Part shown: piece after piece, positions 1-64,000 of the stretch
How positions within the stretch are numbered: the stretch's first letter is position 1
Layout of the letters: each line of letters opens with the position of its first letter
IMG/VR virus record: IMGVR_UViG_3300021599_001395
Span: 86,388-150,387 of that record
Length of the DNA stretch: 64,000 bases
Direction: 5' to 3' (one strand)
DNA from: a virus
Position numbers and translations under genes: made by a program
The notes under the pieces: generated by a model
Told to the model about the DNA's origin: nothing
Database searches by the model: none
The model's input: the letters and a program-made list of their open reading frames with translations, nothing else

Positions 1-86
1 GCGAATTTCACCACATCATTAATATTATTCAATTTACAATATTGAATGAATTCATCATCCAATATTAACGTGTTCTTCGGTTTCAT
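1..86 (-). CDS. Hypothetical protein, N-terminal part only (runs off the window)
   Basis: An open frame starts at an ATG whose complement is at 84-86 and continues to the window edge, giving 28 residues that begin MKPKNTLILDDEFIQYCKL. It overlaps the end of the upstream metallophosphoesterase gene by 32 nt in another frame, an arrangement suggesting translational coupling. The acidic LDDEF and IQYCKLNNI stretch looks like a genuine protein start. No function can be assigned from this fragment. The frame has no stop before the edge, so it is longer than seen here. Confidence 0.55.
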   Translation of the reverse strand, partial: MKPKNTLILDDEFIQYCKLNNINDVVKF

Positions 87-873
87 TTTCAATATCTTTA
101 ATGTCTTTTATTTTAAAGTGTAGAAATGGTTGTTCATTTGGTAGATCAAAAAATTCATAATTATCTTCTTCTACATCATATACACCATACCCATGATGTT
201 TCACTGTTTCACCAAAATTTTGTTGTATTAAACTACCAACCATTATTGCCTTACCACCATTAGGTAATTTGAATTGTTGTCTTTTATGTATATCTCCACA
301 TAGTAATAAATCAAGATCAACAAAATTTAATCTGTCATATGCATCTTCAAATTCAAACCCCAAATCTGTTGATAACCCCTGTATTGGTCCGTGAAATAAA
401 CCAACATAAAAATGATCCTTTTCTTTTGTGAATACAGGTCTTTGATTATGTTGATACAAAGAATATACGATCCAACTAACATTATCATCAACGTATTCAC
501 CACTATCTTTATAATATGTAATCCATTCATTTTTTAATAATTCAACAACCGGTGATATACTATCTAATCGTTGAACGTTGTTTTCCAAGAAGTCGTGGTT
601 GCCGGGTATAATAACAACTTTACCAAATTTAGTTAATTCATTTAAAAACCAACTCGTTAACATTAATTGTTCATTTGATATGTTAATCTTTTGATGTGCA
701 ATATCTCCCGTGATAACTATTCTTATATCAGAAGGTCCAATATTATCATCATACCAATCAACAACTTTTTTAGCAAGTTCATCTATCAATATTTCAAATT
801 GTCTTTTATATAGATCATGTAATTGAAATGTTCTGATATGTAAATCAGAAATATGTATAATCTTCTTTATCAT
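55..873 (-). CDS. SbcD/Mre11-like metallophosphoesterase, T4 gp47-type recombination nuclease
   Basis: The 272-aa protein shows the calcineurin-like metallophosphoesterase motifs in order: HISDLHIR near residue 7, TGDIAHQ near 56, PGNHDF near 91, LFHG near 161 and GDIHKRQ near 195. These residues bind the two catalytic metal ions. In T4, gp47 pairs with the SMC-like ATPase gp46 to resect DNA ends for recombination-dependent replication; a gp46-like partner is not in this window. It is shorter than T4 gp47 (about 340 aa), mainly at the C-terminus. Its start overlaps the stop of the upstream nuclease gene as ATGA, so the two are probably co-translated. Confidence 0.9.
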   Translation of the reverse strand: MIKKIIHISDLHIRTFQLHDLYKRQFEILIDELAKKVVDWYDDNIGPSDIRIVITGDIAHQKINISNEQLMLTSWFLNELTKFGKVVIIPGNHDFLENNVQRLDSISPVVELLKNEWITYYKDSGEYVDDNVSWIVYSLYQHNQRPVFTKEKDHFYVGLFHGPIQGLSTDLGFEFEDAYDRLNFVDLDLLLCGDIHKRQQFKLPNGGKAIMVGSLIQQNFGETVKHHGYGVYDVEEDNYEFFDLPNEQPFLHFKIKDIKDIENETEEHVNIG

Positions 874-1727
874 CTTTTAATATATTTTGTTAAATCCAAA
901 TCAAATACTTTTTTATTTACATCTTGTGGTACTTTATATTCAACAAACGTACCATCATCTTTTAATAAAACAACAACACAACCAAGTAATCTTAAATTTT
1001 CATACTTAGTTCCTTTTAACATTTTAAGGAAAAGTCTGGCATATAATGGTAATTGTAAATAATAATGACCTAACGCCGTATCGTGATAGTCTTGAAACGG
1101 TGAATATAATTTACCCGTATAATGTTGTACTTCAAAATTTTTAGGTTGATTTGTTTTCCAATCGGTAACTACCAACCCATAATCTGTTTTATCTTTATTT
1201 AACATTAACCAAAATTTATCTGGTTGTCCTGTGTAACCTAATTCATTGTCACCTAAAACCATTTCAGTATCTAATAGTATCGCACCTCTTTCGTTCATTA
1301 AATCTAAAAAATTCTTACCTGCCGAAATCATACTATCCCCTTTTTGAATTTGGTTTTCATCACATTCAAATATTGGTTGTCTAACTTCTTTATAGTTACC
1401 GTATCTTTCAACAAGTTCACTTTCTAAAATATAATGAACTCTACTACCCATATTAGTGGAAGTATTACCCGCCTCTCTCCATTGTTCCTGTAATTTTTTC
1501 GCTTCAATCGGATCACCATTACACATTCTTAAAGCGGTTCCTTCGGCATCAAATGGTTTGTAGAATTTTTTAATTAATTTAGATACAGATGGAAAATTAC
1601 TTTTTATTTTACCGTCAGTATCCACCATATAATAAATGTGTTTATCCTCCACAAATGTTAATTGTAGTTCTTTTTGTCTTTTTGAAATAACTTCTTTTAT
1701 TTCGTCAGAAATTTGTTTTAAATCCAT
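870..1727 (-). CDS. PD-(D/E)XK superfamily nuclease (RecB/Cas4-like exonuclease)
   Basis: The 285-aa protein carries the RecB-type nuclease signature: GQPDKF near residue 170 (metal-binding Asp), VVTDWKTN near 188 (the D-x-K core strand) and QLPLYA near 227 (the QxxxY motif). An upstream SRVHYILESEL segment supplies the usual helix with His and Glu. Such nucleases process DNA ends. Its position between a gp47-like nuclease and a primase fits a replication and recombination operon. No helicase or iron-sulphur cysteine cluster is visible, so it looks like a stand-alone nuclease domain. Confidence 0.82.
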   Translation of the reverse strand: MDLKQISDEIKEVISKRQKELQLTFVEDKHIYYMVDTDGKIKSNFPSVSKLIKKFYKPFDAEGTALRMCNGDPIEAKKLQEQWREAGNTSTNMGSRVHYILESELVERYGNYKEVRQPIFECDENQIQKGDSMISAGKNFLDLMNERGAILLDTEMVLGDNELGYTGQPDKFWLMLNKDKTDYGLVVTDWKTNQPKNFEVQHYTGKLYSPFQDYHDTALGHYYLQLPLYARLFLKMLKGTKYENLRLLGCVVVLLKDDGTFVEYKVPQDVNKKVFDLDLTKYIKR

Positions 1728-1728
1728 T

Positions 1729-2670
1729 TTAATCTAATTGATGTATTTTATAATCGTCTAATTTTCCTTGTAAGTCGGCAATGTCTTTGTCGCCTTCTAA
1801 TTTTATAACAAATACTTTACTAAATAATTTACCACAATTTATTCTGTGATAAAGTTTTTCTGTATCTAACCAAGCATCGGGGTCAAGTACTAAAATTATT
1901 TTTTTTGCCTTTTCATATAATAAATTAAATATTTTTTCACTCATAAATTTACCCAATAACGGAATTGAATTTGGGATAAATATACTATCAAAAACTCCTT
2001 CAACAATATAAATCGGTTCATCCCATTTTATTAAATGTTCATTCCAAACTATCGTTTCTTTTGGAACATCGGGATTTTTATATTTCAATTTTGTTTTTGA
2101 CAAATACGAACGAGCAATAAAATAATTTAGATTTTGTTCCTCATCATATGATGGTATCAATATTCTGTTTTCATAATGACCAGTATAACAAAATCCAATG
2201 TTATACTTTTCAATCATTTCATCTGTTATGTTTCTTTTTTTAAGATAACCCATTGCTTGTTTATAGTGATGAGTTAATTTTAAACCAGATGAAATATTTT
2301 TAAATGGTACGAATTCTTTTGGTAATCTTACTTTTTTATATGTTCTATTTTTAAAATCCTCAACTTCTTCTGGTTTTAACAATTGATATTTTTTCAATTG
2401 TTTTGGTGTTCCGAATTTTTTAATAAGTTTATATATTGATCCGTGTGTTTCATGGGTTTCACAACAAACCCAACATTTATAAACTGAATATTTGTAATTA
2501 ACCTCTAAGTTACCTTTACCGTCACCAGAATCCAAACCTTTAACATCGTATGAACAAACAGGACAGTCAAAGGACATTTGGTATCTGTAATCATTGTGTG
2601 ATCTACATTCACCAAGAATATCTTCTAATATCTCTATTATCGGTTCGTATTGTACTTCTTGTTCGGTCAT
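1729..2670 (-). CDS. DnaG-type DNA primase with zinc-binding and TOPRIM domains
   Basis: Taken from the ATG at 2668-2670 the product is 313 aa and starts MTEQEVQYEP. A longer frame exists upstream, but its first 23 codons would translate the terminator hairpin, so it is rejected. The N-terminus has a zinc ribbon, CPVC and CWVCCETH separated by about 30 residues. The TOPRIM-like domain shows PIYIVEGVFDS (the catalytic Glu motif) and ILVLDPDAW (the Asp-rich motif). It would make RNA primers for lagging-strand synthesis with the gp41-like helicase encoded at 35-36 kb. It is smaller than bacterial DnaG and lacks an obvious C-terminal helicase-binding domain. Confidence 0.85.
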   Translation of the reverse strand: MTEQEVQYEPIIEILEDILGECRSHNDYRYQMSFDCPVCSYDVKGLDSGDGKGNLEVNYKYSVYKCWVCCETHETHGSIYKLIKKFGTPKQLKKYQLLKPEEVEDFKNRTYKKVRLPKEFVPFKNISSGLKLTHHYKQAMGYLKKRNITDEMIEKYNIGFCYTGHYENRILIPSYDEEQNLNYFIARSYLSKTKLKYKNPDVPKETIVWNEHLIKWDEPIYIVEGVFDSIFIPNSIPLLGKFMSEKIFNLLYEKAKKIILVLDPDAWLDTEKLYHRINCGKLFSKVFVIKLEGDKDIADLQGKLDDYKIHQLD

Positions 2671-2697
2671 TGTCAAATGATAAGAAAAAAAAGTGAT

Positions 2698-2732
2698 AAA
2701 AAAAAATCCCCCGGAGACACCAACTCCGAGGG
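2698..2732 (-). terminator. Rho-independent terminator just upstream of the primase gene
   Basis: On the minus strand a 10-bp stem (CCCTCGGAG against CTCCGGGGG plus a closing A-T, one G-U wobble) with a 7-nt loop is followed by eight T. This is a strong intrinsic terminator. It sits only about 28 nt before the primase start, so primase transcription must pass through it or start within it; attenuation is possible. Confidence 0.8.
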
Positions 2733-2763
2733 ATACCAACCAACATGTATTTCTACATGCCCC
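2698..2763 (-). ncRNA. Candidate small structured RNA ending in the terminator
   Basis: Read on the minus strand, a TATTTATA promoter-like motif is followed within about 10 nt by GACGGGG, then a perfect GAAA-tetraloop hairpin CATGTAGAAATACATG (2743-2758), a GT-rich linker, and the terminator hairpin with its T-tract. There is no convincing ORF. The unit would be roughly 65-75 nt. It could be a free small RNA or a 5' leader/attenuator of the primase gene. The RNA family is not recognised. Confidence 0.45.
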
Positions 2764-2768
2764 GTCTA

Positions 2769-2776
2769 TATAAATA
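2769..2776 (-). promoter_or_regulatory. TATTTATA motif before the candidate small RNA
   Basis: The same AT-rich octamer seen upstream of the structural genes lies immediately before the small-RNA candidate, where no start codon follows. This favours a transcriptional over a translational role for the motif. Confidence 0.35.
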
Positions 2777-2821
2777 TAGTTGAATAATTATAAAATGTAA
2801 AATTTAAGTTGCCGGATTTTT

Positions 2822-2905
2822 TTAAAAATTTAATATTGCTCTATTAACACCTATTTTCATTGTTAATTCAGTTGGATTATCTGAACTATAATCTAATTCA
2901 CCCAT
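2822..2905 (-). CDS. 27-aa ORF matching the C-terminus of the tail tube protein (probable gene remnant)
   Basis: The ORF starts at ATG 2903-2905, two bases past the TAG of the RuvC-like gene, and is too short for routine gene calling. Its residues GELDYSSDNPTELTMK then IGVNRAILNF align without gaps to the last 26 residues of the tail tube protein in this window (GSLDYKQDEIASIDCG then LRPDRCILVY): G, LDY, D and R-x-IL coincide. The frame is closed by a stop about 12 nt upstream of the ATG. It is most likely the remaining tail end of a tube-like paralogue whose front has been lost. Confidence 0.5.
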   Translation of the reverse strand: MGELDYSSDNPTELTMKIGVNRAILNF

Positions 2906-2906
2906 A

Positions 2907-3512
2907 CTAATTTTTTTCTAATTTAATCATGTTAACATAACCAATAACAGCAGTTGCGGCATCACTCATATCAAAGTTTTCTTTCTTTAATTTGTTATTT
3001 TTATCATATAACCACTTAACATCTGCACAAACCGCATTTACATGTTCCCAAATTACTTGTTTTTTATCAATGTCTTTTGGATAACCACCAAACAAAACAT
3101 TTTTACCTTTGTCATTTTTATTAACTAAATCAGGAAATGCAAATTTTCTTGCATTATATGTTGATATAAAGGTGGGCACAATTCCCAAAGTATCATAAAC
3201 TATTTTACAAATCATTGTATTATACCTCAATAAAGTCTGAACGGTATAAATGTTATTTGAATTTAACAATGGTTCTTCGATGATTACACGAAGGATACCC
3301 ATATCTTTATAATTCTCGATATGTTTTTTGAAGGCATCCGCCTTCTTCAATAATTCCTCAAGTTTGTCTTCAGGTTGAGGTTTTATTTTTGGAGAAAAGT
3401 GTGTTAATTCCAATAATTTAGAACCAGTTAAATCAAATAACGCAAATCCAATTGTCTTTGTTGATATATCCAAACCTAATATCTTTGGACTATTCTTTAA
3501 TTTTATACTCAT
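2907..3512 (-). CDS. RuvC-like Holliday junction resolvase (RNase H fold)
   Basis: The 201-aa protein has the acidic residues of the RuvC/RNase H fold: D15 in ILGLDISTKTIGFAL, the Glu pair 79-80 in RVIIEEPLL, and D181 and D184 in FDMSDAATAVIGY near the C-terminus. Such enzymes cut four-way junctions to resolve recombination intermediates before packaging. The T4 resolvase, endonuclease VII, is a different family, so this phage uses a bacterial-type fold for the role. It is a single gene with its own short leader; the 27-aa remnant follows directly. Confidence 0.83.
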   Translation of the reverse strand: MSIKLKNSPKILGLDISTKTIGFALFDLTGSKLLELTHFSPKIKPQPEDKLEELLKKADAFKKHIENYKDMGILRVIIEEPLLNSNNIYTVQTLLRYNTMICKIVYDTLGIVPTFISTYNARKFAFPDLVNKNDKGKNVLFGGYPKDIDKKQVIWEHVNAVCADVKWLYDKNNKLKKENFDMSDAATAVIGYVNMIKLEKN

Positions 3513-3550
3513 AAAAGAATATATACGTGATATTTTTAAAAATGTAAAGT

Positions 3551-5656
3551 TTAGAAGTCTATTTTGATTGCAAAAACTTGTGTTCCTCTTCTAACAATTG
3601 GTTTCGCTGATTTAGCAACAACCAAGGCTTCTTTATTACTATCTAAAAGAGCAATCTCAGTTATCTTTTTATCTTCACCAGCAACATATGTTGGGTTCTG
3701 TGTTTCGGTAAATTGTGTACTTGGTAAGTTAACCAAAAAATTCATAACCTCAATGTCACTTGATCTAACAACTTTTATACTTCCAGGAAACGGTTGTTCA
3801 TCACCAAACTTTGGTTGCGTTGATGGTTCATGTACAATGTAACCATTACCAAAATAATTGTCTATCACATATTGTGTTCCGCTGTTATATTTTGAAAAAT
3901 TAACAATAAATGAAATGTCTCTTAAATTTACGGGGCCAAGAAAATTAACTCCGTTACCTCCCGCTTCTGTTGTAAAATCAATTTCAATCCAATCATCAGG
4001 TACGGGTCTTTGACCTGTTTTTGTTATTTGTACTAAAATTTTAAACTCAGTACCAACGAATCCATCAACAACATTTGGAAGAGTTGTTTTCATATAACTA
4101 AATGCGGTGGTATCGAATTTAACAACTAAACTTGTTGGTATTGTTGTGCCCTGTATTTTTGAATAATAATTACAAGGTAAACCATTTAAACCTTTATCTG
4201 AATTGGTAAAAGTATATGTCACCCATATTGTTTGATCTGTTGATCCTGTTAAAACTGAATTTGGTGCTGTGGTGTCACTTGGTACCAAATATAATTTTGG
4301 TGCATCTAAAGTATATCTTCTATTGCTTCTGTAATCTAATAAAGCAACTAATTCTTGGTCATCAAAAATTATTGTTTTTTTAGTGTAAAAAACTTTACCA
4401 ACTCTATTATTTTGTTCATCAAGTAAGTATCTATATGGTATATTTGAATTACCATTTAAGATTGGTGATGGTGTCGTGATTTCATAATCAACTGTATCCA
4501 TATTAAATAACGCTCCAACAACATTACTTGTATTTCTATGGTAACAAATAAATGGTATAAATACTTGGAAGTATTCTAAATCAGTTAATGGTAAACCATT
4601 TTCATCTTCTAATATTGAATCATTAACATTGTTATTGGTACTTAAATAATCATCATATTTAAAGAATCTTTCAGGATCAAATCTTATATCACCTAACTCT
4701 GAATAATGTATAACCGCCAATACCCTTTGTTCTTCAGGTGTCACGGTTATTGATTCACCAAAAGAATTTTTGTACGATGTGGTATTATTAATGGTTTGTC
4801 CGGATGATGTTGTGTATCCTAAAAATTGTTTTGTTGATATGTGTTGATTACTTGTGAAACCTGTTAAGTTTATGTTTGTTAAACCACTATAACCTATAGG
4901 ATTCTCATTCCACACAACATTTAATGTCCACGGATCGTGTTGATCCATTGGATCAATTGGTTGTGGTAAACATATCGGTGCAACACTAGTTGATGGTGGA
5001 AATTCTATTTGACATTTATTACAAACAACTTGTGCAAAACCTGTTAAAGTTGATAAGTCTGGTGTGGGTCTATCAAGATATATTGTATTTCCACTAATAC
5101 TTAAAACTTTATAAATTAAACTATTTGATTGTCCGGTTATTATTGGAACATTTGGATCGGTCCCACCAAACTGATCGAATACCAACGTAATATATTCACA
5201 AGTTTGAAATGTATCTCCAGATAAAACATCAATAGAAGAAGAACCATTAATTGTGGATATATCGATTCTATCCGTCACACACATTACCTTTGTTCCTATA
5301 CAATCAATATCATCATATTCAATATATTGTGAAACAAATCCCGCGGGACCCATCGGATTTCTTAAAATGTCAGTATATGAATTTTGAACAGGGACCCCAT
5401 AGGTTGTTGTTGTTACTGTTGTGTCTATTTTGTATGGATATTTAACAACTGTTTCTTTATCGTGTGGGGCAAAAACTTTTTGAAATGGTTTTTTAAAAGT
5501 ACCATCTAAATTTGTAAATGGTGCACTATAATCATATTCGGAATCACCAATTTGGAAATATGAAATTACAAAATTTCCCTTAGCGATTGAATTTCTACCT
5601 TTTTTTGTTACTCTGGCCGATAAAAACTCAGAGTTATTTTCTGTTAAAAAGCTCAT
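3551..5656 (-). CDS. Putative virion structural protein, 701 aa
   Basis: The protein begins MSFLTENNSEFLSARVTKKG and continues with an ISYFQIGDSEYDY segment. I associate this N-terminal pattern with tail or baseplate-linked structural proteins of T4-like phages, but a precise role is not known to me. The body is beta-rich with many Gly, Thr and Asn, a Cys pair in QVVCNKCQIEF, and no enzymatic motif. The C-terminus ends with KITEIALLDSNKEALVVAKS, which resembles the closing part of tail-fibre-like proteins. It starts a run of tail-associated genes and carries the TATTTATTA motif a few bases upstream of its ATG. Confidence 0.6.
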   Translation of the reverse strand: MSFLTENNSEFLSARVTKKGRNSIAKGNFVISYFQIGDSEYDYSAPFTNLDGTFKKPFQKVFAPHDKETVVKYPYKIDTTVTTTTYGVPVQNSYTDILRNPMGPAGFVSQYIEYDDIDCIGTKVMCVTDRIDISTINGSSSIDVLSGDTFQTCEYITLVFDQFGGTDPNVPIITGQSNSLIYKVLSISGNTIYLDRPTPDLSTLTGFAQVVCNKCQIEFPPSTSVAPICLPQPIDPMDQHDPWTLNVVWNENPIGYSGLTNINLTGFTSNQHISTKQFLGYTTSSGQTINNTTSYKNSFGESITVTPEEQRVLAVIHYSELGDIRFDPERFFKYDDYLSTNNNVNDSILEDENGLPLTDLEYFQVFIPFICYHRNTSNVVGALFNMDTVDYEITTPSPILNGNSNIPYRYLLDEQNNRVGKVFYTKKTIIFDDQELVALLDYRSNRRYTLDAPKLYLVPSDTTAPNSVLTGSTDQTIWVTYTFTNSDKGLNGLPCNYYSKIQGTTIPTSLVVKFDTTAFSYMKTTLPNVVDGFVGTEFKILVQITKTGQRPVPDDWIEIDFTTEAGGNGVNFLGPVNLRDISFIVNFSKYNSGTQYVIDNYFGNGYIVHEPSTQPKFGDEQPFPGSIKVVRSSDIEVMNFLVNLPSTQFTETQNPTYVAGEDKKITEIALLDSNKEALVVAKSAKPIVRRGTQVFAIKIDF

Positions 5657-5660
5657 ACAT

Positions 5661-5669
5661 TAATAAATA
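5661..5669 (-). promoter_or_regulatory. TATTTATTA motif upstream of the 701-aa structural gene
   Basis: The motif ends 4 nt before the start codon. Such tight spacing would give a nearly leaderless mRNA if it is a -10 element. Confidence 0.35.
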
Positions 5670-5683
5670 CATTTATTTTTATT

Positions 5684-6496
5684 TTACATTCCCGTACATT
5701 GGTTTAATCCATAAATTTTGTAATTATTCGTACCAATAGTAATTATTTGTGGATTTGTTGTTAATCCAATTCCATTTACAGCCAAATTAATTACTCTTAA
5801 ACTAGCAACACCGATTTCACTAACACCTGTACTATCAGTCGCCGATGTGTTTCCGGCAGGTAATAATAAACTAGGTAAGGTCGCGTTTCCACTTACAAAT
5901 GTTGTACACGTCGGATCACTAAATCTTCTAATGACAAAATCGAAATCTAATAAATCTAAAGTCGTCCCCGCAATCACATTGACTGTTCCATTAATAAATC
6001 CAGAACCATCACTTTCACCAAATGCAACAATTTCAGCGGTTATTCCGGTTGGTGTTGGTGTACTAGTTGGTGTTGGTGTACTAGTTGGTGTAGGTGTACT
6101 AGTAGGAGTTGGAGTGCTAGTCGATGTAGGTGTTGGTGTACTAGTAGGAGTTGGTGTACTAGTTGGTGTTGGTGTTACGATGGGTAGTGAACTGCAAAGT
6201 GACAAATTAAATGCTAATTTATTTAGTGAGTTAATTATCAGATCTGCATAATATGATGGTGTTGACGCCGCCAAAGTATTTAATTCATAATTAATGTTAT
6301 TTCTTCCAGATAAACCATATGTTGATCCAGTATATAGTGTTGATAAGGATGTATCACCACTAACAGCCTGAATAAATGAACCATACTCGGTACTTCCAAT
6401 AACCCTAAATATGGTTGCAAAATATCTCCCAAATGGTAATTGATTTAATGTACTGGTTAAAGCAACCATATCTTTGATCATATAAGACAGAATCAT
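5684..6496 (-). CDS. Tail protein C-terminal half with PTPTST linker (downstream part of a split vWA gene)
   Basis: The frame gives 270 residues. The first 100 (from DMVALTSTLNQLPFGRYFAT) look like the second half of a von Willebrand A-like domain. A Thr-Pro linker of PTPTST units follows (about 107-149) and then a beta-rich C-terminal domain with a few Cys. It overlaps the upstream gene by 92 nt in the +1 frame. The upstream protein carries the MIDAS motif but stops after YDQRYGCF, so the two ORFs look like halves of one gene broken by an internal deletion with a frameshift. The ATG at 6494-6496 may not be a natural start. Confidence 0.6.
   Translation of the reverse strand: MILSYMIKDMVALTSTLNQLPFGRYFATIFRVIGSTEYGSFIQAVSGDTSLSTLYTGSTYGLSGRNNINYELNTLAASTPSYYADLIINSLNKLAFNLSLCSSLPIVTPTPTSTPTPTSTPTPTSTSTPTPTSTPTPTSTPTPTSTPTPTGITAEIVAFGESDGSGFINGTVNVIAGTTLDLLDFDFVIRRFSDPTCTTFVSGNATLPSLLLPAGNTSATDSTGVSEIGVASLRVINLAVNGIGLTTNPQIITIGTNNYKIYGLNQCTGM
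6048..6175 (-). repeat. 18-bp-type tandem repeat encoding PTPTST units (copy 1 of 4 loci)
   Basis: About seven degenerate 18-bp units, each containing CTAG flanked by GGTGT-type triplets on the plus strand, encode a Pro-Thr-Ser linker. Near-identical arrays occur in three other tail genes of this window. Confidence 0.85.
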
Positions 6497-7595
6497 TATT
6501 AAAATAAGGTAATAAACATGGTTTTAATATTCCACTGTTCATATTGATTAATGGAGATAATGTTGAATTCATCGATCCGGATGAATCAAAATAAATATTT
6601 ATTTCCGTATTTTCATCTATTTCTGGTATGGTCAATTCATAAGTAAAATCACAAGGTAATGTTGTTCCTGTTACTTGAATATCACATGATGGTGGACATT
6701 CCTCAAATCTACTTGAAAAAATATCACCAACATTGGATGTGATTGCAGACCACATATACGTTGGTGGATTACTTACAGGATAATCAACATCATATGATAA
6801 AATAGAATGTAATGTACCATTACCAATATCATCTCTTACTTCCCATCTATTATTAGATTCATTCCAAAATACATAATAATCATCACAACATATTTGATAA
6901 TATGGTCTTTCATTGTAAACACCCATTGGATAATATAGTGTTGTATTATATTCTGTATCTGAACTATAACATAAATGATTAAAGCATACGGGGCATCCAA
7001 TAAAAACAACCCTTACTTGAAATCCACCTTGTTTTTTTGGATCAGTTAATGTATTATTTTTTATACTACCGTCCCCATGTTCAAGAAAAATATAAACAGG
7101 TTTGTGTGTTGGACTAAAATTTTTAAATTCATAAATAAACCCAGTAGATGGATTTGTTGTTGCCGTTGTTACAAATGTTGAAGCCGAAATTTCATATGTG
7201 AAACCTGTATATATACGATAACTATTTGGTACACCGTTAACGACAGATGAATGATTACCAAAATTTGTTGCACCTGAAACCAAATCATATATTGTAACAC
7301 TACTATTAGTACAACTACCTGTGGTACTAACATCAAGATAAAAATCTACAGTATCATAACATTCATAAACCTTACTATCATTAGTATATATTGTAGTTAT
7401 TGTTGATGTACCATCAACAATATCCGTTACTTTTATAAAGTACCTCGTATCAAATTCCAAATTTGTTATAACAACAGATGATGTTAGGCTTGGAAATGCC
7501 CCAAAAAACACATATGAACTTGATGACCCTCCACTATATTCTACAATAAAGTTATGTGGTATTTGTAAATTATATAACCTAACATTTAAACCCAT
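6405..7595 (-). CDS. Tail protein with fibronectin-like start, WNxxxxRWE module and vWA MIDAS motif (upstream part of split gene)
   Basis: This 396-aa product has a beta-rich N-terminal domain, a Cys-containing middle, and a module with YYVFWNESNNRWEVRDD that is repeated in other proteins here. Near the C-terminus EINIYFDSSGSMNSTLSPL carries the DxSxS metal-ion site of von Willebrand A domains, which mediate protein-protein adhesion. The domain is cut short: after NNDSVLYDQRYGCF the frame reads on into an unlikely tail and stops, while the rest of the domain continues in the next ORF in the +1 frame. I read the pair as one disrupted gene. A fibre or adhesin role is inferred from the domains and position. 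Confidence 0.6.
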   Translation of the reverse strand: MGLNVRLYNLQIPHNFIVEYSGGSSSSYVFFGAFPSLTSSVVITNLEFDTRYFIKVTDIVDGTSTITTIYTNDSKVYECYDTVDFYLDVSTTGSCTNSSVTIYDLVSGATNFGNHSSVVNGVPNSYRIYTGFTYEISASTFVTTATTNPSTGFIYEFKNFSPTHKPVYIFLEHGDGSIKNNTLTDPKKQGGFQVRVVFIGCPVCFNHLCYSSDTEYNTTLYYPMGVYNERPYYQICCDDYYVFWNESNNRWEVRDDIGNGTLHSILSYDVDYPVSNPPTYMWSAITSNVGDIFSSRFEECPPSCDIQVTGTTLPCDFTYELTIPEIDENTEINIYFDSSGSMNSTLSPLINMNSGILKPCLLPYFNNDSVLYDQRYGCFNQYIKSITIWEIFCNHI

Positions 7596-7599
7596 GATA

Positions 7600-7608
7600 T
7601 AATAAATA
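7600..7608 (-). promoter_or_regulatory. TATTTATTA motif upstream of the vWA tail gene
   Basis: The motif ends 4 nt before the ATG, the same arrangement as at 5661-5669. Confidence 0.35.
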
Positions 7609-7635
7609 TAAATTGTTTATTTTTAATAATAAAGT

Positions 7636-8301
7636 TTATGGAACCGCAGCACTTGATGTTAATCCTACTGCTTCGGCATATTTTAACCAAGTTTCAACTC
7701 CTGCAAATTTTTCATTTTGACAATCATATATCATTCCTTTATCAAGTAATTTTAATAAAAATAATCCTCTAAAATTTTCACTTTTGGTATCCAGATAATC
7801 AAGTAAACATTTTATAGAAATATTACCTAATAATACTACACCTTTATCTAAAATCACTTTAGTGGTATTATATCCAAATTCAGAAATAATTCTATTTAAT
7901 ACTGTATTAAAATCTAAATATGGGCAATCATTTACTATATTTATACAATTCTGAAATGGTGGATCTCCCGTTGCACCTAAAGAATTTAAAAGTATGTCAT
8001 AAGAATTAATATTACCATAAGCACTAATACAACAAGTTAAACCACTTACTGGACATGTACCATCATATGTTAAACTAACCGCTTCCGCATATTTCAAAAA
8101 AGTTTCAATCGACGCAAATACTGTGGTACCCGATAGATCACATTCATCACAACATATAGTTTGAGTATATGCTGATGTAGAAAATCCTTCATCTAATAAT
8201 TCATCCCAAGTACTTAAAACATCATCATCGGTAGGTGATGGTGAATTATCTTCACAATAATTTATCAAAAATTCAAGAATATTATATTTTCTATTACTCA
8301 T
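7636..8301 (-). CDS. Hypothetical Cys-containing tail-region protein with an internal repeat, 221 aa
   Basis: The function is not recognised. The protein has a visible internal duplication: VFASIETFLKYAEAVSLT near residue 62 and KFAGVETWLKYAEAVGLT near residue 199. Each follows a Cys-containing strand (CCDECDLSG and YDCQNE). The spaced cysteines (CC, CPVSGLTCC, CINIVNDCP) resemble those of neighbouring tail proteins. It lies inside the tail-fibre block, so it is probably a virion or tail-assembly component. Composition matches its neighbours, with no sign of foreign origin. Confidence 0.55.
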   Translation of the reverse strand: MSNRKYNILEFLINYCEDNSPSPTDDDVLSTWDELLDEGFSTSAYTQTICCDECDLSGTTVFASIETFLKYAEAVSLTYDGTCPVSGLTCCISAYGNINSYDILLNSLGATGDPPFQNCINIVNDCPYLDFNTVLNRIISEFGYNTTKVILDKGVVLLGNISIKCLLDYLDTKSENFRGLFLLKLLDKGMIYDCQNEKFAGVETWLKYAEAVGLTSSAAVP

Positions 8302-8313
8302 ATATAATTATTT

Positions 8314-9276
8314 TTAAGGTATAATAGGGCTGGGTGGTGGTGTTGTTAAGTCTTCAATTGTTTTATTAAATCCTCCATGATCACCCATTCTATAATCACG
8401 ACCATGACATAAAAAGAAAATACCACTACTCATCCAATCTTGGATTGTATCTCCAATCGTATTAATTCCGTCATAATTATTTATGGTGTTACCGGTATAA
8501 AAATTTATTAAGTTATCTAATCCGGTTGAATTTCCGATTGTACCCACTTCAAAAATTCCAATCTCAATTAAACTACTAAATTTAGTTGGATCTAGAGTTT
8601 TTAACAATTGAATTTTTTCTTTAAATCCATTGTTACATGAAGAATATTTGTATACCACACCATCTATTTCTTCATCAGGTGGAATTGCATTTGATATCCC
8701 GACAGTGGGAATGTAATCCAATAAATATGTTTGTGCCGACATAGCGTAGTTTATACAACAACCTGTTAAGGCATTTATATACGTTTTATCATTTGGAACT
8801 GAAGCAGTCTCAAACATTGATAGGTACGTGTAAGTGTTACCTATATAATAAAAATCATTACATGGTGGACAAATTAGACATGATTGTGATTGACCCAAAC
8901 CATTACTTAAAAATACATCGGTAAGCCAATCTATCGGATTTGTTAAACTTGGTTCTAGTGATGGATTTTCATCTAATTCGATTATTGATTTTAATGTCAA
9001 ATCAAAAATAAAATCAAATGGATTTATTGGTTGGCAATATTCAATGTCATGTGCCTTAACTTTAATTAATATATTTCCACATTCTTCACACGAAAGTTTT
9101 AGAAAATAATGTTGTAAAGTATTCGATCCGAGTACTAAATCTGTTATTTCAAAAGTATGTTCAAATGAATTTGTAACATTGGTTGCAATCAAATTAACCG
9201 TTGTACTTGATGTTAATCCGGAGTATATATCGAACGCTTGTCCTGTTGGTACTAAATTTATTGTTGTTTTAAACAT
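8314..9276 (-). CDS. Hypothetical tail-region protein with fibronectin-like N-terminus, 320 aa
   Basis: The N-terminal 90 residues (FKTTINLVPTGQAFDIYSG, then strands ending in LKLSCEECGNILIKVKA) look like a small beta-sandwich related to the start of the vWA tail protein upstream in the operon direction. The C-terminal part contains CLICPPCNDFYYIGNTYTY and mixed helix and strand, ending in a Pro-rich tail. No catalytic motif was recognised. Genes on both sides encode modular Cys-rich tail proteins, so a fibre or baseplate accessory role is inferred. Confidence 0.55.
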   Translation of the reverse strand: MFKTTINLVPTGQAFDIYSGLTSSTTVNLIATNVTNSFEHTFEITDLVLGSNTLQHYFLKLSCEECGNILIKVKAHDIEYCQPINPFDFIFDLTLKSIIELDENPSLEPSLTNPIDWLTDVFLSNGLGQSQSCLICPPCNDFYYIGNTYTYLSMFETASVPNDKTYINALTGCCINYAMSAQTYLLDYIPTVGISNAIPPDEEIDGVVYKYSSCNNGFKEKIQLLKTLDPTKFSSLIEIGIFEVGTIGNSTGLDNLINFYTGNTINNYDGINTIGDTIQDWMSSGIFFLCHGRDYRMGDHGGFNKTIEDLTTPPPSPIIP

Positions 9277-9294
9277 ATCATATTTTTTATTTTA

Positions 9295-10242
9295 TTAACA
9301 AGTACCTCCACTGTAATTAATATTACATGGTATACCTGTTGTATATATTTGTAAATCAGAAAATGAGAATAATGTTGTTGGCCAAGTTTTACTACATACC
9401 AATGTCTCTGATGGTGATCCAAAAGTACCTGATGGTATAACAACATCTTGAGATGTGTCATCACAACAATCTGTTATTGTAACAATTTTTGTTGATCCTG
9501 CGTTATATATCCTGAAAGATCTACATTCACTTGAACAATCAAAAGTGGGTATTGATGGTTGTGAATTATAAATAATCTGTGCACTTCCAGTAAGATCATA
9601 AACTCTATTATTACTTACCCATCTACCAATTGATTGTGTTGATGTGACATAATTCGTACATAAACACAATGGATAAAATAAAGCATCACAAGGATTACTT
9701 GGGTCTCCACAAAGAACAAGTGGATTTGAATAATTCACTGGTATACCTAAAGATGATGAATTTATTAATAGTTGTTGATTATTAGATATGGCCCCTGATG
9801 GTATACATACGTTACCCTCAATAAAAACGGCATTATTTAACCATGGTAACCCATTCCCTGTACCTAAAGATGCGGTATTAGAAAGAAGTAACCCAACTTG
9901 ACCACATTCAAATGATGATGGACAATTAACAGATGGTACAACCGGTGGTGGTGGTGTTATTGTTGGTGTACTAGTAGGTGTCGGTGTTGCCGTAGGTGTT
10001 GGTGTACTGGTGGGGGTTGGTGTTGATGTTGGTACAGGTAAATTATTGGGTATTTCTAATGTACATTGTTTTTCAATACTAGAAAAATATATAACATACG
10101 TACCAAACACATAATTACTAATATATGTGTACGGTAATACTTGTGATCCTAAATTAAAAGTACCGCCAGTATCGGGGAAAAAAGTTATTTCTCCTGTTTC
10201 CCCCTCATAATTTTGTGTTTTTATTATTATTTCTTGTATCAT
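9295..10242 (-). CDS. Modular tail protein with PDTGGTFNLG domain and PTPTST linker, 315 aa
   Basis: Three parts are visible. Residues 1-65 form a small domain (NYEGETGEITFFPDTGGTFN then an aromatic-rich strand) shared with the next protein in the block. Residues 70-94 are a PTPTST/PTPTAT linker. The remainder is Cys-containing and ends with a module (RIYNAGSTKIVTITDCCDD, then VVIPSGTFG and LVCSK) also present twice in the 1533-aa protein. This looks like an attachment domain joined to a display domain by a flexible, possibly glycosylated linker. The function is inferred from architecture and location. Confidence 0.6.
   Translation of the reverse strand: MIQEIIIKTQNYEGETGEITFFPDTGGTFNLGSQVLPYTYISNYVFGTYVIYFSSIEKQCTLEIPNNLPVPTSTPTPTSTPTPTATPTPTSTPTITPPPPVVPSVNCPSSFECGQVGLLLSNTASLGTGNGLPWLNNAVFIEGNVCIPSGAISNNQQLLINSSSLGIPVNYSNPLVLCGDPSNPCDALFYPLCLCTNYVTSTQSIGRWVSNNRVYDLTGSAQIIYNSQPSIPTFDCSSECRSFRIYNAGSTKIVTITDCCDDTSQDVVIPSGTFGSPSETLVCSKTWPTTLFSFSDLQIYTTGIPCNINYSGGTC
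9960..10033 (-). repeat. PTPTST-encoding tandem repeat (copy 2 of 4 loci)
   Basis: A short array of about four 18-bp-like units encodes the Pro-Thr linker of the 315-aa tail protein. Confidence 0.8.
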
Positions 10243-10271
10243 CTTTTATTAAATACCTAAAATTATTTTTT

Positions 10272-12611
10272 TTATGGACAACTAAAAGTATTTAATATCA
10301 CACCACCACTATCAACTTGTATTGCTAATCGTGATGTTCCAGAACAAAAAGTTGTCGAATTAACAATAACTATCCAATTTCCACCACCATCAGACGGAGC
10401 GGTTAATCCCGGGTCATCATACATTATCATACCAGCACTAAATACAGGTATGTCTCTATAAAAAGCTCTTGCACATGTTGATCCCGCAGCACAAGCCAAT
10501 CCCGATGTGGAATAAGTACTCACATTTCCGGCGAACACATATGAACTTGGTGGTGTACTACTAACCGTAGGAGTTGAGGTACTAGTTGGTGTTGGTGTAC
10601 TAGTAGGAGTTGGTGTACTAGTTGATGTAGGTGTTGGTGTTGCAGTAGGAGTTGGAGTACTAGTCGATGTAGGTGTTGGTGTTGCAGTAGGAGTTGGAGT
10701 ACTAGTCGATGTAGGTGTTGGTGTTGGTATTATAAATGATCCACACTGTTGTAATATACCAGATGATCCCGAATATATTACACCTATAGTGTAAGTGTCG
10801 GATGGTAATCCCGAAAAAGTGTCATGGAAATAATTCGTATTAAAAGGTGAACTATATACATCTTGATCGATAATTGTTCCTGATGAATTTAATGCACATA
10901 CAATTATTTGTGTTATTGATGGATTATTTTTTACAGAATTTTCAATACCAACTTCATAACCAAACTCTGTTGAATTTATATCACTTTGTATTGTAAAAGG
11001 ACAATTTAATGTATATGTTATTGGGCAACCTGAAGTTGGGTCCACACTAAAAAATGGTGCAACATAGTCGGGATCACCAACTGTATTATTTTTAATTTCA
11101 CCTGTTGGGGTATTTGTGTTTATGTCATATTTTTCAAGTGTGTCAACTATTACATCACCCGTGTTTTCCAATCCGGTAACCGCGTTATTGTAAAAAACAA
11201 CACTACCTTCACTTCTGTCTACTATTACTCCTCCCCAACCTACTGTGGGACCAGGACTTACTGACATTAAACTATTTGTCCCGTATTCATTTGTAACTTG
11301 TTCAATACCGGATAGATAATAATTAGGTATCAATCTTTTTATTTCATATGTGTCTCTATCAATTTCATAAGTTTGATATATTACAGTTGCATCTCCATTC
11401 ACATTATTAATTAATTGAGTTGCTATGTATAACTTACCGCTAACGGGATCTAAATTAAAAGTATAAACACCAACATCTTTACCTTGTAATCTTTTATTAA
11501 AAATAATTGTTGTTACAATTGTTGCTCCCGTATTTGTTGAATTTGGATTTAAAACCCACATTCTTCTTCCACCAATATCACTTACATAAACTTTGTTTTT
11601 TTCTATGTCATAAAATAGATATTGCCAATATCTACCAGATCCACCGGGAACTGAGGTAGATGATCCTGGTAATGTTATATAGGTTATAAAATTGAAATTA
11701 TCATCAAAAACACCGATATTACCAACTGTACCTGAACCCGAAGTTGACGTTACCCATAAATATGTTTGAGAGATCCCTGTACCAATTTCACGTGCAGTTG
11801 GTGCCCCTCCAACAAAATAAGTGTTTAGTTGAGTATTTCTTGGTATTATTGTTTTTGGTAAAGAAGGATTTTCTCTATTTATTCTTATTAAATCACCTGT
11901 TGGTGTTATTCCTGAAAGTGAACCGCCTCTAATGTCACCATATATAAAATTTTCTGAAACGTAAAGAAAATTTCTTTCGAATATATTATCACTACCGTAT
12001 GATATTTGTGTTATGGTGTTTCCGGTTGTGTCATAAATGATCATTCCTGTTATAATAGTATCAGTTGGTAACGTATTAAGTGGCGTTTGATTTGTACCTG
12101 TAAAATATATTCTCTTGTATGTTTTATCAAAAGTGCTAATATACAATGCAGGTGCTCTCAACCAACTTACATCACCAGTTGCACCAGTGATAAATGTTAC
12201 ATTTGATACGGATGTAGATGCTGTGGTTGGTGTAAACCAATATATATTACCCCTAAGATTGTCATCCGCGTCTGCAACCCAAACTCTATTTGTATCATCG
12301 TCATACCAAACATAAGATGGTGATGATATACCAGATAGTGAATTAGTGATTAAAAAGTTTGCACTTTGTTCACATGTGAAATCTAAAATTCTCCAAGCAA
12401 GTTCGGGTGACGTATCTATTAAAGTTGACGAACATGTTATACCAAAACCAGAAAAATATAAAAAATATGTACCATAGGGATACGTTGACTCATATTGATA
12501 AGGTATAACATGTGAACCTAAATTAAATGTTCCGCCGGTATCTGGATTAAATGTTATCTCCGCAACTTGGCCATTATAATTTTCACTTGTTAATGTAACA
12601 TTATATTTCAT
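10272..12611 (-). CDS. Modular tail protein with beta-propeller-like core and PTPTST linker, 779 aa
   Basis: Residues 1-60 repeat the NYNGQVAEITFNPDTGGTFN domain of the 315-aa protein. Residues 70-500 contain repeats such as VWYDDDTNRVWVADADDN, YDIEKNKVYVSDIGGRRMW and DPVSGKLYIATQL, the strand pattern of NHL/YVTN-type beta-propellers. A further beta domain follows, then a PTPTST linker (about 626-682) and a C-terminal Cys-containing domain of about 95 residues. Propellers often bind ligands or glycans, so a receptor-binding or adhesion role is plausible but unproven. It lies directly downstream of the giant 2329-aa gene. Confidence 0.6.
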   Translation of the reverse strand: MKYNVTLTSENYNGQVAEITFNPDTGGTFNLGSHVIPYQYESTYPYGTYFLYFSGFGITCSSTLIDTSPELAWRILDFTCEQSANFLITNSLSGISSPSYVWYDDDTNRVWVADADDNLRGNIYWFTPTTASTSVSNVTFITGATGDVSWLRAPALYISTFDKTYKRIYFTGTNQTPLNTLPTDTIITGMIIYDTTGNTITQISYGSDNIFERNFLYVSENFIYGDIRGGSLSGITPTGDLIRINRENPSLPKTIIPRNTQLNTYFVGGAPTAREIGTGISQTYLWVTSTSGSGTVGNIGVFDDNFNFITYITLPGSSTSVPGGSGRYWQYLFYDIEKNKVYVSDIGGRRMWVLNPNSTNTGATIVTTIIFNKRLQGKDVGVYTFNLDPVSGKLYIATQLINNVNGDATVIYQTYEIDRDTYEIKRLIPNYYLSGIEQVTNEYGTNSLMSVSPGPTVGWGGVIVDRSEGSVVFYNNAVTGLENTGDVIVDTLEKYDINTNTPTGEIKNNTVGDPDYVAPFFSVDPTSGCPITYTLNCPFTIQSDINSTEFGYEVGIENSVKNNPSITQIIVCALNSSGTIIDQDVYSSPFNTNYFHDTFSGLPSDTYTIGVIYSGSSGILQQCGSFIIPTPTPTSTSTPTPTATPTPTSTSTPTPTATPTPTSTSTPTPTSTPTPTSTSTPTVSSTPPSSYVFAGNVSTYSTSGLACAAGSTCARAFYRDIPVFSAGMIMYDDPGLTAPSDGGGNWIVIVNSTTFCSGTSRLAIQVDSGGVILNTFSCP
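10566..10734 (-). repeat. PTPTST-encoding tandem repeat (copy 3 of 4 loci)
   Basis: About nine units; two adjacent blocks containing a GGTGTTGGTGTTGCAGTAGG segment are identical, indicating recent duplication. Confidence 0.85.
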
Positions 12612-12636
12612 TATACCTAAATATATTTTTTTTAAT

Positions 12637-15600
12637 TTATGTTGTAAAGTTTAAACATATTTCATAATATGAACCGAGGTGGAACAACGGATCATCAGTT
12701 GTAAAATCAATAAACAATGTGTGTGTTGTTCCTGCCGATAAGAAATATGGTCCAGGTACAATGATATTCTGAATAACAGGACCCATTGTACATCCTTGAT
12801 TCAAGTCTTGTGATGTTGCAGATGCTAACAATGTTCCATCAAGATAGAAAGCTATGTTTTCATAACCCGTATCTTGTAATTCGGCTAAACCACTAAAACT
12901 TAAGTGTAAATAAGTATCAACCGGACCTACTGTTATTGTTGCAGTTGCGGTACCATTTTGTGTTATATCACACGTACCACCACAGTTTAATGAATCCGCA
13001 ATATTAAATCTAACACATAAATTATTTGGTGATACTACCCACTCAGCCGTTTCGCAACCCGTGACTCCTGACGTATTCTTAGTTGTTGTCCATATTAAAC
13101 CAGATACAGGTAATGTTCCTGTTGGCGTAGATGTACTAGTAGGTGTTGGTGTAGATGTACTAGTAGGTGTTGGCGTACTAGTAGAAGTAGGTGTTGGTGT
13201 AGATGTACTAGTAGGTGTTGGCGTACTAGTAGGTGTTGGCGTACTAGTAGAAGTAGGTGTTGGCGTACTAGTTTCAGTTGGTGTTGGTGAAGGTGTTGGG
13301 GTTGGAGTTGCGGTAGGTGTTGGTGTGGGTGCTAATTGTAACTCAGCGGTACAACACTCTGGTATTTGTGATGCACCGTAAACCACTAATGACGGAATTG
13401 TTTGTATTAATGTTGGTGTATGTGGATATGTTAAAGGTATATTATATATTTTACCATCCACGTTCGCAACATATAATGAACCATTATCTTGGAATATTCC
13501 ATATGGTGTTGTGGCAGTTGTATTTAAATCTGAACTTGTTTCAAATAAACCTGTATTATAATCATATTGAACTAAAAATACACCACCTAATTTTGTTATT
13601 GTTATTAAAATTTTATTATTTGTAGTAAACATTATATCTCCGGCAATTGACTCAGTTGGTAGTAATGAAAATATTACATTTACCGTAGCCACAGAATTAC
13701 TTACGTCTATTTCTATGATTTCCCACAAACCAGATATACCATTGTATGATGATGACAATAATTTAGTATCATTTATTGCACATAATCCAGCACCAATATT
13801 TATTCCACTTGGTAAAGATACAATCCTATTAAATGTTGTCGACCAAGGATTAGTACTTATATCCCATTCATATATAAAGGAATTATATAACCACATCTTA
13901 TTTAATGTGTGAGCAATATCTGCGGAAAATATAAATGTACCTAAATTGGTTTTAGTGTTTGAAGAATAATCATAATAATAAACATCATTAGAATCATCAT
14001 TAATTAAAACACTACATTCAGGTAATATTAGATTTGATGGTATTGAACATTCACCTACTGATGAGATTCCAGATAATGGTAATGTGGAACTCGTGTTACC
14101 AGTCCAAATGTATGTATCATTAGAAACAGGATATTCACTATTGTTACCTAAGTAACCATATATTTGACCGCCAACTGTATTTGTGAAAAGGTCATAAGTT
14201 TCCCTATGTTCCCATATAGTTGTACCACTATTCCAAACAACATATGTAATAAAACCAGGAATAGAAAGACTAATTAACATATAATTAATTTTACCATCAT
14301 AATATGTGTAAGATTGTCCACTAAAAATAAAATTAGAACTGTTTCCGGAAGTTAAATAAAAGCATAATTCAGGTAAACAATCATTTAACTGTGAATTTAC
14401 TAAACCAAATTGATCTTCAATACGAATCCAATTTTCTGTCGGTTCATTTGTTGGTGTGTCAAGGTTAACATTTAAATAACTTAAAACACCATATACAGTA
14501 TCGGGTATTTTGTTTACAACATCATAATTAGAATAGTTTTCCCATCTTGTTGTACCACTATTCCAAACAACAACACCGAATGGATAAGTCATGCCTGTTC
14601 CTGTATTTGTGTAACCTAAACTATAGTAGTACTTACCATCATGGTATCCTGCAGGGTATCTAAGATTAACATTAGATCCCATATTACCAAAAGTTTCACC
14701 AGGGTCGTATGTAAAACATACTTGTGGTGGACAATCATTTACTGTTGTAATGTACGCTCCAAGTTCAGGATTATAATCATAAACCCATTGATATTGTGAA
14801 CTACTAATTGGTGTGTTTCCACTATAATTTAAATACGAATATAATGTTCCTGATGTTCCGACATTTACGTCAAAGTTTTCCCAATTTTCCCATCTAGTTG
14901 TGCCACTGTTCCATATCAAATAATATGGGAAATTTACATCAGTAGATTTATAATAATTTCTATTGTTATACACACCAAATATTTCGTAGATATATGAAGT
15001 ATATTGTGTTGTTGATGAGTATGTTCCTATTAAACAAATGTCACTACATATTTCATCACTACAATCATCCGGTAATTGTTGTGTTGGTGGTATACAATTT
15101 CCACTAATTGAATTTATTATTTGGTAACTTGCAGATGGTAAATCAATAATATTCCAAGAATATGATCCTTCAACGATTGGTAAATTTGGATTTTCATTAT
15201 ATTGGTACAATGTACCTGAATTTAATGATGATCTATATTCCCATCTATTATTATTTATCGACCAAGAAACATAATAAACAAACGTATCGTTTTTAGGACT
15301 AAAAATATATGATGGTTTTTCATTAACGATAACCCCCGGACTAACTGTTACAAATTCAGGGTTAGAAAACGCTTCGGCAGCAATTTCAAAACATATAGTT
15401 GGTTCGGTAAAATATTCTGTAGGGCAATCTTCAATATCACTATAGAATTGTTGTGGACAATCTTCTATTAAATTAGAAACATGTGTTTGATATTTGTGTT
15501 GTAGTAATACTTGATGACTATCGTTACCATTAAATATTATTAAATCTTCACCGACAGGTACATCTCTACCAGAAGTTTCAAAATTAAAATTATAATACAT

Positions 15601-18600
15601 ATTTGGTTCACAGTAATCAAGATCTACCGCAATAACCTCAATAGGAAAACCATCGACATTCAATAAGAAATCACCATAATTTTCATAATAATCTTTTGGA
15701 TATGGACAACATGGTTCTGGTGGTGTTTCTCCGGGTAATTGTAAATGTTCAGGTATTCTCTCATCAAGGAAATAATCTGTTTTAGTTACAATACCTCCAT
15801 CAACTATTTTGTTTGTATATACTCTTAATTTTGTTGTTGGTAAAACTTCAATAACTGTTGTTGTATTATTTACTGTTCTTCCCGTTATTAAACTTTTCTT
15901 AACAGATCCAAGACATTCTATACTTTTTACTTCATTATAATCATATTGAAAAGTAAAGGCATATCCATATAGATAAGCAAGTTTAAAATCTTGATATGAG
16001 AAATTACATGGTTTATATGTTGCGGTTAATAAAATATCACCAACAACAACGTCCTCAACATTTGTTATTTCAATATCACCAAAATTAATATAATGTACTA
16101 TTGCGTTGTAATCTATTGTACCGTTTTCTATTTGAATTATTGGAAACTGTCCAACAATTTTTAAAACTTTACTATCAGACAATAATCCATAATCATAAGA
16201 TGGTTCATATTTTAATCTTGGTACGAATATACAGTCAATAAAATTATCACAAAATGTGACCGCTGTTTGTGAAGAAATTAATGTTTCACCACTACAAGGT
16301 AGTGAACATCCACTCATATATGTATTGATAACAAATTGTTGATAATATTCTTTAGACTCATTATGTTCATATTTTTTCTGAAATCCGTCTATTGATATTT
16401 TTGTCTCACAATTAGCAGCATCTAAAAAATTTAATTCTATTTTTTTACTAAGAGAAGCACCTGATATAGATATTTTACAATTATCAACTTCACCAAATTT
16501 AATTCCTGTACTTGTTGTTCCAGTTTTACCTGTGATAAACATACAATCAGAGTGGTAATAAGTAGAAGAACCAAAACCACCTTTTTGTATACCAACATTA
16601 TTTTTAAGTACAATATCTAAATCAATAATAGGACAATAGTCTGTTTGACACTCTGTTGTATTTACATTAATATCTAAATCATTATTACATATTGGATTTA
16701 TTGGTGTATATTCAGTGTCAAATCTATATATAAAATAATCTTCAACAGAACAATCATTAAAATCATATTTTATTGATGTGAATCTAACTTTTTCTTTACC
16801 GTCAATATCGGTGAAAAATTCAAAAGTTAACTTTGGTTTATATTCCCATGTGTATGTTGAATTAGGTTGTTGTAGAAAAGGTTCGTAATTTTCATATCCC
16901 GCAGTATATCCCGTTGTAAATTTATTTACAACATTTTCAACCAACCCAGATAATGCAACCACCCAAAGTTCTTTTATTTTATCGACATCGGGATCTACAA
17001 ATTCTTTATAGTCACATATCAAAGGCAATGCCGTTGTACCGCTATCAGGTAAAATTGTACAACCAGTCATTGGCATTGGATTAAATAATTTAGCACTGTT
17101 ACTTGTATTTGTTGTCCCACTAACAAGTACACAATAAGGGTGTCCAGAAAACACATATCCATCAATTTCTATTATTGGACAATATGTTACCCCTGTTATA
17201 TTGATTAATCCTCTAAAATTTTCTTCTTCACCTAATATTGTTTCTAAATCTTCATTTATCGCATCACCAAAATTTGGGTATAAATTCTCAACTATTGTTT
17301 TTGGTTGACATCCTAAATTATATTTATATTTTGGTCTACCAAAAAAGTTATTATCTATTAAATTACCTCCTGTCCATAATGTAGTTGCGGGAATTACTTG
17401 ATCAAGTATTTGCATCCAATATGGACTCATTCGTTGTATAAACTCATGTGAATCAATATAATTATAAGAAGTAAAACCAGTGCTAGTGAAATAAGATGTG
17501 TAAACATCCTCGAGTGCAATGTAATTTTTCTTATATCTTATAACGTGGGAATTTTTTAATTGGGAATGTAATGTCTTTTCTAAAAATTCCGCAAATGTGA
17601 CACCTGTTTGTGGATATAATGTATTTGAACCGAATGTTAATAATAAATCTCTAGATTTTCTCCAAATATCATAATCGATCGCCCTACTTGGTGATAAGTA
17701 GACTTCAATATTTTTTCTATTTAAAACATAAGATGAATTTCCATCATAGAAACTGGCCTTAACGTTATCTATTTCAGAATCCAAACCATATCCAGTATCT
17801 AATCCTGGTAATGTTCTAAAAACGTCAAAATATTCTTCACCATAAGAATATGGTTTTGCCTTTGTTTTAATCGTTTTTGTTCTACCTGTTAAAATAGAAT
17901 TTTCTTCATCAAGTATATCGGGTGTTCTATGTTTTAAAGTCATATCATACCATCCCGAACCTTTCTGAAAAAATATATCACTTATTGGATCAAATGCTCT
18001 TCTAGGTAATCCGGTTTTTTCATCAACAGGATAACCCTCTCTATTAAATGTTGTTAATCCTTGTTCTATATTTTTTGTATAAAGATATGTTGTTGGTGAA
18101 AATAATGCTGTCGTTAAAAATTTACTTCTTTGTAAAACATCATAGATATCATTTTCGAGGTCACTAGAATTTGGCATTGATGTGACTCTGTAAATATATT
18201 CATCAATTCTTATTAAAGGTTCAGGTGCACCCAAAAATCTTAGAAAGAAATGTATCGATGATCTAGTTCCTTTTGATTTATATAGATAGGCTAAATTAAC
18301 TAATAGTCTTCTATAGAATTCATATTCGGCTTCAATTAAATTTTTACCAATACTTTGTGATGAATAGTTAGATCTACTTCTACTATACAATGCACTATCT
18401 AATGTATCTTCATCAAATAAACTAACAGTGGTCAAACCTAAATTTTCCGCTAAATTCTTAAGTAGAATATCGGGTAAATTATTTATACCATCATAACTTA
18501 CATTTCTCATGTAAGCGATGTTGTCTATATATTTCTTTATTTTATCAAAACTTTGTCCATATAATTGAAAAACACTTTCTGCCTTTTTTTCATCAGAATC

Positions 18601-19626
18601 AAACTCATACAATTGGGGTGATGTTAAAAATCTAATAAATAAATTAGATTTATAATTATCGATTTCGTCTCCTAAATTTTTTAAACTATCTAGATACCCA
18701 TCAAAATCAGAACCAATTATTTTTATATTCCAACCATCTTTAGATAATGGCCAATTATATGCAACTTGTATTAAATTTGTATTTGTTTTATCAAAATTTT
18801 CTCTTGGCACAACAAAAAATGCAGTAAACTTTGGATTAGTTTCTCTATTAACTAATTGTTCCTCAATTTCATCTAAACTTTTATAAAACTCCTCAACAAT
18901 ACCATCATTTGGTCTAACTAATATATTTTCAGTATAAGTCGTGTCGCCAGAAAACGGATTACCCTTTATTTTTAATTTAAAGTTACTTTTACTGTCTGGT
19001 TGTACAAAGTCAACTATTTCGTAAGGTTGTTCTTTGATTACTGTTACATATTTCTTAAATGAAGAATAAAAGTTTCTAATATTAGTATCACCATCAGGTA
19101 AGGTATTACTTTGTGGTCTACTTAATTTTATTTCAAACGTATTAAATAGTCTAGGTAACTCAACTTCAAAAATTGTTGTGTCTCTATCAATATCGTATGA
19201 TATATTATAGGCCGTATATTGATTTGTTACAATTAAACTGTCTTTGTCTATTAAAAAAGATGCGGGATATTTTTTAATAATATTTTTAATTGATACTTCT
19301 AATCTTCTAGATAACGACCCGAATAAAGATTTACCAGCATCATTTTTAGCATTTCTAAATCTCAACTCTCTGTCACTTTTTTTAGTCGATGACATTAATG
19401 GAGTTGAAAATTCATTTTCTTCTTCTTTTAACGTGTCTAATGTTAAAAAATCCGAAAACGGACTTGTTCTAAAATTTTTACTGTCTTTTTCAGGAATTGC
19501 TCTATCTAAAGCAAAGTTGGTATTAGTTAATTGACTAGACCCATCGGTAATTTGCACACCGACTAAACTATCACTAAAGGTTTCTCTTCCACTTGCTGCC
19601 TGACTTGGTACTTTTCTTCTTGCCAT
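12637..19626 (-). CDS. Giant modular tail/baseplate protein, 2329 aa
   Basis: The N-terminal third looks structural: an acidic and basic start (MARRKVPSQAASGRETFSDS) and, near residue 440-470, LVNLAYLYKSKGTRSSIHFF followed by FLGAPEPLIRIDEYIY, which resembles the core of P2 gpI-type tail proteins. The middle holds Cys-rich beta segments. Residues about 1410-1865 are four tandem modules of about 115 residues with VWNSGTTRWE cores. Then come a beta-propeller-like region, a PTPTST linker (2098-2169) and a C-terminal beta-sandwich-like domain. The likely role is a baseplate-anchored fibre whose C-terminus contacts the host. Its ATG overlaps the previous stop as TAATG. Confidence 0.65.
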   Translation of the reverse strand: MARRKVPSQAASGRETFSDSLVGVQITDGSSQLTNTNFALDRAIPEKDSKNFRTSPFSDFLTLDTLKEEENEFSTPLMSSTKKSDRELRFRNAKNDAGKSLFGSLSRRLEVSIKNIIKKYPASFLIDKDSLIVTNQYTAYNISYDIDRDTTIFEVELPRLFNTFEIKLSRPQSNTLPDGDTNIRNFYSSFKKYVTVIKEQPYEIVDFVQPDSKSNFKLKIKGNPFSGDTTYTENILVRPNDGIVEEFYKSLDEIEEQLVNRETNPKFTAFFVVPRENFDKTNTNLIQVAYNWPLSKDGWNIKIIGSDFDGYLDSLKNLGDEIDNYKSNLFIRFLTSPQLYEFDSDEKKAESVFQLYGQSFDKIKKYIDNIAYMRNVSYDGINNLPDILLKNLAENLGLTTVSLFDEDTLDSALYSRSRSNYSSQSIGKNLIEAEYEFYRRLLVNLAYLYKSKGTRSSIHFFLRFLGAPEPLIRIDEYIYRVTSMPNSSDLENDIYDVLQRSKFLTTALFSPTTYLYTKNIEQGLTTFNREGYPVDEKTGLPRRAFDPISDIFFQKGSGWYDMTLKHRTPDILDEENSILTGRTKTIKTKAKPYSYGEEYFDVFRTLPGLDTGYGLDSEIDNVKASFYDGNSSYVLNRKNIEVYLSPSRAIDYDIWRKSRDLLLTFGSNTLYPQTGVTFAEFLEKTLHSQLKNSHVIRYKKNYIALEDVYTSYFTSTGFTSYNYIDSHEFIQRMSPYWMQILDQVIPATTLWTGGNLIDNNFFGRPKYKYNLGCQPKTIVENLYPNFGDAINEDLETILGEEENFRGLINITGVTYCPIIEIDGYVFSGHPYCVLVSGTTNTSNSAKLFNPMPMTGCTILPDSGTTALPLICDYKEFVDPDVDKIKELWVVALSGLVENVVNKFTTGYTAGYENYEPFLQQPNSTYTWEYKPKLTFEFFTDIDGKEKVRFTSIKYDFNDCSVEDYFIYRFDTEYTPINPICNNDLDINVNTTECQTDYCPIIDLDIVLKNNVGIQKGGFGSSTYYHSDCMFITGKTGTTSTGIKFGEVDNCKISISGASLSKKIELNFLDAANCETKISIDGFQKKYEHNESKEYYQQFVINTYMSGCSLPCSGETLISSQTAVTFCDNFIDCIFVPRLKYEPSYDYGLLSDSKVLKIVGQFPIIQIENGTIDYNAIVHYINFGDIEITNVEDVVVGDILLTATYKPCNFSYQDFKLAYLYGYAFTFQYDYNEVKSIECLGSVKKSLITGRTVNNTTTVIEVLPTTKLRVYTNKIVDGGIVTKTDYFLDERIPEHLQLPGETPPEPCCPYPKDYYENYGDFLLNVDGFPIEVIAVDLDYCEPNMYYNFNFETSGRDVPVGEDLIIFNGNDSHQVLLQHKYQTHVSNLIEDCPQQFYSDIEDCPTEYFTEPTICFEIAAEAFSNPEFVTVSPGVIVNEKPSYIFSPKNDTFVYYVSWSINNNRWEYRSSLNSGTLYQYNENPNLPIVEGSYSWNIIDLPSASYQIINSISGNCIPPTQQLPDDCSDEICSDICLIGTYSSTTQYTSYIYEIFGVYNNRNYYKSTDVNFPYYLIWNSGTTRWENWENFDVNVGTSGTLYSYLNYSGNTPISSSQYQWVYDYNPELGAYITTVNDCPPQVCFTYDPGETFGNMGSNVNLRYPAGYHDGKYYYSLGYTNTGTGMTYPFGVVVWNSGTTRWENYSNYDVVNKIPDTVYGVLSYLNVNLDTPTNEPTENWIRIEDQFGLVNSQLNDCLPELCFYLTSGNSSNFIFSGQSYTYYDGKINYMLISLSIPGFITYVVWNSGTTIWEHRETYDLFTNTVGGQIYGYLGNNSEYPVSNDTYIWTGNTSSTLPLSGISSVGECSIPSNLILPECSVLINDDSNDVYYYDYSSNTKTNLGTFIFSADIAHTLNKMWLYNSFIYEWDISTNPWSTTFNRIVSLPSGINIGAGLCAINDTKLLSSSYNGISGLWEIIEIDVSNSVATVNVIFSLLPTESIAGDIMFTTNNKILITITKLGGVFLVQYDYNTGLFETSSDLNTTATTPYGIFQDNGSLYVANVDGKIYNIPLTYPHTPTLIQTIPSLVVYGASQIPECCTAELQLAPTPTPTATPTPTPSPTPTETSTPTPTSTSTPTPTSTPTPTSTSTPTPTSTSTPTPTSTSTPTPTSTSTPTGTLPVSGLIWTTTKNTSGVTGCETAEWVVSPNNLCVRFNIADSLNCGGTCDITQNGTATATITVGPVDTYLHLSFSGLAELQDTGYENIAFYLDGTLLASATSQDLNQGCTMGPVIQNIIVPGPYFLSAGTTHTLFIDFTTDDPLFHLGSYYEICLNFTT
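13120..13332 (-). repeat. PTPTST-encoding tandem repeat (copy 4 of 4 loci, longest)
   Basis: About twelve units, several identical at DNA level, encode the linker before the C-terminal domain of the 2329-aa protein. The recurring ACTAGTAGG segments match those in the other three loci. Confidence 0.85.
14040..15395 (-). repeat. Four tandem modules of about 115 residues inside the giant tail protein
   Basis: Each module has an opening Cys strand, an aromatic strand, a core WNSGTTRWE or SINNNRWEYR, a GTLYSYL-like strand, a TxxxW strand and a closing DCxP Cys pair. DNA similarity is strongest around the core. Single copies occur in the 396-aa vWA protein and, more divergent, in the 1533-aa protein. 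Confidence 0.75.
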
Positions 19627-20546
19627 TATATATTTGTAATAGTATCAAAATCTAATGATTGGTCAATATCTGTTTTTCTTTCTCTAACCTCATACAATGT
19701 GTCATTTAGATCATCTTTAATCTCATACAAGTTGTATTGTCTATAGATATTGTTATTATTATCGTAAATCGTATAGATACCCGGTGCAACCGCCTTAGTT
19801 TGATTACCATAAAGTGCGTGTGCTAATGTAGTTGCATCATGTTCAACCATCTCGATTTCAATTGTAGTTGGATTTAAAAAAGTATTTGTTAAAATAATTT
19901 TTTGTGATGGTTGTCCAATAAAAGGTACCGTATTTGGTTTACTGGATGGTGCGGAGGACGGTGTAACAGTAAGAAACATTAAATTTGTCGCTTGATCAGT
20001 GTACTGATATCTTATCGCTTTTTGAGTTGTATTTGTCAAATTTGATGCAATTGGTGTACAATAAAATGATGAAGTTACGACTCTATAAAAATTTGGTATT
20101 TTAGTATTGTTATTTGTGTTGATATACTCTATTCTATACCCAACCAATCCTTGTGGTGTGAATTTATTTCTATCTTCGGTTGGAACGTTACTTATATCAA
20201 TAATTAATCCTCTAACTGAAGGTAAAGAAGCCAAAATACCACAATCGGTTATTGTTGTTCTTATTTGTTTGGGTCTAATGTGTAAGGTATATATACCTAA
20301 TTCGGAAAAATCACTAGAGGATAATTTTAAATTATATAAACCACCTAATATTTCAACATTTGGTGCATTATTGTCATCGGTTGTTTCATTATTATGAAAA
20401 ACCGGTGTTAAAATGTCCTGAGAGGCTAATTTTTTTAATGTAACCTCAGATGTTGTCAATCGATTTGCAACATAATGATAATATATATCAACATCTTGTG
20501 GTGATATATCCGATGGTCTAACTATACCGTATGATCCTACTGCCAT
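19626..20546 (-). CDS. Putative baseplate/tail structural protein, 306 aa
   Basis: The protein starts MAVGSYGIVRPSDISPQDVD, a pattern suggesting a virion subunit, followed by alternating strands and one helix (DVDIYYHYVANRLTTSE). No catalytic motif is visible. Its stop overlaps the ATG of the giant tail gene as TAATG, so the two are translationally coupled and probably act in the same baseplate or fibre assembly. The family could not be named. Confidence 0.6.
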   Translation of the reverse strand: MAVGSYGIVRPSDISPQDVDIYYHYVANRLTTSEVTLKKLASQDILTPVFHNNETTDDNNAPNVEILGGLYNLKLSSSDFSELGIYTLHIRPKQIRTTITDCGILASLPSVRGLIIDISNVPTEDRNKFTPQGLVGYRIEYINTNNNTKIPNFYRVVTSSFYCTPIASNLTNTTQKAIRYQYTDQATNLMFLTVTPSSAPSSKPNTVPFIGQPSQKIILTNTFLNPTTIEIEMVEHDATTLAHALYGNQTKAVAPGIYTIYDNNNNIYRQYNLYEIKDDLNDTLYEVRERKTDIDQSLDFDTITNI

Positions 20547-20557
20547 GTATTTTTATT

Positions 20558-20566
20558 TAATAAATA
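20558..20566 (-). promoter_or_regulatory. TATTTATTA motif upstream of the 306-aa structural gene
   Basis: The motif ends 11 nt before the ATG and would head the 306-aa and 2329-aa gene pair. Confidence 0.35.
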
Positions 20567-20572
20567 TATTTT

Positions 20573-21496
20573 TTATTGTTTTATTACATTAAAAAATCCA
20601 TTTCCATAAATTCTTAATTCACCGGTATTGTCTACTTCAGTTAATCTTAGATTATATTCCATAACACTAAGTTTACCTCTTTCAACAAAAATATCGGAAT
20701 AGATCGTCGGTTCATCAATAAACCCAAGAAAATGTTCATTCCTTGTTATTAGATTATCGAAAACTTCTTCTTTTGTGAATCCAACGGTCGTACCCGTTAT
20801 CATCGTATAACCATCAGAATAATCTTTATAAACTAAATTGTCAATAGTATATGCACTATAACTACCGATTTCATCGACCCCGCCCGTTACCCCAGTATAT
20901 GAATTTGACCCATATAACCTTTTTTCATCTATTCTACTTCCACCTATAGCAACATACTTAAATGTTGTTTGTCCAGTGTTATTTGTGTAATCTAAATCAT
21001 TTAGATAATCTTGATCACCCGTTAAAACGGTATAAGGTATAGTAAATCCACTAAAAGTACCAAGTGGATTTGGTTTTGATATGTCTTGAGGTATTTTAAC
21101 TATTTTACTTAAGTTTTGTTTTGTCCATGGACTATCTAAACTTATCGTTATGGTGTATGAACTATATCCAATAGATGGTATTGGGTAAGTTTTTGAAACG
21201 GTAGACAGTAAATTACCTGTATGTATAGGTAATGGAGAAGACGTACCATCTCCCCAATTTATAGTGAAAGTGGCTTCTTTTATATATCTAAATTTTTCAA
21301 TGAATACGGTATTATATACATCAATTACATTAACATTTTGTGTGTAACTAAAATTACAAAATTCTTCTATTTGACTTATTTTACCATCAAAACCGACCAT
21401 GATACCCATTTCATCAACCGATGAATCTAAATATATAGGTAGGTTATATGTTAACCCCGTATTTGTCCTTAATATTTCGTATTTAGTTTTTCTCAT
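20573..21496 (-). CDS. Putative tail structural protein with a PKD-like segment, 307 aa
   Basis: A beta-rich protein. The segment FTINWGDGTSSPLPIHTG followed by a strand with YTITISLDSPW resembles a PKD-type immunoglobulin fold (the WGDGT turn is typical). The rest (YVAIGGSRIDEKRLYGSNSY) has no recognisable domain. It lies between two structural genes in a closely packed operon, so a baseplate or fibre-connector role is inferred. Confidence 0.58.
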   Translation of the reverse strand: MRKTKYEILRTNTGLTYNLPIYLDSSVDEMGIMVGFDGKISQIEEFCNFSYTQNVNVIDVYNTVFIEKFRYIKEATFTINWGDGTSSPLPIHTGNLLSTVSKTYPIPSIGYSSYTITISLDSPWTKQNLSKIVKIPQDISKPNPLGTFSGFTIPYTVLTGDQDYLNDLDYTNNTGQTTFKYVAIGGSRIDEKRLYGSNSYTGVTGGVDEIGSYSAYTIDNLVYKDYSDGYTMITGTTVGFTKEEVFDNLITRNEHFLGFIDEPTIYSDIFVERGKLSVMEYNLRLTEVDNTGELRIYGNGFFNVIKQ

Positions 21497-22312
21497 CTAT
21501 GAAAATGATTGATAAAATTTAATTGGGTTATACCTGGTACCGACTCTAGCACCGGTAGATCCACTATAACTATAAACAATATATGAATAATCAGTTCTTC
21601 CAGGTGTGTCTGTTCTATTTATTTCCAATTTATAATACATGTCTCTAGATTCGACTATTTCAGTTGTTGGTGTTAATCCACTATTTGTTAGATTTAATAT
21701 TTCACCATCCTTTGCGTTATAAAATCTGGCAGACACCCAAAAAGTATTTCCGGTTATTAATGTTTCTTCGAATGCGCTATCATCTTTAAACCAAAAAAGA
21801 TACATGTTTTCTTTATTCCTATAATTTGATCCCGAAAAAACAGGAACAAATATGTTTTTTATTAGTGGTGCAAAAAAGTATCTTTCACCTAATGGTAATG
21901 TTAGATTTTTTGTAAAAACTAATTTTCTGTTACTTCTATCTGGCACATCGTTATTGGGTGTTTTGTAAAATTCTAATCTAAAAAAACTTTCAGTTGCTAC
22001 TTTTAATAATTTAGCGTTTTCATCTGGTTGTATACCAACTAAATTATAATCTAATCCATTTGTATAGGTTGTTCCTGTTGTAAAATAAAAATAAAACCAA
22101 ATGTCATTTTGTGTAAAATTAGTAACTCCACTTATTGGATATTCTTCATGTATATATCTAACAGTTTCATAATTATCTATTGGGTTTATAATTCTTTTTA
22201 AACTTTCTTTTTCTAATTCTTCGGCGTTCTCTTGCCACCCGAGATCTGTTTTGAAATCGTTTTCGTTATTTATTAAGATATTTTTATCACTATCGTTTCT
22301 TAATATATTCAT
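21497..22312 (-). CDS. Putative baseplate structural protein, 271 aa
   Basis: I take the ATG at 22310-22312 as start because it overlaps the stop of the previous gene as TAATG, the same coupling seen at the giant tail gene; two more codons are possible with a TTG start. The sequence is mixed alpha and beta, with an acidic first 50 residues and then strands such as WFYFYFTTGTTYTNGLDYN. No known family was recognised. Tight packing with the 582-aa and 307-aa genes suggests a joint structural role. Confidence 0.58.
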   Translation of the reverse strand: MNILRNDSDKNILINNENDFKTDLGWQENAEELEKESLKRIINPIDNYETVRYIHEEYPISGVTNFTQNDIWFYFYFTTGTTYTNGLDYNLVGIQPDENAKLLKVATESFFRLEFYKTPNNDVPDRSNRKLVFTKNLTLPLGERYFFAPLIKNIFVPVFSGSNYRNKENMYLFWFKDDSAFEETLITGNTFWVSARFYNAKDGEILNLTNSGLTPTTEIVESRDMYYKLEINRTDTPGRTDYSYIVYSYSGSTGARVGTRYNPIKFYQSFS

Positions 22313-24060
22313 TAACAATCTATTTTTAGATTTTGTGTCTTTTTAACACCATCTTGTTTATTTGTATAGTCTTCCTCATTTTTTAAATAGAAATTAATAT
22401 CAAATTTTAAATAATGACAATCATTTAAAAACGGAAAATTAGTTCCAAATCCATCAACATCGACATATCCGTGATCATATAGATCTCTCCATTTCCATAA
22501 ATTTTCTGATTTGTCATATATTATATTTTCAGGTAATCCATAAATTTGGTCGGTATTTGATGTTTCTATATATGGTGATAATTGTCTAATTTTTACTCTA
22601 TAGTGTGGTTGATAATATAACCCAACCAAATTAGTCGGTACCGCATCCATAGCGGTATCTTGTCCATGATCAAAAATATTCAAAGGTGATGTTATTTTAT
22701 GGAAAGATTCGCTTATTATCCTTTCTTTTAATTCTTTTGTATTGTATTCAACAAATGCTCCCACTAAATCTGTACCTTTTGGTATTGGGTTACCTCTATT
22801 AAATGTTATACCTGAATTAATAAATGGTGTACTTGTTAAACTATTTTCAAAAGGTGAATTTGAATCATCAAAATGTTTATCTACCCAAGTATCGTGAAAA
22901 TTAAATTTGTAACCGACTTTTGGTGGATAATTAAAATATCCGTTATCGTTTCTAAAGATTATTGATACATATAATTCTGTTGGTGTGTAACCTAAATTAT
23001 TTGTTATCCCACTTAATGTGTATGGTTCTTTAAAATCAAAAAGTACTGATTCCATTCTATTTTGTTCAACCAAATAGTCAATAACACCTTGGCTATTTTC
23101 AAATAATAATTTTTTTTCATCTTCAAATACTGGCGATTCAAACCCCATTTTATCTAAGATGTAATCTTTTAATTCAGTTAATGTTTTGTGTCTATGAACA
23201 TAGTACTTTGAAGTTGTTTCAGATATATTATTTATATCGAGACATCTCTTTATAAAGATAACGGTATCAAGCGTTAATGATGGTGGAAATTGACTTTTTA
23301 GAATGTTTAAAACATAATTTTCAGAATCATATATTTCGTCACCAATACTATCAACATAAAAAGTTCTATTTTCTACCGGTACCGTATTATTTAATGTTGT
23401 TTCTAAAATTGTTATATATTCTCCTTGATTTATACCATGTGTAACTGGTGACGTAAATTTATAATATTTACCATTATTAGTAACTCTAAATGGGATACCA
23501 TCTTGTGCTTGAAAAGAGTAAACTGTACCATCAGATAAACTGTAATTTATTGGATACGTTGTGTCTCCACTATAAACATATGATAAATAAAAATTCCAAT
23601 TTTTATAAGGTGCGTCAGTTTGGGACATACCAATATGATCAAGTCCACCATCTGTCAAAGTGATATTAGGGACGAATGCACCAGGTGTTGATCCTGATAT
23701 TGGTTCATTTTTTTCTCTTAAAAGATCTGTTCTTAAAAAGGCAAATTCATTATAGTTTAGATATCCTGTAAAATCACCATCCCCACCATCACCGACTAGT
23801 GCCAAATTTCTTTCAAGTGGACCATATGTTGTGTCACCAGAATAGGTATTTCTGAATATCATTTTTATTTTACCAAATATTTTATAATTTTGACATTCGT
23901 TTCTTTCTTCATTAAAAAGTCTAGCCAAATCTAAAATAACATCTCTGTCACCTTCTCTTAATAAATTTTTAGATTCATCTAAATTTATTCTAATTGTTAG
24001 ATTTTCATCGGGTGCACTTTCAAATCTTCTATCTGGTAATATGATTTTTTTCTTATTCAT
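22312..24060 (-). CDS. Putative baseplate/tail structural protein, 582 aa
   Basis: The protein has a basic start (MNKKKIILPDRRFESAPDEN) and strand-rich segments punctuated by SGDTTY turns, as in other proteins of this block. The middle contains a Cys-containing helical stretch (FIKRCLDINNISETTSKYY) and an acidic helix region (TLTELKDYILDKMGF). No enzymatic motif was found. The next gene in the minus direction overlaps its stop, and it directly follows the tandem caspase-like pair. Confidence 0.6.
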   Translation of the reverse strand: MNKKKIILPDRRFESAPDENLTIRINLDESKNLLREGDRDVILDLARLFNEERNECQNYKIFGKIKMIFRNTYSGDTTYGPLERNLALVGDGGDGDFTGYLNYNEFAFLRTDLLREKNEPISGSTPGAFVPNITLTDGGLDHIGMSQTDAPYKNWNFYLSYVYSGDTTYPINYSLSDGTVYSFQAQDGIPFRVTNNGKYYKFTSPVTHGINQGEYITILETTLNNTVPVENRTFYVDSIGDEIYDSENYVLNILKSQFPPSLTLDTVIFIKRCLDINNISETTSKYYVHRHKTLTELKDYILDKMGFESPVFEDEKKLLFENSQGVIDYLVEQNRMESVLFDFKEPYTLSGITNNLGYTPTELYVSIIFRNDNGYFNYPPKVGYKFNFHDTWVDKHFDDSNSPFENSLTSTPFINSGITFNRGNPIPKGTDLVGAFVEYNTKELKERIISESFHKITSPLNIFDHGQDTAMDAVPTNLVGLYYQPHYRVKIRQLSPYIETSNTDQIYGLPENIIYDKSENLWKWRDLYDHGYVDVDGFGTNFPFLNDCHYLKFDINFYLKNEEDYTNKQDGVKKTQNLKIDC

Positions 24061-24768
24061 TTATCTTTGTATATTAAATAAATAATTCATAACACATCTT
24101 ATTGATGATGATGGTTGTTTTTTTATTTCACAAATTCCATTTTCAATCATTATTTTATTATATTCATAGGCCATTCCACAAGTTTCCCAACTCATTTCCT
24201 CACCATCAGTTCTTCGGTATATGTTCATCATTTCCACTTCATCATTAAAAATACCATTCTTACTTGGTTTCATATTATCTATTGTTTTTTTACTAAACCC
24301 ATTTTCTTTACATTTACAAACAACGGCTTTACCATTTAAACTGTAAGCACCATACATTGAGGCTGTTTTTATACCACCATACTTTTCAGAAACCTCAACC
24401 AATTTTCTATGTGCCATTCCAGCGAAACATGTTGCAAATTGCAATGTACCATTTGTATCTAATAGACTAACCAATTCATTTAATAATAAATTTAATTTTT
24501 CATCACCATCAATTTCTTTTAACTCTTTTGAGTTTATTAAATGTTTACCTCTACCATATGTATTAATGGTAACGTACTTCAATTTATTTGGATACTTTTG
24601 TTTAAATTTTTTTATATTTTCAATAACTTCGTTTACTGTTTTAACCGGACCAATTGAATAAGTGAATTTGGAAAATGTTCTAAATAAAAGTTTATCTTTT
24701 TTATCATAATCCAGATAAACAACAACATGATTTGGTCTTCTTTTACTAAATAAATCTTTTATAAACAT
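24061..24768 (-). CDS. Possible caspase-like fold protein, copy A of a tandem pair, 235 aa
   Basis: This protein and the next gene are clear paralogues, both starting MFIKDLFSKRRPNH. A strand and loop YVTINTYGRGKHLINS (72-76 GRGKH) and a later LQFATCFAG (C114) are spaced like the HG and C motifs of clan CD (caspase, CHAT, gingipain) cysteine peptidases, but the residue before the first Gly is Tyr rather than His, and His lies after GxGK instead. It may therefore be a divergent or inactive member. Conserved C-terminal features are NRRTD-like, WETCGMAYEYN and NGICE. Location inside a baseplate operon suggests a virion-associated or assembly role. Confidence 0.5.
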   Translation of the reverse strand: MFIKDLFSKRRPNHVVVYLDYDKKDKLLFRTFSKFTYSIGPVKTVNEVIENIKKFKQKYPNKLKYVTINTYGRGKHLINSKELKEIDGDEKLNLLLNELVSLLDTNGTLQFATCFAGMAHRKLVEVSEKYGGIKTASMYGAYSLNGKAVVCKCKENGFSKKTIDNMKPSKNGIFNDEVEMMNIYRRTDGEEMSWETCGMAYEYNKIMIENGICEIKKQPSSSIRCVMNYLFNIQR

Positions 24769-24769
24769 A

Positions 24770-25480
24770 TTATTGTGTATTAAAAAAATAATTCATTAAT
24801 CCATGAATCGCTAACCATGGTTGTGTAATATTTTCACAAATTCCATCTTCGATAGTTCTTTTATTATATTCATAAGCCATACCACAACTTTCCCAATTTA
24901 TCACTTCATTATCTGTTCTTCTGTTTATTTCGATCATTGTTTGTTCGTCTCGTTCCATACCTCTTTGACTTTGTGGTAATTTAGATATTAAATTTTGACT
25001 ATAATTTTTATCTTTACATGAACACATTTTCCCATGTTTAAATAATCTAAATAAAGAAGTAAAATAATTAGCAATCGTGTCTGGTGCAACTATTTTAATT
25101 CCATCTAATTTTTGTGACATTTCAACTAATTTCCTATTTATTGTTCCAACAAAACAAGTACCGAATAACATTGATCCGTTTTCCTTTAACATTGGTTTTA
25201 ATTGTAACAATAATTCAAAAACTTTATCGTCACCTTCTTTTGTGTGTACTAAATGTTTACCTTTACCATTTGTCATTATGATTATGTAATCTAATTTATT
25301 TGTATATTTTTTTTTAAAAATATTTAGATCGTGTATCACATCATCAATTTTCCGATATGGACCAATGGAATGTAAAAATTTAGAAAAAATTGTAAATAAT
25401 CCATTATCTGTTTTATTGTTATCAATAAAAATTATCAAATGGTTTGGTCTTCTTTTACTAAATAAATCTTTTATAAACAT
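24770..25480 (-). CDS. Possible caspase-like fold protein, copy B of a tandem pair, 236 aa
   Basis: The start is set at ATG 25478-25480, directly after the TAA of the 1533-aa gene, because this gives the same MFIKDLFSKRRPNH start and nearly the same length as copy A; an upstream in-frame start would add 12 residues inside the previous gene. Key segments are IIIMTNGKGKHLVHTKE (G72, G74, H76) and SMLFGTCFVG (C109). The C-terminal INRRTDNEVINWESCGMAYE block matches copy A closely. Divergence is spread along the whole length, so the duplication is not recent. Function unknown; see copy A. Confidence 0.5.
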   Translation of the reverse strand: MFIKDLFSKRRPNHLIIFIDNNKTDNGLFTIFSKFLHSIGPYRKIDDVIHDLNIFKKKYTNKLDYIIIMTNGKGKHLVHTKEGDDKVFELLLQLKPMLKENGSMLFGTCFVGTINRKLVEMSQKLDGIKIVAPDTIANYFTSLFRLFKHGKMCSCKDKNYSQNLISKLPQSQRGMERDEQTMIEINRRTDNEVINWESCGMAYEYNKRTIEDGICENITQPWLAIHGLMNYFFNTQ

Positions 25481-25481
25481 A

Positions 25482-28400
25482 TTAGAAAGGTCCGTAAAAT
25501 TCAATAAATTTATCAAAGGCGGTCTTACCTTTTCTTAATCCAAAATAATAATGAAATGGTATACCAATTTCCATAGTATGTCTTTTGACACCATTCACAG
25601 TATGTTCTTTATAATTGTCATTATATTTCTTTTCACCACTACCAGCATCAATACAATCTCTTATTGGTGGTAAAACATAGGGATCAAAATAATCATCATC
25701 CAACGGATTTGCGTTTGGATCAGGATTCATATTACCCTTCATTAATTGTATTTTTTGGTTATATATTTTACCACTATAATAACTTTGTCCTTCATCACTA
25801 CCTATATTACCAGTTGTTGATTCTCCGAAACCATGTCCTATAGTATCCCACATATAATATGGAACTCTTTGGGATACGTCACCAAGCCTTGTTGGTTCAT
25901 TTAAACATTTTCTAATTAGTTCACCTGCTCTTTCAAATGTAACCGTATCGGGATCATCTTCACTAAATACAAAATCAAGACCGACTGGACCTTTACCATC
26001 AAATACCGTACTGTATTGTGCTGTGTATGGTGAAAATGATTCTTCATATTCAAATGGAAAAATTCCCGATTGTGTATTAAAATTCATTAATTGGGCGATA
26101 TCACCATCTATTAGTCCGTTTGCTCTTGCATCAAATAAATCTTGTACATCTAATTTTCCCCTTTCTTTTATTTCTTTAGATTGAACAATATATTCCATTA
26201 AATCATCTAATCCTTTATATGATGTTGCACCTATACTTCTAGATATCGAACAATTAACATCTAACTCAGGATCGGTACATATTTCATTAATCCAAGTGTT
26301 TCTTGGTCCTAAATCAATAATTGTTGTTGGGAAATTTATTTCTCTTTTGTAATTTAACCCATTAAACAAATCACCAATTAAATTCATAAAAGGTAATGGA
26401 GTACTAAAATTTGCACCATAATCAATTGCCCTAACTTGACCATAAAATCCTTTTGTTTTGTTCGCATAATCACTCGTTAAAGAAGTATTTACACCTAATT
26501 GAGTTCCAGTTGCGGGATCGTAATCATATTGTGTTTCTGATGCCGAATAACTCGGACTATATGGTGTAGATCTATAATAGAAATGGAGGCCCGTTGCGTC
26601 TTGAACTTTATACACACATTCTTTACAAAATCTATTACTTCCTCTTTTCATAAATTGAAAGAAATATAGTGACCCTAATAACCACGAATCATTAAATGTA
26701 TATGATACCACCCCTCCACACATTAGCTTATGGAATAATTTTCTTCTTCTAAAAGATTTTAACATTGTAAATGTGTTTCCTGCTAATGGTACTATACTAT
26801 AAACACCATCTCTAAATTCAGAATATCCTGATAATGTACCTCTTTGTGTTAATCCTTGATCACAATAATATGGTCCCTTTTTCTTTACTTCGCCAGCATA
26901 TGCACCATTCACAATACATCTTGTTGTGGCATTTCTAAATCCTCCATTCGGATCTGTTGGCCATTTGGCATAAATACTTGCAACAGCACCAACATTACAT
27001 GGTACACCACTAAAGCATGGATCGGGATGTGATTGTAAAATATTTGTTGAATAATTTCCATCCAATTGATCCCATAAACTAGTTCCGGCACCAATAGAAC
27101 CATTACTAATACAACCAACATTATATGTACTTGAATTTGTTGGGTAACAATCACCTGGTCTACAACCCATTAAAACATTTCTCGCGGCGGCATATTCTTG
27201 TAGTGGTGTTCCGCCATTATATAACGGGAAAACAAATGCCTGTAAATTCATACTACCACCACCACCATCTTCTGTCCATTTTGTGTCAATTATAAAATCG
27301 TACTTATTACAACCTTCTTCCTCAATTCCTGATGGTAGATTTGGGTCCGGTGCTGATACGTCAGAACAATCTTCCACATATATAAGTTTAGATATAGGAA
27401 AAACACAACCATGATCTTCATGTACAGAATTTTGAATAGGTGTATCATATCTTGTGTTAGTTTCATCGGCAAGAAAACTAGCCAAAACACTATATACCCC
27501 TCCACCTACTTTCCATCTACCATATTGTCCAGAATATATTATGGGGTAATTGGTTCCACATCCAATAAAAATATATTGTGGGTCTGTACCAATAAGTGGT
27601 GTAATTTCCAATAGATATTTTCTATTCATAATGGCACCATCAACAGTTGACCCTGTATAATTTGAAAATACGTCAATTCCCGTACCACCACATCTATTAC
27701 AATATGCCGATGTTGATGATGTGGTATAAGTTACACCAGTAAATTGTGGTGGAATTGTAAATGATTGTCCTCTTTTAGCACAAAAAACAAATGTGTTACC
27801 AGATGTTCCTGTTGGAACTGTTATAGTATTTCCTGACGCATTATTACAATCAACAAAATTATTTATTGTAAAAGCACTTAAACCTATATTTTTAAAAGTA
27901 TATGCATCACAAGGATATGTGAAATATAAAGAATCATCAGCGTTGCCGGAACAATAAGCACCGGGACTTTGTTGTGTAGCCGTTACTTGTGAACCAAAAC
28001 CTGGCGGTATTGTAATGGTTTGACCTTTTTTTGCACATACTTCAATTCCATTAGACGGATTTTCTTCAACAGGAAGATATATCGTTCTACTGACATCATC
28101 GCAATCTATATATGTTAAAGTACATGCACTTGAACTATAATTTCTAAATACATACTTTCTACATATGTCGGTATTTCTTCTAATCTCATATTTTTCTTCT
28201 ACAGTGAAATTTGTGGCAACAGGTGGTTTATTTTTATAATCATCGGCCGTCGGTGCCACTGGTGGAGTTTGTACAGGTGTTTCTTCATTATCTTCATTAC
28301 AATCGTAACAATCAGGATACACCAATAACTGAAGTCTAAAAATATTTGTAAATTGAAATTCCTTACCCCTTCTAAATGTTCTAGCAGCAGCATCGTTTGA

Positions 28401-30083
28401 CACCCCACTACTTGCTATTGCTTCCGCAATACCAAAAAGAGCGGCCGTCACAAATTCTTTTATAAATAAAGAAATCACGTTACCGATATATTCAATAAAA
28501 TTTAATACCGTTAAAATGAAAAATTGAAATCTATGATTTCTAACCGCATCGTTTACAGGAAAATAATTATTAACATTTTCACAATCATCTTTTTCTTGTG
28601 GCCAGTTTTCTTTAATACCAATAAAAGATTCTCTTCTATCCTTTTTAAAAAAACTAAATGCCCTTTCTAATGCACTTGTTTTATAATATTTGTTTATAAA
28701 TTCACTAACGGTGTATATTCTACCGTATCTAAATTGGTAAAAATAGTCTTGTGGAACCCCGTAGTTATCACTAGTAATTGCGTCCACACTTGTTCCGGCA
28801 ATTTCTTTTCTTGCGTCAGGAGGATAATCATCAATATTAGTACTAAATGAATATGATCTACTATCAATTGTTGTTGGTGATCCTTGAAAACTTGTATCAC
28901 CTATATGATATTCCCTAACATTTGGTACTAAGAATTTACCCGTAAATCTATTTCTAGCACCAGTATCTTCAGTCAATGAAAAACGAAATCTATAATTACC
29001 TTGTGTGGCAATACCGATATTCTTGTCATTTGTTTCATAATATTCACCAAACTCATTTGTGGCAATATATTTCATATTCATTGGTATTCTAAAAAAGAAT
29101 ACACCATTCTCATCTATTGTACTATCTATATCAAAAAATTCAAGTATTGGTCTGTCTATATTTGGTGATCCGTCAGGATTTTTCTCATAATTTCCAGTAA
29201 ATCTAATTGATTCGACATCACCTTTGAATGTTATCAATCTACATTTTTCACCCATTTGGTTGTCAACGTTACAGTTCACCCTTAACGCATCTTTACCTGA
29301 ATCGGTAAAACTACCTCCCGCAATTATTGCATACGGGTCAATTCTTACTCCTTGAGAAGATAAATCAAAATCAACTCTAGTGATTGCAATTTGACATAAC
29401 TCTTGGTTGCCCCAAAAAGGATAAACCTCAATAGATTTATCATAACTAACAATTTGTGGTAAAGAATCAATATCCGACGCACTTTTATATGTGTATTTAT
29501 TTACGAATTTTTCTTCAGATATACCATCGTAAATAAAATCATATGGTACTAATGATTGACATCCCGCATCAGACATATCTAGGTCAATATGTAATGTTTG
29601 GTTACCTAATGGTACCCCCCATATCATAAAATCACCCGCTTCATTTGTTTTTACGGTGTACCTATAATATTTTTCAAAAACCTCTAAAACTTCCTCTCTA
29701 TTTAAGATGTCAGATTGATCAGGAAATGTACCTGTTGGTACGTGTCCTGTATGTTGTTTTCTAGCCGGTAATAGGTTATATCTATAATTTGAATCGTTTC
29801 TTTGATCTATTGATCTATAAGGATACAACTCAGATAAAACAGGATCATTTTCATCAACATCTGATATTGGTACAAAAATAGAAACTCTGGCATTTGGGAG
29901 ACCAAAACCATTATTAACCGATATTCTACCAACAACAACACCATAATCACCACAAAATGATGAGTAAGCCTCTTGTTGTGAAAATTTTAAAGATAGTATT
30001 TCTAGTAAATCGTAGTCTTGTTTTAATTCTACGGTTATTTTTTGATCTACACCTATGTCTGTATAAATTCTATGTTTTTGCAT
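25482..30083 (-). CDS. Large baseplate/tail structural protein with inserted Cys modules, 1533 aa
   Basis: The N-terminus (MQKHRIYTDIGVDQKITVEL) and first 500 residues are beta-rich with a carboxypeptidase-regulatory-like segment (GVVVGRISVNNGFGLPNARV, then FMIWGVPLGNQTLHIDL). Around 518-553 lies a strongly hydrophobic stretch (FFILTVLNFIEYIGNVISLF and AALFGIAEAIASS) that could form one or two membrane segments. Residues about 640-770 hold two tandem Cys modules with IPPGFG and IPPQFTG ends. A divergent YGRWKVGGGVYSVL module follows. The C-terminal 500 residues are conserved-looking structural sequence. It is probably a central baseplate or fibre-attachment protein; the membrane-like segment could matter for DNA entry. 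Confidence 0.65.
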   Translation of the reverse strand: MQKHRIYTDIGVDQKITVELKQDYDLLEILSLKFSQQEAYSSFCGDYGVVVGRISVNNGFGLPNARVSIFVPISDVDENDPVLSELYPYRSIDQRNDSNYRYNLLPARKQHTGHVPTGTFPDQSDILNREEVLEVFEKYYRYTVKTNEAGDFMIWGVPLGNQTLHIDLDMSDAGCQSLVPYDFIYDGISEEKFVNKYTYKSASDIDSLPQIVSYDKSIEVYPFWGNQELCQIAITRVDFDLSSQGVRIDPYAIIAGGSFTDSGKDALRVNCNVDNQMGEKCRLITFKGDVESIRFTGNYEKNPDGSPNIDRPILEFFDIDSTIDENGVFFFRIPMNMKYIATNEFGEYYETNDKNIGIATQGNYRFRFSLTEDTGARNRFTGKFLVPNVREYHIGDTSFQGSPTTIDSRSYSFSTNIDDYPPDARKEIAGTSVDAITSDNYGVPQDYFYQFRYGRIYTVSEFINKYYKTSALERAFSFFKKDRRESFIGIKENWPQEKDDCENVNNYFPVNDAVRNHRFQFFILTVLNFIEYIGNVISLFIKEFVTAALFGIAEAIASSGVSNDAAARTFRRGKEFQFTNIFRLQLLVYPDCYDCNEDNEETPVQTPPVAPTADDYKNKPPVATNFTVEEKYEIRRNTDICRKYVFRNYSSSACTLTYIDCDDVSRTIYLPVEENPSNGIEVCAKKGQTITIPPGFGSQVTATQQSPGAYCSGNADDSLYFTYPCDAYTFKNIGLSAFTINNFVDCNNASGNTITVPTGTSGNTFVFCAKRGQSFTIPPQFTGVTYTTSSTSAYCNRCGGTGIDVFSNYTGSTVDGAIMNRKYLLEITPLIGTDPQYIFIGCGTNYPIIYSGQYGRWKVGGGVYSVLASFLADETNTRYDTPIQNSVHEDHGCVFPISKLIYVEDCSDVSAPDPNLPSGIEEEGCNKYDFIIDTKWTEDGGGGSMNLQAFVFPLYNGGTPLQEYAAARNVLMGCRPGDCYPTNSSTYNVGCISNGSIGAGTSLWDQLDGNYSTNILQSHPDPCFSGVPCNVGAVASIYAKWPTDPNGGFRNATTRCIVNGAYAGEVKKKGPYYCDQGLTQRGTLSGYSEFRDGVYSIVPLAGNTFTMLKSFRRRKLFHKLMCGGVVSYTFNDSWLLGSLYFFQFMKRGSNRFCKECVYKVQDATGLHFYYRSTPYSPSYSASETQYDYDPATGTQLGVNTSLTSDYANKTKGFYGQVRAIDYGANFSTPLPFMNLIGDLFNGLNYKREINFPTTIIDLGPRNTWINEICTDPELDVNCSISRSIGATSYKGLDDLMEYIVQSKEIKERGKLDVQDLFDARANGLIDGDIAQLMNFNTQSGIFPFEYEESFSPYTAQYSTVFDGKGPVGLDFVFSEDDPDTVTFERAGELIRKCLNEPTRLGDVSQRVPYYMWDTIGHGFGESTTGNIGSDEGQSYYSGKIYNQKIQLMKGNMNPDPNANPLDDDYFDPYVLPPIRDCIDAGSGEKKYNDNYKEHTVNGVKRHTMEIGIPFHYYFGLRKGKTAFDKFIEFYGPF

Positions 30084-30091
30084 AATTCTTA

Positions 30092-30100
30092 TAATAAATA
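30092..30100 (-). promoter_or_regulatory. TATTTATTA motif upstream of the 1533-aa gene
   Basis: The motif ends 8 nt before the start codon of the first gene of the 30-20.5 kb structural operon. Confidence 0.35.
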
Positions 30101-30140
30101 GAAACTAGTTGATTTTCTATTAATATAAAGAAAAATGTTT

Positions 30141-31973
30141 TTAGTATGTAGTCGAACCTAATGTTTTTACCCTAACTTTTATATCTTTATTTGGGAATCT
30201 TATTTGATATATTTGATTTGCTTTCATAAAGATGGTTTTATCGGATTGTAGAATTTCCCTTGTTACATCATCTACATACGGTTGTGAAACCTCAGCAGTG
30301 GAATATTCTCCCCCTAATAAGTTAAATGCTCTAATATCAACAACATTTATTACACCGTTTACATTACCAAGTTCTTTAAATAGATCACCCAAAAATAAAG
30401 GGTCTCCCATTTTTCTACCATCTATACTAAATGAAGTAATTGTTTTATTTATTGTTTCTTTAATTACTTCTGTCTTGTTTACGTTCTTATCTATGATTAA
30501 GTCTATTTCTAAACCCAAATCTATTACTTGACCACTAACAATATCGATGTAATCATTTATCATTCTAAATTCAGATAAATAATTTAAAATATTATTTTTT
30601 AATGTATTGGAGACGATATCAATTAAATTACCTCTATCATCATATGATAATAATTTAATTCTAACTTTATTATCTTCTTCCATAACTTCAACTTTGGCGG
30701 GTGCCCCATATGTGGATGGCATTGTTTCAATCAAAGATTTATAGTCATTTAAAGTGACCGCCCTATTTTGTGCGGCAAAATTATATGCAATTAAATTTCT
30801 TAATTCTTCTATTGTTGGTTGATCGGAACCGCCAACAGCCGGTGTTATATTAGTTACGTTTAATGTGTTAATAACTTGATTATTAATTGTACTATTTGGA
30901 CCATTAACATTGAATTCCACTTCATCAACACTGTTTATTACATTTACACCGAGATTAGTACTTTTACCACCACCAATTCTATATTTTACAAATAATGTTG
31001 TCCCAACCTTGGGTAATGCACCTAATGAAAGATTATTTAGATAAACACCTAAATTTACTTTCATATTATTAGTCATAAAATTATCTAAATTATCTAATGG
31101 ATCAACATTTCCAGACCCAAACGTTAACGAAAAATAACCCTCTGGTGTATATTCCGTAACAAACTTGTTAGTTACATTTATATAATTTCCTGCTTTAAAA
31201 TTATCTCTATCAGATACAGATGTTGGATCGGGAACAAAAACTTTATCTTCAATTAGTGATTTAACCTCATACCATTTATTTGTTGACGTATTAAATTCAC
31301 CAGAATTTGGATTGGATGAGAAACTAGTTCCTTCTTTGTGTATTACTGCAGTAACACCCAAAACATTTTGTTCGGGTAAATAAAGTTTTAAAAATGGTTT
31401 TTGATCTAACTCATTTATGACTCTTCTAAAAATTCTTGAAACACCATTAACAACTGGTTCTCTTTTAACGATTGTATATGATACTAACTGATTATTTGCA
31501 TCAAAGTTTGGTATTTTCAATCTATTTGGTTCACCTCTATTATTAAACGGATTTGAAAAATCAATATCGTCAATAGTTTCAAATACCTGTCCCCCACCAG
31601 AAACTTGTGCACCCCCTTTTAAAATACCTTCATATCTTTCATCTTCTTTATCACCTCTAACTGGAACTGTTATTGAAAAATCACACAACGCAACCGAAGG
31701 TCTATTTCCAGGTATTTTTAAACCATATGTTTTAGCAATGAAAAATAGAGATTGTCTTTGTTGTGCAAAATCCAACATTGTTTCTTGCCAAACTCTATCA
31801 ATGTGAAAATGTAGGTTATCTGCAACAGCCGCATTTATATCTAATAAAACAGAATATATAGATGCGTCGTTAGTGTTCTTAATTAGATCGGGATAATAAT
31901 CTTTGGTCATTCTAACCAATTCTTCTCTTAAACCAGCGAAATCCCTTGTTGCGTATGATATTTTTTTTGCCAT
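30141..31973 (-). CDS. Baseplate wedge protein, T4 gp6 / baseplate J-like
   Basis: The 610-aa protein has the gp6/J-like start (ATRDFAGLREELVRMTKDYY), the helix DASIYSVLLDINAAVADNLH, and AQQRQSLFFIAKTYGLKIPG, all typical of baseplate wedge proteins that form the inner ring around the hub. The mid-region AAQNRAVTLNDYKSLIETMP is the other conserved J-family block. Its length is close to T4 gp6 (660 aa). It lies 1 nt after the gp25-like gene, an order usual in contractile-tail systems. Confidence 0.88.
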   Translation of the reverse strand: MAKKISYATRDFAGLREELVRMTKDYYPDLIKNTNDASIYSVLLDINAAVADNLHFHIDRVWQETMLDFAQQRQSLFFIAKTYGLKIPGNRPSVALCDFSITVPVRGDKEDERYEGILKGGAQVSGGGQVFETIDDIDFSNPFNNRGEPNRLKIPNFDANNQLVSYTIVKREPVVNGVSRIFRRVINELDQKPFLKLYLPEQNVLGVTAVIHKEGTSFSSNPNSGEFNTSTNKWYEVKSLIEDKVFVPDPTSVSDRDNFKAGNYINVTNKFVTEYTPEGYFSLTFGSGNVDPLDNLDNFMTNNMKVNLGVYLNNLSLGALPKVGTTLFVKYRIGGGKSTNLGVNVINSVDEVEFNVNGPNSTINNQVINTLNVTNITPAVGGSDQPTIEELRNLIAYNFAAQNRAVTLNDYKSLIETMPSTYGAPAKVEVMEEDNKVRIKLLSYDDRGNLIDIVSNTLKNNILNYLSEFRMINDYIDIVSGQVIDLGLEIDLIIDKNVNKTEVIKETINKTITSFSIDGRKMGDPLFLGDLFKELGNVNGVINVVDIRAFNLLGGEYSTAEVSQPYVDDVTREILQSDKTIFMKANQIYQIRFPNKDIKVRVKTLGSTTY

Positions 31974-31974
31974 C

Positions 31975-32424
31975 TTATATGTTAATAATTATAAAGTCGG
32001 AAGACGAAAATGTACCATTATTTACAGTATAGTCTATTTTTACTTTTGCGGTATATGGTTTTGTAGAATAATCGGAAACTCTAAATAGTCTATTGTCTTC
32101 ATCCTCCATTGATGCAATTGGTCTATCAGGATCATCTTCACCAGACATTATTTTTATTGAGTTTATATCCAAATTTGGTATATATTTTCTAACACTTTCT
32201 CTAATTTCATCTTCAATTAAATTATATGCAACTATATCATTTTGATCAAAAATGTATTCATATAATCTAGTACCAAAGTCGGGTAAATAATATCTACTAC
32301 CCTTCCTTGTTAATAGAAGATGTAATAAATTTGCTCTCACCTCTTTTTCGGTAGTTTCGGTCATTCTTAAAAAATCACCTTTTCTACTATCTCTAAATGG
32401 ATAATCTATACCATATGTCGCCAT
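31975..32424 (-). CDS. Baseplate wedge protein, T4 gp25-like
   Basis: The start chosen is ATG 32422-32424 (MATYGIDYPFRDSRKGDFLR), giving 149 aa. The longer in-frame extension is hydrophobic and runs across the terminator hairpin, so it is not credible. The body shows the gp25/GPW signature: VRANLLHLLLTRKGSRYYLP, DFGTRLYEYIFDQ, and the acidic C-terminal strand pattern. gp25 clips the wedge to the sheath initiation site and is among the best conserved contractile-injection components. It is followed immediately by the gp6-like gene. Confidence 0.9.
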   Translation of the reverse strand: MATYGIDYPFRDSRKGDFLRMTETTEKEVRANLLHLLLTRKGSRYYLPDFGTRLYEYIFDQNDIVAYNLIEDEIRESVRKYIPNLDINSIKIMSGEDDPDRPIASMEDEDNRLFRVSDYSTKPYTAKVKIDYTVNNGTFSSSDFIIINI

Positions 32425-32426
32425 GT

Positions 32427-32435
32427 TTATAAATA
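32427..32435 (-). promoter_or_regulatory. TATTTATAA motif upstream of the gp25-like gene
   Basis: The motif ends 2 nt before the ATG and lies just after a terminator, as expected for the head of a new transcription unit. Confidence 0.4.
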
Positions 32436-32464
32436 TAATGAATATTAAAATGGTAATAAATAAA

Positions 32465-32488
32465 AAATCGCAACATATGTTGCGATTT
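32465..32488 (-). terminator. Perfect 24-bp palindrome with T-tract, terminator after the RNR/DUF5522 operon
   Basis: The palindrome AAATCGCAACAT and its exact reverse complement is followed on the minus strand by a T-rich run. It separates the replication and nucleotide genes from the gp25-gp6 structural unit. Confidence 0.75.
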
Positions 32489-32537
32489 AAAATTTGTGAC
32501 TTGGATTTCACCCCCTGTATAACCAAATCTTAGATGC

Positions 32538-32553
32538 TCAAGGTACGCCTTGA
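32538..32553. other. Small hairpin with 6-bp stem (TCAAGG / CCTTGA)
   Basis: A perfect stem with a 4-nt loop lies in the short non-coding gap after the DUF5522-like gene. It is not followed by a T-tract on either strand, so it is not a standard terminator; an RNA-stability role is possible. Confidence 0.3.
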
Positions 32554-32560
32554 CGACAGA

Positions 32561-35037
<2,477 letters not shown>

Positions 35038-35067
35038 CTCTGTTTTTAATTTATGTTTTGTTTATTA

Positions 35068-36444
35068 TTATTTTTTAACCATCTCCTGTCTCTTCAAAAA
35101 GGCTTCTTTGGCTCTATTTTGATTGTTCTGTACCTTTTGTTCTTCATGACCCAAAAGTGTATTCTGAGACTCTGTATCGATAAGTAAGAATTGATTATCG
35201 AATTTACAGTTTTGGAACACAACACCATCTTTACCTATACGAGATTTAAGTAATGTTAATGTTGCTAAATTATGTTCCTTTTGTTCTAATGTTTTACCTA
35301 TTGAAATGATAACGTGACCTATCTGAGCCTTTTTAATTGATCCACCCATTTGATCTGTTGTTACTACTTCAGATGATATCGATCCCCTATTACCTTGAGT
35401 GGCGGTCCAAATAACAATATCGAATTCTGTAGTCATGGCTTCTAAACTTCTCATTATAGAACCTTCTCCTTTCCATTCTTCCCCATTTGCAGATCTTTCA
35501 GGTGAGATACAATCAACATAATCAATAACCAATAAATCAATATTAAAACCTTCAGATTTGAACTTTCTTATTTTAGATTTTATTTCACCTATTGTAATAT
35601 TATCACTCGGTAGTTTTAATATTTTAATTTGACCTTTGGTATTTTCATTAACCTCATTAATTTTTTCAATAACTTCTTTTTCATTATCCGGTTGATCATC
35701 AGGTGCAATACCTGTCCAAATAGTATAGTGTTTTCTTTTAATGTTATTTACATTATCTTCGAAAACTATTTGAAGAACATTGAAACCGTATATATATGCA
35801 GTGTTAGATATTTTCGTAAGTATTGTTGTTTTACCTGTACCTGTTGGTGCTAAAACAACTCCAAGTTCACCTCTACCTAAACCACCTTTCAATAAATTAT
35901 CGATACCATGAATACCGGTTGGAATTGGATGTCTATAGTCTTTTTTAAGAGCATCTTCAATGTTATCCAAAACATCTTCAACATCATCATTGGTTATACC
36001 AACTTGTAATGCCTTTTGAATGATATGTTCGATTTTTGAATATTCCTCAAAATTACCATTCTCAATAATGTTTGTTACCGTTTTTAATTCTCTTTTTAAA
36101 TTCTGTTGTTTACAAAAATTAAGTGCGGTATCTTTCACATACATTATATCATCTTCGGTACTGTTTTTAATATTTTCTAATGTGTCGATATGAATTTTAC
36201 CATTATCTTTATTTGTGTGTTCACCCATTATTTTTTGGGCCAAAGTATTGTAATTAGGTATTTTACTATAAGTTCTATGTAATTCTTTTAAATTTTCCAT
36301 GATATACTTAAAAGAATTATTATCAAAATACTTACTTTCTATAACATCAATAATTGTATCTCCATATTTTTTATCTTCTATAATTGCTTTTATTAACGAT
36401 TGTTGAAACGATGACCCTAGATGTCCAAAATTTTTTTCCTTCAT
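35068..36444 (-). CDS. Replicative DNA helicase, DnaB/T4 gp41-like
   Basis: The 458-aa protein has an N-terminal helical domain (about 1-150) and a RecA-like C-terminal core. Walker A is LAPTGTGKTT near residue 197-206; Walker B is LLVIDYVDCISP; later motifs WTATQGNRGSI and TTDQMGGSIKKAQIGHVIIS correspond to the DnaB H3/H4 blocks. The hexamer would unwind DNA at the fork together with the primase at 1.7-2.7 kb. Its length is close to T4 gp41 (475 aa). No helicase loader was recognised nearby. Confidence 0.92.
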   Translation of the reverse strand: MKEKNFGHLGSSFQQSLIKAIIEDKKYGDTIIDVIESKYFDNNSFKYIMENLKELHRTYSKIPNYNTLAQKIMGEHTNKDNGKIHIDTLENIKNSTEDDIMYVKDTALNFCKQQNLKRELKTVTNIIENGNFEEYSKIEHIIQKALQVGITNDDVEDVLDNIEDALKKDYRHPIPTGIHGIDNLLKGGLGRGELGVVLAPTGTGKTTILTKISNTAYIYGFNVLQIVFEDNVNNIKRKHYTIWTGIAPDDQPDNEKEVIEKINEVNENTKGQIKILKLPSDNITIGEIKSKIRKFKSEGFNIDLLVIDYVDCISPERSANGEEWKGEGSIMRSLEAMTTEFDIVIWTATQGNRGSISSEVVTTDQMGGSIKKAQIGHVIISIGKTLEQKEHNLATLTLLKSRIGKDGVVFQNCKFDNQFLLIDTESQNTLLGHEEQKVQNNQNRAKEAFLKRQEMVKK

Positions 36445-36456
36445 AATAGTTTTTTA

Positions 36457-36903
36457 TTAAAGTTCGTATTGTAAATAAGTTGTTTCTGGTTGAGACATTG
36501 ACAGAATTTCAGTCAAATCTGACAAAATTACTTTTAGTCTTGGTCTAATATCAACCGTGTACCTAACCTTTGGATGATAGTAGTGAGCCGGAAACATTCT
36601 TTGAATAAATACATCGTCACCGAGCTTAATTTGGATTAAAAAATATTCTTCTAGCTTCTCATTGATATCTTCCACATTATCGGAATTCAAAAAATAATTT
36701 TGATTTTCACATAGATAATCGGAACTTTTTATTTTTAAATCTTCAGAAATTTTATCTGAAATTTCTTTTACATAATAATGTAAATCCATTGATCTCATTG
36801 CCTTCGGATTATGATCTTTTACGTTAAAGTACCTTTGACAGATAATGTTTTTACCTAATGTCATTAAAAACTCAAATTTTGTGATTTCTTGATTGTTAGT
36901 CAT
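36457..36903 (-). CDS. Hypothetical protein in replication operon, 148 aa
   Basis: No family was recognised. The sequence is mixed alpha/beta with an acidic middle (NSDNVEDINEKLEEYFLIQI) and a basic strand (RMFPAHYYHPKVRYTVDIRP). It overlaps the end of the exonuclease gene by 8 nt and lies 12 nt before the helicase gene, so it is co-expressed with replication functions. A helicase-loading or accessory role analogous to T4 gp59 would fit the position but nothing in the sequence proves it. Confidence 0.55.
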   Translation of the reverse strand: MTNNQEITKFEFLMTLGKNIICQRYFNVKDHNPKAMRSMDLHYYVKEISDKISEDLKIKSSDYLCENQNYFLNSDNVEDINEKLEEYFLIQIKLGDDVFIQRMFPAHYYHPKVRYTVDIRPRLKVILSDLTEILSMSQPETTYLQYEL

Positions 36904-37915
36904 GATTTTTGATTTTGATTATTCTTTTATTTTTTTCTTTTCTGGTTAATCTTAGGAAAGGATTGAAAAATATTGTCCACGCATCGTCTCTTTTTGGTAA
37001 TACCTGAAATAGACCATCTTCCATCATCATTTTTATGGTATTTTTATATGATCTACCTTCAGGATCTAATGTTCCATCAATTAACGATTGTATGTCTTCT
37101 ATTGCTTCTTCGGTTAAAAATGGTTGATCTAAACTAACTACTTTGGTATTTAATTCGTAGAACTCTTCTTCTAAAATACCTTTTTTAGTTACCCCACCTA
37201 ATAAGTTTAATATTGTTTTATTATTCTTATCATTTTCAAAAAGAATATTAGTTTTTTCTCTAATTTCTTCTATTGTAACTGGTATGTGTTTGATCTCAGG
37301 AAATATAGATATTAATTTTTTAATTCCAAAATTTCTGATACCAAAAACATTATCGGACGAATCTCCACATAGTATTTTAGCGATCTTTACATTTTTAATG
37401 TGGATCTCCTCTTTCAAGTAAAGAATAGTGTCATTCTCTTTGTATAATTTACCGTGACCCGGATTGTAAATTATTGTACTATCGGAAACCAATTGAGTTA
37501 AATCTCCGTCTGAAGAATAAATAATCTTTTTTTCTTTGGGTGAATTTTGAGTATAATAAGCAATACAGTCATCAGTTTCACAAAAATCATACTGACCCTG
37601 TCTAACATATATCTCTTCAAGATATTGTTTTATTCTGTTTCTTTGATAATTGTATGAACTTATTTCCTCTTCTGATCTTAATCTAGACTTTCTGTTTTCT
37701 TTATACCCTTCGTATATACGTTTACGTTGAATTGCACCATCTTCACCATCCCAAAAAACGACTATCTTTTCTAAATTATATGTCTCAAAAGATTTTCTAA
37801 GTGTATTAAGAAAATGATAGATACCTCCAATGTGTTGACCCTTGTAGAAGTAATTTTTAACACCGTAGAAACCAATTGTAAGTAAATTGTCACCATCAAC
37901 AAGTAAGGTTGACAT
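36896..37915 (-). CDS. 5'-3' exonuclease / flap endonuclease, T4 RNase H-like
   Basis: The 339-aa protein begins STLLVDGDNLLTIGFYGVKN with the first catalytic Asp, followed by KIVVFWDGEDGAIQRKRIYE, QYDFCETDDCIAYYTQ, and IIYSSDGDLTQLVSD, which supply the acidic metal-binding residues of the FEN/PIN-like family. LCGDSSDNVFGIRNFGIKKL is the helix-three-turn-helix DNA-binding motif. It would remove RNA primers and flaps on the lagging strand. The C-terminal Lys-rich tail may contact SSB or DNA. It lies between the broken uvsX gene and the helicase gene. Confidence 0.88.
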   Translation of the reverse strand: MSTLLVDGDNLLTIGFYGVKNYFYKGQHIGGIYHFLNTLRKSFETYNLEKIVVFWDGEDGAIQRKRIYEGYKENRKSRLRSEEEISSYNYQRNRIKQYLEEIYVRQGQYDFCETDDCIAYYTQNSPKEKKIIYSSDGDLTQLVSDSTIIYNPGHGKLYKENDTILYLKEEIHIKNVKIAKILCGDSSDNVFGIRNFGIKKLISIFPEIKHIPVTIEEIREKTNILFENDKNNKTILNLLGGVTKKGILEEEFYELNTKVVSLDQPFLTEEAIEDIQSLIDGTLDPEGRSYKNTIKMMMEDGLFQVLPKRDDAWTIFFNPFLRLTRKEKNKRIIKIKNHD

Positions 37916-37945
37916 TAATGTTCATATTATTAGTTAAAAATATTG

Positions 37946-38371
37946 TTACCCTTCAATTTCATCATCGTATTGAGAAAATGTTTCCGTCAATTTAAAATCA
38001 CCTCCACCTAATTTATTAGTCCAATATGTGGAATATTTTTCCTTATATTCTTCAAGTGATTCTTTTGTGTCAGGAATGTATCCATTGTGTACCGCAATGA
38101 TTTTACCATCTTTGTACCCCAAACCATTAACGTGATTTTTAAGTATTGAGATTTTTGTTCTAATTGCGTAAGAAACTTTTCTGCCATCTTTAGTTGCATC
38201 AATATGATTGATCCCCGCTTTCTTTTGATTACCAAATAAGAATACTAATGATGACGCTAACCATAATGCTTCCCCACCTTTAGCCTTAATTTCCGGTTGA
38301 CCAAATGTATTGTCGGGTAACTCAACCCATGAAACATATAGACCTATCAATTTCACCTTTTTCTTGTGCAT
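37946..38371 (-). pseudogene. uvsX: UvsX/RecA-like recombinase, C-terminal half
   Basis: From WVELPDNTFGQPEIKAKGGE onward the frame gives the C-terminal part of a UvsX core: LVFLFGNQKKAGINH and RTKISILKNHVNGLGYKDGK. Only the residues before WVEL, which come from the overlapping frame, do not fit the family. The N-terminal half lies in the adjacent frame and ends at CFMG. The roughly 60-70 residues containing the Walker B strand (normally after ICFM) and loop L1 region are absent. If real, neither half could form an active recombinase. Confidence 0.8.
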
Positions 38372-38762
38372 CTAATACCTCATTAATAAACTCTGTTGCT
38401 TGTTCAATATAATCAAAACTATCATTAAAGATAAAATCACCATCCCATTCACCATTACTATCTTTTTCAGCTTTTAATCCTAACTCGACAGCATGATCCC
38501 AACTCCATTTTTTTTCTGTAATAATGAATACAGGTAAGTGACCTTTCTTTTGAGCGTCTGCTGCCGTTAATACAAGTGCAGTTGTCTTAGATGAATTCGA
38601 ATGTCCTAAAAACATATTAACACCACCCATAACAGGACCGGGTAATCCGCAAGCGTTCATAAAGGCCTCACCACAATAATAGAAATTTGTTTCCTTATAT
38701 TTGGTTTTTGAAGAGAATTTCTCTTTGTAATTAAATTCTTTTTTCTTTATACTTTTTGCCAT
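38322..38762 (-). pseudogene. uvsX: UvsX/RecA-like recombinase, N-terminal half
   Basis: The 146-residue frame shows the UvsX start and Walker A loop (MFLGHSNSSKTTALVLTAAD), then the ITEKKWSWDHAVELG helix and DAQEKGEIDRSICFMG, where it stops. In intact UvsX the next residues form the Walker B strand. Here the sequence jumps, through a CATG microhomology, to the WVELPDN block in another frame. The rest of the replication operon (SSB, exonuclease, helicase) looks intact. Confidence 0.8.
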
Positions 38763-38786
38763 TTCTTAAAATTTTTTAGATAAAAA

Positions 38787-38833
38787 AACATGGACACCTA
38801 CTTGGACATTGTGTCTATGTAAGTGTCCATGTT
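38787..38833 (-). terminator. Long hairpin terminator after the SSB gene
   Basis: An 11-bp perfect outer stem (AACATGGACAC and its complement) encloses an imperfect inner stem. On the minus strand it is followed by seven T. It would end the SSB transcript or reduce readthrough into the uvsX operon. Confidence 0.8.
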
Positions 38834-38840
38834 CATTAAA

Positions 38841-39677
38841 TTAGAACGGTAACTCTGAATCTACATCTTCACTATCTTGAAGATCGGGAGTAGATGATTT
38901 CGATACACCGATGGTTTCTTCTGCGGTAGAATCGGATACCCATTTTTTACTATCAGAATCCCATCTTGGGGTCTCACCTTTTGCAACCATTTCAAGATAT
39001 TCTACAGGTTTTTTAGAATAAACATCAGACCAAACCAATTCATCATTAATCCATTCTTGAGCGATTGATTCATCACTGTGTAATGGTCCCACGTCTTCGG
39101 GGATCACAGAACTAACCGCCGTATATTCTTTACCATTACCTGATTTTGTAAGTGACAATGTCACGATCAAGTCACGACCTTTTTGTGGATCAGTGATATC
39201 TCCCTTGTTTCTCCAAATAGGAATAATTTTGTCCAATACCCCCTCACCTTTTATGTTATTTTTAAATCTCCAAAATTTAACACCGTCTTGTTCGTTTTCT
39301 CTGTCAATAACTTTAACAATGTAGAATTTTTTTGACCTGTATTGTCTTGCTAATTCTTTATCAGAAGCAACACCACTCATATTTAATCCTTCAGCAACTT
39401 CATTTAATGGTGAACGATCACCATCTTGTGCTGGATCATATAATTTAAGCCAATTACCATCAACTTGAAGTTCGTGGAACTTTACTTCAACAAATGGAGA
39501 AGAACCATCCTTTGTTGGGAGGATACGAATTCTTTTTTCTTGTGTTTTAACACCTTTAGGTAAGACAGTCGTGAAATACTTTTTCATTCTGTCTTCTTGT
39601 GATACTTTGTTTGAGTTGCCACTTGTGGCTTGTTTGTTTTTCTCGTACTGCGCAAGTACTGAATCTAATGTAGACAT
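38841..39677 (-). CDS. Single-stranded DNA-binding protein, T4 gp32-like
   Basis: The 278-aa protein has a Lys/Gln-rich start (LDSVLAQYEKNKQATSG), a long OB-fold-like core with LPTKDGSSPFVEVKFHELQV and KFYIVKVIDRENEQDGVKFW, and an acidic C-terminus ending DVDSELPF. The acidic DxxLPF tip is the protein-interaction tail typical of SSBs. No gp32-type zinc-binding Cys/His set is evident. It would coat ssDNA and coordinate helicase, primase and recombinase. It is flanked by terminators on both sides, so it is probably a monocistronic, strongly expressed gene. Confidence 0.8.
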   Translation of the reverse strand: MSTLDSVLAQYEKNKQATSGNSNKVSQEDRMKKYFTTVLPKGVKTQEKRIRILPTKDGSSPFVEVKFHELQVDGNWLKLYDPAQDGDRSPLNEVAEGLNMSGVASDKELARQYRSKKFYIVKVIDRENEQDGVKFWRFKNNIKGEGVLDKIIPIWRNKGDITDPQKGRDLIVTLSLTKSGNGKEYTAVSSVIPEDVGPLHSDESIAQEWINDELVWSDVYSKKPVEYLEMVAKGETPRWDSDSKKWVSDSTAEETIGVSKSSTPDLQDSEDVDSELPF

Positions 39678-39717
39678 GCTTTAAAATTTAAATGTTTATA
39701 AAATGATTATGATAAAA

Positions 39718-39725
39718 TATAAATA
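39718..39725 (-). promoter_or_regulatory. TATTTATA motif upstream of the SSB gene
   Basis: It lies between the preceding terminator and the SSB gene, about 40 nt before the ATG, leaving room for a normal leader. Confidence 0.4.
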
Positions 39726-39731
39726 AAAAAA

Positions 39732-39751
39732 ACCAGATTCGGAAATCTGGT
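39732..39751 (-). terminator. Hairpin terminator between the Dps-like and SSB genes
   Basis: An 8-bp perfect stem (ACCAGATT/AATCTGGT) with a 4-nt loop is followed by eight T on the minus strand; a T-run about 5 nt beyond the stem on the plus side could make it bidirectional. Confidence 0.82.
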
Positions 39752-39778
39752 CTTAGTTTTTTTTAAAAAAAAATTATT

Positions 39779-40150
39779 TTACTCTAATGTTAACAAATAT
39801 TTCATTTTTTGAACTAAACCTAATATTTCATCCCTTAAATTCAACAAATTTGTATCTTCAGGATCTATTTGTGAGGTCATTTGTTTCAATGCCTGACATA
39901 TTGCTTCCGCCATTTCCATTGGTTTAGCCTCTGATAAATTAATTAAATTTATATTTTTTGTTTCATCATCAAGTTTAAATCTACCGTATTGACCCATTGC
40001 CTGTTCAACAAATTCATCCATTAAATCATCCAATTGTTCTCTAATTTTTGCAAACGATTCGTGTCTGGCGATACTTTTAGTCTGCCAATGAAAAATCTTT
40101 AATTGTGCATGTAATCCTATAAATAAATTTATATTAGAATTTATATTCAT
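39779..40150 (-). CDS. Dps/ferritin-like small protein, 123 aa
   Basis: The helical sequence INLFIGLHAQLKIFHWQTKS followed by ARHESFAKIREQLDDLMDEF matches the first helices of Dps/ferritin-like four-helix bundles, where the His, Asp and Glu residues (LHAQ, HWQT, DDLMDEF) line the ferroxidase site. It is shorter than bacterial Dps (about 160 aa). Such Dps-like proteins are found in T4-like phages with unknown role. Its start overlaps the end of the proline-rich gene by 17 nt, linking it to the structural operon. Confidence 0.65.
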   Translation of the reverse strand: MNINSNINLFIGLHAQLKIFHWQTKSIARHESFAKIREQLDDLMDEFVEQAMGQYGRFKLDDETKNINLINLSEAKPMEMAEAICQALKQMTSQIDPEDTNLLNLRDEILGLVQKMKYLLTLE

Positions 40151-40781
40151 CTTCTTGTTGATCGGGGTTAAAAGATTGTCTTATTGCATCGGTTGAATAA
40201 CTTTCAACATCACTTTTTGTTAAAACATATTCATTTTTACCTGATGCCCTCATTTGATCTTGTTTATTAGCGAAAAATTGTTGTGGATTTTGATTAAATG
40301 GATACGAATCTAACGAACGCATTTCAAGTCTTTCTTGTGGAGTTTTTTCTTTCAATGTTTCCATTTTAGAATCCAATTTATTTATTCTATCCATCACCAT
40401 ATCCATTTGTGATAATTTTTGTTCTAAATCAGTTAATTTAGAAAAAACATCATCCATTTTATTTATGACAGATGAATTGTCTTGTTTTCTATCTTCTAAT
40501 TCTTTTTTAACACTTTTGGTCATATTAACCAAATCAGTTATATCAATTTCTTCCGTATCTGTAGTCGGAGCGGGTCCTGCAGCATCAGTTGGTGCCCCTC
40601 CCGCTGCGGAGTCTGGAGGAGGTATTGCACCGGGTGGTGGTGCACCCGCATCAGGAGGTGGGGGTGCCCCCATATCACCTGGTGGGGGAGGTGGAACGTC
40701 TTGTTCCATTATTAATTTATTTGCGTATCTATTGATACTCCTAAAACGTTCTAATTCTTCTTGTATTGTATTTTTTGCCAT
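40134..40781 (-). CDS. Proline-rich coiled-coil protein, probable virion component, 215 aa
   Basis: Three regions are visible: a helical N-terminus (QEELERFRSINRYANKLIME), a Pro/Gly/Ala-rich stretch (about 29-75) with PPPPPGDMGAPPPPDAG, and a predicted coiled coil (about 90-150). The Pro-rich part raises local GC above the surrounding AT-rich sequence. The C-terminus is acidic and aromatic (QEDEYKF). No enzymatic motif was seen. Genes on both sides are small, and a huge baseplate gene follows upstream, so a tail or capsid-associated scaffold role is possible. Confidence 0.58.
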   Translation of the reverse strand: MAKNTIQEELERFRSINRYANKLIMEQDVPPPPPGDMGAPPPPDAGAPPPGAIPPPDSAAGGAPTDAAGPAPTTDTEEIDITDLVNMTKSVKKELEDRKQDNSSVINKMDDVFSKLTDLEQKLSQMDMVMDRINKLDSKMETLKEKTPQERLEMRSLDSYPFNQNPQQFFANKQDQMRASGKNEYVLTKSDVESYSTDAIRQSFNPDQQEDEYKF

Positions 40782-40785
40782 AGTA

Positions 40786-40989
40786 TTAATCTTGTAATAA
40801 TTGTCTACCGTCTTCGGTAATATATTTTTTATTTATTCTTTCTACTATACCATCTTTAGATCTTATCACATAACATTCTCCTGTTTGTAAATCACACTCT
40901 TCTCTTTCCATACCATCACTAGATACATTTTTGATAGTTTTTGGATTTAAAAATTGATCCATTGTTTTGTTTAATTTTGAATTATCCAT
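40786..40989 (-). CDS. Small hypothetical protein, 67 aa
   Basis: The protein starts MDNSKLNKTMDQFLNPKTIK and has a CDLQTGECYVIRSKDGIVER segment with two Cys that could form a beta hairpin, then a basic C-terminal part. The family is not recognised. It is spaced 4 nt from the proline-rich gene and is preceded by the TATTTATAA motif, so it probably heads that three-gene unit. Confidence 0.6.
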   Translation of the reverse strand: MDNSKLNKTMDQFLNPKTIKNVSSDGMEREECDLQTGECYVIRSKDGIVERINKKYITEDGRQLLQD

Positions 40990-40998
40990 AACTTTTTA

Positions 40999-41007
40999 TT
41001 ATAAATA
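40999..41007 (-). promoter_or_regulatory. TATTTATAA motif upstream of the 67-aa gene
   Basis: The motif ends 9 nt before the ATG and follows the end of the 1929-aa gene by about 20 nt. Confidence 0.38.
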
Positions 41008-41027
41008 TTCTAAAAACTTGAATATTC

Positions 41028-44000
41028 TCAATATAGTTTAAAATAAACAATATCTCCATCAATTAGTCCCAAATCCCTCATTAGTTTATCTGACATACAA
41101 ATACCGTATCCTTGTAATAATGGACCCACATGTACAGGTCCGGTTACTTTTTTAACTGTGGAATTTAAATCATATGATGGTGATACAAATACTTCTTTAT
41201 TATTTTTAGGATTTATAAATTTAGCATTTGCGGTAATAATTTTAGATCCACTAATAACATTAGGTGTTTGAAATCTAGTACCATAAAAATATGAAGTACT
41301 ACTACTATCTTTTATTTCACCCCATAATAATGGTTTTGGTTTAGGATCTGTTTTAATGTTATTGATAACACCCATTGTCATATCATCATCAATTTTATAT
41401 ATCCCTCCACCCATTTTAACTACCGCCGCTCTTAACCATTCATAATTCTTATCAGGAGATGAATAGTTTTTATTTTCAATTAATTGTATATATTTTTCAC
41501 CAGTTGTTTTATTATCACTAAATCCATTATACGGTACACCAAAAATATTAACACCCGACCTGTGTACTAATGTTTCACCATTAAATGATTTACCAGATAA
41601 GTCTACTGTCACTGTCCTTCCATCTTGTACTGTTAATGATATTTCACTTTCAGGTCTCTTTATTAATGATTCTTTAACCTTTATTTGTGCTTTATTTACT
41701 ATGGACTCAAATAAAGGTCTATAGGTTGCCATAGTGGCCTCTTTTGGATCAGGTAAAGACGCGTATGGTATTCTTGTTCCCGTAAAATTTGTTGTTATAT
41801 TATTATTTCTTATAGAATGTGTAACCTCCGTAATCCAATACGTACCTTTAAACATTGGAATATTTTTAAGATAAAAATACATTGTTGGTTGTATCATGAC
41901 GTTACCCATAGAACTAACTTGACATGTATATGAAGATTGTCTGTATATGTCATATAACCCAATATCTACTTGATATGCATTTGCACCTGATTCAGATCTA
42001 CCTAAATTTTCCATTGCAATAAATGATTCGGTAGTATTTTTTAATGATGATTGGTCAAGTTGTACTCCTTTAAAAATGCCTTGATTTTGATCACCAAAAC
42101 TTACCTCGAATGCAACGACTCTATTTGATTTTGATAATTCAGCATTATCAAATACAGCAGGTGCGGTTATTATTAATGGATTTCTATTTTGATCTTGTAT
42201 ATTAAAACTGTCATCAATAAATTTATAATCTTTATTATATTTGTTAAGATCCAAATGTTTTGATGTTGGTCCAGTATATTGTAAAATTACTTTGGGTGAC
42301 GATTCTTGATAATCAACTTCTAAAAACGTACCAAACAAATTTTTGGCTAATTTTTTGGAAGGAATCAATTTAACTTTATTACTATAATTTGCACCATAAA
42401 AATTTATATATGAGGGAAGTACTCTCATATCAAATCCGGTACCTTGTATTAAAACAGAAATAACACTGTATAAATTTAATTTTTGATTTTTTGTGTCACC
42501 TAATGGTATTAATTTTTGTATATTAAAATACGCATCAGAACCAATATCTTTGTTTGCCTTATCTAAAAATAAAAATTCTTCAAATAATAATCTTTGACCG
42601 ATTGAATTACCTCCAATCCACTTATCATTAAATGACTTGAAAAAATTATATGTTTCTAGTTTTAATATTTCATCACCAAAACCACTAACTGGTGTCATTC
42701 TTTGTGCATCTGTTGTTTTTGTTAACTTACTAAACTGTGAAATTAAATTTTGTAAAAATTCGGTATGTCTTTTTGTTAAAGTTGTTGTTGAATCAATTAC
42801 TAAAACATTTTTTCTAATATAATCTATAAAATCAGGTTTAGTTGGTGATGCGGTGTTTAAATAATGTCCAGCAAATATTTGTGCTAACGATCTAAACTGA
42901 ATTACATTGTCCTCACTTAACTCAATATCATTTGTTGCAAAAAATTGTAAATATTTATTATCAATATCTTCACCTAAATAAAGATCAATATATTTTGAAT
43001 TGGGCGATACTTGAGCAATATTAAATGTATTATAACTAAATGTACTTCCAGAATTTATATTTGCAAACCCATTAACAACATATGAATCAATTTCTTTAGG
43101 GTTTCCGTTTGTAAATTTTATTAAATTATCTTTACTTAATAATTTTGTATGTATGTTCTGTATCTTGTCTTTTTGTCTATTTTTTATATCAATAATAATT
43201 TGATCTGTTCTACCAGTATCTGTTGATATTTTTTCTACACTACACAAATCTTTTAAAATAGATTGAAACTTATCATAAAAAACACTTTCAAATTTTTTAT
43301 AAGGTAATTCTTCTTTTACTGTCGACGTTGCAAAATTTATGAACATTTCTTCCATTTCGTTCAGAATATCTGGATTAAATGTTGCAATTAAATCGATAAC
43401 TTTTCTATAGTTTGTGTCCATAGAAAATATATTATCATTAGTTGTGGAACCACTATTATAATTTCTGGTATATTGGTATGGGGAAGCAAATGTTAATCCA
43501 CTAAAATTTTTAAATAAACCCTCATCCTCCCAAATTATTCTTGTGTATTTTTGTTCTTGTTCAAAAAAATTATTTTGTGGTATATATGAATTACCCCCAT
43601 CTGATGGTAATACAGTAAATCTGAGATCTTTCGGGTCGTATTTGGAATTATCAACAAATGTTGTCCAATATCTCATTCCGTTTGTCACAACTCGAGCATT
43701 ACCTATAATCCCACCTGCAACAACATTTACATCAAAAGAAGGACTACCTGAAAATACATCATAATGATTATAACCATTAACTACTTGGTGAAATATAGCA
43801 TCATAATATGGATGAATACCTACATCAGAATTATTAGAATATGTCACACCACTACCATTTAATGTAAATGTAAATCCAGAATTATTATCAAAAAACTCAC
43901 TACCATTAAAATTTGTGGTTATATTTGATGTACTTAAAAAACCATCTAATATATCATTATTGTCTAAAATTTTCTTTTTATATCTGTGATATATTGATCC

Positions 44001-46817
44001 CCATTTTAATAGTAAATGATATGGTATAAAATGTGTTGAACCTATTTCTCTAAATAAAGAAGATACTTTTATGTTATTTGAAAATCTATCTTCCAAATCT
44101 TTAAAAGGTAATGAATTAAGTAATAAATATGCAGAACCCACATACTTACCAACTCTTCCTGATTTGAAGAAATCGGAATATAATTGTTTGTGGAAATATG
44201 GTGTATTTAAAATATTGACTTTAGTATCTAAACCGAATGTTTGTACCGTACCAGGTACTGGTACTGTAGTGGTACCTAAATACAATTTATTTGAAAATAT
44301 ATTATTCTTAAAATTATCTTTAACCCATAATTCGGGATTCACCTCTGTTGAAATAAATCCTTCCGATGTATTGACTTTTAAAGTGTTACCAAATTTAAAC
44401 TCATTATCAGTAAAACTATTTTGTTTTAAATAAGACAAATATGTTTTTGAATTAAATGGATATATTTCTGTTCTATATGTATCTGACTGATATCTTAATA
44501 AATCATCACTTAATTTAACATATAAAGAATCATTATTAACAGGTTTAGGGTTAGTATTATTATTAGAATTCCTGTTAGGGTCGTAATATTGTTCAAAAAT
44601 GTGTGGACTATCTATTATGCTAGAAATATAACCTACTGTTGGTAGTCTATCAACGTAATATGGATATCTATCAAATGGTGATAGACTTCTCATTAAGTTT
44701 AATAAGTCAGGAAAACTTTTAACACTGTCTCTTAATATATCAATAACATCATTGTCATGTTTTATCGACTCGCTTAAGTTTTCAAATTCAAAATTAGATA
44801 ATTCTCTTATTGTATTTGAATTAAAAGAATCAAATAATGTTATATAATATGATCTTTCAAATATTTCATATAATATAGAAACTAATGTTTTTTCTGTATA
44901 AGGAATTACACCTAAAGATTTACCAAAACCATTTATTAGTGTGTCAAGTGTACTTATCTTTTTTATTTTACCCTCATCTAAATTATCTTCAAAAACGTAA
45001 TCTATTTTACCAATACCACCTTCCTTTTCTGATAATGGGTCATATTTTTTAGTTGTTACCGCAATATAGTCTTCAACAAAATCAATTTCTGGCCACAATT
45101 TCTTATCATTAGTTTTCAATTTTTGTAATAGATCTTTATCACCAGGATATGCCACTACTTTACTTTTACTACCTGAACCTGTACTTTTTTTAACTTCCGG
45201 CCAAGGATATACCGCACCACCACCAGGTGTTTCATCGGAAAATCCGACTAATAAATTTTTTCTAGTTTCGGCATCTTGAAATGCCTTATTATGTGTATCT
45301 TTTAATAGTCTAATGTAAACTTCTGCATTAGCAAGAACCACAGCAAATATGTTTCTTATTGTTGGTTCAAACCCAATACCCTTTTTAGGGTCTCTTAAAA
45401 TTGTATTTATTTCTTTTTCAACATCTTTTTGTAGTGCATCTTTTTGTTTTAAAAATTCATTTACCATTTTTTTATAATCCTCACCAAGTAAATCAATATT
45501 CAACCCAACTTGTTTGTCTTTATAACCAATATAATCATCGATATTTTTAATATCGTTACTTTTCTTTAATTTAGTAAAATCACTACTTGTCTTGTTTATT
45601 ACATTATTGGCAAATAAATTAGTTTTAGATAAAAGTTCTTTATACCTATTTAAACCCTTTTCAAGAGTATCGTCTGAATCTCCTTTTATTTTTGATTTAT
45701 CTGTTTTATCGGATATATTTAATAAATAAAATAATTCATCCCCCCTTGTTCCGCCAGTGAAACTAACAGTAGATAAATTTTTCTTTGTCCATATGTTTAT
45801 GTATTCACCTAATTTTGATAAACCATCTTCATATTCAACTATACCTGCGAAAACCTTAAAATCTACTTTTTGAAATATTTCGTTTTCCAGTATTTTATCT
45901 AAACTTTCTGAAATTGTAATAAGTTCTTTAAGTGTTTTTACGGGAAAATTTGGATCAATTAATTTTTTTTGTTTTAGTTCATTATAAACAGATCTTAAAA
46001 TTGCATATCCTCTAGATGATTTTGAAATCTTTTTTTCAAAAGTACCACTACCTTCATTAAATGTTGGTCTTGTACTATTTTCAACTCTAAACATATAAGG
46101 ACAATTTAACATACCATTTAATGGTATATCAGAAATGTGTGCAAATGTTGCACCAACGAATGTTGCCATACTTTCAAAATTACCAGACCCTTCGTTAAAT
46201 TTTGTTGTAAATTTTACTAAATGTAATCTATATCTAATTGCCTTCCCATAATAACCTTTAACTGTCAAATAAAATATCGGCCAAGGTAAATGAAAAAATG
46301 CTTTATATGGTGAGTTTTCGGGAGACTCAAATAATGTTTTACCTCTAACATCTATAAAGTTTATTGTAACTTGTGGAATTGAGTTCAAACCTTTGGTTGT
46401 TATTGTTATACTATCAATACCAAAACTTTGTCCGGTTCCATCCGATTGAAAAAATTCACCAGTACCTACATTTATTTTATTACCATTTATGTCGGTACTT
46501 TTTTTTGTAATTTCTGTTTTTTCTAAAAATGCATTTGTCCATGACGTATCAAAATCATCACCATTTTGATTTCTTAAAAAATTAAGAGTACCTTTTGCTA
46601 TAGATATTAAAGTATTTTTATCATTACTAGAAACTAAAATAGATCTGGGAATAATATCCGCCTCCAAATTAACATACATCATCAAATTTTCAGGACGAAT
46701 AGATCTAGGTTCTATTTCACCATCCACAACAACACTGTTAGGGTCGACATAAATTAAATTATTTACATCTGATTTAACAAGAATGTCCTCACTATTTGAA
46801 ATATCTTTATTCCCCAT
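41028..46817 (-). CDS. Very large baseplate (hub-like) structural protein, 1929 aa
   Basis: The N-terminus (MGNKDISNSEDILVKSDVNN) leads into a beta-rich part with KAFFHLPWPIFYLTVKGYYG and FTTKFNEGSGNFESMATFVG, a pattern seen in large baseplate proteins. A Lys/Asp-rich helical middle (about 370-560) follows. Near 1640-1670, YTCQVSSMGNVMIQPTMYFY and MFKGTYWITEVTHSI resemble the gp27/gpD-type hub domain that surrounds the spike. A C-terminal 200-residue region contains VNIFGVPYNGFS and VKKVTGPVHVGPLLQGYGIC. Its ATG overlaps the gp53-like frame. Hub identity is inferred. Confidence 0.68.
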   Translation of the reverse strand: MGNKDISNSEDILVKSDVNNLIYVDPNSVVVDGEIEPRSIRPENLMMYVNLEADIIPRSILVSSNDKNTLISIAKGTLNFLRNQNGDDFDTSWTNAFLEKTEITKKSTDINGNKINVGTGEFFQSDGTGQSFGIDSITITTKGLNSIPQVTINFIDVRGKTLFESPENSPYKAFFHLPWPIFYLTVKGYYGKAIRYRLHLVKFTTKFNEGSGNFESMATFVGATFAHISDIPLNGMLNCPYMFRVENSTRPTFNEGSGTFEKKISKSSRGYAILRSVYNELKQKKLIDPNFPVKTLKELITISESLDKILENEIFQKVDFKVFAGIVEYEDGLSKLGEYINIWTKKNLSTVSFTGGTRGDELFYLLNISDKTDKSKIKGDSDDTLEKGLNRYKELLSKTNLFANNVINKTSSDFTKLKKSNDIKNIDDYIGYKDKQVGLNIDLLGEDYKKMVNEFLKQKDALQKDVEKEINTILRDPKKGIGFEPTIRNIFAVVLANAEVYIRLLKDTHNKAFQDAETRKNLLVGFSDETPGGGAVYPWPEVKKSTGSGSKSKVVAYPGDKDLLQKLKTNDKKLWPEIDFVEDYIAVTTKKYDPLSEKEGGIGKIDYVFEDNLDEGKIKKISTLDTLINGFGKSLGVIPYTEKTLVSILYEIFERSYYITLFDSFNSNTIRELSNFEFENLSESIKHDNDVIDILRDSVKSFPDLLNLMRSLSPFDRYPYYVDRLPTVGYISSIIDSPHIFEQYYDPNRNSNNNTNPKPVNNDSLYVKLSDDLLRYQSDTYRTEIYPFNSKTYLSYLKQNSFTDNEFKFGNTLKVNTSEGFISTEVNPELWVKDNFKNNIFSNKLYLGTTTVPVPGTVQTFGLDTKVNILNTPYFHKQLYSDFFKSGRVGKYVGSAYLLLNSLPFKDLEDRFSNNIKVSSLFREIGSTHFIPYHLLLKWGSIYHRYKKKILDNNDILDGFLSTSNITTNFNGSEFFDNNSGFTFTLNGSGVTYSNNSDVGIHPYYDAIFHQVVNGYNHYDVFSGSPSFDVNVVAGGIIGNARVVTNGMRYWTTFVDNSKYDPKDLRFTVLPSDGGNSYIPQNNFFEQEQKYTRIIWEDEGLFKNFSGLTFASPYQYTRNYNSGSTTNDNIFSMDTNYRKVIDLIATFNPDILNEMEEMFINFATSTVKEELPYKKFESVFYDKFQSILKDLCSVEKISTDTGRTDQIIIDIKNRQKDKIQNIHTKLLSKDNLIKFTNGNPKEIDSYVVNGFANINSGSTFSYNTFNIAQVSPNSKYIDLYLGEDIDNKYLQFFATNDIELSEDNVIQFRSLAQIFAGHYLNTASPTKPDFIDYIRKNVLVIDSTTTLTKRHTEFLQNLISQFSKLTKTTDAQRMTPVSGFGDEILKLETYNFFKSFNDKWIGGNSIGQRLLFEEFLFLDKANKDIGSDAYFNIQKLIPLGDTKNQKLNLYSVISVLIQGTGFDMRVLPSYINFYGANYSNKVKLIPSKKLAKNLFGTFLEVDYQESSPKVILQYTGPTSKHLDLNKYNKDYKFIDDSFNIQDQNRNPLIITAPAVFDNAELSKSNRVVAFEVSFGDQNQGIFKGVQLDQSSLKNTTESFIAMENLGRSESGANAYQVDIGLYDIYRQSSYTCQVSSMGNVMIQPTMYFYLKNIPMFKGTYWITEVTHSIRNNNITTNFTGTRIPYASLPDPKEATMATYRPLFESIVNKAQIKVKESLIKRPESEISLTVQDGRTVTVDLSGKSFNGETLVHRSGVNIFGVPYNGFSDNKTTGEKYIQLIENKNYSSPDKNYEWLRAAVVKMGGGIYKIDDDMTMGVINNIKTDPKPKPLLWGEIKDSSSTSYFYGTRFQTPNVISGSKIITANAKFINPKNNKEVFVSPSYDLNSTVKKVTGPVHVGPLLQGYGICMSDKLMRDLGLIDGDIVYFKLY

Positions 46818-47081
46818 AATATAATTTATACAATTCTACGTTTCTTTTGTAATCTTGTAAAGAGGTAACTAGTGGAAATGGTACTCTAACTACAAAATTA
46901 TCAGGTATTTCGAATTCAATACTACCCGCTAATGGGTTGGCCAATAATATTAACCACCCGAAGACAGGAGTACCATAATATTGATCTGAAATTTTATCTA
47001 ATCTAGTTTGATTTTTTTTAAAAAAAACATACTTATCTGTCTAAGAAATTCGTCATATCTATCATAATAACTTCTACTCAT
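46807..47081 (-). pseudogene. Baseplate wedge gp53-like (LysM-type) gene, frameshifted
   Basis: The ATG at 47079-47081 begins MSRSYYDRYDEFLRQISMFF and stops at 46998. The conserved body continues in another frame over 47040-46807: DKYVFFKKNQTRLDKISDQY, then YGTPVFGWLILLANP and FEIPDNFVVRVPFPL, ending ELYKLYYGE. This is the LysM-like wedge protein normally about 95-110 residues long. The join between EFLR and TDKYV lacks about 15-25 residues expected between them. The start overlaps the 1590-aa gene's stop and the end overlaps the 1929-aa gene's start, so the gene's borders are otherwise normal. Confidence 0.7.
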
Positions 47082-50000
47082 TTCTAAAATAATTTAGTTT
47101 TTTATCTACAGGTTGTTTTGTAGAATTTATTTTTGTAAGTATATCTTTTTCATTGGTGTCGGTAATATCTGATTGTGTACCTGTTTTAAACTTAATTTTT
47201 AATGTGTCTTTTCTTTTTGGGTATTTTTTTAATTTAAATTTAATATCATCAGGTTTTTCTAAAAATTTATCTAACGACTTGGATAATTTTTCTTTTTCAA
47301 CATTAGGTCTGAAAACAAGTACATCAGTATATTGATTTAATATATTATTTTTATAATCACTTAATAAATTTGAAATCATTTTTATAACTTGTGCGTCTGT
47401 TATTGATTGTGGATTATTAAAATTAACTGTGTTAGAAATTTTATTAGTTAATCTTACATGGTTATCACTAATATAATCAACGCACGATGAATATTTGTCC
47501 AATAAAATATCATATGTAAATCCAGATAAATCAACCTTTGTGAATTTTTCATTTTCTATTTTTCCATCATGTATATAATAGATTAAATAGTTTAACCCAT
47601 CTAATGTTTTTATAATTTCATTTCTAGCCAATATTAGATCTTTTTCAATTGCCCCAAATTTTTCTGGAATTTCATCAAATATTTTTTTAATTTCTGAACT
47701 TAAATATGGTTTTAAAATTTGATCTGAATTTGGGACTTTAGCATCCGGTATTTTTGCGTCTAATAGGTCTTTTGTTAAACTTGGTATTTTATTTTCAATA
47801 ACATCAACAAATCTTTCTCTAACGTCTCTCAATATTATTGGTAATTCTTTACTTTTTTTGTATTCACCTACTAAATCTAAAACAACAGTTTGAGCACCAT
47901 TTGGTTGTGTATAAACATCATATTTTGTTATTGGTCTATATGTTTCAGAAAAGAATAAACTTGTAATATCTTCACCATATTTTAATAAAGATGTGTTATA
48001 AGCACTCTTATATTTTTCAAAATAATTCTCAACTTGTTTAAATAATCCGTTGACTAAATCATCGTAACTTATTTCTTCACCTTCAGGTTTACCTATAAAT
48101 TTACCATTAACAATATTATTTCCATTATTAACATCGTCTTGTCTTTCAGGTGTTTTTGGTGCGTTTTTTTGTATCTTTTCTAAAAAATCTTTTGTAAACT
48201 GTTCCGCATCAACACCAGCAATTTTTGTATTTGTTGGTATGGATCTCTCATCGTACATTTCGGTATTAGCATAAAAATTAGATGATAGTGCGTTCTGTAA
48301 TTTTTCAACTGGTTTTTCTAATCCATGTCCACCAATGAAACTTAATTGTAATGTGACAGACGCAATCATCGGTTGTACACCAATACCTTCAGGATTAAAA
48401 TCCCAAACAGCATCATCAAAATTTATACTTATATCTTTTATGGCAACTTTTGAATGATAAAAATCCCCAATTCTTATTATACAAATTGGTGGTGGTCCAA
48501 ATGTTGTGTTTCTGGCATTTAAATCGGCTTCATCTGATAATCCTTTTATTGGTAATGTGTCGCCAGGTCTAATACATTGATGTAAAAATGTTAATCTAGC
48601 ATTTAAACCTTCCGGTGTCATTGAATGAAATGCGGGATGAAAATATTTTAATTTTTCTTTTAAAGATGAAAATTGTATTGGTGAATCCTCCTCTAATTTT
48701 TTGAAATAAAAACACTCCGATAATGTTTTCATTATCAATCTTTTCATAACATCAATAGGTGGTTTCTTTATTTCTTTTTTAATTTCAATTTTACCATCTT
48801 CTTCTAATGATGTCTTTGGTAAAACAGGTGGATTTGGTGGTGGTGGAGGTGGTGTTGGTTGTACCTGTTGTTTAATATATCCTATCTTTACTTTTGATTG
48901 TCTACAATTAACCGCAACTGGTGCTACAACATCTAATTTTTCACCTGCAGATACATTTAGCGGATATAAAAAATCTTGTGTTGTACACGAAACACTAGAT
49001 CCATTTTCTTCTACATTACCATATTCACCATAGTTTGTTACTTTTATTTTAAATTTACCATCTATCTCGTATCCAATGTCTCTAAATGTAACAATATCAT
49101 TAACCCATTGTATTGGGGACTTAGTGTCTTTAATATTATTGGTGGTTGGATCTGTTGGAAATACATATTTTAATCTTGTTGTTCTAAACTTTTCCATATC
49201 AAACGAAGGATCATTTGCTATTTTTTCAAAAATGTCCTTTAAGATTGAATATGTTCTTCTAAAAGATAAATTAAGGTTATATTCATTATTTGTTAACGCG
49301 GATGTTGATGATCCTATTTCAATTGTAACTTCTTGTACCGTACCTCCAGATATGTCTACTTTTAATTGATCAATTGTTTTTCTATATGTACTATAATTCT
49401 CATCTAATTTACTAAAAATATCTGTTAATCTATTTAAAGATATTTGTATTAAACTACTTTTACTTGTACCTCTAACATCTGTCTTACCATATAATAATTT
49501 TATATCGTTTAACATGTTTTTATCAGGATTTGTTGTTGCACTATATGCGGTTAACAAAAGATTTAAATTTTTTTGTAAAGCATTTTTCTGTTTGTCATAA
49601 TCTCCAGTTTGTTGTGTGGGTGACGATCCTTTATAATAAGAATATGCAGTTTCATAACTTTCCGCAGTTATATAATTCTTAGTACTCATTTTTGGATAAT
49701 CGTTCTCAAATTTTAGATTAACATCTAAATTAATATTTTGTGGTTGAGTACCTCCACCGCTAGGTGATGTGTTTGGTTCATCTTGTTTAATATCTTCAGT
49801 TACTACTTTATATTTTTGTATTAATTCAGTTGATACACCCGCATTCAAATATCTTTGAATTAGTTTTATATCATCTTCATTTAATGTTGCGTACTTTTTA
49901 ACTAAATCATATAAGTCAACATCTTGACATCCAGCAAAAAAGGCATTTATATAATTGTCCGCCTCTTCATCTGACATATCCTTAAAGACTTCTCTAACCA

Positions 50001-51429
50001 ATAAGTTCATTATACTTGGATGGTCGACAATTACTTTAAATGAAATTGTACCTGATCTTGATGTATTTTGATAAGTATAGATTGGTTCAGGTCTACCTAA
50101 AAATAAGTTTTCTTCCCATCTTGCATTGTTTGTTTCATTTACTTTTAAATCATATGGTGGAAACCACATAACTCTACCACCGTTTGGTCCTCTTTCGCAA
50201 TATGGTAAATCTTGAACTGTAAATCCTTCTCTATTAGATGTTTTCCATGCCAAGTTCTCAATTGAAAACATATATTTTTTAGCATAAAATCCACCACCAT
50301 ACGGGTAATTTGGAAATATATTTGACGATCCTTCAAAACTTTTATTACCATCGGACATAGGTGCAATATTCAAATTATAAGGTGTTGTTAAAACACTACC
50401 TTCAAATTTTCTAATATTAGTCCCTCTTTTCATGGTATCTGACCTTGTCATGTATGGTCTATCTTTTGTCCACACTCTACAATACTCAACACCACTTTCT
50501 TCTCCTGTAAATTTATCTGTATATTTAACTGCAGAACCTCTAGATATTCTAATATCACCTTCACCAAAAACTCTACTTGTTTGGTCAATAACATTTGCCA
50601 CATGTGAACGGGCTTCACCACCATTTGTTGGTAATGTATTTAATAGTTCTTGTGTTACTCCTAAAATAGAATCTTCTCTAAAATCAAAACCACTCGATAG
50701 AGACTGATCGTAATTTGATTTTTGTAAATTAAAAAACTCGTTGTTCGCACCTATTTTATTTTTTGAATTTTTACTTATCCAAGTTAATTTATTTGAAATC
50801 TGTCCTCCCTCACCGATATTTTTTGTTCTTTGAAATAGAGTTGCTTGTATCTCATCAAACATTAAAGTTAAATAAAAATTACTTTTAACAGGTCTATCAT
50901 TAAAATCACTCATCGCGTATTTTACATCATTTCCTCTGTCATCACCGATATATGCGATACCTGCCGGTGCTTCAACACCTAAAACATTTTTAACACCTTG
51001 TGCAACATTATCAACAAAATTAAATAATTTAGATGAATTTTGTGATCTTGCTGTTGTGGTATAATTTGGTGCATATTTTGAAAAAGATAAGTTGTCAAAT
51101 AATCTTTGTTTCTGACCCTGACCCATATACTCAATAAAAAGATCAGAAGGTTTCCTGTCTCTTTGTGGTCTTCTTTGAATACCGATTAAAGAACCTAAAG
51201 CACCTGTGACATCCTGAAGTATCGCACCTAATTCAGTTCTTGTATCAGGTCTAACATTTACAGGATTCGCCGGATTACTTAAATAATCACCAGGTATTTC
51301 TGTAAATGGGAATTCCACACCGGCAACAGATTGTAAAAAATCAATGGCTTTACCGGGTAATGTTTTTGCAACAGTAATTTGATAGTTTGGATCAACTAAC
51401 GGTTCTCTACCTGTTATTAGATTTATTGC
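47074..51429 (-). pseudogene. Large structural protein, main part after an in-frame stop (open frame about 1451 residues)
   Basis: After the TAA at 51430-51432 the same frame stays open: AINLITGREPLVDPNYQITV then AGVEFPFTEIPGDYLSN. The first in-frame ATG is only at 51318 (1414 aa). Features include a Pro-rich segment (PTPPPPPPNPPVLPKTSLEE, about 880), the block HPAFHSMTPEGLNARLTFLH plus IRPGDTLPI and ICIIRIGDFYHSKVAIKDIS, and helix-rich C-terminal sequence. I take these blocks as typical of a tail or baseplate structural family of T4-like phages, exact role unknown. Together with the N-terminal ORF it would be 1590 aa if intact. Confidence 0.65.
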
Positions 51430-51846
51430 TTACACGGGACCCTTTTGATCTTTATCCCTAATATATGATGCCGCAAATTTAAATAATTCAGATTCATTAT
51501 CGTAATTTGATGTGGTCATTATACCAACTAAATTATAGTTACCACTTCTAAAATATGGTGTTCCATTATAATATAATAATAAATTTGCTCTTCTTGGAAT
51601 TGTATCTATCCTATCTTTAACAAAATATTGTAACGGTTTAAATGTGTTAGAATTTTGATGTTGTTGTAAATCATTTGCTCTATTTGTATCTACCGCACCC
51701 GGATCTACATTTGAAAAATCACTTAGATTTTGTACTGTATAGTTACTTGCATTAAATGTCTGTGGACCATTTGGTTGTTGTAGTGTTCTAACAATTAACG
51801 CATCCCTAAATGTTCTTGTTGTATTAAAATCTAAATATGTTGGCAT
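51430..51846 (-). pseudogene. Large structural protein, N-terminal fragment before the in-frame stop, 138 aa
   Basis: The frame starts MPTYLDFNTTRTFRDALIVR and includes FVKDRIDTIPRRANLLLYYN, ending YIRDKDQKGPV. It is in the same reading frame as the long downstream part, separated only by TAA. The TATTTATAA motif precedes the ATG. The stop could be a nonsense change or, as I favour, the scar of an internal deletion that joined TA of one codon to A of another. Readthrough cannot be excluded. Confidence 0.65.
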
Positions 51847-51858
51847 CTATAATTTATA

Positions 51859-51867
51859 TTATAAATA
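51859..51867 (-). promoter_or_regulatory. TATTTATAA motif upstream of the large structural gene
   Basis: The motif ends 12 nt before the ATG, after the tape-measure gene. Confidence 0.38.
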
Positions 51868-51883
51868 GGTTTTAATTAAAAAA

Positions 51884-53800
51884 TTATTCATCTACCACTA
51901 GATAACTATTTTTTGTTGGTGATACAACTGTAGGTTCAATTTTTATTCTTTTTATTATATTACCAAATTTATCGTAATCAAATACTATATTATTATTTGT
52001 TTGTGGTGCATTATTTGATGTTGTTGCGGTTGTTTTTGTGTTTGATGCTTCTTTGTTTTCTTTGTTCATATTTTGAGCCTTAAGTCCATCCCTAATTATC
52101 TTTTGACCTTCTTTTAACTGATTATCTACACTATTACCCATTTTATCAACAAAGTCTGTAACCAATTTACCTCCTGCAACCGATTCGGTTTTAGTTGATT
52201 GTGCTAATTTAGCTTGTGCTGTTGGTCCAAATCCTAATGTTTCCGCAAGTTGAGTTCCTTTTTTACCCGCCTGATTCATACCCAATAACGCAATGTAATT
52301 GACATCTCTTTTTATGTTTTCAATATTTGAAGCCTGTCCCCTCGCAATGTCTTCTGTTGTTTTTTCTTTTAATTGGTCTTGGTATTGTAATAATTCTTTT
52401 GCTTGTTGGTCTGTTAACTCATCTAATGCAACTTCTTGTTTACCAAAATATTTTTGTAAATCTGGTGATTTTCCTAAATCGATGGTCATCTTACCATCTT
52501 TCATTCTCGCTATGTTTGTTAAAAATTCCGTTTGGTCAGGATCTAAAGTTAAACCTCTAGCCAATAAATCAGAAGCCGCCGATGATTTTTCAGCCGCTGC
52601 CAAAGCACCTTGTGCGAGTTCTTTGTATGAAATACCCATTTGAGCGGCCATTTCTTTTGCTCTACGTAAATTAACACCAGTTATTTCAAATCTACCTTGT
52701 TCAGAATTATATGTTGCCAAACCTTTTGCAGCACCAATTAATGCGTCCTGTAGTCCCTCAACATTGTTTGTTGACATGTACATTAATTTAAGTGGATCAT
52801 TAAAATCACCTATTGCACCACCTAATACTTGTAAATTAGCGGATAATTCTAACGCACCTTCAGGATTCATAACTTTATCCGCTATTTGGAAAACTTCATT
52901 CATACTCATTCTAAATTCAGTTGCCTTTCTTGCCATAGTTGCCAATCCATCAATACCGTTTTTAAAACCATACGAATTTATTTTGTCCATATTTTGTGCT
53001 AAGTCACCAATTACTTTTTTAGATTGTAAACCGAGTTCCATAGAACGTTTACCCGCTCTTTCTATTGCTGAATTTGCTTCTTGTGCACCTATACCTATTT
53101 TTTCAAAATCATCATATAAGCTAACCATGTCTTGCATTGAACCTAAATATGCCTTACCAACCTCTCCCGCCTTTTCTAATGTTTGTTGATTGACCAATGC
53201 AAATCTACCACTTTCATTTACAATTGAAATTGCAGCATCTGCCACCTCCGCAAAACTAATACCAAGTTGAACTAATCTTGGGTTGGCGTCTGTTATTGTT
53301 TCTCTAAAATCTCTAGAAAGATCACCTGTTAAAAGTGCTTTGGAGTTAACTTCTTCTAATAATTTTGTCTGTCGTGCATAATAACTTTCCATTCCCTTGG
53401 CCACCATTTCGACAAGTGTTTTACCCATACCTTGTAAAGTAAAAGTTCCTGTCTTAATTTTTTCCATTAGATCATCTATACCCACCAATTGATCTTGTAA
53501 ATTAGGTAAATAAGTATTTGATTGTGATTCTTGAGTTTTTAATAAACCCATAACAGCGTTCAAAGATGCTGTACCAACATCCTTAATTGCACTACCGGTA
53601 CTAACAGTACCTGTACCACTTGTGCTAGATGAACTTGATCCAGAGTTAGATTGTTTTTGTACCTTATTCCATTCATCCATTAATCTTCTTTTTTCATCGG
53701 AAGTTAATGGATTACCACCATTTTGTCTTAAAGCTTCATTAAATACGTCAGTATAATCATTTGAAAATCTTGCTAACGCTGAATAATTTAAATTTGGCAT
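51884..53800 (-). CDS. Tail tape measure protein candidate, 638 aa
   Basis: The protein is almost wholly helical, with Gly/Ser-rich linker near 55-70, repeated TMP-like segments (MDKINSYGFKNGIDGLATMA, FRMSMNEVFQIADKVMNPEG, AAQMGISYKELAQGALAAAE) and a coiled-coil C-terminal part. At the usual ~1.5 Å per residue it would set a tail of roughly 95 nm, close to T4 (gp29, 590 aa). It follows the tail tube and chaperone genes, the canonical position for a tape measure. The C-terminus (NNIVFDYDKFGNIIKRIKIE) is beta-like and may dock to the hub. Confidence 0.75.
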   Translation of the reverse strand: MPNLNYSALARFSNDYTDVFNEALRQNGGNPLTSDEKRRLMDEWNKVQKQSNSGSSSSSTSGTGTVSTGSAIKDVGTASLNAVMGLLKTQESQSNTYLPNLQDQLVGIDDLMEKIKTGTFTLQGMGKTLVEMVAKGMESYYARQTKLLEEVNSKALLTGDLSRDFRETITDANPRLVQLGISFAEVADAAISIVNESGRFALVNQQTLEKAGEVGKAYLGSMQDMVSLYDDFEKIGIGAQEANSAIERAGKRSMELGLQSKKVIGDLAQNMDKINSYGFKNGIDGLATMARKATEFRMSMNEVFQIADKVMNPEGALELSANLQVLGGAIGDFNDPLKLMYMSTNNVEGLQDALIGAAKGLATYNSEQGRFEITGVNLRRAKEMAAQMGISYKELAQGALAAAEKSSAASDLLARGLTLDPDQTEFLTNIARMKDGKMTIDLGKSPDLQKYFGKQEVALDELTDQQAKELLQYQDQLKEKTTEDIARGQASNIENIKRDVNYIALLGMNQAGKKGTQLAETLGFGPTAQAKLAQSTKTESVAGGKLVTDFVDKMGNSVDNQLKEGQKIIRDGLKAQNMNKENKEASNTKTTATTSNNAPQTNNNIVFDYDKFGNIIKRIKIEPTVVSPTKNSYLVVDE

Positions 53801-53804
53801 TATT

Positions 53805-53972
53805 TTAACCTTTTTCTAATTCTATTATATAATTTATGAAATATCTTCTTATATAAATAGGCATGGACAAAATATCCGAATAGGTAAAACCTTTTTTAAC
53901 CAAAAATAATATCTCTGAAAGTTGATCCTTTCTATATTCCGTAGAAAGGGCGAAAAAAGTCCACCCCGAAAC
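53805..53972 (-). CDS. Tail assembly chaperone second ORF, probably expressed by +1 (or -2) frameshift
   Basis: No ATG is available: the open frame begins after a TAG and encodes 55 residues, including TEYRKDQLSEILFLVKKG and FTYSDILSMPIYIRRYFI, a convincing helical protein. It overlaps the C-terminus of the chaperone gene and is in the +1 frame relative to it. Shifting at the T6 run of GACTTTTTTCGC would join VIGFGVDFF to ALSTEYRKDQ. The position between chaperone and tape measure is that of the lambda G/GT-type programmed frameshift. An accidental frameshift mutation is the alternative. Confidence 0.55.
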   Translation of the reverse strand, partial: VSGWTFFALSTEYRKDQLSEILFLVKKGFTYSDILSMPIYIRRYFINYIIELEKG

Positions 53973-54681
53973 CTATAACAAATAGGACTTCTTCTCCTGA
54001 TGGGGCGATTGTTTTTTGTGTTAAATCTAAACCTGGTTTGTTATCGTTTATAAATTTTCTAAAGTCCTGAGCATCTTTAATTGGTAATCTATCAATAAAA
54101 TTTTTAATATTCATCATATCTTTATTACCTGCAACAGATTTAATCATAAATTCAAGCCTTTTTGTCATAATCGGTGGTACACCTAAACCATTCCAACTTT
54201 TTTGAATTTCGTCTATTTCACTTTCTTGTTTTTTTGTTAAAAATTTAAAAGTAACATCTACCTTAGATTTTTCCATAAAATATTTGTATTCACCATTTGA
54301 ATCTGGTGTTAAAGTGAAATCTTTCATTTTTAATGTACCTAAGTCAACGGTTACATTAAAATCTTTATTTGTTTTCGGATCAGTTAATGTTACTTTATAT
54401 TCTGAACCAAAAGCAGTGTTTCTAAGAAAAATTAAAATCGCTTGAATATCTTCATCAATTAATTCGTCAATAGTTATGTCTCTGTCTAAAACTTTTCTTT
54501 TTAATAATTCATTAACAACACCATTCGTATTAACAATATTAGGTGCGGCTAATATATTTTCATCTGTTGCTGTTAGATATGCGACTCTTACTGATTTTTT
54601 ATTGTTTGGGTAGTGTATTCCTCTTGATGGTAATTCTACCACATCGTATGCGATTGTTGGGTCTATTCTTAATTCTTCCAT
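53932..54681 (-). CDS. Tail assembly chaperone / baseplate hub (gp26-like) protein, 249 aa
   Basis: The product begins MEELRIDPTIAYDVVELPSR and shows LKRKVLDRDITIDELIDEDI and AILIFLRNTAFGSEYKVTLT, a pattern of T4-like gp26-related proteins, and a C-terminal LFVIGFGVDFFRPFYGI. It lies between the tail tube and tape-measure genes, where contractile and siphophage tails encode assembly chaperones. The C-terminus is overlapped by the shifted ORF described separately, so a longer fusion product is likely. No metal or catalytic site is seen. Confidence 0.7.
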   Translation of the reverse strand: MEELRIDPTIAYDVVELPSRGIHYPNNKKSVRVAYLTATDENILAAPNIVNTNGVVNELLKRKVLDRDITIDELIDEDIQAILIFLRNTAFGSEYKVTLTDPKTNKDFNVTVDLGTLKMKDFTLTPDSNGEYKYFMEKSKVDVTFKFLTKKQESEIDEIQKSWNGLGVPPIMTKRLEFMIKSVAGNKDMMNIKNFIDRLPIKDAQDFRKFINDNKPGLDLTQKTIAPSGEEVLFVIGFGVDFFRPFYGI

Positions 54682-54693
54682 AATAAGTTAATT

Positions 54694-54702
54694 TAATAAA
54701 TA
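54694..54702 (-). promoter_or_regulatory. TATTTATTA motif upstream of the chaperone gene
   Basis: The motif lies between the tail-tube terminator and the chaperone ATG, 12 nt before the latter. Confidence 0.4.
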
Positions 54703-54732
54703 ACTATGTTAAAGTAAAGTTTTTAAAATAAA

Positions 54733-54762
54733 AAAACCAATAGAAAAATATCTATTGGTTTT
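54733..54762 (-). terminator. Terminator after the tail tube gene
   Basis: A perfect 12-bp stem (AAAACCAATAGA) with a 6-nt loop is followed by seven T on the minus strand. Monocistronic, strongly terminated expression suits a high-copy tube subunit. Confidence 0.85.
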
Positions 54763-54783
54763 AAAAATAAAAAATTTATAGTA

Positions 54784-55272
54784 TTAATAAACAAGAATAC
54801 AACGATCTGGTCTTAATCCACAATCAATTGATGCAATTTCATCTTGTTTGTAATCAAGTGAACCAAAATTTAAACTTGTTATAAATGTACCTTGAAGAAT
54901 CCATTTTTCAACAACAACACCTGTTGGGTCCAACATTTCTAATTCAATATCTTTTTTATAACCAGCAGCATAACCCATACGACCTGTAACTGATTCTGCA
55001 TGTAAACGGAACCACTCCATTAACGCCTGTGCGGCAGAAGGACCAATTGGGTCTTTAAATGTTACTTTCATCTCATCCCATGTAAATCTACCAGCAACAT
55101 ATGTTGAGGTATTTAAAAAAGGAATCTCAGTTGCATTTATTTTTGCTGATGGTCTCTGTGTTGATATTACATACCATTCGTTAATTCCCAAAGACGAAGG
55201 GAAACGAAGGATAAACCTGTTCTGTCTTTTCGGTTCGTAAGGAACCGGCATTTTCATTAGTAAATCTGCCAT
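54784..55272 (-). CDS. Tail tube protein, T4 gp19-like
   Basis: The 162-aa protein has the gp19 pattern: PYEPKRQNRFILRFPSSLGI, a NATEIPFLNTSTYVAGRFTW strand region, VTFKDPIGPSAAQALMEWFR helix, and a C-terminal beta block ending GSLDYKQDEIASIDCGLRPD. Its length equals T4 gp19 (163 aa). It forms the inner tube inside the sheath. It is placed between the sheath gene and the chaperone/tape-measure pair and is bounded by terminators. The last 26 residues match the orphan ORF at 2822-2905. Confidence 0.85.
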   Translation of the reverse strand: MADLLMKMPVPYEPKRQNRFILRFPSSLGINEWYVISTQRPSAKINATEIPFLNTSTYVAGRFTWDEMKVTFKDPIGPSAAQALMEWFRLHAESVTGRMGYAAGYKKDIELEMLDPTGVVVEKWILQGTFITSLNFGSLDYKQDEIASIDCGLRPDRCILVY

Positions 55273-55300
55273 TGTAGATTATTTTGTTTTTTTTATCTTT

Positions 55301-55310
55301 ATTATAAATA
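55301..55310 (-). promoter_or_regulatory. TATTTATAAT motif upstream of the tail tube gene
   Basis: The motif ends about 28 nt before the ATG, leaving space for a normal leader. Confidence 0.4.
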
Positions 55311-55378
55311 TGTCGTAAATCAAAAAATATTTTTAGATATTATTGATTTTATCAAATATTTTTCGTAGTTTTTTACTA

Positions 55379-55469
55379 CTAGTATATCTGGTCCCAGTAT
55401 AAATATTACAATAAATAAAATAAGTTTATAAATAATATAAAACTAGAATACTGGATCTAGTATACTGGG
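55379..55469. repeat. Three CTAGnATA(T)CTGG repeats with an inverted partner in the sheath-tube gap
   Basis: Direct copies lie at 55379-55391, 55443-55454 and 55457-55468, and CCCAGTATA at 55393-55401 is the exact reverse complement of 55461-55469. The 304-nt gap between the tube and sheath genes contains no ORF of note; these repeats, one motif and two hairpins are what it holds. They could be protein-binding sites controlling the tube promoter. Confidence 0.45.
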
Positions 55470-55502
55470 TGAAATATAAAAATATAATCTTTATAAAATA
55501 AA

Positions 55503-55518
55503 TGTTTCTCGTGAAACA
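55503..55518. promoter_or_regulatory. parS-like palindrome or hairpin (TGTTTCTCGTGAAACA)
   Basis: The 16-mer differs by one base from the bacterial parS consensus TGTTTCACGTGAAACA bound by chromosomal ParB. It also sits in a 9-bp stem (AAATGTTTC/GAAACATTT) with a T-run on the plus side, so it could be a second hairpin terminator instead. A single site is not proof of ParB binding. Confidence 0.35.
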
Positions 55519-55532
55519 TTTTTTAGAATAAA

Positions 55533-55557
55533 AAAGGTGGTCAACTAGACCACCTTT
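55533..55557 (-). terminator. Terminator after the tail sheath gene
   Basis: A perfect 10-bp stem (AAAGGTGGTC/GACCACCTTT) with loop AACTA; on the minus strand it ends in a T-run. It lies 20 nt past the sheath stop. Confidence 0.88.
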
Positions 55558-55576
55558 ATTTTTATCTCCTTTTAGA

Positions 55577-58408
55577 TTATATATTATCAAATGAAGCACC
55601 TGTTGGTGTTATAATGAACTCTAAATCAATAAATTCAAGAGAACGAGTAGGTTTAATATAGATTTTACCTCTCAATGTGTTAGCGTCAATATCTTCAGGG
55701 GCATTTGATACCGTAACACGGAAATCATAAAGACCTCTTTCTTTCTTGATTGCTTCCATTATTGGATTAACCAATCTTAAGAATTCATTTCTTACCTGAT
55801 CATCATTTTGTTCAAACAATAATCTAACGGCTACCGCAGATATTAATTTTCTTGCTCTTAATAATAATCTTCTTACGTTAATTCTATCAAGTGCAGATTC
55901 TCTAACTTGTAAGGTTTTATTACCCCAAATTATTGTACCTGTATCTGAGAAAGTCGCAATTGGGTTTATTCTACCTTTGTAAAGAATGTCTCTTTCGTCC
56001 AATGTTAATTTCTTAACAGCTTTAATTGATTTAACTAAACCTCTTGAATAACCCGCAACCGCGAACCATGGATAAGAAACATTATCAGTTAATGCTACAT
56101 TTCTTAATACCTCACCTGTTGGTGGTATGTAAAGTTGTGTTGCATTATCACCATCTCTTACCTGTATCCAAGGCCAGTATGTAGCTGAATAGTTACTATC
56201 ATAACCTAAATCATCTAACATACCAACAACTTCTTCGGCATCATCTACATTTGGTGAATTTATAATATATAATGAATCGGCTCTTTCTTCTTCAACCATA
56301 TCAATTGCTTGATTAGTTAATGAATTGTGATCATAAAAGTTTAGACCAGGCGTTGCGAATACATTTATATTTACCGCCTCAGGATTTGAGAATGTTTCAA
56401 TACCTTTTAGAAAAGCATAATAATCTGAGTTACCTTCAGTAGAACTGAAAACACCACCATTACTTTCCCAGTTTGACACATATGTATTTTTTCCAAATAT
56501 GTATTGATCGGTGTTTGTTTTTACATTTCTGTAAATGTCCCAACCATCAAATCCACCATAAGCCGCGAATGTGAACTTACGGAAAGTTATATTTTCTAAC
56601 TTATCTTTATTTAAACCTTCTAAATCATATGGGGTTGTTTTATATGTTATACCCGTAATTGACGCGGCGTTAACAGATAAGTGGAATGCATATGTTGTTG
56701 TATCTTCTGAACTTAAACCTTTATATTTTAAAAGATCGTTATCATACTTGAACCCTTCTTGAGTTGAAAAACCTAAAGATACTTTTCTTGGTTTATCTCC
56801 ATTTGTTGTGATTGGAGATCCGTCGGATTCATAACCAACGATATCACCCGCATCGAAGTATTCTGTTTTATACATTAAACTACCCAATATTGAATTTGTT
56901 CCGAAACTTGTGTTACTTGAAAAACCTTTGAAACCTGCGGGAATTGCATCTGCCGGTGCGTTTTCTTTCATCTCCAACATAATGAATTTTGATTTTAATT
57001 CATATTCACCATCACTCGTACCTAATTTTTTAGCAATATATCCCGGAACTTCAGGGTCCATAGAACATCTTGAATATTTTTCAAGAGCCACTACATTTTC
57101 ATCGGTATCATTAAAATCACGAACAAGTAAATCAAATTCTTTTGTATCTAAATTAATGTTAGCAATTGTAATTTTTACTTGTTGATTAGACGCTTCACCA
57201 TCAGATATTGTGATAACATCAAAAAGATCTGCAACTTTACCACCACGAACTTCAGATACTACTGTTGGTGACAATGCAGTACTCCATCTTTCCGCGAAAT
57301 CGAGTTGGTCTAAATTATAAACATTACTAGTACTTAAACCTCTAATTAAACCTTGTTTATATAAATTTTTAACTAAATTAGGATAAGACTCGTGAAGATA
57401 TAAAGGGAATTCAACATAAGATTTATCAAATACAGAATTACCAATTACTTTACCAATATATTTTGAAGATGTTAAATCCATACTACATTGATATGATTTA
57501 AGACCACCGGTTAATCCATTAACACTTAATTTGAATTCACTTAAAGGATCAGAATCTAATGTAGAAGATGTGATATTAACATTTGAAGAATTTGTCACTT
57601 CTAATGTTAAAGATTGACCAACATATCTACCTCTAGATCTTAATGCCGCAACAATAACATTCGAATAATCCGTATTTAAAGAAGCAGGATACTTGAATCT
57701 AGTTACGGTAAATGTATTTCCTGTATCGGGATAAACAAATAAATAAGAATAAACACCATCAATTGTTGTATCTACACCTGGAGTTGATTCAGTATAATAA
57801 ACATTATACCAATTTTTACCATTGTTTGTACCTATTGGTGATGATATTGTTGTACCAGTTAAACCAGATACTGATGAATTAGGAACAGGTCCAACTGTAA
57901 ACCAGTTACCACCATTAAATGTTGTTCCACTTATATACTCAGGTATTGTAGTACCATCTGTTGTTAACTTATCTGATAGTTCAGTATAAAACGCACTTAA
58001 TGTAACTGCTGTTGTTGACATTCCACCATTTGTGGTTGTAGGAGTTGCGGTTGTATCTACAGTAACACCACCTAATGTTCTAATACCAAAAGTGTTAAAA
58101 GGTCTGTAACCTGTTAAACCTAAAACTCTTGTTACAAATAATTGATTAGATTCTTCTAAATATGATTTTGCAACATATCCTAATTCATATTTTGGATTAC
58201 CATTACCATCTTTTTCAGGTGATGTTGTTCCGAAATATGTTCTAAACTCATCAAAACTTGTAATTAATACTGGTTCGAAAGCAGGTCCTTTTAATGTCTC
58301 CCCAACCAAACCCAATGTAGTTACACCAACACTTTGTGCAACAAATGTTAAATCTAATTCAGATGTGTACACACCTGGTGACACGAATACTCTGTTTGAA
58401 GTTGCCAT
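55577..58408 (-). CDS. Tail sheath protein, T4 gp18-like
   Basis: The 943-aa protein begins ATSNRVFVSPGVYTSELDLT and continues LVGETLKGPAFEPVLITSFD, the standard contractile-sheath start. The C-terminal domain has the family's core: YSRGLVKSIKAVKKLTLDER, DTGTIIWGNKTLQVRESALD, INVRRLLLRARKLISAVAVR and RGLYDFRVTVSNAPEDIDAN. The middle is a large variable surface insertion; the protein is longer than T4 gp18 (659 aa). It contracts to drive the tube through the envelope. A strong terminator follows, and a palindromic TATTTATAAATA motif precedes. Confidence 0.93.
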   Translation of the reverse strand: MATSNRVFVSPGVYTSELDLTFVAQSVGVTTLGLVGETLKGPAFEPVLITSFDEFRTYFGTTSPEKDGNGNPKYELGYVAKSYLEESNQLFVTRVLGLTGYRPFNTFGIRTLGGVTVDTTATPTTTNGGMSTTAVTLSAFYTELSDKLTTDGTTIPEYISGTTFNGGNWFTVGPVPNSSVSGLTGTTISSPIGTNNGKNWYNVYYTESTPGVDTTIDGVYSYLFVYPDTGNTFTVTRFKYPASLNTDYSNVIVAALRSRGRYVGQSLTLEVTNSSNVNITSSTLDSDPLSEFKLSVNGLTGGLKSYQCSMDLTSSKYIGKVIGNSVFDKSYVEFPLYLHESYPNLVKNLYKQGLIRGLSTSNVYNLDQLDFAERWSTALSPTVVSEVRGGKVADLFDVITISDGEASNQQVKITIANINLDTKEFDLLVRDFNDTDENVVALEKYSRCSMDPEVPGYIAKKLGTSDGEYELKSKFIMLEMKENAPADAIPAGFKGFSSNTSFGTNSILGSLMYKTEYFDAGDIVGYESDGSPITTNGDKPRKVSLGFSTQEGFKYDNDLLKYKGLSSEDTTTYAFHLSVNAASITGITYKTTPYDLEGLNKDKLENITFRKFTFAAYGGFDGWDIYRNVKTNTDQYIFGKNTYVSNWESNGGVFSSTEGNSDYYAFLKGIETFSNPEAVNINVFATPGLNFYDHNSLTNQAIDMVEEERADSLYIINSPNVDDAEEVVGMLDDLGYDSNYSATYWPWIQVRDGDNATQLYIPPTGEVLRNVALTDNVSYPWFAVAGYSRGLVKSIKAVKKLTLDERDILYKGRINPIATFSDTGTIIWGNKTLQVRESALDRINVRRLLLRARKLISAVAVRLLFEQNDDQVRNEFLRLVNPIMEAIKKERGLYDFRVTVSNAPEDIDANTLRGKIYIKPTRSLEFIDLEFIITPTGASFDNI

Positions 58409-58444
58409 TGATTTTTCTTTTGATTAAAATATTTTTATTACTTT

Positions 58445-58456
58445 TATTTATAAATA
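58445..58456 (-). promoter_or_regulatory. TATTTATAAATA motif upstream of the sheath gene
   Basis: This 12-mer is its own reverse complement and contains TATAAATA, the T4 late promoter core, on both strands. It could serve the sheath gene (minus) and the small RHH gene (plus). Confidence 0.42.
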
Positions 58457-58538
58457 TCTTTATTTTTACCAAAGATTTTTTTATCTTCAACATAAAAGAT
58501 AGTATTCTATCCTTTATTATCTTTATTTATCTTTAGAT

Positions 58539-58697
58539 ATGGAAAAGAAAATAAAAAACATAAAAATTAGTGATATTCACCACGAAATGTTAAAAAAACA
58601 CTGTGATAAAAATGGTTTAAAAATTCATAAGGTCGTGGAAAAAATGATAGAAGAATTATGTAAACCAAAGAAAAAAGATTTATATGGTGAAACTTAA
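58539..58697 (+). CDS. Ribbon-helix-helix-like small protein, 52 aa
   Basis: This short plus-strand ORF encodes KIKNIKISDIHHEMLKKHCD then NGLKIHKVVEKMIEELC, a strand, helix, turn, helix pattern of Arc/MetJ/CopG-type DNA-binding proteins: a basic strand (IKNIKIS), a helix with LKKHC, and a second helix starting after the Gly turn. The C-terminus is Lys-rich. It lies alone on the plus strand between two late minus-strand genes and overlaps the end of the 413-aa gene by 4 nt. It could be a transcription regulator of the neighbouring tail genes. Confidence 0.55.
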   Translation: MEKKIKNIKISDIHHEMLKKHCDKNGLKIHKVVEKMIEELCKPKKKDLYGET

Positions 58698-59935
58698 TAT
58701 GTGTAAGTTATACCAATTTTAGACCCAACAATAGGTGTAAAACTTAGTTCTACTGTATTTGTACCGGTAACACTAAAACTTATATCATCACTTTCAATAA
58801 GTCCATTTATTGTAAATGTAACAATATCGTTAATTGGGTTAGATGTTGTAAAAATTAATGACGATCCGTCATATGTGAAATTTTCAGTGGTAACTTGTAA
58901 AACAAAACCTTGATTGTTAACTAAAATTGCGTTAGATGTTCCTTTATAGTATGTTATTGTTATTACACTACCTGGTGGAGGCGGTGTAACAAAGGTTACT
59001 TTAGATGTTCCCGCAATATGGTAATAATCAACACCTAATTGTTGAATCAGACCGTTTATTGCAACATTAAATAATATATCCATAGGTTCACCAACACCAA
59101 ATATAGTCTGAATACCATTACCATATAATGTTGTGATTATTATGTCTATATTTTTTGGTACCACTTTTTTACTCATTTTTTTCGTATCAACAAATTCGGT
59201 TAATAAAATTGTTCTGTTAACCGCTGGCTTAACTTCAAATTCTTCAGCATCAATTAAAAATCCAAGTAAAATAAATTGATAGTTTTGAACATAAAATCTC
59301 CTACCATCAATTGTATCCATAGGTGTATTGTCTTCAATTCTTTCAAGAATTAATGGTACGTAATGTCCCTTTATTGTTGTGTAATCTTGTCTTGAACTAA
59401 AATTTTGCATAACCATCTTATTAAATCTGTTCAAGTCTCTGAATTTATTACAAACAATTGTAACGTCATAACTAATATCTACAGGTATTGGTTGTGGTAT
59501 TTTATATACATCAGCACCTAACATACCATTAGCATCTTGTTTTTTAACTGTAGAATAATGAAATCTATGTCTATCGGGAATAGTCCTTAATACGGATGGA
59601 TTTGTACCTGGCTGAACATCTGGTTTCCTAACTACAGAAATAAAAGGTAAATTTATGTTTCCCTCCTCATCACTATATTCCCACGTATTTTGTAATTCCG
59701 CCCATCTTTGTATTGTTAAAATTCTTGGGATCATGGGTATTTTTTTACCATCAGAAACAACAACAAAATTCTTTTCAACATAATCTAACATACCTCTATC
59801 CAAATCATCATGTAAAATAGAATCGGGTAAGTATGGATCTGATTTAGTAATAAAATCTAACAACTCCTGTCTTCTCGGTAATAATTCTTTACCGAGATAA
59901 ACTTGAATATTATTTTTCTTTTTAGGTATACCCAT
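58694..59935 (-). CDS. Putative neck/tail-completion structural protein, 413 aa
   Basis: The start chosen is ATG 59933-59935 (MGIPKKKNNIQVYLGKELLP), one base after the upstream gene's TAA; a longer in-frame start would run through that gene. The first 280 residues contain SDPYLPDSILHDDLDRGMLD, MIPRILTIQRWAELQNTWEY and YDVTIVCNKFRDLNRFNKMV, reminding of phage proteins that shape or close the tail. Residues 300-413 are two beta-rich repeats ending in GITYTY. It lies next to the sheath gene as T4 neck and tail-completion genes do. The exact counterpart is not certain. Confidence 0.6.
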   Translation of the reverse strand: MGIPKKKNNIQVYLGKELLPRRQELLDFITKSDPYLPDSILHDDLDRGMLDYVEKNFVVVSDGKKIPMIPRILTIQRWAELQNTWEYSDEEGNINLPFISVVRKPDVQPGTNPSVLRTIPDRHRFHYSTVKKQDANGMLGADVYKIPQPIPVDISYDVTIVCNKFRDLNRFNKMVMQNFSSRQDYTTIKGHYVPLILERIEDNTPMDTIDGRRFYVQNYQFILLGFLIDAEEFEVKPAVNRTILLTEFVDTKKMSKKVVPKNIDIIITTLYGNGIQTIFGVGEPMDILFNVAINGLIQQLGVDYYHIAGTSKVTFVTPPPPGSVITITYYKGTSNAILVNNQGFVLQVTTENFTYDGSSLIFTTSNPINDIVTFTINGLIESDDISFSVTGTNTVELSFTPIVGSKIGITYTY

Positions 59936-59936
59936 T

Positions 59937-60449
59937 TTAAACTCCTCTAAATTGACCTTCTTGTACAAATGCACAAGTTATTGTTCTATAATGTGGTTTA
60001 TAACCGAACATTTTATGTTTACCATCAGATGTCACTCTACCGTCATTTGTCACTTGATAGTATCTCATTTTAGTTTCAGATTCGGGATACCCCACATAAT
60101 CACCATATTTTATATCTATTTTTAATTCGTCTAAATGTTTGATGTATACAGAAATTGTCATATTCCCGTGTTCACTATAACGAATCAAACCCCCTTTATA
60201 TGAATTATTTTTTGGTTCTTCTATTTTTACCAAAGCATTTATTTCAACAGGAGGAAAAAATTTTATTTCGTCCATACCAACCTCACCATAAACATTGTCA
60301 TTATCTGTTTTTTGTCTATCAACACGATATACAACTACTTTCATGTTCACATCACCATGTAAGTATTCCTGACCCAATTCTAAATTGAAATCAAAATCTT
60401 CTTGAGAGAAAAACTTGGATAGTCTTGTTATAGGTAATTTATTGTCCAT
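59937..60449 (-). CDS. Putative neck/head-tail connector protein, 170 aa
   Basis: The beta-rich sequence includes LPITRLSKFFSQEDFDFNLE, DVNMKVVVYRVDRQKTDNDN, ALVKIEEPKNNSYKGGLIRY and YGDYVGYPESETKMRYYQVT. The last two blocks remind me of phage head-completion and connector proteins, but no family name can be given with confidence. Its stop and the next gene's start are separated by one base, so both are co-translated. The gene is preceded by TATTTATTA. Confidence 0.55.
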   Translation of the reverse strand: MDNKLPITRLSKFFSQEDFDFNLELGQEYLHGDVNMKVVVYRVDRQKTDNDNVYGEVGMDEIKFFPPVEINALVKIEEPKNNSYKGGLIRYSEHGNMTISVYIKHLDELKIDIKYGDYVGYPESETKMRYYQVTNDGRVTSDGKHKMFGYKPHYRTITCAFVQEGQFRGV

Positions 60450-60452
60450 ACC

Positions 60453-60461
60453 TAATAAATA
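60453..60461 (-). promoter_or_regulatory. TATTTATTA motif upstream of the neck-gene pair
   Basis: The motif ends 3 nt before the ATG in the 49-nt divergent gap to the helicase gene. Confidence 0.35.
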
Positions 60462-60498
60462 GTTTAAAAATACATTCTATTTACTTATATTAGTTAAT

Positions 60499-62250
60499 AT
60501 GCAGAAAAATATACCAGAAGTAGAAGCCAGAGAAATATTATCTGTTTATGATGGGTTTAATAACCAACTTTTAGAGTGGAAAGATAAATTTGTAAATGTT
60601 AAAAATTTCAAATTAACTAGACCACAATCTGATTATGTATTAAAATATCATACGGTTAAACCTAAAGTTGCTAGAAAATATCTGAATTTAGTACCAAGTT
60701 TTGGTGAAAAAATCAGAGAAGATAAATTATTACCAAAAGTACCTGAAAAGATTTGGTGTGAAAAATTATTGTGTGAGACAGATAAAGCATATCACATTTG
60801 GGGTAAGATTTTAGACACTGAACAAAACCACGCAATGTGGTTACCAAAAGGGGCAATACTACAAGAAGAGAAAAAATTAGATAGAATCATTGATTACTCA
60901 AAATATGAAAAAAGACCACCATTAGAACATCAAAAAGTGGCGATCGAAAAATTATTGGCCAACAATAAATTTATTCTTGCGGATGATATGGGATTAGGTA
61001 AAACAACATCTGCTGTCATCGCTTCTTTGGAGTCTGAAGCAAAAAAGATTTTAATTGTTTGTCCGGCTTCACTTAAAATAAATTGGGAGAGAGAAATAAG
61101 AAATTATAGTGATAGAAAAATATTAATTGTTGAGGGTAGGAAGTGGGGTTCTACTTTTGATTATTATATTATAAATTACGATATAATCAAAAACTATCAC
61201 ACAACGGATAATAGTGAAGATAGTGAAGATTATAAATTATTGGTTAACGCAGGATTTGACCTTGCAATCGTCGATGAAGCACACTATATTTCAAACAATA
61301 CAGCACAAAGAACAAGATTGTTAAATGACGTTTTAAGTAAGATACCTAAAGTATGGTTATTAACAGGCACACCAATGACATCAAGACCAATTAACTATTA
61401 TAATCTTTTAAAGATTGTGGAATCCCCATTAACTTTAAATTGGCAACATTATGTTTACAGATATTGTAAGGGGTATCAATTCAGGGTTGGTAATAGAAAA
61501 GTGTGGAATACAAGTGGCGCTAGTAATTTAGACGAATTACGTGAAAGAACTAAGAATATTGTTTTAAGAAGAATGAAAACCGATATTCTTGATCTACCTG
61601 AAAAGATAATAACACCCGTTTTCTTGGATTTAAAAAGTACTTTTTATAATGAAGAGTTAGAAGAATTCATGAGAATATCTAAAGAAAATAAAAAAGAAGA
61701 AAGTCTGAGTGTCACGATTAATCGTCTAATGAAAGTTAGACAAATTATCGCACAAGAAAAAGTACCATACACTTGTGAGTTAATTGACAAATTTATTGAA
61801 CAAGATAAGAAAGTAATTGTCTTTACTAATTTCACAAGTACATTAGAACTGTTACAAGAAAAATACAAGAAAAATTCTGTAATATTAGACGGTCGTATGT
61901 CTAAACAAAAAAGACAGGAAAGTGTGGATAGATTTCAAAATGAAAGTAAAATAAAAGTTTTTATTTCTAACATTGTTGCCGGTGGTGTTGGGATCACATT
62001 AACTGCGGCTGAAGGGGTTATTATGAATGATCTTTCTTTTGTTCCCGCTCACCATTCACAGGCGGAAGATAGGGCGTACAGATACGGACAAAAAAATAGT
62101 GTTCTCGTATATTATCCAATATTTGAAAACACTATTGAAATGATAATATATAATATCTTAAATAAAAAGAAGGGTATTATTGATCAGGTAATGGGTGACG
62201 GTGAATATTCTGAAAACTTCAGTACTGAATTATTGAATAATATTCTTTAA
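60499..62250 (+). CDS. SNF2-family DNA helicase/translocase (SMARCAL1-like)
   Basis: The 583-aa protein has the superfamily 2 SNF2 motifs: LADDMGLGKTTSAVIA near 159-174 (Walker A), ILIVCPASLKINWEREI (motif Ia), LAIVDEAH near 255 (DEAH), WLLTGTPMTSRPINYYNLLK (motif III), and the C-terminal helicase domain with VIVFTNFTSTLELLQEKYKK, VFISNIVAGGVGITLTAAEG and QAEDRAYRYGQKN (motif VI). Family members remodel forks or anneal strands; T4 UvsW plays a comparable role in resolving branched DNA. It is on the opposite strand from most genes, divergent from the neck pair. The N-terminal 100 residues are unassigned. Confidence 0.9.
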   Translation: MQKNIPEVEAREILSVYDGFNNQLLEWKDKFVNVKNFKLTRPQSDYVLKYHTVKPKVARKYLNLVPSFGEKIREDKLLPKVPEKIWCEKLLCETDKAYHIWGKILDTEQNHAMWLPKGAILQEEKKLDRIIDYSKYEKRPPLEHQKVAIEKLLANNKFILADDMGLGKTTSAVIASLESEAKKILIVCPASLKINWEREIRNYSDRKILIVEGRKWGSTFDYYIINYDIIKNYHTTDNSEDSEDYKLLVNAGFDLAIVDEAHYISNNTAQRTRLLNDVLSKIPKVWLLTGTPMTSRPINYYNLLKIVESPLTLNWQHYVYRYCKGYQFRVGNRKVWNTSGASNLDELRERTKNIVLRRMKTDILDLPEKIITPVFLDLKSTFYNEELEEFMRISKENKKEESLSVTINRLMKVRQIIAQEKVPYTCELIDKFIEQDKKVIVFTNFTSTLELLQEKYKKNSVILDGRMSKQKRQESVDRFQNESKIKVFISNIVAGGVGITLTAAEGVIMNDLSFVPAHHSQAEDRAYRYGQKNSVLVYYPIFENTIEMIIYNILNKKKGIIDQVMGDGEYSENFSTELLNNIL

Positions 62251-62439
62251 TTCTTCAATTTTTTCATCTAACAATTTTACAAAGTTTTTATCTTCATTAT
62301 TTGAAAAATTTACAATAATTTCTTTTTTAGGTTCTAAAGTGTGATTTATAAAATTATTCTCACCTTCTCTTTGTAAAATAAAATCAAAATTATTTATTAC
62401 ACATATCCTAAATAGTTCGTCTATTTTTTTATCTATCAT
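62230..62439 (-). CDS. Small hypothetical protein, 69 aa
   Basis: The start is set at ATG 62437-62439 (MIDKKIDELFRICVINNFDF), because an upstream in-frame start would lie inside the previous gene. It is charged, Asn-rich, with a C-terminal helix FVKLLDEKIEELKNIIQ. It overlaps the previous gene's end by 11 nt and, convergently, the helicase gene's end by 21 nt. The function is not recognised. Its coupling to the nuclease-like gene suggests a joint role. Confidence 0.55.
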   Translation of the reverse strand: MIDKKIDELFRICVINNFDFILQREGENNFINHTLEPKKEIIVNFSNNEDKNFVKLLDEKIEELKNIIQ

Positions 62440-63319
62440 ATATTTTTTCTTTATATAATAATTTTTTAGGAAAATAAACACCATTGTTTTTTATTTCAAT
62501 TTTTGATTTATTATTTTCAAAAATAACAATTCTTTTACCGATACATACGAAAACGTAATAGTTACATTTTGATGTCTGACTTACACTAACATCAAGAAAA
62601 TAATAATCGTCATGTTCCTCAATATTACATATACTTTTTATTTGATGTGTTGTTTTTTTTGATTGATGATTTAACCACAGATCAATACCTTCTTTTCTAT
62701 CATTATAATCACCTCTACCTTTTGTTGAAACATAATTTACGATATCGTCAAAAAAATCATTAATGTTTTCTTCATAAAATTTTTGTGCTTTATCACCAAT
62801 ACCCATCGTTTTATTAAATAATTCAATCAATTCATGGTACATAGGAGAACCTATAAGAAAAATATCGTTTTTCTTATATTTAACAATTTTTAAAAATTTT
62901 TTTATTTTTTCTATAGTTTCACTTTCAGTGTCGTTAATATTAAAAATTATTTGATTTTTATATGAAAAAATCTCATTATCAATTATAATTTCTTCAATAC
63001 CTTTTACCCTATAAAGATTAACTAAAAATTTATTACACCTATTAGCAATTATTGTATGACAACTGTAATTTGTATCTGCTTGCATTAATGGCGACCATTC
63101 ATTATTTATTATAACACCAATATCTTTTTTTTCTGATTTCGGGTTCTGTTTCCACATACCCAATGGTTCATAAATTTCTCTTAAAATTTTATTTATCTCC
63201 TCTCTTAAAAATAATTTTATTCTATTATTTCTTTGCCAACTTTTAGAAATTTCGTCATTTAATGACATTTTTAAAAGAGGATCGATTTTTAATGTTTTTA
63301 ATCTTTCTTGTAATGTCAT
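62429..63319 (-). CDS. Hypothetical protein with possible PD-(D/E)XK nuclease motif, 296 aa
   Basis: The start is set at ATG 63317-63319 (MTLQERLKTLKIDPLLKMSL); a further upstream frame would run into the divergent gene's leader. Near residues 210 and 223 the segment EGIDLWLNHQSKKTTHQIKS has the D...QIK spacing of Mrr-like or PD-(D/E)XK nucleases, and a preceding helix carries GRGDYNDRKEG. Before this lie helical regions and a strand NDIFLIGSPMYHE. A phage-encoded nuclease against host or rival DNA is conceivable. Evidence is motif-level only. Confidence 0.45.
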   Translation of the reverse strand: MTLQERLKTLKIDPLLKMSLNDEISKSWQRNNRIKLFLREEINKILREIYEPLGMWKQNPKSEKKDIGVIINNEWSPLMQADTNYSCHTIIANRCNKFLVNLYRVKGIEEIIIDNEIFSYKNQIIFNINDTESETIEKIKKFLKIVKYKKNDIFLIGSPMYHELIELFNKTMGIGDKAQKFYEENINDFFDDIVNYVSTKGRGDYNDRKEGIDLWLNHQSKKTTHQIKSICNIEEHDDYYFLDVSVSQTSKCNYYVFVCIGKRIVIFENNKSKIEIKNNGVYFPKKLLYKEKIYDR

Positions 63320-63336
63320 AATACCGAAATATAAGA

Positions 63337-63344
63337 TATTTATA
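63337..63344 (+). promoter_or_regulatory. TATTTATA motif upstream of the plus-strand structural gene
   Basis: On the plus strand the motif lies 15 nt before the ATG at 63360, so the signal follows gene orientation. Confidence 0.38.
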
Positions 63345-63359
63345 GTAAATAAACAAATT

Positions 63360-64000
63360 ATGGCGGCGACTATTATAACACCGGAAGAAAAAGACAAATT
63401 ATTTACCAGCTGGCGATATCAGAATATGAGCAATATGTAAACGATTGGTTAATCGAATCACAATGGTCTGCATTGGCTAATTTGGACGTTGATAACAACT
63501 CATTAACAAGGGCATTTACAAATAGAAGTTTAGATTATGAAACTCAATACACTTACGCATATTCAAAGATAGTGGGGTTACAAGCAAACGGTCCATGGGA
63601 ACTTAAAAAAGATTATTTTGATTTAGTACAAAATCAACAAACATATGTAATCCCCGCAGGACGTGAAATTAATGAATTATTATGGTTTACAAGGGCCACA
63701 TTAACCGACTCTATTGTTGACCCATTTTTAGGTGGTTTTGGTGGTCTTGGGGGTGTTGCATTTGGTGGTGTCGGGGGTTTCGCACAAGTAGGTGCGTCAG
63801 GTTCTTATTTCTTATTACCCGCGTTTGACCTATTATTAAGAATGGGTGATAGGAATTTAAAAAATAGATTAATTGGTGGTGATTTAACATATAGAATAAC
63901 TGCAGGTCCAAATGGAACTAAAATAGTACACTTACTTAATGTACCGGGTGGTAAATTTGATTTTGGATCAATAAATAAAAATACAAGAGTTTGGTATTGG
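63360..64000 (+). pseudogene. Structural (neck-type) protein gene, frameshifted near its start and cut by the window edge
   Basis: The ATG at 63360 encodes MAATIITPEEKDKLFTSWRY and stops at 63440. From about 63407 another frame stays open to the window end: QLAISEYEQYVNDWLIESQW, TRSL-type segments such as TNRSLDYETQYTYAYSKIVG, GPWELKKDYFDLVQNQQTYV, a Gly-rich loop and LTYRITAGPNGTKIVHLLN. Both parts look like one family that starts ATIITPEEK and continues to ISxxEYxQYVxxWL; about 25-30 residues are missing between LFT and QLAIS. The role is thought to be a head or neck structural protein, unconfirmed. Confidence 0.62.

Follow-up and report, generated by a model that had tools for sequence, protein, structure and literature searches.

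Deletion-bearing defective phage genomes, in which internal pieces are missing from otherwise normal genomes, are well known. The gaps described here differ from them in being private to individual contigs, in their link to one dataset series and in affecting several phage groups.

Gaps of comparable appearance are also recognized in the evaluation of assemblers. In the portions of the benchmark paper available to us, a QUAST local misassembly is described as a break whose flanks lie on the same strand in collinear order with a gap of less than 1 kb, and every assembler except SPAdes (meta) gave at least one local misassembly when tested on one spiked phage (PMC6350398). The accessible part of the LMAS description lists 'deletion' as one misassembly category (PMC9795473). 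As in a QUAST local misassembly, the flanks of the gaps in the present record are collinear on one reference strand and the gaps are shorter than 1 kb; the differences are that 9 private events are found in 428 kb even with the record itself left out, and that sister contigs, not a known genome, serve as the reference. The gaps likewise resemble the LMAS deletion class, with the difference that no mock community is at hand here to prove the causal step.

A T4-like phage record and its sister contigs

The stretch of DNA analysed here (the window, 64,000 nucleotides) comprises bases 86,388-150,387, the terminal 64 kb, of a linear virus record of 150,387 bp (G000). The record encodes a T4-like phage with a contractile tail, with genes for tail sheath and tail tube, gp25, baseplate-J proteins and a DnaB-like helicase. 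A megablast search with positions 1-25,000 of the window against the phage collection gave no match, and sister contigs of the record were located by protein scans of viral contigs. These scans found the same phage in G001 (dataset 3300031787, 286,785 bp) and G006 (dataset 3300042691, 208,497 bp; contig 3300042691_025071), and also in G003 (3300008110), G002 and G011 (both 3300008107), G009 (3300008448) and G010 (3300032116), with further short pieces in 3300031951. Two other contigs, G004 and G005, are relatives at about 75-83% DNA identity, and more distant relatives exist too. G001 and G006 come from two different datasets and show 100% identity across 168,610 bp, and G006 was therefore chosen as the reference. 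The record differs from it by about 8 substituted bases over 150 kb.

Deletions in the record relative to the reference

Alignment of the record to G006 reveals no insertion but eight clean deletions, of 162, 95, 302, 176, 191, 49, 81 and 73 bp. The first three sit in the record outside the window, and the five within it account for 570 bp of the 1,129 bp missing in total (Table 1). At each of the eight sites the intact form is present in between two and five contigs from other datasets, so that the complete gene versions sought on related contigs do exist, and the gap is common to none of them. Intact phages having the same broken gene structures, an outcome that the sequence-only reading had regarded as evidence against it, were not encountered.

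Table 1. Genes of the window affected by deletions, and the tail-tube gene (positions in the window)
Gene	Position	Strand	Deletion	Junction	Junction homology	Remark
Tail gene	5684..7595	-	176 bp	6470-6473	3 bp	
uvsX-like recombinase gene	37946..38762	-	191 bp	38331/38332	0 bp	
gp53-like baseplate wedge gene	46807..47081	-	49 bp	~47042	1 bp	Ends converted from the G006 ORF
Large structural gene	47074..51846	-	81 bp	51430/51431	0 bp	
Tail-tube gene	54784..55272	-				Complete; phrog_4542
Head-tail connector-like gene	63360..64000	+	73 bp	~63407	1 bp	Start converted from the G006 ORF

Five genes had been suspected of internal losses from the letters of the window alone, namely uvsX, a gp53-like gene, a structural gene, a tail gene and the gene at the right edge, and each of them is indeed gapped relative to near-identical contigs. 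The suspicion had extended over positions 2822-63440; it holds for the five deletions from 6470 on, and no deletion relative to G006 is found in the window from 1 to 6470. A tail-tube remnant had been suspected as well. The only tail-tube gene found is full length, with 162/162 residues aligned to the tail tube of Microcystis phage Mel-JY01 and no deletion relative to G006.

The tail gene is a single ORF of 695 aa in G006 and is split in the record into ORFs 5684-6496 and 6405-7595; its site is intact in G001, G002, G003, G006 and G009. The intact protein has no Pfam match and its PHROG matches are solely of unknown function, and the label of a vWA protein given to it earlier finds no support in these searches. 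The uvsX gene, 335 aa in the frame of G006, is represented in the record by ORFs 37946-38371 and 38322-38762, with one private substitution in the region at 38308. The 34-bp sequence across its junction has no match in the viral contigs, in a search that may exclude the record's own entry. The intact gp53-like gene encodes 107 aa and matches phrog_7145 (E 9.5e-5). The large structural gene, whose intact form of 1617 aa has neither a PHROG nor a Pfam match, is read in the window as two ORFs, 47074-51318 and 51430-51846; the protein of 1590 aa read earlier corresponds to the intact one minus the 27 residues of the 81-bp deletion. The connector-like gene, which matches phrog_211, runs past the end of the record and encodes 372 aa when intact. 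Only one of the five window deletions, that of 81 bp, has a length divisible by three, and even there the gene falls into two ORFs.

A comparison of just two contigs would allow the opposite reading as well, in which the relatives carry insertions, for instance introns or further kinds of mobile pieces, and nothing is deleted from the record. With the extra segment included, the uvsX gene is a stop-free single frame in 8/8 relatives at identities down to 58%, and the same is true of the connector-like gene in 8/8 relatives at identities down to 77%, indicating that the record lacks sequence and that the relatives did not gain it. At all five window sites, moreover, the missing segment lies at least partly inside an open frame of G006. 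We consider the insertion reading hardly credible. Several broken genes in one record could also be taken as the mark of a decaying prophage or defective lineage, one of the explanations proposed earlier. Against a degenerate integrated copy stand the very few substitutions relative to the intact contigs (about 8 in 150 kb), the extension of the virus contigs G001 and G006 beyond both ends of the record, and a search with its helicase among genome contigs of bacteria and archaea that, reaching close relatives only, returned no relative. This explanation has next to no probability in our judgment.

Private deletions across dataset series

The occurrence of such gaps was evaluated in a census of clean deletions of at least 15 bp, in which loci from the protein scans and whole contigs from different datasets were compared pairwise after removal of duplicates of whole contigs. 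A deletion was counted as private when two or more other datasets had its intact form and it was shared by no other contig. Events seen in one pairwise comparison only, which concern G004 and L152 at 99% identity and G004, L150 and L212 at 97%, were not counted as private, and gaps of 16, 18 and 1 bp were missed by the census. We grouped the record with the datasets numbered 3300008xxx, which we take to be Lake Erie bloom samples, inferring that it belongs to this series or was made alike.

At 99% identity or more, the series together with the record (14 contigs, 578,126 bp) shows 19 events, 17 of them private, 2 pairwise-only and none shared. The other datasets (109 contigs, 1,761,521 bp) show 2 events, both shared and neither private. 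The contrast of 17 private deletions versus 0 (P = 5e-11), or of 9 in 427,739 bp versus 0 when the record is left out (P = 4e-7), should be read as partly post hoc, since attention fell on the series only once a first census had been made; the scan of Mic1-like contigs is a later test, made after the series had been defined. With the record left out, the counts are 11 versus 0 at 97% and 13 versus 2 at 95%, and the nine private events at 99% outside the record measure 82-286 bp and occur at about two per 100 kb. For the series together with the record at 95%, 21 private deletions are found in 0.6 Mb versus 2 in 2.2 Mb outside it, one of the latter presumably the 257-bp event of L299, plus one in an isolate. 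Among the events listed at 99% there is no private insertion.

The private deletions of the sister contigs differ from those of the record, being 86, 82 and 231 bp in G003, 147 bp in G002, and 286, 90 and 152 bp in G011. Among the relatives, G004 (3300008262) lacks 174 bp that G005 carries, L152 (3300008261) has three gaps, of 255, 169 and 78 bp, and L150 (3300008107) has one of about 121 bp. Other phage groups are affected as well. The Ma-LMM01-like contig L223 (3300008113) is without 172 bp that the isolate MaMV-DL01 has, as does each of the 8 contigs, among 11 given, that span the site, and the Mic1-like contig L295 (3300008112) is without 159 bp present in 11 contigs and in the Mic1 isolate, with a second gap of 142 bp whose sequence is present in two contigs. 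In the Mic1 scan, which included five 3300008xxx contigs, L295 thus has two private events at 99% and L289 has one (63 bp) at 95%; no private deletion was found in L288, L290 or L297, nor was any deletion found in 72.6 kb of G009. These clean contigs indicate that the fault is frequent, not universal, in the series.

It should be mentioned that the indels of Mic1-like and PaV-LD-like contigs at 95-97% identity were mostly common to several contigs, and we left them out of account as differences between strains. The PaV-LD scan covered 19 contigs, none of them from the series, and serves as a control only. In G012 (3300008120), gaps of about 210 and 134 bp are seen relative to a Microcystis phage isolate; they were left uncounted because no near-identical contig spans them.

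Real deletion variants in the phage populations of these samples, whether defective genomes or the products of an active deletion process, would show clean deletions such as those observed, and the ones in the window would break genes as in defective genomes. As a test for biological polymorphism, sharing gives a different picture: none of the 19 series events at 99% or more is common to a second contig, and both of the events outside the series are shared. In addition, deletions in the record are about as many as substitutions, and several phage groups are affected within one dataset series. Multiples of three make up 10 of 23 deletions (P = 0.21); this lack of a frame bias gives no sign of selection for keeping the frame, although structural genes are affected, and selection would be expected to eliminate frameshifts. 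Both forms of this explanation had been proposed from the window, and both now appear very unlikely. It is extremely improbable that an agent or condition acting on whole samples when they were collected made several phage populations really lose stretches of about 20-300 bp, independently of homology and all at once, with the short forms becoming dominant in each sample.

Considering that the pieces are missing from the record and present in the other contigs spanning the same sites, and that the private gaps are concentrated in the 3300008xxx datasets, we attribute the gaps to a dataset artefact. Very probably, the missing pieces result from how one metagenome dataset series was produced and are not deletions of the phage; this estimate covers the computational and the library versions of the artefact together. 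We conclude with high confidence that the pieces are really missing from the record, not from the phage, which appears to have intact genes.

Junctions and the origin of the gaps

The 23 deletions range from 18 to 302 bp in size, with a median of 147 bp. With the sister contigs taken as the true sequence, all have collinear flanks on the same strand and gaps below 1 kb. The homology at their junctions is 0 bp in 12, 1 bp in 5, 2 bp in 3, 3 bp in 1 and 4 bp in 2. The mean of 0.96 bp compares with 0.84 bp in size-matched random deletions (P = 0.34, 23 deletions), and it is noted that the junction homology is less reliable in L150 (43 mismatches), L212 (6), L223 (7) and the 169-bp event of L152 (12). 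The microhomologies of 1-5 bp that the sequence-only reading had described are therefore not borne out, either at the window junctions (Table 1) or as an excess above chance. The GC content and folding energy of the 23 missing pieces show no overall bias. Exceptions are two of the 23 with an unusually high GC content (z about 3), of which one also folds strongly (z -3.65).

These features bear on the library version of the artefact, in which ligation, template switching or PCR jumping during preparation would have removed internal pieces from molecules, and the assembly would have followed the short forms. Such losses would also be dataset-specific and random in position. Template switching, like slippage, is expected to leave an excess of junction homology, whereas that observed is at chance, and no overall folding bias is seen. 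Chimeras from ligation would connect molecules far from each other, whereas the places joined here are 302 bp or less apart, and blunt chimeras would show no such limit near 300 bp. Chimeric reads are usually a minority, and should therefore seldom win the consensus. The library version thus appears unlikely, and the probability we give it lies within that of the artefact as a whole. The artefact from library or assembly suggested at the outset is supported in its general form and weakened in the form of template switching.

A computational step, that is, a dataset-specific local misassembly, is the likelier version and probably the correct one. With read pairs as a guide, two contig ends flanking a thinly covered stretch could have been joined, and the part without reads, of up to about 300 bp and near the length of a short insert, would have been dropped without Ns. 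Such a join would need no homology, would ignore the reading frame, would span at most 302 bp here and would only remove sequence.

As to the program, the available text of one paper states that one Lake Erie group used IDBA-UD on Microcystis isolates (PMC5647855), and that of a 2025 paper describes a MEGAHIT assembly of 2014 Lake Erie samples (PMC12542629); either may or may not apply to the present datasets. IDBA-UD is rated as precise in general in the accessible portions of two evaluations (PMC5253355, PMC6350398), which speaks against blaming IDBA-UD as such. Observations that tell against the dataset artefact as a whole are the unaffected contigs of the series, the private events outside it at 95% and the two GC-rich pieces. 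No paper came up in a full-text literature search for four dataset numbers and two Ga identifiers, and the available portions of PMC5647855, PMC12542629, PMC5242441, PMC9795473, PMC6350398 and PMC5253355 contain no mention of these datasets or of this fault.

The biology of this phage is thus ordinary, and the finding is one of data quality, namely silent gaps in one dataset series of a public virus collection. The gaps break genes and could pass as split genes, pseudogenes, frameshifts or new small proteins. For catching them, sister contigs from other datasets suffice as a comparison. The usefulness of the finding lies in its warning on annotation made from contigs of this series.

Substitutions and gaps possibly related to the deletions

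Two of the few places at which this record carries private substitutions lie close to deletion junctions, one at window position 38308, 24 bp from a junction, and the other at 6213-6218, ~255 bp from a junction. These substitutions are perhaps consensus errors from the same joins as the deletions. In a contig of another dataset (3300008120_000018), two gaps of ~210 bp and ~134 bp relative to the Microcystis phage isolate MaMV-DL01 are found around 98343-98873; they could be the same fault as in this record, or true strain differences.

Repeats and paralogues in the window

Threonine-proline repeats of the (TPTPTS)n type are present in several tail-region proteins of the window. They seem to be a source of assembly trouble, because two contigs of the same phage, G006 (the reference) and G003, start inside such repeats, and because 12- and 36-bp indels separate G001, a third contig, from G006 close to the G006 start.

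Repeat-bearing and paralogous proteins of the window
Protein	Window position	Remark
Tail-region	5684-6496	threonine-proline repeats
Tail-region	9295-10242	threonine-proline repeats
Tail-region	10272-12611	threonine-proline repeats
Tail-region	12637-19626	threonine-proline repeats
Paralogue 1	24061-24768	adjoins paralogue 2
Paralogue 2	24770-25516	adjoins paralogue 1

The adjacent paralogues, with motifs GRGKH/GKGKH and TCFAG/TCFVG, are reminiscent of caspase-like peptidases. A Pfam search with both proteins gave no matches, nor did a solved-structure search with the first.

Genome size

The ends of G001 (3300031787_000001, 286,785 bp), at 1-134 and 286652-286785, are near-identical over 134 bp with one mismatch, which suggests that this contig is a complete phage genome of ~286.6 kb, either circular or circularly permuted. 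If G001 is complete, this record would represent approximately half of the phage genome.
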